Assembly (NCBI RefSeq): GCF_001570945.1
Contig: NZ_BCSQ01000033.1
Coordinates: forward strand, 1 to 37,010
DNA: 37,010 nucleotides
From: Janibacter anophelis NBRC 107843
Lineage (GTDB): Bacteria > Actinomycetota > Actinomycetes > Actinomycetales > Dermatophilaceae
Direction: 5' to 3'
Part shown: positions 1 through 37,010 of the stretch, one piece after another
Layout: each line of letters begins with the position of its first letter
Position numbering within the stretch: the first letter of the stretch is position 1
Translations under genes and position numbers: made by a program
Notes under the pieces: generated by a model
Seen by the model: only the letters and a program-made list of their open reading frames with translations
Databases searched by the model: none
Told to the model about the DNA's origin: nothing

Positions 1-916
1 CCCGCCGCGCCCGGTAGCGCTCCCGCTGGGCCGCGACGTGCTCGTCGTCGCGCACGGCCGCGAGCAGCGCGCGCTGCACCGGCCACGGGACGATCATCCC
101 GGCGTGCTTGCGCACCTCGAGCAGCTGCCGCACGAGCGCAGGGTCACCGGCGACGAAGGCCGCCCGGTACCCGGCGAGGTTGGACTGCTTGGAGGTCGAG
201 TAGACGGCGAGCAGCCCCTCGGTGGAGCCACCCGTGACGCGCGGGTCGAGGATCGAGGGCGTCGTGGGCAGCTCGTCGAGCGACTGCCCGCGCTCGGCCT
301 CGGAGCGCCAGTCCAGCTCGGCGTAGCACTCGTCCGACGCGACGACGACACCGCGCTCGCGGGCCCACGCGACGACCTTGGCCAGGTGCTCGACGCCGAG
401 GACCTTGCCCGTCGGGTTGCTCGGGGTGTTGAGCCACAGCAGCTTGGGCGCGCTCGAGGGCGTCGTCGGACCAAAGGCCGTCGTGGCGTCCGCGGCGAAG
501 GGGGTGGCCCCAGCGATCCGCGCACCCACGTCGTACGTCGGGTAGGCGACCCGGGGGAAGGCGACGACGTCGCCGGCGCCCAGCCCGAGCAGCGTGGGCA
601 GCCACGCGACGAGCTCCTTGGAGCCGACCGTCGGCAGCACCCCGTCCGGATCGAGGCCGGGCGCACCACGGCGCCGGGCGAACCAGTCTGCGATGCCCTC
701 ACGCAGGTCGGGGGTGCCCCACGTCTGCGGGTAGCCGGGGGCGTCCGCGGCGTCGCGCAGCGCCTGCTGGACGACCTCGGGGGTGGGGTCGACCGGGGTG
801 CCGACCGACAGGTCGACGATGCCCTCCCCCTTCGCCTCGTCAGGGGAGGAAAAGGCTCTCGCCCGCTCCTTGGCAGGAGCGAGCGAGTCCCAGGGGAAGT
901 CTGGCAAGGACGTCAT
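1..916 (-). CDS. dapC: Succinyldiaminopimelate transaminase DapC, C-terminus cut by window edge
   Basis: This is a fold-type I PLP aminotransferase. DapC makes N-succinyl-LL-2,6-diaminopimelate from the 2-amino-6-oxo precursor in lysine and peptidoglycan synthesis. The 305 visible residues begin MTSLPDFPWDSL and continue with IVDLSVGTPVDP, the actinobacterial DapC N-terminus. Seen further on are the NTPSNPTG segment, the PLP-contacting ASDECYAELDW segment, and the Schiff-base lysine in STSKQSNLAGYR. Family members are about 360 residues, so some 55 are missing off the left edge; no stop is seen. The ATG at 916 is chosen by homology, because I see no clear ribosome binding site. It follows fdxA after 91 bases, an order common in actinobacteria. 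A 7-bp inverted repeat (917-923 with 984-990) could fold the leader next to the start. Confidence 0.92.
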   Translation of the reverse strand, partial: MTSLPDFPWDSLAPAKERARAFSSPDEAKGEGIVDLSVGTPVDPTPEVVQQALRDAADAPGYPQTWGTPDLREGIADWFARRRGAPGLDPDGVLPTVGSKELVAWLPTLLGLGAGDVVAFPRVAYPTYDVGARIAGATPFAADATTAFGPTTPSSAPKLLWLNTPSNPTGKVLGVEHLAKVVAWARERGVVVASDECYAELDWRSEAERGQSLDELPTTPSILDPRVTGGSTEGLLAVYSTSKQSNLAGYRAAFVAGDPALVRQLLEVRKHAGMIVPWPVQRALLAAVRDDEHVAAQRERYRARR

Positions 917-1007
917 CACGAGGTCACACTGCGCTCTCGGTCGTGACTCCACGGCGCGCTGCGGGCCTCGGTCGCTGGCGCTCCCTCGTGTCCTCGCGCG
1001 CTTGTCG

Positions 1008-1334
1008 TCACTCCGCGTGCTCCTGCGGGGGCAGCGCGGCCACGATCGGGTGATCCTTGTCGATCATGCCCATCTTGGCGGCACCACCGGGGCTGCCGAG
1101 GTCGTCGAAGAACTCGACATTGGCCTTGTAGAAGTCGGCCCACTCCTCGGGGGTGTCGTCCTCGTAGTAGATCGCCTCGACGGGGCACACGGGCTCGCAG
1201 GCGCCGCAGTCGACGCACTCGTCGGGGTGGATGTACAGGCTGCGCTTGCCCTCGTAGATGCAGTCGACGGGGCACTCCTCGATGCAGGCCTTGTCCTTGA
1301 GGTCCACACACGGCTGCGCGATCACGTACGTCAT
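1008..1334 (-). CDS. fdxA: 7Fe ferredoxin (3Fe-4S/4Fe-4S)
   Basis: This small cytoplasmic electron carrier of 108 residues begins MTYVIAQPCVDLKDKAC, the standard start of actinobacterial FdxA/FdxC. The first cluster region has C-x7-C-x3-CP, with the spacing of a 3Fe-4S plus 4Fe-4S ferredoxin. The second cluster has the C-x2-C-x2-C-x3-CP pattern in CVDCGACEPVCP. The acidic tail with the segment FFDDLGSPGGAAK is typical of the family. An in-frame ATG three codons upstream (1343) exists, but 1334 matches the conserved N-terminus and would be the first base or so of a leaderless mRNA from the palindromic promoter at 1338-1352. It is divergent from the GNAT gene and upstream of dapC. Its redox partner cannot be read from the sequence. 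Confidence 0.96.
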   Translation of the reverse strand: MTYVIAQPCVDLKDKACIEECPVDCIYEGKRSLYIHPDECVDCGACEPVCPVEAIYYEDDTPEEWADFYKANVEFFDDLGSPGGAAKMGMIDKDHPIVAALPPQEHAE

Positions 1335-1337
1335 GCC

Positions 1338-1352
1338 CGACATACTATGTCG
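1338..1352. promoter_or_regulatory. Palindromic divergent promoter, overlapping -10 elements
   Basis: CGACATACTATGTCG is a perfect palindrome around a central C and fills most of the 22 bp between two divergent ATG codons. On the plus strand it contains TACTAT (1343-1348), ending 8 bases before the GNAT ATG. On the minus strand it contains TAGTAT (1347-1342), ending 7 bases before the fdxA ATG. Both are good -10 matches placed so that transcripts would start at or very near the A of each ATG. Neither gene has room for a Shine-Dalgarno leader. The -35 regions are weak on both sides. That the palindrome is instead an operator cannot be excluded. Confidence 0.65.
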
Positions 1353-1356
1353 CCCC

Positions 1357-2367
1357 ATGAGCGATCCGATGGTGGGTCTCACCACAGGGACACGGGTCGC
1401 GGTGCGCACCCGCATCGACCCGACGCCGGCGCACGGTCCGACCCTCACCGACACCGTCGGCGAGCTGACCGCCCTCGACGAGCACGGCCTGCGGATCGCC
1501 ACCCGGAGCGGCGAGGTGGCCCTGCGCCGCGACCTCGTCGTCGCCGCCCGCGCCATCCCGCCCCGCCCCACCCGCCGCGGCGCCCCGCACCGCGCGATCA
1601 CGATCGAGGACCTCCACCTCGTCATGACCAAGGGCCAGCCCGGCCTCGAGGAGGACTGGCTGGGGACGAAGGGAGCCGGCTGGCTCCTGCGCGCCGGCGC
1701 GCGGTGGACGGGCCGCTCGAACTCCGCTCTCCCCGTGGGCGATCCGGGCCATCCGCTGCCCGAGGCGGTCGACGCGGTCGAGTCCTGGTACCGCGAGCAC
1801 GGCCTGACGCCGCTCGTCATGCTCCCCCGTCCGCCGGGCGCGGCCACCGCGGACGACCCGCTCGGCGCGCTGCTGCTGGAGCGCGGGTGGGTCGAGGGCA
1901 ACCCCGCCGACGTGCTCACCGCGCGCACCGACAATCTCCTGCAGGGCGCCGCGCCCGCCCCCGAGGGCCTCACCCTGCACACCAGCGACCACGCCGACGA
2001 GGCCTGGCTGGCCGGCGGCTCACCCCGCCTGCTCGACCACCTCGACGTCGCACGCCGCATCCTCGCGCTGCCGGGGCGGCAGGTCTTCCTCACCGCCCGT
2101 GACGCAGGGGGCGTCGCCGGTGTCGTCCGCGTCGCGCTCGACGACGGCTGGGCCGGGATCTTCGGTCTGCACGTGCCCCCTTCGCACCGGGGCCGGGGCC
2201 TGGGCCGCTGGCTCACGCAGGAGGCCGCGCGCGCCGCCCTCGACGCCGGTGCCACCCTGACCTACCTGCAGGTCGAGCCGACCAACGAGCCCGCCCAGCA
2301 CCTCTACCGCGACCTGGGGATGACCCGCCACAGCGACTACGTCTACCTCGCGCTGCGCGACGCCTGA
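1357..2367 (+). CDS. Two-domain GNAT N-acetyltransferase
   Basis: This protein of 336 residues starts MSDPMVGLTTGTRVAVRTRI. The first 90 or so residues look like a small beta-rich (SH3-like) domain with a policy of short strands (VAVRTRI, LTALDEHGLRIATRSG). The C-terminal 140 residues are a GNAT fold with the acetyl-CoA loop in LHVPPSHRGRGLGRWLTQEA (R-G-x-G-x-G/R type), followed by YLQVEPTNEPAQHLYRDLGM, the usual last strand and helix. This arrangement resembles actinobacterial Rv0428c-like GNATs, some of which have been linked to N-acetylglutamate synthesis; the substrate here is unknown. The start is the first ATG after the palindromic promoter, implying a leaderless mRNA. The gene ends 25 bases inside the convergent PPTase gene. 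Confidence 0.85.
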   Translation: MSDPMVGLTTGTRVAVRTRIDPTPAHGPTLTDTVGELTALDEHGLRIATRSGEVALRRDLVVAARAIPPRPTRRGAPHRAITIEDLHLVMTKGQPGLEEDWLGTKGAGWLLRAGARWTGRSNSALPVGDPGHPLPEAVDAVESWYREHGLTPLVMLPRPPGAATADDPLGALLLERGWVEGNPADVLTARTDNLLQGAAPAPEGLTLHTSDHADEAWLAGGSPRLLDHLDVARRILALPGRQVFLTARDAGGVAGVVRVALDDGWAGIFGLHVPPSHRGRGLGRWLTQEAARAALDAGATLTYLQVEPTNEPAQHLYRDLGMTRHSDYVYLALRDA

Positions 2368-2912
2368 GCACGGGCGGCCGCCAACGCGGTCGACGACTCG
2401 GCCGGGTCGTGGACGGCGACCTCACCGGGCCGGGTGAGGGCGAGCGCTGCCTCGTGACCGGGCAGCGGGGTGACGAGGGGCCGCACGTGCAGGCCGGCCA
2501 CGTCGCGGGAGCCGTGCGCCTTGAAGGCCGCCTCCTGCCGCACCCACGCGGCGACGTCCGGACCACGCCGGGCCGACTCGACGTCGACGCCGATGGGGCA
2601 GGCAGCGGTGGCGACGAGGACGAGCGGTCCGGCGTGGGCGACGCTGGCGTGCACGCCCTCGACGACCGGCCGACCGTGCGGGCGCCCGCAGTCGCCACAG
2701 GTGCGGTCGACGGCCACGGACCACGGGTCCCGGCCGGTGGTCCGGCCCACAGCGACACGGAGCAGCACCGCCCCGACGACGAAGCGACCCAGGTCCGCAG
2801 CGCCCTCCAGACCCGCCGCCCGGGCGGCCTCCACCGGGTCGAGCAAAGGCAGCAGGCCGCGGTCCATCACACGCAGGTCCGACCACCAGATGTCCACGAC
2901 GTGGTGGGGCAT
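2343..2912 (-). CDS. 4'-phosphopantetheinyl transferase, Sfp type, compact
   Basis: This enzyme moves phosphopantetheine from CoA to the serine of acyl or peptidyl carrier domains. In 189 residues I see a CGDCGRPHGRP segment (about 72-82), the substrate-binding strand VHASVAHAGPLVLVA (88-101), the Mg-binding IGVDVE (Asp110, Glu112) and the third motif WVRQEAAFKAHG (Trp123, Glu127, Lys131). All key residues are present. However, only about 15 residues separate the two acidic motifs, whereas Sfp-type enzymes usually have about 40, so a helix region is missing. AGGAG sits 7 bases before the ATG at 2912. It is divergent from the carrier-containing fusion protein at 2974 across a shared 61-bp region with an iron box, so that carrier is its likely substrate. 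Confidence 0.88.
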   Translation of the reverse strand: MPHHVVDIWWSDLRVMDRGLLPLLDPVEAARAAGLEGAADLGRFVVGAVLLRVAVGRTTGRDPWSVAVDRTCGDCGRPHGRPVVEGVHASVAHAGPLVLVATAACPIGVDVESARRGPDVAAWVRQEAAFKAHGSRDVAGLHVRPLVTPLPGHEAALALTRPGEVAVHDPAESSTALAAARAQASRSAR

Positions 2913-2955
2913 GCGCGCTCCTGGCCTCGATGGCGGTACTCTTCGCTCCGATCGA

Positions 2956-2974
2956 TAAGGATAGGCACACCAAA
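2956..2974. promoter_or_regulatory. Iron box (DtxR/IdeR-type operator) candidate
   Basis: TAAGGATAGGCACACCAAA matches 14 of 19 positions of the DtxR/IdeR consensus TTAGGTTAGGCTAACCTAA, including the central AGGC and the ACC half-site. It touches the A of the ATG at 2974. A bound repressor would cover the start of the fusion gene and lie 44 bases upstream of the divergent PPTase start. TAAGGAT inside it could also act as the -10 of a leaderless transcript, and AAGGA as a distant Shine-Dalgarno. Downstream genes encode a ferric-iron importer, which fits iron control. Binding itself is inferred. Confidence 0.65.
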
Positions 2975-5544
2975 TGACGATGACCGCGCGGCTCGACGAG
3001 GGACTTCACGCCCTCGGGACGTCCGTGCGCCCGGTGCCGACCCCCCTTCCGCTGCTGCACCCCACCTCCGCCGCCCCCGCGCTGGTCGCCGACGGAGCCA
3101 CGGTCAGCCACCACGAGCTCGCCGCCCGGGTCGCCTCCCTCGTCGAGCAGTTGCCGGCGACGACCACCGGACGTCGCCTCGTCCACCTGCCGCTCACCCG
3201 CCGGCTCGACGACGTCGTCGCCCACCTCGCCGTCCTCGCCGCCGGGCACGTGGCCCTGGTCACCGGGCCGGAGGCCACGTCGATCACCGGACGCTTCGCC
3301 CCGGACCTGCGCCTGCACGCGGGCGAGGTCGAGGTCCTCGAGCCGCAGGCCCAGCACCTCCTGCACCCCGACCTCGCCCTGCTGCTGTCGACCTCCGGCA
3401 GCACGGGCAGCCCCAAGCTGGTGCGGCTCTCCCGCGACAACGTGCTGAGCAATGCCACGGGGATCGCCCGGGCGCTCGGCCTGCGCAGCGACGACCGCGC
3501 GATCACCTCGCTGCCGCTGCACTACTGCTACGGCCTGTCCGTGATGCACAGCGTCCTCCACGCGGGGGGCAGCCTCGTCGTGACCGAGCACTCGGTGACC
3601 GACGACGAGTTCTGGCGGCTGCACACCGAGCAGCGGGTCAGCGTCCTCGCGGGGGTGCCGCACACCTTCGACCTCGTCGACGAGCGCCTGCGCGGTGACC
3701 TGCCCGGGCTGCGTCTGGTCACCCAGGCCGGTGGCGCCCTGCCGCCGGACCGGGTGCATGAGCTGGCGAGCCTCGGGCTCGAGCGCGGCTGGGACCTGGC
3801 GGTCATGTACGGCCAGACCGAGGCCACCGCCCGCATGGCCATCCACGTCGGCGCCGACGTCCTCGCCCGCCCCGCGGCGGTCGGCCGGCCGATCGCCGGG
3901 TCCTCCTTCCGCGTCGACCACGACGTCGACGACGCCGGCGACGGGACCGGCGAGCTCGTCTTCACCGGCCCCGGCGTCATGCTCGGGTACGCCGAGCACC
4001 CCGACGAGCTGGCCCTCGGCCGGATGGTCGAGGAGCTGCGCACCGGCGACCTCGGCCGCATCGACGACGGCGTCGTCACGGTCACCGGTCGCCGCGACCG
4101 GGTCGCCAAGGTGCTCGGGCTGCGCATCGACCTCGACCACGTCGCGAGTGCCCTCGCGGCCGCCGGCCACGACGCCGTGGTCACCGCGGACTCCCACCAC
4201 CTGCTCGTCACCCTCCCCCACGCCGACGAAGGGGGGCGCGCCGCCCTTCGTCGCACGGTGCGTGGTCTCACGGCCGAGGCGGCAGGGCTGCGCCCGGGAG
4301 CCGTGCTCGTCGCCGTCGTCGACGAGATCCCCCGCCTGCCCAACGGCAAGGTCGACCGGGTCGCCTGCCGGGAGCTGGCCCTGTCGACCGCACACGACGC
4401 ACCGGCGCCCGACCCCCGGCACGACCGGCTCGGCGCCGTCGTCGCCGTCATCGGCTCGGCCCTGGGCCGGGACGACGTCGACCCGGACCGGTCCTTCGCC
4501 GACCTGGGGGGCGACTCCTACAGCCTCGTGCAGACCTCGGTCCGGCTCGAGCAGGTCCTCGGCCGGCTGCCCGACGGCTGGCACCGCCTGCCGCTGCGCA
4601 CCCTCGCGGCCGAGGCGCGGCCGACCGGCCGCCACGTCCAGTGGGTCGAGACCCCGCTGCTCGTGCGGGCCGTGGCCGCGCTGGCGATCTGCGCCAGCCA
4701 CCTGGGGATCGTGGCCACCCCCGGCGGCGCCCACACCCTCCTCGCCCTGGCCGGCTGGTCGATGAGCCGCTTCACCCTCGACGACCCCCGACCACAGGAG
4801 CGGCGCCGACGCGGGCTGCGCTCCCTCGTCGGCCTGGCGGCTCCGTCGATGGCCGTCGCGCTCTTCGGCCTCGTCACGGCCGGCGGTTACACCTGGCACA
4901 ACGTGCTGCTCGTCAACTGGCTCATCGGCGAGATGGAGTGGGGCGCGCGGATCAACCTGTGGTTCATCGAGGCACTGCTCGCGTGCAGCCTCGCCGCACT
5001 CGCCCTGCTCTCGGTGCCCGCGCTCGCCCGGGCGCACGTGCGCCACCCTTGGGCGTGGAGCATGGCGCTGGCGGCCGCCGCGCTCGTGCCGCGGTGGATC
5101 CTCGTGCCGGACTCCACCGGCGCCACCCGTGGCCTGCCGGGGTCGGTCCTGTGGCTCTTCGCCATCGGCATGGCCCTGGGCGTCGCCCGCACCCACCGGC
5201 AGCGCCTGGCGACCCTCGCCCTCACCGCCGTCGGCATGTGGGACTTCTTCGTCGAGCCGAGCCGTGGATGGACGGTGCTCGTCGCCATCACCGTCCTGGC
5301 GCTCGTCCCGCGCGTCCCGCTGCCCCGTCTGCTCGTGTGGCCCCTCGGCATCATCGCCGCAGCGTCCCTGCACATCTACCTCGTCCAGTGGCAGGTCTTC
5401 CGGGTCGTCGACCACGCCTGGCTGGCCCTCGGCGCCTCCCTCGCGCTCGGAGCCCTCCTGTGGTGGCTCCTGCAGGCCCCGACCCGCACCCTCATCGACC
5501 GACTCGTCCACCCTCGTCCCCGACCCTCCGGAGATCCCTCATGA
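2974..5544 (+). CDS. Adenylation-carrier-membrane acyltransferase fusion (A-T-AT3)
   Basis: This 856-residue protein has three parts. Residues 1-470 are an ANL adenylation domain: phosphate loop STSGSTGSPK (139-148), LPLHYCYGLSV (180-190), YGQTEA (279-284), RTGDL (356-360), GRRDRVAK (372-379) and the catalytic lysine in LPNGKVDR (Lys459). Residues 485-548 are a carrier domain with LGGDSYS, the phosphopantetheine serine being Ser515. From about 560 to 850 there are some 9-10 hydrophobic segments resembling the acyltransferase-3 family (VRAVAALAICASHLG at the start, SLHIYLVQWQVF near the end). There is no condensation or thioesterase domain. The architecture suggests that one acid or amino acid is activated, loaded and passed by the membrane domain to an acceptor, by analogy to the separate DltA/DltC/DltB proteins. 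The acid cannot be predicted. The next gene overlaps by ATGA. An iron box lies at the start. Confidence 0.85.
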   Translation: MTMTARLDEGLHALGTSVRPVPTPLPLLHPTSAAPALVADGATVSHHELAARVASLVEQLPATTTGRRLVHLPLTRRLDDVVAHLAVLAAGHVALVTGPEATSITGRFAPDLRLHAGEVEVLEPQAQHLLHPDLALLLSTSGSTGSPKLVRLSRDNVLSNATGIARALGLRSDDRAITSLPLHYCYGLSVMHSVLHAGGSLVVTEHSVTDDEFWRLHTEQRVSVLAGVPHTFDLVDERLRGDLPGLRLVTQAGGALPPDRVHELASLGLERGWDLAVMYGQTEATARMAIHVGADVLARPAAVGRPIAGSSFRVDHDVDDAGDGTGELVFTGPGVMLGYAEHPDELALGRMVEELRTGDLGRIDDGVVTVTGRRDRVAKVLGLRIDLDHVASALAAAGHDAVVTADSHHLLVTLPHADEGGRAALRRTVRGLTAEAAGLRPGAVLVAVVDEIPRLPNGKVDRVACRELALSTAHDAPAPDPRHDRLGAVVAVIGSALGRDDVDPDRSFADLGGDSYSLVQTSVRLEQVLGRLPDGWHRLPLRTLAAEARPTGRHVQWVETPLLVRAVAALAICASHLGIVATPGGAHTLLALAGWSMSRFTLDDPRPQERRRRGLRSLVGLAAPSMAVALFGLVTAGGYTWHNVLLVNWLIGEMEWGARINLWFIEALLACSLAALALLSVPALARAHVRHPWAWSMALAAAALVPRWILVPDSTGATRGLPGSVLWLFAIGMALGVARTHRQRLATLALTAVGMWDFFVEPSRGWTVLVAITVLALVPRVPLPRLLVWPLGIIAAASLHIYLVQWQVFRVVDHAWLALGASLALGALLWWLLQAPTRTLIDRLVHPRPRPSGDPS
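4224..4253. repeat. Inverted repeat with CGACGAAGGG arms inside the adenylation domain
   Basis: CGACGAAGGG (4224-4233) and its exact complement (4244-4253) enclose a 10-base GC-rich centre. It encodes part of the surface-like stretch HADEGGRAALRR (about residues 416-427) between the catalytic subdomains of the fusion protein. The same arm sequence recurs at 14192 and 16273. Confidence 0.7.
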
Positions 5545-6563
5545 ACCGCCGCACCCTGCTCACGACCGTCGTCGGCACGACGGCAGCCCTCGCCCTCACC
5601 GCGTGTGGTGGCTCGGAGGGACCGACGACCGACCCCGACGCGCTGCAGATCTACTCCAGCCAGCACGACAACCTCACCAAGGCGTGGGCGAAGGGGTTCA
5701 CCGACAAGACCGGGATCAAGACCCAGATCCGCCCCGGCAAGGACTCGTCGATGGGCCACCAGATCGTCGAGGAGGGTGACGCCTCGCCCGCCGACGTCTT
5801 CCTCACCGAGAACAGCCCCGCGATGACCCTCGTCGAGGACGCCGGGCTGCTCGCACCCGTCGACGCCAAGACCCTCGCCCAGGTGCCGGAGAACCGTCGC
5901 CCGTCGAGCGGTGACTGGACGAGCGTCGCCGCCCGCTCGACCGTCCTGGTCTACAACCCCGACAAGGTCTCGAAGGACGACCTGCCGGCCTCGCTCATGG
6001 ACCTGCAGCAGCCGGAGTACAAGGACCAGTGGGGCGCGGGGGCCACGGGCGCCGACTTCCAGGCGATCGTCGCCGGCATGCTCGCCGACCAGGGCGAGGC
6101 CAAGACGAAGACGTGGCTCGAGGGCATGAAGACCAATGCCCGGATCTACGAGAACAACATCGCGACGATGAAGGCCGTCAACGCCGGTGAGGTCCCGATG
6201 GGCGTCATCTACCACTACTACTGGTACCGCGACCAGGCCGAGACCAAGGAGGGCACGGCCAACACCGCGCTTCACTACTTCAAGGGTGAGGACCCGGGCG
6301 CCTTCGTCAGCCTCTCCGCCGCCGGCGTGCTCAAGAACGCCAAGCACGCCGACGAGGCCCAGCAGTTCGTCGACTACATCCTCTCCGAGGAGGGGCAGGC
6401 CGTCCTCGAGTCGAGCGGCTCCAAGGAGTACGCCGTGGCGAAGGGGGTCGACTCCGACCCCGACCTGCCGACGCTCGAGTCCCTCCAGGCGCCCGCCGTC
6501 GACCCATTCTCCCTCGACTCCGAAAAGGTCACCCAGCTGATGACCGATGCCGGCATCCTCTAG
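5541..6563 (+). CDS. Fbp/Sfu-type ferric iron ABC transporter, substrate-binding lipoprotein
   Basis: This protein of 340 residues captures Fe(3+) outside the membrane and hands it to the permease at 6547. It begins MNRRTLLTTVVG with a hydrophobic signal and a lipobox LTAC (Cys22). The Arg pair is a partial Tat-like motif. The mature part starts with QIYSSQHDNL, where His42 corresponds to the early histidine ligand of FbpA proteins. The tyrosine pair in YHYYWYRD (Tyr226-Tyr227) is the classic ferric-ion ligand pair. Length is normal for the family. The ATG lies in ATGA shared with the stop of the fusion gene, so translation is probably coupled. A ligand other than free ferric iron, such as a chelate, is possible. 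Confidence 0.92.
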   Translation: MNRRTLLTTVVGTTAALALTACGGSEGPTTDPDALQIYSSQHDNLTKAWAKGFTDKTGIKTQIRPGKDSSMGHQIVEEGDASPADVFLTENSPAMTLVEDAGLLAPVDAKTLAQVPENRRPSSGDWTSVAARSTVLVYNPDKVSKDDLPASLMDLQQPEYKDQWGAGATGADFQAIVAGMLADQGEAKTKTWLEGMKTNARIYENNIATMKAVNAGEVPMGVIYHYYWYRDQAETKEGTANTALHYFKGEDPGAFVSLSAAGVLKNAKHADEAQQFVDYILSEEGQAVLESSGSKEYAVAKGVDSDPDLPTLESLQAPAVDPFSLDSEKVTQLMTDAGIL

Positions 6564-8072
6564 GCACCTCGTGATGACCGCGGCGGTCCTCGTCGCGGTC
6601 ATCACGGTGCTGCCGCTCGCGGTCGTGGCCGCGGACGGTTTCGGCAGCTCCCCTGCCGGCGCCCTGGACTACCTGCTCCGCCCGCGCACGGCGGAGCTGC
6701 TGACCAACACCCTCCTGCTGCTGCTCGTCACGGTCCCCGCGACGATCGTCCTCGGCGTCGGGGCGGCCTGGCTCGTCGAGCGCACGGACCTGCCCCTCGC
6801 CGGGGTGTGGCGGGTGCTGCTCGGCGCTCCCCTGGCCGTCCCCGCCTTCGTCGCCGCCTACGCGTGGGTCTCCTTCCGGCCTGGACTCGACGGGCTCGGC
6901 GGCGCCGCCCTGGTGACGACGGCCGCGTACTTCCCCTTCGTCTACCTGCCCGTGGCCGCGATCCTGCGCGACCTCGACGCCGCCCCGGAGGAGGACGCCC
7001 GCGCCCTCGGTGCCAGTCCGCTGCAGGCCTGGCGCCGCACGGTCCTGCCCCGGCTGCGGCCGGCCATCAGTGGTGGCGGCCTGCTCGTCGGGCTGCACCT
7101 GCTCGCCGAGTTCGGCGTGCTCGAGATGATGCGCTACCCGACCTTCACCACCGCGATCCTCGTGCAGTACGAGGTGAGCTTCTCCAGCAACCAGGGCAGC
7201 GTGCTCGCGCTCGTCCTCGCCCTGATGTGCGTCACGGTCCTCACGCTCGAGCACCTGCTGCGCGGCACGGCCCGCACCGCCCGCGTCGGCCGTGGCGTCC
7301 ACCGCCGGGCGGCGCCGGTGCGCCTGGGTCGGTGGTCCCCCGTGGCCCTCCTCGCGCTCACCGTCGTCGTCGCCGTCTCGCTCGTCCTGCCGGTCACGCT
7401 CGTCGGGCGATGGCTGCTCGCCCACCTGGCCGCACCCGTCGACGAGCTCGGGATCCGCCCTTCGCTGCTCGTGACGACCGGCTCGACGATCTCGCTCGCC
7501 CTCGCCGCCGCGGCCGTCACGACCGTCCTGGCGCTGCCCGGAGCGTGGCTGCTCAGCCGGCGGCGCACCGCGTGGACGCTGGTGCTGGAGCGGGTCACCT
7601 ACATCGCCAGCTCGCTGCCCGGGGTCGTCATCGCCCTGGCCCTGATCACCGTCTCCGTCCGGTACGTCCCCGGGGTCTACCAGTCGCCGCTGCTGCTCGT
7701 GCTCTGCTACACGGTCCTCTTCATCCCCCGCGCGATGGTCTCCCTGCGGTCCGGCCTCGCCGCCGCGCCCCCCGAGCTCAGCGATGCCGCCCGGTCGCTC
7801 GGGTGCAGTCCGCTCGGGGCCTTCCGCCGGGTCGTGCTGCCGCTCATCCTCCCGTCGGCGCTCACCGGAGCGGCCCTCGTGGCCATCGCGGCCGCCACCG
7901 AGCTCACCGCGACGCTGCTGCTGTCGCCGACCGGGACCTCCACCCTGGCGACCGCCTTCTGGGCCGCGAGCGACGAGTTCGACTACGCGGGCGCCGCTCC
8001 CTTCGCCGCCATGATGATCCTGCTGTCCGCGCCTCTGACCGTCCTGATGCTCCGACAGAGTGGGATCACCGA

Positions 8073-8076
<4 letters not shown>
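6547..8076 (+). CDS. Ferric iron ABC transporter permease, fused two-domain (FbpB/SfuB type)
   Basis: This inner-membrane channel of 509 residues has about 12 hydrophobic segments. It contains two copies of the ABC permease domain, each with its EAA coupling loop: DARALGASPLQAWRRTVLP near residue 155 and DAARSLGCSPLGAFRRVVLP near residue 415. The two-copy form is typical of FbpB/SfuB proteins. The ATG at 6547 overlaps the end of the binding-protein gene by 17 bases and gives a short basic N-terminus before the first membrane segment. GTG at 6571 or ATG at 6574 are alternatives, as none has a strong ribosome binding site. The stop overlaps the ATPase start by ATGA. Confidence 0.92.
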
Positions 8077-9113
<1,037 letters not shown>

Positions 9114-9130
9114 CCCGGCAGCGTCAGCGT

Positions 9131-9158
9131 CACCTGGTGGCCTCGACGCGACCAGGTG
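9131..9158. terminator. Weak hairpin after the iron operon
   Basis: CACCTGGT (9131-9138) pairs with ACCAGGTG (9151-9158) around a 12-base loop, 17 bases after the ATPase stop. There is no T-run, so it may only be an mRNA 3' stabiliser or a weak terminator. Confidence 0.4.
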
Positions 9159-9255
9159 GCTCCAGCGACGACAGGCGCCCGGGCAGAAGCGGGCGAAGGG
9201 TGGTGTCGTCGCGAATCAAGCCGAAGCCGAGAACGACAACGCGCCCGGACGACAA

Positions 9256-9294
9256 CGAAGGGCCCTTCGAGACGCTTGCTGCGCAAGCTCCTCA
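9256..9294. repeat. REP-like extragenic palindrome
   Basis: In the 281-base gap between the iron operon and the vanW-like gene there is a perfect 14-base palindrome CGAAGGGCCCTTCG (9256-9269). It runs directly into GAGACGCTTGCTGCGCAAGC, whose GCTTGC/GCAAGC arms (9274-9279, 9283-9288) form a hairpin with a 3-base loop, followed by TCCTCAGG. The layout TTCGAGACG-hairpin-CTCCTCA recalls palindromic extragenic repeats I know from other actinobacterial genomes. I see no gene in the gap. Confidence 0.5.
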
Positions 9295-9394
9295 GGACAC
9301 CGCTTCGGCCCAGCGACGGCATCACCCTTCGTCCGCGACGCACGTCAACTTTCGCGACGCATGTCGACGCACTCGGCAACAGCCGCACGCGACC

Positions 9395-11149
9395 TCACGC
9401 GTTCGTACAGGTCACGTCGTCCTGGGGGATGTACCGCGTGGTGAACGACGAACTCTTGACCGTCTTGCCACCCTTGATGAACGTGCGGGTGATGTCGACG
9501 GAGAACCCGGGTGCGGGTGACTGCGGGACGCAGTCCTTGCTGTCGTCGGTGATCTTCTTGGGCTGCGAGATGTTCCTGCGGGCGCTCTTGCCGGCCTTGA
9601 CCTCGTCGTAGGCCTTGCGCCCGTGGAAGGTCACGGTCACCTCGTTGCCGCTCACCTTGGCGGTGATGAGGATGCCGGCACCGGTGTCGTTGGTGAAACG
9701 GTTGTCGACATTGGGCCAGGAGATCGTCGCCTCGCGCCCCTCCGGGTAGCGGGAGATGTAGAACGAGTGCGGGTGGAACTCCTCGATCTTTGCCCCGGAG
9801 AAGAAGACCGCGTTGAAGAGGGTCGTCGACAGCTGCGAGATGCCGCCGCCGTAGTCGTTGGCCAGGCGCCCGGCGTGGATGACGCCGGCCTTGCCGTAGC
9901 CCTTGGCCGCCGTGCGCTGCCCGAGCCGCTCGTTGAGGGAGAAGGTCTGGCCCGGCGCCACATACGCCCCGTTGAGGGTGCGGGCGGCCAGGCGGATGTT
10001 GTCGGCGCGCACGCCGCTCGTCGACGGCAGGTAGGTGGTGAAGGTGGAGATCTGCTCCTTGGGCAGCGTCTTCTTCGCTTCGGCCGTCGTCACCTCGGGC
10101 TGCGACTCCTTGGAGTCGACGTCGATGCGGCGCTGGTCGCCCTTCTTCTTCATCGCGGCGGCCGCCTCGGCGCCGATGCCGTCCTCCTTGAGGGCCAGAC
10201 CGGTGCTCGAGGGCGTCACGTCGAAGCGCGACCCGCCCCGGTGCACGACGCCGGCGTCCCGGGCCTCGCGGAAGAGCCCCGAGGTCGAGCCCGCCGAGAG
10301 GACCGCCTGGGCGACCTTCGACTCGTCGATCGTCGCGGAGAGCTTGCCTTCGGTGTTCTTGATCGACACGGCGGCGGCCAGCTGCTCGGCCGGCACGGAG
10401 AAGGAGATGTCCTTGGCGGCGCCCTCGCCCTGCGGGTCGGTCGTGTGCACCTCCACGGGCCCGGAGACGAGCGGCTCGAGGTCGTCCTTGGCGAAGCGGT
10501 CGATCTCGGCCTGGCTCAGCTTGGGCGCGGGCTCGCTCGTCGGCGCCTCGAAGCTGCGCTGCTGCGGCCACTCCTGGGCGATGGACTCGACGACCGCCTC
10601 GCGGTCGACGGTCAGTCCGGGCTTGGAGGCGGTCTTCTTCACCGTGGTGCCCTCGAGCGTCACCTTGCCCTCGACGGCCTTCTTGTCGAAGGAGGCGGTC
10701 TGCTCGTCGACGGCGCTGGTGAGCGCCTCCTCGTCGACGTCGATCTCGACCTCGCGCTCGACACCGCCGCGCACGTGGTTCCACAGGTCGAGCGGGTTGA
10801 GGCTGAAGCCGGTGAGTCCCTCGACCGAGCTCGCGTAGTCGTAGCTGAGGCCGGACTCGCCCGGGGTGAGCTCGACGTCCTTGCCCTCGACGGTCACGGT
10901 GACCGGCCGGGCCTCCTCGTCGGAGAGCTCCCGCTCGAGCGTGTCCTGCGCCTCGGCCGGGGTCTGGCCGCCGATGGCGATGCCACCGATGCGCGTCTCT
11001 GCGGGCACGCGGTCGGCGAAGTACAGCGCGGCCGCGGCGTACAGGCCCGCGATCACGACGAGGACGAAGGCCACCGCCAGCCACGTGCGCCCGCGCCGCG
11101 GACGCTCGAGCACGGCCTCCTCGTCCGTCCAGCGCTCGTCGTTGCTCAT
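9395..11149 (-). CDS. VanW-family membrane-anchored protein with putative peptidoglycan-binding domains
   Basis: This protein of 584 residues has a short charged cytoplasmic N-terminus, one membrane segment (LAVAFVLVVIAGLYAAAALYF, about 25-45) and a long extracytoplasmic part. The middle has repeated beta-rich stretches (IGGIAIGGQTPAEA, VTVEGKDVELTPG, KPGLTVDREAV) like the YoaR/PG_binding_4 domain. The C-terminal 170 residues are a VanW domain (LPSTSGVRADNIRLAA, PGQTFSLNERLG, DYGGGISQLSTTLFNAVF). Its biochemical role is unknown in the family; a cell-wall role is inferred. The ATG at 11149 follows AGGTG. An upstream GTG at 11158 would overlap the flavin reductase stop (GTGA) and is an alternative. 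It is the last gene of the typA operon. Confidence 0.88.
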   Translation of the reverse strand: MSNDERWTDEEAVLERPRRGRTWLAVAFVLVVIAGLYAAAALYFADRVPAETRIGGIAIGGQTPAEAQDTLERELSDEEARPVTVTVEGKDVELTPGESGLSYDYASSVEGLTGFSLNPLDLWNHVRGGVEREVEIDVDEEALTSAVDEQTASFDKKAVEGKVTLEGTTVKKTASKPGLTVDREAVVESIAQEWPQQRSFEAPTSEPAPKLSQAEIDRFAKDDLEPLVSGPVEVHTTDPQGEGAAKDISFSVPAEQLAAAVSIKNTEGKLSATIDESKVAQAVLSAGSTSGLFREARDAGVVHRGGSRFDVTPSSTGLALKEDGIGAEAAAAMKKKGDQRRIDVDSKESQPEVTTAEAKKTLPKEQISTFTTYLPSTSGVRADNIRLAARTLNGAYVAPGQTFSLNERLGQRTAAKGYGKAGVIHAGRLANDYGGGISQLSTTLFNAVFFSGAKIEEFHPHSFYISRYPEGREATISWPNVDNRFTNDTGAGILITAKVSGNEVTVTFHGRKAYDEVKAGKSARRNISQPKKITDDSKDCVPQSPAPGFSVDITRTFIKGGKTVKSSSFTTRYIPQDDVTCTNA

Positions 11150-11154
11150 CGGGG

Positions 11155-11643
11155 TCACCTCGTGCTCGTGTATCTGCTGCGGTAGTAGACCAGTGGATCA
11201 TCTCTGCGGGCGTCGGCGCGGCTCGACACGACCTCGCCGACGACGATCGAGTGGTCACCGGCGTCGTGCAGGGCGCTCGTGCGGCACTCCAGTGTCGCCA
11301 GGGCGTCGTCGACGAGGGCCACGCCGAGCTCGCCGCGATGGTGCGGCACCCGGGAGAGCTGCCCGTAGAGCGGCCGCCCTCCCGTGCTCAGCCAGGTCGC
11401 GGCCGGCCGGCCGGCGACCGGCAGGATCGACACGCCCCACACCCCCGACGAGCCGACCGCCTCGTGCCAGCCGGTGTCCTTGCGGACGCAGACGAGCACG
11501 AGCGGCGGGTCGAGGGAGACGGAGGTGACCGAGTTGGCCGTCATGGCGTGGTCGTGGCCGTCCTCGAGCGTCGTCACGACGGTCACCCCGGTCGCGAAGT
11601 GGGCCATCGCGTGCCGCAGGTGGGTCGGCGTCACCCCGCTCAT
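11155..11643 (-). CDS. Flavin reductase-like FMN-binding protein
   Basis: This protein of 162 residues has the split-barrel flavin reductase fold: MAHFATGVTVVTTLEDGHDHAMTANSVTSVSLDPPLVLVCV is shown here only as the strands GVTVVTTL and MTANSVTSVSLDPPL. ILPVAGRPAATWLS is followed by DDALATLECRT and the last strand SIVVGEVV. Such proteins reduce FMN or FAD with NAD(P)H, often for a partner monooxygenase, but no monooxygenase is present here. The ATG at 11643 overlaps the mshB stop by ATGA, so it is co-translated with mshB. Its stop is 5 bases before the VanW-family start. The physiological role is not evident. Confidence 0.88.
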   Translation of the reverse strand: MSGVTPTHLRHAMAHFATGVTVVTTLEDGHDHAMTANSVTSVSLDPPLVLVCVRKDTGWHEAVGSSGVWGVSILPVAGRPAATWLSTGGRPLYGQLSRVPHHRGELGVALVDDALATLECRTSALHDAGDHSIVVGEVVSSRADARRDDPLVYYRSRYTSTR

Positions 11644-12551
11644 CGGCGCGCCACGAGCGGCGGACGCTCCCCCGGGACGGTGGCCGGCAGGGGCTGCCCG
11701 GTGACGACGTCGAGCCGGGCGTAGCCCTCCCGTCCGGGCAGGCGGGCGGCGATGTCGTTGGACAGGGCGTACGTGTCGCGCGGACCGAGCGTCACCTGAG
11801 TGCGGTGGTGGCGAAGGGCGGCGCGCTGGTGGTCGACCGCCGTCTCGTCGACGACCGCGTGCGTGACGACCGCGTCGTCGACGACCGAAGGGGGGAACGG
11901 CCCGGTCGGCAACGACCAGCCCAGTCCGCGCACCTCGTCGGTCACGGCGAGCACGTCGCGGTCCTCCTGGGCCCACGAGCGCGGGGTGAACGTACCGAAG
12001 AGGGCCGGGCGGCTCCCTTCGTCCATCGCCGCCAGGGACCGGCGGGTGACCTCGTGCGTGCGGATGTGGTCGGGGTGGGCGTAGCCGCCCTGCGCGTCGT
12101 AGGTGACGACGATGTCGGGCCCGATCGAGGCGACGACGGCGGTGACGGCCGCGACCGCCTCGGCGTCGTCGGAGCGCACCCACGCGCGCGGGTCCTGCGC
12201 GCTCGGGCTGCCGGCCATGCCGGAGTCGCGCCACCGGGAGAGCCGACCGGTCGCGGGGTCCTCGCCGAGCACGGTGCTGCGCGCGCCGATCGCGGTCATC
12301 GCGCCCCGCAGCTCGTCCCGGCGGAACTCCCCGAGGGTGTCCTCGTGCTCGGCGTCCAGGTGCGCCAGCTCGGTCGGGATGACCTCGCCCTGCTCGCCGA
12401 GGGTGCAGGTGAGGACGTGCACCTCGTCACCGGCCGCGACGTGGTGGGCGATGGCCACGCCCGTCGCCAGGCTCTCGTCGTCGGGGTGCGCGTGGACGAA
12501 GAGCAGCCGCGCGGGCCGCCCGGGCACGACCACCGGCTCGGCGAGCATCAT
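11640..12551 (-). CDS. mshB: GlcNAc-Ins deacetylase MshB (mycothiol biosynthesis)
   Basis: MshB is a zinc metalloenzyme that removes the acetyl group from 1-D-myo-inosityl 2-acetamido-2-deoxy-glucopyranoside, giving GlcN-Ins, the second committed intermediate of mycothiol. In 303 residues I see the LmbE/PIG-L zinc motif HAHPDDE near residue 20-26 and the third zinc histidine in YAHPDHIRTHEV (about 157-168). TCTLGEQGEV, typical of MshB, is also present, and the length is normal. The paralogue Mca, which cuts mycothiol conjugates, has related motifs. The context beside typA and an LpqW-like gene, as in mycobacteria and Streptomyces, favours MshB. The first of two adjacent ATG codons overlaps the upstream stop by ATGA. 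Confidence 0.92.
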   Translation of the reverse strand: MMLAEPVVVPGRPARLLFVHAHPDDESLATGVAIAHHVAAGDEVHVLTCTLGEQGEVIPTELAHLDAEHEDTLGEFRRDELRGAMTAIGARSTVLGEDPATGRLSRWRDSGMAGSPSAQDPRAWVRSDDAEAVAAVTAVVASIGPDIVVTYDAQGGYAHPDHIRTHEVTRRSLAAMDEGSRPALFGTFTPRSWAQEDRDVLAVTDEVRGLGWSLPTGPFPPSVVDDAVVTHAVVDETAVDHQRAALRHHRTQVTLGPRDTYALSNDIAARLPGREGYARLDVVTGQPLPATVPGERPPLVARR

Positions 12552-14293
12552 CGCGCCACCCCCACGGCGCCGATCTCGGGGACCCCGCCGTAGATCGGGT
12601 TGCCGATGAGCGAGGTGACCTCGGAGCCCGCGGCATAGGTCAGCCGGCTCTGGCGAAGGGGGATGTACACGCCGTCCTCGAGCAGGTCGGTGTCGATGGC
12701 CGCCCAGCGCTTGGCCCGGTCCTCCCGGTCACGGGTGGCCGCGGCCTTGTCCATCGCCGCGGTCACCTGCTTGTCGGCGAACTGCCCGTAGTCGCGCCCG
12801 ACGCTGTCGCCGCCGAGGTTGATCCGGTCGTCGAAGAGGGGCGGCAGGACGGTGCTCGCGGAGGGGACGTCCGGGCCCCAGTTGGCCCACAGGACGTCGT
12901 ACTCCCCGGCCACGTCGCGGGTGCCGATCTCGGTGAAGTAGTCCTCGCCGAGGGCCTTGAGGGTCACGTCGAAGCCGGCCTCCTCCCAGCCGCTCTCGAG
13001 TGCCTTCATCGCGTCGTCCATGGTCCCGCCCCCACGGTAGGCGACGGTGATCTTCACGGGGGTGTCGACCTTCGCCGTGGTCAGGCGCCGACGCGCGGTC
13101 GCGCTGTCGCCCGAGGGGCCGCGGTCGATGACGGTCTCGTGCCGGGAGGGCAGGGCGGCACCGAGCAGCGACCAGGTGGGCGTGCCCGACGCGGCGCCCC
13201 GCGCCTCGGTGTAGGCGCCCCGGTCGGTGGCCTCTGCCAGGGCCCGGCGCACCGAGGCCGAGCGCAGGGCCTTGCTGCGGGTGTTGACCGCGAGGTAGTC
13301 GACGAGCTGCCCGTCGACCTGCACAGCCTGGACACGGTCACCGGCCTCGTCGATCGCCGGCCCGAGGACGCTCGGCACCGGGTCGAGGGCCAGGGTGCGT
13401 CCGCCGTCCTCCCCGTCGATGATCGTCTCGAGGGCGTCCTTGGCCTCCACGCCCTCCTTGTGCAGGATCGTCGTCGGTCCGGGCGTGCGCAGCGGGTCGC
13501 TCGCGCGGCTCCACTCCGGGTTGCGCACCCACGTGCCGCCGGTGCTGGGGGTCCAGGCCTCCTGCAGCTTGTACGGGCCGGAGGAAAACGCGTCGTGCAC
13601 GGCGTCGTCGCCCTCGCGCGACTCCTTGTACGGGGCGAACTCGGGCAGCGAGACGACCTCGTCGAAGTTGCCGACCGCCTCGTCGAGGTGGAAGACGACC
13701 TTGCGCTCGCCGCGGCACTCGACCGCCTCCTCGATGAGCTTCCGAGAGGCCTTCGAGGTGCCCCCCTTCGCCAGGGGGCCGGGATAGGTGGAGGTGCCGT
13801 CCTTCTTCTTCGGGATGTCGAGGAAGGTCAGGGCGTAGCCGCTCGAGGGGATGTCCGCGTCGAAGGACCGGGCGACGCCGTACTGCACGTCGGCGCAGGT
13901 GACGGGCGAGCCGTCCTGCCACGTCGCCCCCTTGCGCAGGGTGAAGGTCCAGGTGCGCGCGTCCTTGCTCGCCGTGCCGGTGCTCGTGGCGAGGTCACCC
14001 TCGAGCCGCCGCTGGGCGGACACGGAGGTGGCCGGCGCGTAGGCCGTGAGCGTGCGCATCCACGTGCGGGAGGCGAAGCCGGCGACCTGGCGCTGGGTGA
14101 TGCGCTGCGGGTCCCAGGCCTGCACCGGACCGGCCGAGACGACCGTGAGCCGGTCGTCGGGACCGCTCACCGATCCGGTGGTCGCGCTGCCCGACGAAGG
14201 GGAGTCGCCCCCTTCGTCGGTGCACGCGGACCCGCCCGCCGCGATGGCGAGCGCTCCGGATCCGGCGATCAGTCCTCGAACGATGCGCCGCAC
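12548..14293 (-). CDS. Family 5 solute-binding lipoprotein, LpqW-like
   Basis: This lipoprotein of 581 residues starts at GTG 14293, with AGGAGG overlapping the typA stop. The signal peptide MRRIVRGLIAGSGALAIAA ends in a GSAC lipobox (Cys24). The mature part has SBP_5 features: TWTFTLRKGATWQDGSPVTCADV and YDVLWANWGPDVPSAST near the C-terminus. No permease or ATPase gene accompanies it. It lies between typA and mshB, the same neighbourhood as lpqW (Rv1166) between typA (Rv1165) and mshB (Rv1170) in Mycobacterium tuberculosis. LpqW there has an SBP fold but affects mannolipid synthesis rather than import. An LpqW-like role is therefore plausible but inferred; a peptide-binding role with the neighbouring importers is the alternative. 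Confidence 0.82.
   Translation of the reverse strand: MRRIVRGLIAGSGALAIAAGGSACTDEGGDSPSSGSATTGSVSGPDDRLTVVSAGPVQAWDPQRITQRQVAGFASRTWMRTLTAYAPATSVSAQRRLEGDLATSTGTASKDARTWTFTLRKGATWQDGSPVTCADVQYGVARSFDADIPSSGYALTFLDIPKKKDGTSTYPGPLAKGGTSKASRKLIEEAVECRGERKVVFHLDEAVGNFDEVVSLPEFAPYKESREGDDAVHDAFSSGPYKLQEAWTPSTGGTWVRNPEWSRASDPLRTPGPTTILHKEGVEAKDALETIIDGEDGGRTLALDPVPSVLGPAIDEAGDRVQAVQVDGQLVDYLAVNTRSKALRSASVRRALAEATDRGAYTEARGAASGTPTWSLLGAALPSRHETVIDRGPSGDSATARRRLTTAKVDTPVKITVAYRGGGTMDDAMKALESGWEEAGFDVTLKALGEDYFTEIGTRDVAGEYDVLWANWGPDVPSASTVLPPLFDDRINLGGDSVGRDYGQFADKQVTAAMDKAAATRDREDRAKRWAAIDTDLLEDGVYIPLRQSRLTYAAGSEVTSLIGNPIYGGVPEIGAVGVAR
14192..14219. repeat. Perfect 11-bp inverted repeat inside the lipoprotein linker
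   Basis: CGACGAAGGGG (14192-14202) and its exact complement (14209-14219) enclose a 6-base loop. In the minus-strand gene this encodes DEGGDSPSS directly after the lipobox cysteine, a flexible linker that tolerates insertions. Geometry (11-bp stem, 6-base loop) and sequence match the element at 16273-16300. Confidence 0.8.
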
Positions 14294-14306
14294 AGGCGCT
14301 CCCTCC

Positions 14307-16202
14307 TCAGGAGTTGCGGGCGCGCGATGCCGCGCGGGCGCGCAGGTTGGCGTCGAGCTCGACCTTGCGGATGCGGATCGCGTCCGGGGTGACCTCGACG
14401 CACTCGTCCTCGCGGCAGAACTCGAGCGACTGCTCGAGGCTCAGCTTGCGGGCGGGCACGACCTTCTCGAAGTTGTCGGCCGACGACGCGCGCACGTTCG
14501 TCAGCTTCTTCTCCTTCGTGATGTTGACGTCCATGTCGTCGGCGCGCGAGTTCTCGCCGACGATCATGCCCTCGTAGACCTCGGTGCCCGGCTCGGTGAA
14601 GAGCGAGCCGCGCTCCTGGAGGTTGACCATCGCGTACGACGTGACCGGCCCGGACCGGTCGGCGACGAGCGACCCGGAGACGCGGGTGGTGATGGGGCCG
14701 AACCACGGCTCGTAGCCCTCGAAGACGTGGTGCGCGATGCCGGCTCCGCGGGTCTCGGTGAGGAACTCGGTGCGGAAGCCGATGAGCCCGCGGGAGGGCA
14801 CGAGGAACTCCATCCGGATCCAGCCGGTGCCGTGGTTGGTCATCTGCTCCATGCGGCCCTTGCGGGCGGCGAGGACCTGGGTGATCGCGCCGAGCCACTC
14901 CTCCGGGGTGTCGATCGTCAGTCGCTCGACGGGCTCGTGGACCTTGCCGTCGATCTCCTTGGTGACGACCTGCGGCTTCCCGACGGTCAGCTCGAAGCCC
15001 TCACGGCGCATCTGCTCGACGAGGATGGCCAGCGCCAGCTCGCCACGGCCCTGGACCTCCCACGCGTCGGGGCGCTCGGTCGGCAGGACGCGCAGCGACA
15101 CGTTGCCGATGAGCTCCTTGTCGAGGCGGTCCTTGACCATGCGGGCGGTGACCTTGGTGCCCTTGGTCGGGCCGCGGCCGACGAGCGGCGAGGTGTTGGT
15201 GCCGAGGGTCAGCGAGATCGCCGGCTCGTCGACGGTGATGACCGGCAGCGGGACCGGGTTGTCGACGTCGGCGATCGTGTCGCCGATCATGATGTCCGGG
15301 ATGCCGGCGATGGCGATGATGTCGCCGGGGCGGGCAGCGCCCTGGTCGAGCGGCTTGCGCTCCAGGCCCTCGGTGATGAGCAGCTCGGTGATCTTGACCT
15401 TTTCGGTCGAGCCGTCGTGGCGGCACCACGCGACCTGCTGGCCCTTGCGCAGCTCGCCGTTGTGCACGCGCAGCAGCGCGAGGCGGCCGAGGAAGTTGCT
15501 CGAGTCGAGGTTGGTGACGTGCGCCTGCAGCGGGGCGTCCTCCTCGTAGGAGGGCGCCGGGATCGTCTCCATGATCGTGCGGAAGAGCGGCTCGAGGTCG
15601 TCGTTGTCGGGCAGCGTGCCGTCCTGCGGCCGGTTGAGGCTCGCGGCGCCCGCCTTGCCGGAGGTGTAGACGATCGGGAATTCGATCTGGTCCTCGTCGG
15701 CGTCGAGGTCCATGAAGAGCTCGTAGGCCTCGTCGACGACCTCGGCGATGCGGCTGTCGGGACGGTCGACCTTGTTGATCGCGAGGATGACCGGCATCTT
15801 CGCCGCGAGCGCCTTGCGCAGGACGAAGCGGGTCTGCGGCAGCGGGCCCTCGGAGGCGTCGACGAGCAGGACGACCCCGTCGACCATCGACAGACCGCGC
15901 TCGACCTCGCCACCGAAGTCGGCGTGACCGGGGGTGTCGATGATGTTGATCGTCACGCCGTCGGGCGCGTCGTGGGCGGCCGCGGAGGGGCCGTTGTAGT
16001 GGATCGCCGTGTTCTTGGCGAGGATGGTGATGCCCTTCTCGCGCTCGAGGTCACCGGAGTCCATCGCCCGCTCGTCGACGTGGTCGTGCTCGCCGAAGGC
16101 ACCCCCCTGCCAGAGCATCTTGTCGACGAGGGTGGTCTTGCCGTGGTCGACGTGGGCGACGATGGCGACATTGCGGATGTCGCTGCGGGAGATCAGGGGC
16201 AT
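14307..16202 (-). CDS. typA: Translational GTPase TypA/BipA
   Basis: TypA is a ribosome-associated GTPase of the EF-G/LepA class, involved in ribosome assembly and stress adaptation. In 631 residues G1 is AHVDHGKTT near the N-terminus, G2 lies in [10 protein letters not shown]3 is [14 protein letters not shown] and G4 is NKVD. Domain II, the EF-G-like domains III and V, and the BipA-specific C-terminus follow (segments [13 protein letters not shown] and [27 protein letters not shown]). Length is normal. The ATG at 16202 begins [17 protein letters not shown]. It heads the leftward operon, with a 13-base gap to the LpqW-like gene. It is divergent from the first peptide importer over 306 bases. 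Confidence 0.97.
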
Positions 16203-16272
16203 GGGGCGGATTCTCGCAGGACGGGGGGCCTGCTCCCAAATGCCGCACCCGGCCGATCCGGGCGGTCCGCGG

Positions 16273-16300
16273 GACGAAGGGGGGACCCTCCCCCTTCGTC
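16273..16300. repeat. Perfect 11-bp inverted repeat in the typA / importer intergenic region
   Basis: GACGAAGGGGG (16273-16283) and its complement (16290-16300) enclose the 6-base loop GACCCT. It lies 71 bases upstream of the typA start and far upstream of the divergent lipoprotein gene. It is therefore not where a terminator of either operon should be; it may fall in the typA leader. Confidence 0.8.
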
Positions 16301-16357
16301 GTCGTCAGGTGGAGCAGCCGCGGCGGCGGCAAGACATGCGGCCCCATGGTCAAGAAA

Positions 16358-16373
16358 CAGTAAATGTTCACTG
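16358..16373. promoter_or_regulatory. Operator-like AT-rich dyad
   Basis: CAGTAAATGTTCACTG consists of CAGTAAA and TTCACTG, which are inverted copies with one mismatch across a 2-base centre. It is the most AT-rich stretch of the 306-base region between typA and the first importer. TAGATT at 16402-16407 is a possible -10 for the importer. A regulator binding here could control either direction; none is encoded nearby. The rest of the region holds the 16273 palindrome and the leader hairpin at 16461. Confidence 0.4.
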
Positions 16374-16460
16374 CATTCCCGCACGTGGTCCGGATGGTTG
16401 TTAGATTGCCGGACCAGCCCCGAGCGTGTGGTGGATCACCGCCATGCCCACGGGGTCCTC

Positions 16461-16482
16461 GCCCCGGCAACGACGCCGGGGC
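16461..16482 (+). promoter_or_regulatory. Leader hairpin of importer 1
   Basis: GCCCCGGC (16461-16468) pairs perfectly with GCCGGGGC (16475-16482) around AACGAC, ending 26 bases before the lipoprotein ATG and just upstream of its GAGGAAA ribosome binding site. It could protect the 5' end of an abundant mRNA. Importer 2 has a comparable leader hairpin. Confidence 0.5.
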
Positions 16483-16508
16483 CGGCCCGACCAAGCGAGG
16501 AAACCCAC

Positions 16509-18167
16509 ATGTCGATGAGGAAAGCAGCCCCGCTGGCCGCTCTCACCGCCGCCGCACTGACCCTCGGTGCCTGCGCGGAGAGCGATCGCGACAACTCCGG
16601 CGACGGCGGCGGTGACACCGGCGGCACCTTCACCTTCGGCGCCGCGGGTGCCCCGGAGGTCTTCGATCCCTTCTACGCCAGTGACGGCGAGACCTTCCGC
16701 GTCACCCGACAGATCTTCGAGGGCCTGGTCGAGGTCGAGCAGGGCAGCTCGGACATCGGCCCCGGCCTGGCCACCGAGTGGGAGCCGTCCGAGGACGGCA
16801 AGACGTGGACCTTCACCCTGCGCGAGGGCGTGAAGTTCTCCGACGGCGAGGCCCTGACCGCCCAGGCCGTCTGCGACAACTTCGAGCGCATGTCCGACCA
16901 GAACGAGACCGCCCAAGCGGGCCCGGCCGAGTACTGGGCCTACTCGATGGAGGGCTTCGGCAAGGACTCCCTCTACCGCAGCTGCACCGCCAAGGACGAG
17001 GGCACCGTCGAGCTGAAGATCGCTCGCGCCACCTCCAAGTTCCCGGCGCTCCTCTCGCTGTCGGCCTTCGCCATCCAGTCGCCGAAGGCACTGGAGGAGG
17101 GCAACGCCAACGACGTGAAGAAGCAGGGTGAGGGCTTCGCCTACCCGGAGAACTCGAAGAACCCCGTCGGCACCGGCCCGTACACCTTCGAGAAGTACGA
17201 CGAGGCCAACAAGACGGTCACCCTCGTGCGCAATGACGACTACTGGGGCGAGAAGGCGAAGAACGCCAAGATCGTCTTCAACATCATCCCCAACGAGAGC
17301 ACCCGCCGGCAGGAGCTCGAGGCCGACAGCATCAACGGCTACGACCTGCCCAACCCGGTGGACTGGAAGGGGCTGAAGGACGACGGCAACAACGTCGAGG
17401 TCCGCGACCCCTTCAACATCCTCTACGTCGCCTTCAACCCGGAGAAGAACCCGGCCCTGAAGGACCTCAAGGTCCGCCAGGCGCTCGACATGGCGGTCAA
17501 CCGGGAGCAGCTCGTGAAGTCGCAGCTGCCCGAGGGCGCCTCCGCGGCGTCGCAGTTCTTCCCCGAGACGGTCGACGGCTACAACACGGACCTCGAGCCG
17601 ACGAAGTACGACCCCGAGGGCGCCAAGAAGCTGCTCAAGGAGGCCGGCGAGGAGAACCTCAAGCTGACCTTCGCCTACCCGAGCGAGGTCACCCGTCCCT
17701 ACATGCCGAACCCGCAGAAGATCCACGAGGCGATCCGCAAGGACTTCGAGGCCGTCGGCGTCGACGTCGAGGTCGTCACCAAGCCGTGGAACGGCGGCTA
17801 CCTCGACGGTGTCGACAACGGTCAGTTCGACGCCTTCCTGCTGGGGTGGACCGGTGACTACAACGCCGCGGACAACTTCATCGGCACCTTCTTCGGCAAC
17901 CTCAAGTCCAACGACTTCCACACCTCCGCCACCGACTTCGGAGCCGACCTGAGCAAGGCCATCAAGGAGGCCGACCAGACGGTCGACGAGGAGGAGCGGA
18001 CGACGATGTACCAGGAGCTGAACCAGAAGATCCACGACGAGTACATCCCGGGTCTGCCGATCTCGCACTCCCCGCCGGCCATCGTGGTCAACGAGGACGT
18101 CGAGGGGCTGGTCGCCAGCCCGCTGACCGCGGAGCGCTTCTCCACGGTCACCGTCGGCGGCAAGTGA
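16509..18167 (+). CDS. Peptide ABC importer 1, substrate-binding lipoprotein (SBP_5)
   Basis: This lipoprotein of 552 residues starts MSMRKAAPLAALTAAAL and has an LGAC lipobox (Cys21). A Ser/Gly/Asp linker follows. Then come the SBP_5 landmarks: FDPFYASDGETFRVTRQIFEGLV, TWTFTLREGVKFSDGEALTA, NPVGTGPYTFEKYD and LLGWTGDYNAADNF (cited as landmarks, not contiguous). Members bind di- and oligopeptides or related solutes outside the membrane. The ligand is not readable. It opens the operon SBP-permease-permease-ATPase-ATPase to 22507. GAGGAAA precedes the ATG at a good distance; a second ATG two codons on (16515) is possible. A strong hairpin follows before the permease gene. Confidence 0.93.
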   Translation: MSMRKAAPLAALTAAALTLGACAESDRDNSGDGGGDTGGTFTFGAAGAPEVFDPFYASDGETFRVTRQIFEGLVEVEQGSSDIGPGLATEWEPSEDGKTWTFTLREGVKFSDGEALTAQAVCDNFERMSDQNETAQAGPAEYWAYSMEGFGKDSLYRSCTAKDEGTVELKIARATSKFPALLSLSAFAIQSPKALEEGNANDVKKQGEGFAYPENSKNPVGTGPYTFEKYDEANKTVTLVRNDDYWGEKAKNAKIVFNIIPNESTRRQELEADSINGYDLPNPVDWKGLKDDGNNVEVRDPFNILYVAFNPEKNPALKDLKVRQALDMAVNREQLVKSQLPEGASAASQFFPETVDGYNTDLEPTKYDPEGAKKLLKEAGEENLKLTFAYPSEVTRPYMPNPQKIHEAIRKDFEAVGVDVEVVTKPWNGGYLDGVDNGQFDAFLLGWTGDYNAADNFIGTFFGNLKSNDFHTSATDFGADLSKAIKEADQTVDEEERTTMYQELNQKIHDEYIPGLPISHSPPAIVVNEDVEGLVASPLTAERFSTVTVGGK

Positions 18168-18188
18168 CCCACCGCAGGTGACCTCGTG

Positions 18189-18226
18189 CCGGGGCCGCCT
18201 CGACCACACGGTCGGGGCGGCCCCGG
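18189..18226 (+). terminator. Strong hairpin between SBP and permease genes (importer 1)
   Basis: CCGGGGCCGCC (18189-18199) pairs with its complement (18216-18226). Inside it CGACC (18201-18205) pairs with GGTCG (18210-18214), leaving a 4-base loop. There is no T-run. It most likely acts as a processing or partial termination site that keeps SBP mRNA more abundant than permease mRNA. Confidence 0.65.
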
Positions 18227-18240
18227 TCCGCGACCACGAC

Positions 18241-18252
18241 AGGAGCGCTCCT
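18241..18252 (+). promoter_or_regulatory. Ribosome binding site inside a 12-base palindrome
   Basis: AGGAGCGCTCCT is a perfect palindrome just upstream of the GTG start at 18254. It contains the AGGAG Shine-Dalgarno of the permease. Pairing of AGGA with TCCT, or between mRNA copies, could lower permease translation. Functional meaning is inferred. Confidence 0.45.
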
Positions 18253-18253
18253 C

Positions 18254-19258
18254 GTGCTGAGATTCATCGTCCGCCGGCTGCTGCAGCTGGTGCTCGTCGT
18301 CTTCGTCCTCTCCGTCATGCTCTTCATGTGGCTGCGGGCGCTGCCCGGCGGCATCGTCTCGGCGATGCTCGGCGAGCGGGCCACGCCCGAGAGCCGGGCC
18401 CGCCTGACCCGGGAGCTCGGCCTCGACGAACCCATGTACGTGCAGTACTGGACCTTCCTCAAGCGGGCGGTCACCGGTGACTTCGGCGTCTCCAACGGCG
18501 TCCAGCCCGGCAAGCCGGCCATGGAACTGCTCCTCGACCGCTTCCCCGCGACGATCGAGCTGAGCGTCCTCGCACTCCTCATCGCCATCGGGCTGGCCCT
18601 GCCGCTCGGCTACCTCGCCGCCAAGCGGCACGGCAGCATCCTGGACAACCTCAGCGTCGTCGGCTCGCTCGTCGGCGTGGCCGTCCCGGTCTTCTTCCTC
18701 GCCTTCCTCCTGCGCTACGTCTTCGCCCAGGAGCTGCACTGGCTGCCGGTCTCCGGACGGCAGGAGGTCGACGCCACCCGGGTCACCGGGTTCTTCATCC
18801 TCGACGGACTGCTCACCCGGGAGTGGGACGCGGCGTGGGATGCGCTCAAGCACCTGCTGCTGCCGGCGCTGGCCCTGTCGTCCATCCCCTTCGCCATGAT
18901 CTTCCGCATCACCCGCGCCAGCGTCCTGGAGGTCCTCGACGAGGACTACGTGCGCACCGCCGAGGCCAAGGGCCTGACCCAGCGGATCGTCCGCGGGCGG
19001 CACGTCATGCGCAACGCGCTGCTGCCGGTCATCACCGCGATCGGTCTGCAGATGGGCGGGCTGCTCGCCGGAGCGGTGCTCACCGAATCGGTCTTCAACC
19101 TCGCCGGCATCGGCGACGCCCTCCGGCAGGCCTTCACCCTGCGTGACTACCCGGTGCTGCAGGTGCTCATCCTCGCGGCCGCCGGCACCTACGTGATCGT
19201 CAACCTGGTCGTGGACATCCTCTACGCCGTCGTCGACCCCCGAGTGAGGACCCGATGA
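18254..19258 (+). CDS. Peptide ABC importer 1, permease (DppB/OppB family)
   Basis: This membrane protein of 334 residues begins MLRFIVRRLLQLVLVVFVLSV, the typical N-terminal helix of DppB-type permeases. A periplasm-facing segment (LTRELGLDEPMYVQYWTFLK) and five further hydrophobic segments follow. The EAA loop EDYVRTAEAKGLTQRIVRGRH (about 235-255, only part quoted as EAKGLTQR) contacts the ATPases. The start is GTG preceded by AGGAG at 9 bases. The stop overlaps the next start by ATGA. It forms the translocation path with the permease at 19255. Confidence 0.93.
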   Translation: MLRFIVRRLLQLVLVVFVLSVMLFMWLRALPGGIVSAMLGERATPESRARLTRELGLDEPMYVQYWTFLKRAVTGDFGVSNGVQPGKPAMELLLDRFPATIELSVLALLIAIGLALPLGYLAAKRHGSILDNLSVVGSLVGVAVPVFFLAFLLRYVFAQELHWLPVSGRQEVDATRVTGFFILDGLLTREWDAAWDALKHLLLPALALSSIPFAMIFRITRASVLEVLDEDYVRTAEAKGLTQRIVRGRHVMRNALLPVITAIGLQMGGLLAGAVLTESVFNLAGIGDALRQAFTLRDYPVLQVLILAAAGTYVIVNLVVDILYAVVDPRVRTR

Positions 19259-20268
19259 GCCCCGAGACCGACCCCACGCAGGACGAAGGGGGCCGCGCGC
19301 CCCGTCGCGGACTCGGCACCCGCCGCAAGGAGCGGATCGACGCGCTCGCCGCGAGCGGCACGACGGTCGCCGAGGCCGGTCGGATCGACGAGGAGGGCGG
19401 CGTCGGGCTCATCGCCTCGGCGTGGCGCCGGCTGCGCCGCAACCCGGTCTTCCTCCTCGGCCTGGCCATCACGACCGCCTTCGTCGTCCTCGCGATCATC
19501 GCTCCGTGGATCGCGCCCTGGGACCCGGCGGACAACCCGCTCATCGACAAGGTGAGCCCCCAGTCCAACCCGATCCCCGGCCCGGAGCCGGGCCACCCGC
19601 TCGGCGCCGACAGCTCCGGCCGCGACTTCTTCTCCCGGTTGCTCGTCGGCAGTCGGCAGACGCTCATCGTCGGGGTCGCCGCGACCCTGGGTGGCCTCGC
19701 CGGTGGGCTCGTCCTGGGCACCCTCGCGGGCGCCTTCGGCGGAGCGGTCGACGCGGTCATCATGCGTCTGGTCGACGTGATGCTCTCGATCCCGAGCCTG
19801 CTGCTCGCCTTCTCCATCGCCGCCATCGCGGCCCGGCCGAGCCAGTGGACGGTCATCATCGCCATCGCCGTCGTCCAGGTGCCGATCTTCGCCCGGCTGC
19901 TGCGCGGCTCCATGCTCGCGCAGCGCAGCAAGGACCACGTGCTCGCCGCCCGGGCCCTGGGCGTCAAGCGCTCGGCGATCGTGCTGCGGCACATGCTGCC
20001 CAACTCGCTCGGCCCGGTCATCGTCCAGGCGACGCTCGTGCTCGCAACGGCGATCATCGACGCGGCGGCCCTGTCCTACCTCGGCCTGGGGCTGCCCGAC
20101 GACCGGGTGCCCGAGTGGGGCCAGATGCTCGGCACGTCCGAGACCTACTTCCAGGACCACCCGCACCTGGCCTTCTACCCGGCCATCTGCATCATCATCG
20201 TCGCGCTCGGCTTCACCCTCATGGGCGAGTCGCTGCGCGAGGCCCTCGACCCCAAGAGCCGGAGGTGA
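19255..20268 (+). CDS. Peptide ABC importer 1, permease (DppC/OppC family)
   Basis: This 337-residue permease has an unusually long, charged cytoplasmic N-terminus of about 65 residues before the first membrane helix (FLLGLAITTAFVVLAIIAPWI). The conserved HPLGADSSGRDFFSRLL follows, then the permease domain with the EAA-type loop AARALGVKRSAIVLRHMLPN and SYLGLGLP. The N-terminal tail contains QDEGGRAPRRG encoded by the dispersed CGAAGGGGG motif (19284-19292). It starts in ATGA with the previous stop. A downstream start inside the tail cannot be excluded, but overlap coupling supports 19255. Confidence 0.93.
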   Translation: MSPETDPTQDEGGRAPRRGLGTRRKERIDALAASGTTVAEAGRIDEEGGVGLIASAWRRLRRNPVFLLGLAITTAFVVLAIIAPWIAPWDPADNPLIDKVSPQSNPIPGPEPGHPLGADSSGRDFFSRLLVGSRQTLIVGVAATLGGLAGGLVLGTLAGAFGGAVDAVIMRLVDVMLSIPSLLLAFSIAAIAARPSQWTVIIAIAVVQVPIFARLLRGSMLAQRSKDHVLAARALGVKRSAIVLRHMLPNSLGPVIVQATLVLATAIIDAAALSYLGLGLPDDRVPEWGQMLGTSETYFQDHPHLAFYPAICIIIVALGFTLMGESLREALDPKSRR

Positions 20269-20273
20269 GCGGC

Positions 20274-21349
20274 ATGACCGCCCCCACACCCGACCACACC
20301 CCGGGCAGCGCTACCGAGCGCGCCCCCGGGCGCGCTGCCGGCACCCCACTGCTGTCGGTGCGCGACCTGTCGGTGACGTTCACGCGGCAGGGGCAGACCC
20401 CCTTCGCCGCGGTCGACGGGGTGAGCTTCGACGTCCAACCCGGACAGACCGTCGGTCTCGTCGGTGAGTCCGGCTGCGGCAAGTCGGTGACGTCGCTGGC
20501 GATCATGGGTCTGCTCCCCCAGCGTGGCAACACGGTGACCGGGACCGTCGACCTCGAGGGCACCGACCTGCTCTCGCTCTCCGACGCGCAGATGCGCGCC
20601 CGGCGCGGCAGCGACATCAGCATGATCTTCCAGGACCCGCTGTCCTCGCTCAATCCGGTCGTGCCGATCGGTCGGCAGGTGACCGAGGTGCTCGAGCGGC
20701 ACAAGGGGATGTCCCGCAAGGAGGCGACGCCGCACGCGCGCGACATGCTGGCGCGGGTCGGGATCCCCGACCCCGACCGCCGGCTCAGGGACTACCCCCA
20801 CCAGCTCTCCGGTGGCATGCGCCAGCGCGCGCTCATCGCGATGGCCCTGGCCTGCGAGCCGCGGCTGCTCATCGCCGACGAGCCGACGACCGCGCTCGAC
20901 GTGACGATCCAGGCACAGATCCTGGCCCTGCTGCGCGAGCTCGTCGAGGAGACCGGCACGGCGCTGATCATGATCACCCACGACCTCGGGGTCGTCGCCG
21001 GCCTGTGCGACGAGATCAACGTCCTCTACGGCGGACGCCTCGTCGAGCGGGCCGGCCGCCACGAGCTCTTCGCCGAGCCCCGCCATCCCTACACCGGCGG
21101 GCTGCTCGCGAGCGTGCCGAGCCTCGACGGCGAGCGGGGTGCCCGCCTCGTCCCCGTGCCCGGGTCGGTCGCCGACAACCTGCCGTGGACGAGCTCGTGC
21201 GCCTTCGCCCCGCGCTGCTCGAGCGCGGGCGAGGACTGCCGCGAGGCCACCCCGGGGCTGGCCGTCCGCGGCACCCGCGCGCTGCGCTGCTTCCACCCGC
21301 TGAACGGCGAGCCCTCCCCCGTCGAGGGCAGCACGACCGAGGAGGTCCG

Positions 21350-21353
<4 letters not shown>
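20274..21353 (+). CDS. Peptide ABC importer 1, ATPase (DppD/OppD family)
   Basis: This protein of 359 residues has Walker A GESGCGKS, the Q-loop region [12 protein letters not shown], signature LSGGMRQR, Walker [13 protein letters not shown] and the switch histidine in ITHDLGVV. The C-terminal oligopeptide-transporter extension has three cysteines in [14 protein letters not shown] plus a later CF, which resembles the iron-sulfur-like or structural cysteine motif of OppD proteins. The start ATG at 20274 has GGAGG 8 bases before it, overlapping the previous stop. The next gene overlaps by ATGA. It pairs with the ATPase at 21350 as a heterodimer. Confidence 0.94.
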
Positions 21354-22507
<1,154 letters not shown>

Positions 22508-22532
22508 CCCGGCACTGCGGATTCACCCACGA

Positions 22533-22581
22533 CGACGAAGGGGGCGCCCCACCGGTGATCGGTGGGGCGCCCCCTGCGTCG
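22533..22581. terminator. Bidirectional hairpin terminator shared by two importers
   Basis: A perfect 15-bp stem (22540-22554 with 22560-22574) closes a 5-base loop GTGAT. It is extended after a 2-base mismatch by CGACG (22533-22537) with CGTCG (22577-22581). It fills the 87-base gap between the convergent ATPase genes. There is no T-run, which is usual in GC-rich actinobacteria. The left arm carries a copy of CGAAGGGGG. Confidence 0.85.
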
Positions 22582-22594
22582 CGCGGGCTCTGCG

Positions 22595-23740
22595 TCAGGC
22601 GCCGGCGGTCGAGGTGTCCGCGTCGGCGGACCCGGCGTCGGCGTGGACCGCCTGACCGGCGGCGACGGCGTCGGTCTGGTCGACCAGGCCCTGGCCGGCG
22701 AAGAGGCCACCCTGGTCCTCACCGCTGACGTCCTGGGTCTCCACGATGACCCGGGGCTCGGCGAAGTGGCAGCGGGAGGGGTGCTCGCCGGAGCCGTCCG
22801 AGTGCAGCACCAGCTGCGGGGTCTCCGTGCGGCAGATGTCCTGTGCCTTCCAGCAGCGGGTGTGGAAGTGGCAGCCCGCCGGTGGGTTGGCCGGCGACGG
22901 CACGTCACCCTGCAGGACGATCTGGTCACGCTTGCCGCGCAGGGTCGGGTCCGGCACCGGCACCGCGGACAGCAGCGCCTGGGTGTACGGGTGCGTCGGC
23001 CGCGCGTAGATGTCGTCCTCGTCACCGATCTCGACCATGCGGCCGAGGTACATGACCCCGACGCGGTCGGAGATGTGCCGCACGACCGACAGGTCGTGGG
23101 CGATGAAGATGTACGACAGCCCCAGCTCGTCCTGCAGCTTTTCCATCAGGTTGATCACCTGCGCCTGGACGGACACGTCGAGCGCGGAGACCGGCTCGTC
23201 GCAGATGAGCACCTTGGGGTTGAGCGCGATGCCGCGGGCGATGCCGATGCGCTGGCGCTGGCCACCCGAGAACTGGTGCGGGTAGCGGTTGATGTGCTCG
23301 GGGTTGAGGCCCACGAGCTCCAGCAGCTCCTGCACGCGACGGGTGCGGTCCCCCTTCGGCACGACGTCCGGGTGGATCTCCAGCGGCTCGGCCACGATCT
23401 CACCGACGGTGCGCCGCGGGTTGAGCGACGTGTACGGGTCCTGGAAGACGATCTGGATGTCGCGACGCAGCTTGCGCATGTCGCTGCCCGACTGGGCGTA
23501 CATGTCGACCCCGTCGAAGTCGACGGTGCCCTCGGTCGGCTCCTCGAGCCGCATGAGCAGCCGGCCCAGCGTGGACTTGCCACAGCCGGACTCGCCCACG
23601 ATGCCGAGGGTCTCACCCTTGTAGAGCTCGAAGTCGATGCCATCGACCGCCTTGACGTGGCCGACCGTGCGGCGCAGCACGCCACCCTTGATCGGGTAGT
23701 GCTTCTTCAGGCCACTGGCCTTGAGGATCACCTCAGGCAT
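22595..23740 (-). CDS. Peptide ABC importer 2, ATPase (DppF/OppF family)
   Basis: This ATPase of 381 residues has Walker A GESGCGKS, the Q-loop region [14 protein letters not shown], signature FSGGQRQR, Walker [13 protein letters not shown] and H-loop IAHDLSVV. The OppF-type cysteine segment [14 protein letters not shown] follows. The last 50 residues are acidic and Ala/Gly-rich, without recognisable domain. It is clearly related to the ATPase at 21350, which it meets tail to tail. The ATG at 23740 overlaps the upstream ATPase stop by 8 bases. It is the last gene of importer 2. Confidence 0.94.
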
Positions 23741-24740
23741 CGAGCACCTCCTGGCTGAAATGGCAGGCTGACTGGCGCTGCGGACCCACGTCGAGCAGCT
23801 CTGGCCGATCGGTGTGGCAGATGTCCTGCGCCATGACGCAGCGCGGGTGGAACGCGCACCCGTTGGGGATGCGCGTGAGGTTCGGCGGCAGGCCGCCGAT
23901 GGCCGACAGCTTCTGCCCCTTCTGGTCCAGTCGCGGGATCGACTCGAGCAGGCCCTTGGTGTAGGGGTGCCCGGGCCGCGCGTAGATGTCGCTGACCTCG
24001 GCCCGCTCGACGATCCGCCCGGCGTACATGACGGCGATCCGGTCGGCGACGTCGGCGACGACGCCGAGGTCGTGGGTGATGAGGATCAGGCCCATCCTGA
24101 ACTCCTCCTGCAGCTCCTGCAGGAGGGACATGATCTGGGCCTGGACCGTCACGTCGAGGGCCGTCGTCGGCTCGTCGGCGATGAGGACCTTGGGGTCCAG
24201 CGCGATCGCCATGGCGATCATGATGCGCTGGCGCATACCGCCGGAGAACTGGTGCGGGTACGCCTTGACGCGCTCCTTGGCCGCGGGAATGTTGACCCGC
24301 TCCATCAGCCGCACGGCGTTGGCGTAGGCATCCGACTTGTTGGTCCCACGGTGCACGCGGAACATCTCGGCGATCTGCCACCCGACGGGGAAGACCGGGT
24401 TGAGGGAGCTGAGCGCGTCCTGGAAGATCATCGAGATCTCGGGGCCGCGGGTCTCCCGACGCTGGTCCTCCGGCATGGTCAGCAGGTCCTGACCCTTGTA
24501 GAGGATGCGTCCGCCCGGGATCTTCGCCGGCGGCATGTCGAGGATGCCCATGATCGCCTGCGCGGTCACGGACTTGCCCGACCCCGACTCGCCGAGGATC
24601 GCGAGGGTCTCCCCCTCGTCGAGGCTGAAGTTCACGCCGTTGATGGCCTTGGCCACGCCCTCGGCCGTGTGGAACTCCACGTACAGGTCGTCGACCTCGA
24701 GCAGGTGCTCACCGGTCGGCGAGCTCGTCTGTGTGCTCAT
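23733..24740 (-). CDS. Peptide ABC importer 2, ATPase (DppD/OppD family)
   Basis: This ATPase of 335 residues starts [23 protein letters not shown]. Walker A is GESGSGKS, the Q-loop region is [15 protein letters not shown], the signature is FSGGMRQR, Walker B is [12 protein letters not shown] and the switch histidine is in ITHDLGVV. The C-terminal extension has [15 protein letters not shown] chose ATG 24740 because AAGGTGAG lies about 9 bases upstream and the N-terminus then matches the family. A GTG at 24752 and longer forms are possible. It works with the ATPase at 22595 in one importer. Confidence 0.92.
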
Positions 24741-24759
24741 GTGTTCACTCACCTTGCTC

Positions 24760-25752
24760 TCAGCGGCTCTTCGGGTCGAAGGCGTCACGCACGGCGTCGC
24801 CGAGCATGATGAAGGCCAGGACCGCGATGCTGAGGAAGAGGGCCGGGAAGAAGAGGATGTGGGGCGAGGCCCGCAGCGGGACCAGGCCGTCGTTGATCAT
24901 CACACCCCAGGACACGGTCGGCGGACGCAGGCCGATGCCGAGGAAGGACAGCGTCGCCTCGGCCGCGATGTACGAGCCCAGGTTGATCGTCGCGACGACG
25001 ATCGCCGGGGCCATCGCGTTGGGCAGCACGTGGCGTCGGATGATCCGCAGCGGCGAGGCGCCGAGGGCGCGGGCCGCCTGCACGTAGTCATTGGGCTTGA
25101 CCTGGATGACCGAGCTGCGCATCAGGCGCATCAGGCTCGGCCAGCCGAAGAGGACGAACACGAGCACGACCTGGAAGATCACGCCGAAGTAGCCCTGGAT
25201 CGGGATGCCGAGCAGGTGCGTCGTGTCCCGCAACGAGGACAGGAAGATGATGCCGACGAGCAGCAGCGGGATGGCGAAGAAGATGTCGCCCAGGCGGCTG
25301 ATCAGGGTGTCGACCCAGCCACCGACGTAGCCGGCCAACAGCCCCAGGAAGGAGCCGAGCAGCAGCACGCCAGCGGTCGCGAGCACACCCACGAGGATCG
25401 AGGCCCGCGCACCGTAGACGCTGCGGGTGTAGATGTCGGCGCCCTGGGTGTCGGTGCCGAACCAGTGATCGACGCTGGGCCCCTGCCGCGACGTCGCGAG
25501 GTCGTTGTACCCGACGTCGTAGGTCGTGAACAGCGAGGGCCAGACGGCCATGAGCAGGAAGACGAGGATCAGGACGCTCGAGATCCAGAAGAACGGGTTG
25601 CGACGCAGCGAGCGGAAGGCGTCGGCGGTCAACGACCGCGACTGCCCCTCGGACACCTCCGCGATCGCGGCTGCTCGGGTCGTCGTGGCGGCGGCCTCGT
25701 CCTGACCCGGGTCGTCGTGCCCGGGCTGGGGTGCGGTGGTCTTGTCAGTCAT
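24760..25752 (-). CDS. Peptide ABC importer 2, permease (DppC/OppC family)
   Basis: This permease of 330 residues has a cytoplasmic N-terminus of about 50 residues and the first helix ISSVLILVFLLMAVWPSLF. WFGTDTQGADIYTRSVYGAR is the conserved OppC segment. The permease domain has AARALGASPLRIIRRHVLPN as EAA loop and FLGIGLRPP near the end. The ATG at 25752 overlaps the upstream permease stop by 8 bases. Organisation mirrors the permease at 19255, though the sequences are clearly diverged. Confidence 0.93.
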   Translation of the reverse strand: MTDKTTAPQPGHDDPGQDEAAATTTRAAAIAEVSEGQSRSLTADAFRSLRRNPFFWISSVLILVFLLMAVWPSLFTTYDVGYNDLATSRQGPSVDHWFGTDTQGADIYTRSVYGARASILVGVLATAGVLLLGSFLGLLAGYVGGWVDTLISRLGDIFFAIPLLLVGIIFLSSLRDTTHLLGIPIQGYFGVIFQVVLVFVLFGWPSLMRLMRSSVIQVKPNDYVQAARALGASPLRIIRRHVLPNAMAPAIVVATINLGSYIAAEATLSFLGIGLRPPTVSWGVMINDGLVPLRASPHILFFPALFLSIAVLAFIMLGDAVRDAFDPKSR

Positions 25753-26674
25753 TGCTGATCCTCGGGTCGAGGGCTCCGTAGAGCAGGTCGACGAGCAGGT
25801 TCATCAGGAGGTACACGATGACGAGCGCGGTGACGGCTCCGACGACGGCGATGCCGTCACGGTTGTCGATGCCGGTGAAGATGTACCCGCCGACTCCGCT
25901 GACGTTGAAGATGCCCTCCGTGACGATCGCGCCACCGAGGAGCGCGCCGAAGTCGTAGCCCATGAAGGTCACGACGGGGATCATCGAGTTGCGCAGGGTG
26001 TGCACGCCGACGATGCGGCGTGGAGTCAGCCCCTTGGCCTTGGCCGTGCGCACGTAGTCGGACTTGATGTTCTCGGCGATGTTGGTGCGCATGAGGCGGG
26101 CGATGTACGCCAACGATGTCGACGCGAGCACGAACGCGGGCAGCAGGAGGGCGTAGAAGCTCGGATCCTTGCCCGACGCCAGGGCCGGGAAGATCTCCCA
26201 CTTCAGCCCGAGGAAGTAGCGGGCGGCGAAGCCGGTGACGAAGATCGGCACCGAGATGACGAAGAGGGTGCTGACGAGGACGAGGTTGTCGATGAACCCG
26301 CCCTTGCGCAGACCGGCCAGCACACCCGCGAGGATGCCGATGACCCCCTCGATGACCAGGGCCATGACGGCCAGCTTGCCCGTGACGGCGAAGCGCTCCG
26401 TCAGCTCCTCCGCGACGGGGCGACCGTACTGGTTCTCGCCGAGGTCGCCCTGGAGGACGTTGGCGGCGTAGTAGCCGTACTGGACGGGCAGCGGGTCGTT
26501 CAGGTGGTACTTCTCGTTGAATGCCGCGACGTACGCGGGCGGACAGGGCCGCTCGCCACACTTGCCTGCCGTGGGATCGCCCGGCATGGCGAAGACCATG
26601 GCGTAGATCAGGAACGTGGAAAGAATGATCACCGGGATCATCTGCAGCAACCGGCGAACGATGTACTTGCCCAC
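25745..26674 (-). CDS. Peptide ABC importer 2, permease (DppB/OppB family)
   Basis: This permease of 309 residues begins MGKYIVRRLLQMIPVIILS, the standard OppB/DppB N-terminal helix. An extracytoplasmic segment holds a cysteine pair (GKCGERPCPP), not seen in importer 1. The EAA loop is RTAKAKGLTPRRIVGVH. I prefer GTG 26674 because AGGAGG lies 6-7 bases upstream. The GTG two codons earlier (26680) would sit on top of this ribosome binding site. It is separated from its SBP gene by 171 bases containing a strong hairpin and a palindrome. Confidence 0.92.
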   Translation of the reverse strand: MGKYIVRRLLQMIPVIILSTFLIYAMVFAMPGDPTAGKCGERPCPPAYVAAFNEKYHLNDPLPVQYGYYAANVLQGDLGENQYGRPVAEELTERFAVTGKLAVMALVIEGVIGILAGVLAGLRKGGFIDNLVLVSTLFVISVPIFVTGFAARYFLGLKWEIFPALASGKDPSFYALLLPAFVLASTSLAYIARLMRTNIAENIKSDYVRTAKAKGLTPRRIVGVHTLRNSMIPVVTFMGYDFGALLGGAIVTEGIFNVSGVGGYIFTGIDNRDGIAVVGAVTALVIVYLLMNLLVDLLYGALDPRISND

Positions 26675-26768
26675 GTGCACCTCCTCGTGGATCTGATGTG
26701 CACCTCATGCCCGGGGTGCCGGGAGAGGGTAACTCATGCGGTGTGACCCGCGTCGCCGTCCGGCGAAC

Positions 26769-26780
26769 GGTGTGCACACC
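26769..26780. promoter_or_regulatory. Perfect 12-base palindrome between SBP and permease genes
   Basis: GGTGTGCACACC lies directly beside the hairpin at 26782-26817 and about 95 bases upstream of the permease start. It could be an operator for an internal promoter or part of the hairpin structure. I see no second copy in the window. Confidence 0.35.
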
Positions 26781-26781
26781 A

Positions 26782-26817
26782 CCGGCCGGCCATCATCTCG
26801 AGAGGATGGCCGGCCGG
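26782..26817 (-). terminator. Strong hairpin between SBP and permease genes (importer 2)
   Basis: CCGGCCGGCCATC (26782-26794) pairs perfectly over 13 bp with 26805-26817, with a 10-base loop containing CTCGAG. It begins 29 bases after the SBP stop in the minus direction and lacks a T-run. It occupies the same place as the hairpin of importer 1, so partial termination or mRNA processing is likely. Confidence 0.7.
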
Positions 26818-26845
26818 GGTGTGCGAAGTCAGCCCTGGATCAGGG

Positions 26846-28495
26846 TCACTCCTTGACGGTCATGGCGGCGAGGTCGGGGCTGCCGAACGGCGTCGCCTGG
26901 ACGTCGCTGACCTTGTCCGACCAACCGATGATCGTCTTGCCGTACCACGTCGGGATGGTGGTGAACTCCTCGGCGATCAGACCCTCGGCCTCCTGGTAGA
27001 GCTTGTTGGCCTCCTCCGGGGTCTTGGCCGCGCCGGCCTCACGCATCGTCTTCTGGAACTCGGCGTTGTCGTAACCGTAGTAGTTCGACGCAGCGCCCTT
27101 GCCGTAGATCGGGGCCAGGTAGTTCTCGATCGACGGGTAGTCCATGACCCAGCCCATGCGGAACATGCCCTTGAGCTCGTCGTTGTCGAGCTTGGTCAGC
27201 ATGGTCTTGAAGTCGACGGTCGGGGTGGCGACGCACTCGATGCCGATGGCCTTGTTGATGGAGTTGCAGACCGCCTGGGTCCACTCCTTGTGGCCACCGT
27301 CACCGTTGTAGGTCAGGGTCAGCTTGCCGTCGTAGCCGCCGCCCTCCTCGAGGAGCTGCTTGGCCTTCTCCGGGTTGTACTCGCAGTACTCGCCGCAGGT
27401 GCCCTCCTTGTAACCGTCGACGACCGGGGAGACCCAGCCGGTGGCGGGGGTGAAGGCGTCGTTGAAGATCTGCTTGACGATCGTCGGCCGGTCGATGGCC
27501 ATCGAGATCGCCTGGCGGACCTTGACGTTCTTCAGCTTCGGGTCGACGTTGTAGTTCATGCCGATGAACTGGAGGGTGGAGTTCTCCTTCTCCAGGTAGC
27601 GGCCCTCACCGAGATCGGTCTTGAACTTCTCGTCGACGAGCGCGCTCGCCGGGATCTGGCGGACGATGTCGATCTCGCCGGCCATGAGGGCGGTGTACTC
27701 CGCGTCCTGGTCCTGGAAGATCTGGAAGGTGATCTTGTCGGCGTTGCCACCGAAGTCACCGGAGTACTCCTCGAACTTGCTCAGCTTGATCGAGGCGTTC
27801 TCCTCCCAGGAGTCGAACTTGTACGGGCCGGCAGCGATCGGCTCCTTGCCGAAGGCCTCCGGGTCCTTGAAGAAGGAGTCGGGCTGCGGGGCGAAGGCGG
27901 TGTAGCCCAGGCGCAGCGGCAGGTTGGAGACCGGCTCGGTGGTCTTGATGGTGAAGGTGTGGTCGTCGACGACCTTGAGGCCGGACAGCTCCTCCTTCTT
28001 CGCCTTGCCGGCGCCGGCGCACGGGTCCTCGCCCTCGCCGGTGCACTGCAGGTCCGCGTAGCCCTCGAAGGGCTCGTAGAAGTAGCCACCCTGCTGGCCG
28101 TTCGGGCCGTACGCGGTGTAGTTCCAGGCGTCCACGAAGTTCTTCGCCAGGACCTCGGTCCCGTCGTGGAACTTGTAACCCTCCTTGATCTTGACCGTGA
28201 ACGTCTGGTTGTCCTCGGTCTCGATCGACTCGGCGATGTCGTTCTCCGGCTCCGCCGTCTCGGGGTTGTAGTGGATCAGCTTGGCGGTCAGGACGTCGAG
28301 GACGTCACCACCACAGGTCTCAGCGGTGTTGCCTGCGACGAGCGGGTTCTCCGGGTTGCAGCCACCGGAGATGATCTCGCCGCCGGCGGCGCCGCCGGAG
28401 GTGCTGTCGTCGTCACTGCTGCCACCGCACGCGGTCGCGAGAAGCGCGACCGCGGAGATGCTGGCGATTGCCATCGCGCGAGACTTCACTCGCAT
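26846..28495 (-). CDS. Peptide ABC importer 2, substrate-binding lipoprotein (SBP_5, BldKB-like)
   Basis: This lipoprotein of 549 residues has signal MRVKSRAMAIASISAVALLA, lipobox ATAC (Cys23) and an Asp/Ser/Gly linker. The mature part has NPLVAGNTAETCGGDVLD, the SBP_5 core TVKIKEGYKFHDGTEVLAKNF (quoted in part) and DAWNY. Extra cysteines (GEGEDPCAG, CGEYCEYNPE) suggest disulfides. The opening NPLVxxNTxET and SFVDAWNY-like segments resemble actinobacterial oligopeptide SBPs of the BldKB type. That comparison is from memory of the family. AGGAGG lies 7 bases before the ATG. The gene heads importer 2, with a leader hairpin at 28520-28548. The ligand is unknown. Confidence 0.92.
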   Translation of the reverse strand: MRVKSRAMAIASISAVALLATACGGSSDDDSTSGGAAGGEIISGGCNPENPLVAGNTAETCGGDVLDVLTAKLIHYNPETAEPENDIAESIETEDNQTFTVKIKEGYKFHDGTEVLAKNFVDAWNYTAYGPNGQQGGYFYEPFEGYADLQCTGEGEDPCAGAGKAKKEELSGLKVVDDHTFTIKTTEPVSNLPLRLGYTAFAPQPDSFFKDPEAFGKEPIAAGPYKFDSWEENASIKLSKFEEYSGDFGGNADKITFQIFQDQDAEYTALMAGEIDIVRQIPASALVDEKFKTDLGEGRYLEKENSTLQFIGMNYNVDPKLKNVKVRQAISMAIDRPTIVKQIFNDAFTPATGWVSPVVDGYKEGTCGEYCEYNPEKAKQLLEEGGGYDGKLTLTYNGDGGHKEWTQAVCNSINKAIGIECVATPTVDFKTMLTKLDNDELKGMFRMGWVMDYPSIENYLAPIYGKGAASNYYGYDNAEFQKTMREAGAAKTPEEANKLYQEAEGLIAEEFTTIPTWYGKTIIGWSDKVSDVQATPFGSPDLAAMTVKE

Positions 28496-28519
28496 GGATG
28501 TCCTCCTACGTCATGCCGC

Positions 28520-28548
28520 CGGGAAAGGCGGGTCGATCGGCTTTCCCG
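28520..28548 (-). promoter_or_regulatory. Leader hairpin of importer 2
   Basis: CGGGAAAG (28520-28527) pairs with CTTTCCCG (28541-28548) around a 13-base loop, 25 bases upstream of the SBP ATG and just above its AGGAGG. The remaining part of the 205-base gap to malQ is relatively AT-rich (28605-28670). It probably holds the promoter, but I cannot fix -10 and -35 elements with confidence. Confidence 0.45.
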
Positions 28549-28700
28549 ATGGTCCGGGTCCACCCCTGGGCGCAGCGCGGTCCGCACTGCAGGTGACATC
28601 AAAAACCACATCCGCGGGTTCGGCCACGATGCAGTGTGCTGTGAGACACAACTGTGACTCTTCGGTGACCACCCCGGCACCCCTCGCCGGAGATGCAGGG

Positions 28701-30815
28701 TTATCCCTCGACGACGCGGTCCAGGGAGATCGGCACCCGATCGGGTCCGGCGAGCGGGAGTCGCCAGTTGGGGTACTCCTCGTCCGTCCCGGGCTGGTTG
28801 ACCGCGCGGACGTCGCCGACGAGGTCGGTCAGGGCGATGCCCCGCAGGCGCGAAGGGGTCAGCTCCAGCCAGCGGTGCAGCGCGGCCACCACGTCGGCGA
28901 CCGGTGCGTCGACGTCGGCCAGCAGGCCACGCTCGGTGAGGGCCTCCCGGACGGCGCGGATGCTCCCTTCCTCCGCGGCGCGCTCCTCCTCGACCGGCCG
29001 GGTGAGCAGACCCAGCCGCTCGCGGATCGCGACGTGCTCCAAGGCGAGGTACCCGGCGCTCGGCGGCAGGTCGTGGGTGGTCACGGTCGCCAGGCACAGC
29101 TCGCGGTACTCCTCCGGGGGCAGCGGCCGCCCGTCCTGCCCCCACTCGAACCACGCGACGCTCGTGCCGAGGATGCCGCGCTCGACGAGGTGCTCACGGA
29201 CCCACGGCTCGACGACACCGAGGTCCTCCCCGATGACCAAGGCCCCGGCCCGGTGCGCCTCGAGGGCGAGGATGCCGATGAGCGCCTCGTGGTCGTAGCG
29301 CACGTAGGCGCCCTCACCGGGGCCGGCGTCCTCGGGCACCCACCACAGGCGGAAGAGTCCGATGACGTGGTCGACCCGCAGCCCGCCCGCGTCGGCGAGC
29401 ACCGCCCGGATCATGTCGCGGAAGGGGGCATAGCCCAGCTCGGCGAGCCGGTCCGGCCGCCACGGGGGCTGGGACCAGTTCTGCCCGAGCTGGTTGAACT
29501 GGTCGGGCGGCGCGCCCACGTCGATCCCGCGGGCGAGCGCGTCACCGAGCGCCCAGGCGTCGGCTCCCTCGGGGTGGATGCCGACGGCGAGGTCGGCGAT
29601 GACCCCGATGCCCATCCCGGCGGCGCGCAGCCGCTGCTGGGCAGCCGCGAGCTGGGCCCGCACGACCCACTGCGTCCACGCGACGAAGGAGATCTCGCCA
29701 CGGTGCGCCTCCCGATGGGCCTCCACCGCCGGCGAGACGGGGTCGTGCAGCTCCTCCGGCCACTGGGTCTCCCAGAGCGTGCCGTGGGTCGCGGCGAGCG
29801 AGCACCAGGTCGCGAAGTCCACGAGCGCCTGCCCCTCGCGGGCGTGCAGGGCCTCGACCTCGTCGGCGTGCGTTGGGCCGAGGTGGCGGAAGGCGGTGCG
29901 CAGCGCGGCCCGCTTGAGCTCCCAGACCGCGTCCCGGTCGATGGTGTCGTGCTCGTTGAGCTCCCGGGCGCGTGCCGCGAGCGCGTCGACCTCGGCGCGG
30001 GCGGTGGGCGGCAGGTCGTCGAGACCGGGCAGCGTGCGCAGGTCGATGTGCACGGGGTTGAGGAACCGGCGCGAGGTCGGCAGGTACGGCGAGGGCTCCA
30101 TCGGCGCGACCGGCTCGGCCGCGTGGAGCGGGTTGACGAGGACGAAGTGGGCGTCGTGCGCCCGGGCGGCCCACTCCCCCAAGGTCGCCAGGTCGCCGAG
30201 GTCCCCGATGCCCTGGCTGCCCGAGCCGCGCACCTGGTAGATCTGCGTCATGAGCCCGCTGCGGGGTGCCTCCTGCACCACAGGTGGCAGGTCGAGTCGC
30301 TGCGGGACGGTGACGAGCACCGCGTGCTCCGTCCCGGCGGCCACCGGCCCGCCGTCGACCTCGGCGCGCAGCGCGTGCCACCCCAGGGGCAGGTGCGTCG
30401 GCACCTCGAAGGCCGCCTCCCCCACGAGCCGCCCGTCGATCTCCACCGGCTCGACGACGTGCTCGAGCTGGTCCAGCTCACGGGCGGCGCCCCCTTCGAG
30501 CTCGACGTGGACCCGCACCGCCGCCCCGTGCGGCACGTGCACGAGGAGGCGAAGGGGGTCCCCCTCACGCTGCACGACGGTCGGGGGCAGGGTGCGGCGC
30601 CACGGCGCCGTGCGGGTGCGCTCGAGGGCGGTCGCGACCGCCGCGTCGTCGGAGACGTCCTCCCCCATGGCCGTGAGGACGGCGCGCAGCGACGAGGTGG
30701 GGACCACGCGGTGCTCGCCGCGCCAGTCCCACCACTGGGTGTCGACCCCCTTCGCCCGTGCCAACGCCTCGAGGCCCTGGTCCGCGTGCCCCGCTCCGCC
30801 CACCGCATCGCTCAC
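28701..30815 (-). CDS. malQ: 4-alpha-glucanotransferase (amylomaltase, GH77)
   Basis: MalQ disproportionates maltooligosaccharides by moving glucan chains between molecules in the cytoplasm. From GTG 30815 it has 704 residues. The N-terminal 180 residues form the beta-rich extension found in actinobacterial and enterobacterial MalQ. The GH77 domain then starts with SGLMTQIYQVRGSGSQGIGD. The nucleophile is the Asp in GGLRVDHVIGLFRLWW, the acid/base Glu lies in VIGEDLGVVE, and the transition-state stabiliser Asp in TTHDLPP. Ribosome binding sequence is weak (GGGTTGG), so a slightly later GTG (30803) is possible. It is divergent from the pirin gene over 54 bases. No other glycogen gene is nearby. 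Confidence 0.92.
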   Translation of the reverse strand: MSDAVGGAGHADQGLEALARAKGVDTQWWDWRGEHRVVPTSSLRAVLTAMGEDVSDDAAVATALERTRTAPWRRTLPPTVVQREGDPLRLLVHVPHGAAVRVHVELEGGAARELDQLEHVVEPVEIDGRLVGEAAFEVPTHLPLGWHALRAEVDGGPVAAGTEHAVLVTVPQRLDLPPVVQEAPRSGLMTQIYQVRGSGSQGIGDLGDLATLGEWAARAHDAHFVLVNPLHAAEPVAPMEPSPYLPTSRRFLNPVHIDLRTLPGLDDLPPTARAEVDALAARARELNEHDTIDRDAVWELKRAALRTAFRHLGPTHADEVEALHAREGQALVDFATWCSLAATHGTLWETQWPEELHDPVSPAVEAHREAHRGEISFVAWTQWVVRAQLAAAQQRLRAAGMGIGVIADLAVGIHPEGADAWALGDALARGIDVGAPPDQFNQLGQNWSQPPWRPDRLAELGYAPFRDMIRAVLADAGGLRVDHVIGLFRLWWVPEDAGPGEGAYVRYDHEALIGILALEAHRAGALVIGEDLGVVEPWVREHLVERGILGTSVAWFEWGQDGRPLPPEEYRELCLATVTTHDLPPSAGYLALEHVAIRERLGLLTRPVEEERAAEEGSIRAVREALTERGLLADVDAPVADVVAALHRWLELTPSRLRGIALTDLVGDVRAVNQPGTDEEYPNWRLPLAGPDRVPISLDRVVEG

Positions 30816-30869
30816 GGACCCAACCCAACAGGTGCCGGGCCACCCGTGTCCACCGGGAGGGGTAGCGTC

Positions 30870-31796
30870 GTGGTGGTGGACGACGTGCAGATCCTGATGC
30901 CCCGCGAGGTCCCGCTCGGTGGACCGCGCGCGATGCCGGTGCGGCGGACCCTGCCCTCCCGGCAGCGCAGCCTCGTCGGCGCCTGGTGCTTCCTCGACCA
31001 CTACGGGCCCGACGACGTCGCCGCGACGGGCGGCATGGCCGTACCCCGCCACCCGCACACGTCGCTGGCCACCGTCTCGTGGCTGTTCACCGGCGAGATC
31101 GACCACCGTGACTCCACGGGCGTGCACGCCACCGTGCGACCGGGCGAGCTCAACCTCATGACCGCCGGTCGCGGCGTGAGCCACTCCGAGTTCTCCACCG
31201 ACGACACGACGACCCTGCACGGCGTGCAGCTGTGGTTCGCCCTCCCCTCGCGCGCCCGCAACACCGACCCGTCCTTCGACCACCACGTCCCGGAGCCGGT
31301 CTACGTGCCGGGAGGCATCGCCCGCGTCTTCCTCGGTGACCTCTTCGGCGTGAGCTCGCCGATCGTCACCCACACGCCCCTGTCCGGCGCGGAGATCGTG
31401 CTCGACGCCGACGCCGAGACGGTCGTCGAGGTCCCCGAGGGCCACGAGCACGCGCTCCTGCTCGACGACGGCGACGTGACCTTCGAGGGGGCCACGCTCG
31501 AGCGTGGCGAGCTCGGCTACGTCGCCTCCGGGCGGCGCACTCTGACGATCCGCTCCGCCGGGGGTGCCCGCCTCGTGCTCATCGGCGGCGAGCCGCTCGG
31601 TGAGCAGATCGTCATGTGGTGGAACTTCATCGGCCGCGACCACGACGACGTCGTGCGGGCCCGCGAGGAGTGGATGGCCGAGATCGGCGGGGCCGATCCC
31701 GAGCAAGGGCAGCGGTTCGGCCCCTTCGACGTGGGCCAGCCCGCCGCCCTGCCCGCGCCGGCGCTGCCCGGCGGACGACTGCGACCGCGAGGCTGA
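30870..31796 (+). CDS. Pirin family protein
   Basis: This protein of 308 residues is a two-domain cupin. The N-terminal domain has the metal-binding pattern RHPHTSLATVSW (two His) and LNLMTAGRGVSHSE (His and Glu), the Fe site of pirins. The segment LHGVQLWFALP is also typical. Some bacterial pirins are quercetin 2,3-dioxygenases or redox-sensitive regulators; which applies is unknown. Three GTG codons follow each other at 30870, 30873 and 30876. I take the first, since GGGAGGGG lies 7 bases upstream. The hydrolase gene begins 2 bases after the stop, so they form an operon. Confidence 0.88.
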   Translation: MVVDDVQILMPREVPLGGPRAMPVRRTLPSRQRSLVGAWCFLDHYGPDDVAATGGMAVPRHPHTSLATVSWLFTGEIDHRDSTGVHATVRPGELNLMTAGRGVSHSEFSTDDTTTLHGVQLWFALPSRARNTDPSFDHHVPEPVYVPGGIARVFLGDLFGVSSPIVTHTPLSGAEIVLDADAETVVEVPEGHEHALLLDDGDVTFEGATLERGELGYVASGRRTLTIRSAGGARLVLIGGEPLGEQIVMWWNFIGRDHDDVVRAREEWMAEIGGADPEQGQRFGPFDVGQPAALPAPALPGGRLRPRG

Positions 31797-31797
31797 G

Positions 31798-32496
31798 ATG
31801 GGACTGCTCAACGGCCCGCCCGTCCGCACCGTCTTCGTCCACGGCCGTGGGCGCAGCGGCCCTGCCGCCTGGCCACGCCTGGCCGAGCTCGACCGCCCCG
31901 GGCACGTCTTCCTCGCGCGGACCGGGGCGGCGGACCAGCCCGAGCGCGACGCCGACCGCGCCATCGAGGCGCTCGGGGGACGAGGCCACCTCGTCGGGCA
32001 CTCCTACGGCGCGGTCACCGCGATGCTCGCCGCGCAGCGCCGACCCGACATGATCCGCAGCCTCGTGCTCCTCGAGCCCGCCTGCTACGACGTCGCCCGC
32101 GGCGGCCGCGGGGTCGAGGGGCACATCCGGGGCATGGCGCCCGTCTTCGCCGTCGCCGACGACCCGCAGGTCGACGGCGAGGAGTTCCTCGCCCGCTTCG
32201 CCGCCGGCATGGGGGCGCAGATGCCGGACCTCGACGCCGGGGCCTGCGAGACGATCGCCGCGCGCATCCGCGCCACGCCGGCCCCGTGGGAGGTCGACCT
32301 GCGCACCGACACCCCGCGGCTGGTCCCCACCCTCGTCATCACCGGCGACGAGACCCCGATGTACGCGGAGGTCGCGGCCGCGCTCGAGGCGCAGGGCGCG
32401 ACCCACCTGTCCCTGCCCGGTACCGGCCACCGCCCCCAGGACAGCGACGAGGGCATGGCCGCGATCTGCCGGTGGCAGGAGGAGCACTCGGCCTGA
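31798..32496 (+). CDS. Alpha/beta hydrolase
   Basis: This protein of 232 residues starts MGLLNGPPVRTVFVHGRG, the first strand and oxyanion HG of the fold. The nucleophile elbow is GHSYGA, and the acidic position is probably in TLVITGDETPMY. The catalytic His is in PGTGHRPQD near the C-terminus. The complete triad suggests an active esterase or related enzyme with an unknown substrate. The ATG is one base after the pirin stop, so it is likely coupled to it. The ending is convergent with the universal stress gene after 26 bases. Confidence 0.86.
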   Translation: MGLLNGPPVRTVFVHGRGRSGPAAWPRLAELDRPGHVFLARTGAADQPERDADRAIEALGGRGHLVGHSYGAVTAMLAAQRRPDMIRSLVLLEPACYDVARGGRGVEGHIRGMAPVFAVADDPQVDGEEFLARFAAGMGAQMPDLDAGACETIAARIRATPAPWEVDLRTDTPRLVPTLVITGDETPMYAEVAAALEAQGATHLSLPGTGHRPQDSDEGMAAICRWQEEHSA

Positions 32497-32522
32497 GGCC
32501 CGCCCACCACCGGCAGGTGCAC

Positions 32523-33434
32523 TCAGTGCTTGTGGAGCACCGCCACCGGGCAGGTCGCGAGCGCGAGCACGCGCTGCGAGACCGAGCCGAGGAGCATCCC
32601 GCGGAACCCGCCGCGACCCCGCGAGCCGACGAGCAGCAGGTCGGCGCCCTCGGCGACCTCGACGAGGGAGTCCGCGGCGCGGCCGTGCCGCACCTCGACC
32701 TCGACGGTGATGTCGGGGTGCGCCTCACGGTCCTCGGCGATGGTCCGCTCGGCCATCGCGCGGTAACGGGCGTCGACGGCCTCCCACTCGGGGCTGCCCG
32801 GCTCGGTGACGACGACGCCGTTCTCCACCTCGACGTTCCATGAGGTCACGGTCGTGACGGTGCGTCCGCGCAGGGCCGCCGCGTCGAGCGCGTGGCGGAA
32901 GGCCAGGCGGCTGTGCTCACTGCCGTCGATGCCGACGACGACCCGGCCGTCGCCGGAAGTTCTCGCGTTCTCCGGGACGAGGACGACCGGGCAGGGGGCG
33001 TGGGCGACGACGCTCAGCGAGGTCGTGCCGAGGACGATGCGCTCGGCGCGGTTCTTGCGGGCGGACCCGACGACGAGGACGCGGGCGCCCTCGGCCGCGG
33101 CGAGCAGGGCGCCGGAGGGTGAGCCGGTCGGCAGAGCGGTGGTGACGGCCAGCCCGGGACGGGCGGCCTCGACCCGCGCGCGGGCCTCGGTGACGACCCG
33201 CGTCGACTCCTGCTCGACCCGGTCGACGATCTCGGGGCTGGTCAGCAGCTCGCCGTAGGCGGACAGCGGCGTGCCGAGGTCGACGGCGTGGACGAGGTGG
33301 AGCGGGGCCGAGAGGGCGGCGGCCTCGGCGGCGGCCCAGTCGATGACGGCGTCGTCCCGGTGGCTGCCATCGAGGGCGGCGACCACGGCGTCGGCGGGAG
33401 TGGGGCTGTCGTGGGTGCTGGCGTCGGTGCTCAT
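32523..33434 (-). CDS. Tandem universal stress protein (two UspA domains)
   Basis: This cytoplasmic protein of 303 residues has two UspA domains in tandem. Domain 1 (about 15-150) has VVAALDGSHRDDAVIDWA and ends in VGSARKNRAERIVLGTTSLSVVAHAPCPVVLV, where the glycine-rich nucleotide loop is changed. Domain 2 (about 160-303) has VVVGIDGSEHSRLAF and an intact loop GSRGRGGFRGMLLGSVS, matching the G-x2-G-x9-G-S ATP-binding pattern. Tandem USPs of this kind are abundant in actinobacteria and respond to hypoxia or stationary phase. No operon partner is seen. A 12-base palindrome CCCGCCGGCGGG (33456-33467) lies in its upstream region. Confidence 0.9.
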   Translation of the reverse strand: MSTDASTHDSPTPADAVVAALDGSHRDDAVIDWAAAEAAALSAPLHLVHAVDLGTPLSAYGELLTSPEIVDRVEQESTRVVTEARARVEAARPGLAVTTALPTGSPSGALLAAAEGARVLVVGSARKNRAERIVLGTTSLSVVAHAPCPVVLVPENARTSGDGRVVVGIDGSEHSRLAFRHALDAAALRGRTVTTVTSWNVEVENGVVVTEPGSPEWEAVDARYRAMAERTIAEDREAHPDITVEVEVRHGRAADSLVEVAEGADLLLVGSRGRGGFRGMLLGSVSQRVLALATCPVAVLHKH

Positions 33435-33505
33435 GCCCCATTGTCCCCATGGACCCCCGCCGGCGGGAAGGGGGGCACGCCCCGATCTCCCACCCGCCTC
33501 TCCCC

Positions 33506-33589
33506 GTCGTCAGGCCCAAGCGATCAGGCCCAGGTCGTCGGGCCCAGGTCGTCGGGCCCAGACTTTCAAGCCCAGGTCGTCAGGCCCGC
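33506..33589. repeat. Six-copy 14-bp tandem repeat (minisatellite)
   Basis: Six units of 14 bases follow without gaps, consensus GTCGTCRGGCCCAG. Units 3 and 4 are identical, and units 1, 2, 5 and 6 have 1 to 5 changes. The array covers the last codons and stop of the deaminase gene (stop 33566-33568 lies in unit 5) and continues into the spacer before the USP gene. Confidence 0.88.
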
Positions 33590-34021
33590 CCGGTCGTGCG
33601 ACCCCTGCGGCCACACCGCCCGCACGATCCCGGCGGCGGCCAGCGCCTTGCGGCAGCCGGGGCACGGGGGGTCGGTGATGTAGGCCGTCGCCCCCTTCGT
33701 GTCGCGGGTGGCGAAGAGCAGCGCGTTGACCTCGGCGTGGATCGCGATGCAGAAGCCGGGCGTCCCGGGCCGGTCGTAGTCCCCGAGCCCCGGAACGGTG
33801 TCGTAGTCGAGGGCTCCCCGGGGGCAGGCGCCCTCGAGGCAGTCCGGCTCGCCCGGCGCGGCTCCGTTGTATCCCGTGGCGATGATCCGGTGGTCGATCG
33901 TCAGCACGGCGCCGACGCGGCGCCGGGTGCACTTGGCCCGGGCGGCGACCGCGGTCGCGATGCCGAGGAAGTACTCGTCCCAGCTCGGCACGCTCGGCGA
34001 GGGAGGCATCAGGTCGGGCAT
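33566..34021 (-). CDS. dCMP deaminase-like zinc deaminase
   Basis: This protein of 151 residues starts MPDLMPPSPSVPSWDEYFLGIA. WDEYFLGIATAVAARAKCTRRRVGAV is the dCMP deaminase N-terminus (quoted in part as SWDEYFLGIA). RIIATGYNGAAPGEPDC follows, then the zinc and catalytic motif IHAEVNAL and the second zinc motif PPCPGCRKAL. This subfamily converts dCMP to dUMP for thymidylate synthesis. A more general cytidine or tRNA deaminase is less likely. AGGA lies 8 bases before the ATG. The C-terminal residues GLTTWA and the stop are encoded by a 14-bp tandem repeat, so the tail length could vary between strains. Confidence 0.87.
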   Translation of the reverse strand: MPDLMPPSPSVPSWDEYFLGIATAVAARAKCTRRRVGAVLTIDHRIIATGYNGAAPGEPDCLEGACPRGALDYDTVPGLGDYDRPGTPGFCIAIHAEVNALLFATRDTKGATAYITDPPCPGCRKALAAAGIVRAVWPQGSHDRAGLTTWA

Positions 34022-34073
34022 GGGCAGATCCTAGGCACCGCTCTGCGGAACCCGGCGCGCCCCCACCGAGATG

Positions 34074-34090
34074 CCGGTGGTAGACACCGG
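34074..34090. promoter_or_regulatory. Inverted repeat at the MFS start codon
   Basis: CCGGTG-N5-CACCGG overlaps the first GTG of the MFS gene. The gene has no Shine-Dalgarno sequence here. It could be an operator for a TetR- or MarR-like regulator or a hairpin hiding the start. Neither is proven. Confidence 0.4.
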
Positions 34091-35298
34091 TGGTGAGCAG
34101 CCACGAGACGACGCGACGGACCCTCCCCTTCGGTCCCGTCCTCATCCTCTCGGCCGTGGCGCTCATCTCGGTCAACCTGCGTCCCGGCGCGACCTCCCTC
34201 GGCCCGCTCCTCGAGGAGGTGCGCGCCGCCCTCGGGCTCGGCGGGACGCTCGCCGGCGTGCTCACGGCGCTGCCGGGCCTGGCCTTCGCCGCGGCCGGTG
34301 GCGCCGCCGTCGGCCTGGCGCGCCGGGTGGGTGTCTCCGCCGGCATCACCCTCGGGGTCGTCGCGGTCGTCGTCACCCTCATCGCGCGCGTCCTCACCGA
34401 CTCGGCCGCCGTCTTCCTTGTCCTCACCGCGCTGGGGCTGGCCGGCATGGGGCTGGGCAATGTCCTCGTCCCCGCGTGGATCAAGGCCCACTCCCACGAC
34501 GGCGGCGTGCGGCTCATGACGATCTACGGCATGGGCCTGACGATCGGTGGCACCGCCGGTCCGCTCCTGGCCGCCCCCGTCGCCGCGTCCGCCCCCGGCG
34601 GGTGGCGCGGCGCGCTCGGCATGTGGGGCGTGGTCGCCCTCGCCGCGCTCGTCCCGTGGGTGGTCATCACGCTGCGGGACCGGGTCCACCGTCGGTCGGC
34701 GGGCGAGAACCCGACCTCGCGCATCCGGCACTCGCCGACCGCGATCGCGCTGACGGTCCTCTTCGGCGTCCAGTCGACCAATGCCTACGTGCAGTTCGGC
34801 TGGCTGCCCCAGATCTACCGTGACGCCGGCATCTCGGCGACGGGCGCCGGCGCACTGACCTCCGTCCTCGCCGGTCTGGGCATCCTCGGCGGCCTCGTCA
34901 TGCCGACGGTCATCGCCCGCAGCCGCGACCTGTCGGCGTGGATGGTGGGCTTCGGCCTGCTGGCCGCCGGCGGTTACCTCGGGTTGCTGCTCGCACCAGC
35001 CACGGTGCCGTGGCTGTGGGTCGTGCTCCTCGGCCTGTCGGGCTTCGCCTTCCCCACCGCCATCGCCCTCATCACGGCCCGGACCCGCGACCCGCACGTC
35101 ACGGCCCAGCTGTCGGGGTTCGTCCAGCCCGTCGGGTACCTCCTCGCCGGCATCGGCCCCTTCCTCGTCGGGGTCCTGTACGAGCTGACCGGCGGGTGGA
35201 CGCTCGTGCTCGTGCTGCTCATGGCGACCGGTGTCGGCATCACGCTCAGCGGACTGCGCGTCGCGCGCCCGGTCTTCGTCGACGACGAGGTCGCCTGA
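34090..35298 (+). CDS. MFS transporter, CynX/NimT family
   Basis: This protein of 402 residues has about 12 membrane helices. The first is followed by VNLRPGATSLGPLLEEV, the signature of the CynX/NimT branch (NLRPxxTSxGPLL). GVLTALPGLAFA, LVPAWIKAHSHDGG and, in the second half, FGVQSTNAYVQFGWLPQIYRDAG also fit that branch. Members carry cyanate, 2-nitroimidazole or unknown compounds, so the substrate is open. Two GTG codons, 34090 and 34093, can start the protein. Both lie in or beside an inverted repeat and neither has a clear ribosome binding site. It ends 1 base before the convergent thiE stop. Confidence 0.88.
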   Translation: MVSSHETTRRTLPFGPVLILSAVALISVNLRPGATSLGPLLEEVRAALGLGGTLAGVLTALPGLAFAAAGGAAVGLARRVGVSAGITLGVVAVVVTLIARVLTDSAAVFLVLTALGLAGMGLGNVLVPAWIKAHSHDGGVRLMTIYGMGLTIGGTAGPLLAAPVAASAPGGWRGALGMWGVVALAALVPWVVITLRDRVHRRSAGENPTSRIRHSPTAIALTVLFGVQSTNAYVQFGWLPQIYRDAGISATGAGALTSVLAGLGILGGLVMPTVIARSRDLSAWMVGFGLLAAGGYLGLLLAPATVPWLWVVLLGLSGFAFPTAIALITARTRDPHVTAQLSGFVQPVGYLLAGIGPFLVGVLYELTGGWTLVLVLLMATGVGITLSGLRVARPVFVDDEVA

Positions 35299-35299
35299 C

Positions 35300-35941
35300 T
35301 CACCCCCACGCGGCGAGGCAGGCGGCGACGACCGCGCCCGGGTCCGGGGCGTCCATGACCTCGCGCACGAGCGCGACACCCGCGATGCCGGTCGCCGCGA
35401 GCGCCGGGACGTCGGCGAGGGTCACGTCCCCGATCGCCAGCACCGGCAGGTCCGTGGCGGCCGCGCGAAGGGGGTAGCCCGCCAGCCCGACGGGTGGGCG
35501 CCCGACGTCCTTGGTCGGGGTCCGGCGGAAGGGACCGCTCCCGAGGTGGTCCGGTCGGCCCGACCCGGTGCGCGACTGCGCCTCGCGCACGTGGTCGAGG
35601 GTGCCGGCGGTGAGCCCGACGACCGCGTCGGGGCCGAGCAGGTCGCGTGCCGCGGCGACGGGCAGGTCCGCCTGGCCCAGGTGGACGCCGTGCACGGGGG
35701 CTCCGCGGCGCCGCGCGGCGTGGGCGACGTCGGCCCGGTCGTTGACGAGCACCCGGGTGGTCGGCGCGACCCGCTCGACCGCGTCGGCGACCGCGCGGAC
35801 GAGGTCGAGCAGCTCACCCGCGAGCAGGTGCTTCGCCCGCACCTGGACCACGCCCGCCCCGGCCGCGGCCGCCGCGGCGGCGACGGCCACGGTGCGCGGA
35901 CCGTCGCCCGACGTGACGAGCTGGACGCGGTGGTCGATCAC
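35300..35941 (-). CDS. thiE: Thiamine-phosphate synthase ThiE
   Basis: ThiE joins HMP diphosphate to thiazole phosphate carboxylate or THZ-P, forming thiamine phosphate. The protein has 213 residues. Visible motifs are VVQVRAKHL (diphosphate-binding Arg/Lys), LVNDRADVA, VHGVHLGQADLP, VVGLTAGTLDH, HLGSGPFRRTPTKD and PVLAIGDVTLADV. The GTG at 35941 overlaps the thiM stop by GTGA, which decides the start. Together with thiM it forms a thiazole salvage and coupling pair. No THI-box riboswitch is visible, since the operon starts outside the window. Confidence 0.9.
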   Translation of the reverse strand: MIDHRVQLVTSGDGPRTVAVAAAAAAAGAGVVQVRAKHLLAGELLDLVRAVADAVERVAPTTRVLVNDRADVAHAARRRGAPVHGVHLGQADLPVAAARDLLGPDAVVGLTAGTLDHVREAQSRTGSGRPDHLGSGPFRRTPTKDVGRPPVGLAGYPLRAAATDLPVLAIGDVTLADVPALAATGIAGVALVREVMDAPDPGAVVAACLAAWG

Positions 35942-36732
35942 TCCCACGACAGGTCCACCCCCTGGGCGACCTCGGACGGCGTGACCTCGTCGAGGGCGTC
36001 GAGCAGGCCGATGCGGAAGCTGCCGGGCCGCAGGTGCCCCACTCGCTCGGAGGCGATCGTCAGCCACGCGGTCGCCGCCACCGCGCCGACGAAGGGCGCG
36101 GCCACCGCGAGGTGGGCTGCGGTGAGGGCACCGAGGAGGCAGCCGGTGCCCGCGACCCGCGTCAGGGCGGGTGCGCCGGAGCCGAGCCGGACCGTGCGGG
36201 TGCCGTCGGTGACGAGGTCGACCGCGCCCGACACGGCGACGACGCACCCGTGGTGCGCGGCGATCCGATGGGCCGCCCCGCCGGCGGAGCTGGGCTCGGC
36301 GGTACTGTCGGCGCCGCGGCTCCGGCCGGTCCCACCGGCGAGGGTCACGACCTCGGAGGCGTTGCCGCGCACCACGGTCGGCCCGAGGTCCAGCAGCTCG
36401 CCCGCCAGCCGGGTGCGCACCGGGGCCGCCCCTATGGCGGTCGGGTCGAGGACCCACGGCACCCCGTGCGCGAGGGCCGCCCTGGCGGTGGGCAGCAGTC
36501 CGCCCATGCCGTCGGAGCTCAGCGAGCCGAGGTTGGCGAGGAAGGCATCGGCCGACGTGACGAGCACCGGCGCCTCCTCGCGGGACTCGGTGAGCATCGG
36601 CCGCGCCCCCGCGGCGAGCAGCCCGTCGGCGACGAGCGCGCGGGTCACCGAACCGGTGGCACCGTGCACGAGCGGCTCACGCTCGCGGACGGCCGCCACC
36701 GCCGCCGCGACGTCCTCGCGCAGGGTGGTCAT
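35938..36732 (-). CDS. thiM: Hydroxyethylthiazole kinase ThiM, N-terminal motif unusual
   Basis: ThiM phosphorylates 4-methyl-5-(2-hydroxyethyl)thiazole in salvage. In 264 residues I see PMLTESREEAPVL, VLDPTAIGAAPVR, VRGNASEVVTLAG and the catalytic cysteine motif VAGTGCLLGALTAA. The substrate-binding segment normally reads TNxVTxNxxANxLLAxGA. Here it is ATGSVTRALVADGLLAAGA, with the usual Asn positions replaced, so activity or substrate choice may differ. The ATG at 36732 overlaps the stop of the upstream partial gene (ATGA). thiE overlaps downstream. Confidence 0.86.
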   Translation of the reverse strand: MTTLREDVAAAVAAVREREPLVHGATGSVTRALVADGLLAAGARPMLTESREEAPVLVTSADAFLANLGSLSSDGMGGLLPTARAALAHGVPWVLDPTAIGAAPVRTRLAGELLDLGPTVVRGNASEVVTLAGGTGRSRGADSTAEPSSAGGAAHRIAAHHGCVVAVSGAVDLVTDGTRTVRLGSGAPALTRVAGTGCLLGALTAAHLAVAAPFVGAVAATAWLTIASERVGHLRPGSFRIGLLDALDEVTPSEVAQGVDLSWE

Positions 36733-37010
36733 CGTTGCCCCGCGGACTCGACGGCCGGGGGTTCGCTGGTCGTGGGCCCACCGGCCACCGAGGGTCCGGC
36801 GGCCAGAGGTCTGCCGGCCCCACCGCGTGCCCCGGCGCCCGACGCCAGGCTCTCCACGTCCAGGTCGAGGTCGGCACCCGCCAGGGCGGGTCCGCGGGCG
36901 GCGCACCCGGCGACGAGGAGGCCACCCACGGCGAGCACCACAGCGACGGACCCGTCGTGGCCGAGGACCGGCTCGAGCCGCGGCAGCCACCACGGCCACA
37001 GCGCGGGGAC
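36729..37010 (-). CDS. Unidentified gene, 5' end outside window, upstream of thiM
   Basis: An open frame enters from the right edge and ends at 36729, overlapping thiM by ATGA. The 93 visible residues contain one hydrophobic segment (SVAVVLAVGGLLVAGCAARG) followed by a Gly/Ala/Pro-rich hydrophilic tail. It may be the C-terminus of a membrane protein, for instance a thiamine-precursor transporter, as judged only from its place in the thi operon. LVAGC resembles a lipobox, so a short lipoprotein starting at GTG 36941 is the other reading. I do not recognise the family. Confidence 0.5.
   Translation of the reverse strand, partial: VPALWPWWLPRLEPVLGHDGSVAVVLAVGGLLVAGCAARGPALAGADLDLDVESLASGAGARGGAGRPLAAGPSVAGGPTTSEPPAVESAGQR

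Follow-up and report, generated by a model that had tools for sequence, protein, structure and literature searches.

Janibacter chromosomes carry an abundant 9-bp word that is probably a DNA uptake sequence, with candidate dialects in the same family

According to the available text of a 2016 review, sequence-specific DNA uptake has been described in two families, the Pasteurellaceae and the Neisseriaceae (PMC5031613). The DUS of the Neisseriaceae (ATGCCGTCTGAA and its dialects; receptor ComP) is short, non-palindromic and present in hundreds to thousands of copies, and its dialects differ between related species (PMC3630211, text available in part). The USS of the Pasteurellaceae (AAGTGCGGT) is a 9-bp word with ∼1,000 or more copies (PMC5031613, PMC1852404, both available in part), and inverted pairs of DUS and USS are reported in terminators in the accessible part of PMC1852404. 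Transformation of Micrococcus luteus requires comEC and both tad clusters; the term 'uptake sequence' does not occur in that paper (PMC4322843).

The Janibacter word described here, CGAAGGGGG, is likewise a short, non-palindromic 9-mer. As in the partial account of DUS, it lies on both strands, in genes and in spacers, forms inverted pairs and belongs to a family with several dialects. It is unrelated to DUS and differs from USS; the host is Gram-positive, has tad genes and no outer membrane, and no ComP is known from it. The window, the whole 37,010-nt stretch of Janibacter DNA that was analyzed, contained 20 exact copies, 10 per strand, spanning 496-35474 (Table 1), vs a mean of 0.45 and a maximum of 3 in dinucleotide-shuffled windows (n = 100). 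A sequence-only reading of the window had arrived at the same count, far above chance, and had placed copies in both genes and spacers. By the gene calls of this analysis 17 were genic and 3 were in spacers (16275, 16290 and 22536). The inverted pair of the window sits in a divergent spacer.

Table 1. Positions, strands and surroundings of the exact copies of CGAAGGGGG in the window
Copy	Position	Strand	Location
1	496..504	+	within gene 2-916 (-)
2	826..834	-	within gene 2-916 (-)
3	2176..2184	-	within gene 1369-2367 (+), GNAT acetyltransferase
4	4227..4235	+	within gene 2974-5544 (+), AMP-binding enzyme
5	6439..6447	+	within gene 5541-6563 (+)
6	11886..11894	+	within gene 11640-12551 (-)
7	12654..12662	+	within gene 12548-14293 (-), solute-binding protein
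8	13762..13770	-	within solute-binding protein gene 12548-14293 (-)
9	14208..14216	-	within solute-binding protein gene 12548-14293 (-)
10	16275..16283	+	inverted pair, first arm; divergent spacer between typA (14307-16202 -) and solute-binding protein gene (16509-18167 +)
11	16290..16298	-	inverted pair, second arm; partner of copy 10
12	19284..19292	+	within gene 19255-20268 (+), transport permease
13	20398..20406	-	within gene 20274-21353 (+)
14	22536..22544	+	convergent spacer 22508-22594
15	23350..23358	-	within gene 22595-23740 (-)
16	30490..30498	-	within malQ-like gene 28701-30803 (-)
17	30550..30558	+	within malQ-like gene 28701-30803 (-)
18	30746..30754	-	within malQ-like gene 28701-30803 (-)
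19	33691..33699	-	within gene 33566-34021 (-)
20	35466..35474	+	within gene 35300-35941 (-)

The 3.31-Mb draft genome from which the window derives contained 935 + 915 copies on its two strands (∼1,850, or ∼one per 1.8 kb), and the reversed pattern, used as a control, was found 15 + 11 = 26 times. Word statistics were calculated for a 437-kb sample of this genome, made up of 20 stretches of 20 kb and the window. CGAAGGGGG was the top-ranked 9-mer, with 274 copies vs 16.5 expected from an order-4 Markov model (6.4 with the motif masked), and a compositional artefact was set aside on this evidence. Four single-mismatch neighbours were 3- to 9-fold over expectation. The consensus is slightly longer than the 9-mer, with G (74%) and R (75%) preceding it and G rare at the next base, giving GRCGAAGGGGGH. 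Outside GR...H the flanks showed weak biases only, a downstream excess of C then T. The T excess is partly caused by inverted pairs; after 47 sites with a neighbour were dropped the weak excess of C then T persisted, as it did in a second genome (G063). The USS has AT-rich flanks, to which these biases do not correspond.

Within genes of the sample, 203 copies were counted vs 31.7 ± 4.5 (maximum 40) in 60 within-gene codon shuffles. All six reading phases were used (sense 2, 58 and 40; antisense 11, 72 and 20). The sequence-only reading had held that one codon pair cannot account for the word, and the codon-shuffle excess and the six phases bear this out; its proposal of five reading settings stands as to multiple phases and falls short by one as to their number. 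Spacers were 3.7-fold enriched, with convergent spacers densest (3.99/kb vs 1.38/kb in divergent spacers). Inverted pairs, remarked on earlier in the window, made up 8 of the 10 close spacer pairs (1 in a convergent, 5 in tandem and 2 in divergent spacers). Copies were spaced more evenly than at random, with a CV of 0.730 vs 0.917 ± 0.054 and 0 of 1000 random sets as low.

All 16 Janibacter genomes and all 3 genomes of the genus g35 were enriched in CGAAGGGGG, with 797-1,939 copies each (1,860 in G063), so that the abundance is kept throughout the sister genomes in which the sequence-only reading had suggested looking for conservation. The other 167 genomes of the family (Dermatophilaceae/Intrasporangiaceae) showed no enrichment, with 11-80 copies each, and neither did 273 genomes of 19 other families (≤101 copies each).

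An unsupervised scan of the family genomes returned other words. RCGGCATAC was a word of the same kind in 113 of the 186 family genomes and in 0 of 220 sampled genomes outside the family. RCGGCATCC was strong in 7 family genomes and in mild excess in G158, and two genomes (G036 and G037) contained both words in similar numbers. Tests of RCGGCATAC were pooled over 29 loci, largely copies of one genomic region, and gave 215 genic copies vs 19.4 codon-shuffled, 144 vs 157 copies by strand, 0.79/kb in spacers vs 0.45/kb, and uneven genic phases (175 of 215 in two of six). Five genera lacking strong forms of these words were sampled at 47-103 kb each, G158 with its mild excess among them, and yielded no other word of comparable strength. 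Pooled Streptomyces loci scored highly in this comparison; being homologous copies of a single locus, they were disregarded. RCGGCATAC is probably the ancestral family word, with CGAAGGGGG and RCGGCATCC as derived ones. Across the family the words resemble a set of uptake-sequence dialects, here in Gram-positive hosts, and since dialects are a known trait of DUS it is the strongest new support for the uptake reading. These words of other genera went beyond what the sequence-only reading had foreseen.

Single sites of CGAAGGGGG were lost mostly through substitution, and each 40-kb stretch of the relatives keeps 13-23 copies. Coding sites were conserved in 41 of 85 cells (0.48), vs 0.22 for 9-mers of the same composition and 1,576 of 3,410 (0.46) for GAAGG-like control 9-mers; because the last value is not exceeded, no selection on single sites is claimed. 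The sequence around transposases was taken from 27 loci of 7 of the 19 Janibacter and g35 genomes, overlapping and identical copies included. It contained 0 copies in 27.0 kb of transposase-centred sequence and 5 copies in 97.8 kb of whole loci, a scarcity that would be expected for recent arrivals under any slow process. Phage portal genes were searched for in the 19 genomes and 0 were found.

Genes for competence, which the sequence-only reading had named as a place to look, were located in the genome of the window. comEC follows leuS and is preceded by a comEA-like gene, named from its sequence and place. Tad clusters are also present, two of which appear from their gene make-up to match the M. 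luteus pair, so that both bacteria would share comEA-like and comEC genes and two tad clusters. comEC does not predict the motif, being present in 180 of the 186 family genomes irrespective of whether they have one. Cluster 1 pilins occur with each of the three dialects and also in G154, where no motif is strong. Variation in TadF1, the one pilin aligned, does not sort by dialect, and the search among the tad pilins singled out no receptor. G063, despite its 1,860 motif copies, has a tadA1 truncated after 277 aa, and the next 1.7 kb contain no tadB1-G1. Six other genomes have higher-scoring secretion ATPases (215-242 bits), putatively PilB-like; these were missing from the six Janibacter and g35 genomes compared with them. 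In the literature searched, no paper combined Janibacter with natural transformation, and among the matches listed neither an actinobacterial uptake sequence nor the words themselves were reported.

The reading that we favour, at a probability of about 0.7, is that CGAAGGGGG serves as a DNA uptake sequence, a self tag of Janibacter and g35, and that the family has at least three such dialects, with RCGGCATAC and RCGGCATCC as two more. The likeness to DUS and USS first proposed from the window is matched by the strand distribution, codon independence, spacer enrichment, inverted pairs, even spacing, scarcity at transposases and turnover by substitution. Competence would be active in these bacteria and the tag read at the uptake step. 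A Tad/Flp minor pilin (the sequence-reading subunit of the competence filament) or another surface receptor would bind free DNA at the tag, ComEA and ComEC would bring one strand in, and recombination would swap the resident allele for the incoming one. New copies would arise through point mutation; because tagged alleles would be taken up more often, a biased gain (molecular drive) would spread the copies and maintain a high density despite the turnover of single sites. The tag-reading protein is presumed to be such a pilin or surface receptor.

The main rival is a Chi-like site, at which AdnAB or RecBCD would read the word and promote recombination, the dialects reflecting changes of enzyme. 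We consider it unlikely, although CGAAGGGGG is short, non-palindromic, very abundant and lineage-specific, and Chi sites are also short, abundant and lineage-specific. Known Chi sites are clearly biased to the leading strand. CGAAGGGGG showed no clear bias of this kind: local strand skew was not significant in the genome of the window (χ2 15.8 over 21 pieces) or in 18 stretches of the closed G063 chromosome, where 114 and 117 copies lay on the two strands (χ2 20.4). When the G063 replichores were set from a dnaA-like gene at position 1 with the terminus assumed opposite, a weak leading-strand excess appeared possible (129 vs 102 summed over the 18 stretches of this one closed genome), which would suit a Chi site; the over-even spacing and the inverted spacer pairs have no obvious reason under it. 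The same near-equal strands, with at most a weak replichore excess, leave a KOPS orienting FtsK, or another replication-strand signal, with scarcely any probability, its one favourable point being the abundance of the word. Equal strand use had been the argument of the sequence-only reading against KOPS, and the lack of strong replichore skew in G063 agrees with it.

Even spacing and equal strands would also suit a role in spacing or folding, and the retention of comEC by word-less genomes is compatible with a lineage-specific site for some abundant DNA-binding protein, for example one that organises the chromosome. This is slightly more doubtful than a Chi-like site: individual sites show no special conservation, with turnover inside the genus, and three words in one family together with two mixed genomes fit drive better. 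That the word is a short mobile repeat, or arose as a by-product of biased mutation or repair, is very improbable. The word is short and has only weak flank biases beyond GR...H, as such an origin would allow, but most one-mismatch neighbours are near expectation vs ∼40-fold for the exact word, no extended repeat surrounds it, it is limited to certain genera and it is missing from transposase-centred sequence. HIP1 of cyanobacteria is an abundant palindrome, and a repeat of that type was rejected since CGAAGGGGG is not its own complement. The sequence properties tested go against KOPS, a compositional effect and a single codon pair.

Taken further, the uptake reading would mean that sequence-specific DNA uptake originated independently a third time in this family, and for the first time in Gram-positives, a proposal that we hold to be likely, with a little less confidence than the identity of the word itself. 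A Tad/Flp competence pilus would read a family-wide tag, with RCGGCATAC ancestral, the one-base variant RCGGCATCC arising more than once, the very different CGAAGGGGG in Janibacter and g35, two-word genomes in G036 and G037, and lineages with loss. If true, uptake specificity arose again in single-membrane bacteria, and neither an outer membrane nor a type IVa pilus would therefore be needed for it. It would also suggest a tag for donor DNA when these bacteria are transformed. The family forms a natural series that runs from a common word and its one-base variant to a very different word, and includes mixed genomes and word-less genomes inside word-bearing genera, which allows tests of how uptake specificity changes and isolates species.

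The 20 copies of the 9-mer CGAAGGGGG ascribed to the window by the sequence-only reading, 10 on each strand, were confirmed by exact count. The draft genome (3,308,605 bases in 124 contigs) contained 935 + 915 copies on the two strands against 15 + 11 of the reversed pattern. In the 437-kb sample of the same genome CGAAGGGGG was the most over-represented 9-mer, and its 274 copies lay far above the 16.5 expected from an order-4 Markov model, an expectation that dropped to 6.4 once the motif was masked. The fullest consensus in the sample was GRCGAAGGGGGH. Single-mismatch neighbours were mostly close to expectation, with four exceptions.

Single-mismatch neighbours of CGAAGGGGG departing from expectation in the 437-kb sample
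Neighbour	Observed	Expected
CGAAGGGAG	67	7.1
CGAAGGGGA	37	6.4
CGAAGGGGT	29	8.3
GGAAGGGGG	16	2.4

Near-equal strand use, first noted in the window, extended to the whole genome, to the 21 pieces of the sample (chi2 15.8) and to the closed chromosome of genome G063 (114 vs 117 over 18 stretches, chi2 20.4), in which individual stretches were as uneven as 9:1 and 2:10. After pairs less than 100 bases apart were merged, spacing was over-even, with a CV of 0.730 against 0.917 ± 0.054 at random (0 of 1000 as low).

Genes were predicted in the sample with a home-made caller (435 genes, 91% coding). CGAAGGGGG occurred 203 times inside genes, against 31.7 ± 4.5 in 60 within-gene synonymous-codon shuffles and 30.2 in 20 runs of codon resampling, and was found in six reading phases. 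A codon-usage origin was rejected on these counts, in line with the earlier argument that no single codon pair causes the excess; the use of several reading settings also held, although six were found rather than the five described. Density was 0.51/kb in genes vs 1.87/kb in spacers, being highest in convergent spacers (3.99/kb), followed by tandem (1.89/kb) and divergent (1.38/kb). Close pairs in spacers were inverted in 8 of 10 cases (5 tandem, 2 divergent, 1 convergent); the inverted pair of the window, at 16275/16290, sits in a divergent spacer. Sites without a close neighbour showed a weak downstream excess of C then T, the pattern expected of a faint second arm.

Copies were counted in 186 genomes of the family (Dermatophilaceae/Intrasporangiaceae). 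CGAAGGGGG was enriched in the 16 genomes of genus g1 (797-1,860 copies), identified as Janibacter by a LeuS match to Janibacter indicus at 90% identity, and three of genus g35 (1,317-1,939); the other 167 held 11-80 copies, at most ∼4 times the reversed control. Each of 273 sampled genomes from 19 other families contained at most 101 copies, and 25 further named loci (L075-L099) contained 0 or 1 each.

Alignment of the window with 10 relatives indicated that sites were lost chiefly through substitutions, with 13-23 copies still present in every 40-kb relative stretch. Of 85 combinations of coding site and genome (not independent) among the five nearest genomes, 41 had kept the site, a higher share than for same-composition control 9-mers (259/1,156) and equal to that of GAAGG-like controls (1,576/3,410). 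Since coding sites were kept no better than GAAGG-like 9-mers and density was constant, it is density and not the individual site that is maintained. Foreign DNA was represented by 27 transposase loci, some overlapping or identical, from 7 of the 19 Janibacter and g35 genomes. CGAAGGGGG was absent from their 27.0 kb of transposase-centred sequence, and the whole loci contained 5 copies in 97.8 kb (0.05/kb vs ∼0.3-0.56/kb genome-wide in the same seven genomes). The prophage marker Phage_portal (PF04860) gave no match in the 19 genomes.

Other words were found by an unsupervised 9-mer scan of 12- to 37-kb loci, which detected RCGGCATAC in genera including Knoellia, Phycicoccus, Terrabacter, Intrasporangium and Ornithinimicrobium, and also RCGGCATCC. 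Of the 186 family genomes, 113, belonging to 32 of 53 genera, were enriched in RCGGCATAC (at least 150 copies and at least 3 times control), with up to 3,538 copies and summed strands of 73,646 vs 73,496; Janibacter and g35 genomes held 4-25, and all 220 sampled non-family genomes were at background (at most 92 copies, similar to control). RCGGCATCC reached 8 to 18 times control in seven genomes (G017, G018, G034-G037 and G178). G017, G018, G034 and G035 are among the 113, with RCGGCATAC as the minor word and RCGGCATCC as the major. Milder RCGGCATCC excesses, up to ∼6-fold, occurred in further genomes, mostly RCGGCATAC carriers, as near-matches would produce. Two genomes of genus g15, G036 and G037, hold both words in similar numbers (861 RCGGCATAC and 1,215 RCGGCATCC; 827 and 1,175) and look caught between dialects. 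Word-less genomes within word-bearing genera were G083 (vs G084 and G085), G008 and G113.

In 29 pooled loci, largely copies of one region, RCGGCATAC passed three of the tests used for CGAAGGGGG: 215 genic copies vs 19.4 codon-shuffled, strands of 144 vs 157, and 0.79/kb in spacers vs 0.45/kb in genes. Its genic phases were uneven (175 of 215 in two of six). At locus L226 (G167, genus g48) CGTCATAC was over-represented (5 + 7 in 20 kb) alongside CGGCATAC (5 + 7), a possible further dialect; CGAAGGGGT, also over-represented at L198 (G091, g35; 3 + 5 in 20 kb), may mark a sub-dialect.

In a LeuS tree with 50 rows, RCGGCATAC genomes were scattered over most of the family, pointing to this word as the ancestral one. 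Five of six CGAAGGGGG rows fell in one clade (support 100/99); G090 was omitted as a short fragment. The LeuS of G092 (L199) grouped with Nostocoides-side genomes, apart from Janibacter and G091, and its leuS was perhaps acquired by transfer. The word history is tentative because the tree is of a single gene with a midpoint root, and outgroups fall among family branches.

The competence genes for which a search had been proposed were found in genome G000: comEC, preceded by a comEA-like gene and before that leuS, and tad clusters, two on contig 7 and one on contig 64. Names were assigned from sequence and gene order rather than by a family search, save for comEC and secretion ATPases. Two of the clusters match by gene make-up the pair of Micrococcus luteus, both of which are required for its transformation according to an excerpt of PMC4322843. 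A further tad cluster (L034, contig 7, 20001-40000) lies in a 20-kb stretch that carries just 4 words and may be accessory DNA. Higher-scoring, possibly PilB-like secretion ATPases were missing from the six Janibacter and g35 genomes searched and present in 6 of 14 others. Of the 186 family genomes, 180 have comEC, which therefore fails to explain which of them carry a word. Pilins encoded by tad cluster 1 are present in genomes of each of the three dialects and also in G154, and variation in TadF1, the sole pilin aligned, was not sorted by dialect. In G063 tadA1 of cluster 1 is broken after 277 aa (L050, 1739-2569), and the next 1.7 kb retrieved contains no tadB1; this genome still has 1,860 words, so that competence may have been lost recently or cluster 1 may be dispensable.

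As the closed G063 contig starts with a dnaA-like gene, leading and lagging copies could be assigned if the terminus lies opposite. The counts were 129 vs 102, at most a weak leading-strand excess in the one closed genome in which strong replichore skew was sought. Such an excess is a point in favour of a Chi-like site, the main rival, which is nevertheless unlikely; slightly less likely again is the site of a lineage-specific DNA-binding protein. An excerpt of a 2016 review (PMC5031613) names Pasteurellaceae and Neisseriaceae as uptake-sequence families, and the belief that none was known in actinobacteria stands, with no earlier report among the matches listed in open papers (most subscription papers lie outside these). 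Taken together, the exact word, its use of both strands, even spacing and spacer pairs, its almost complete absence from mobile DNA, the turnover of sites at constant density and the existence of different words within one family favour the uptake-sequence-like pattern first proposed. From these sequence properties, with a probability of roughly 0.7, CGAAGGGGG is a putative uptake sequence, which biased uptake would keep in the genome.
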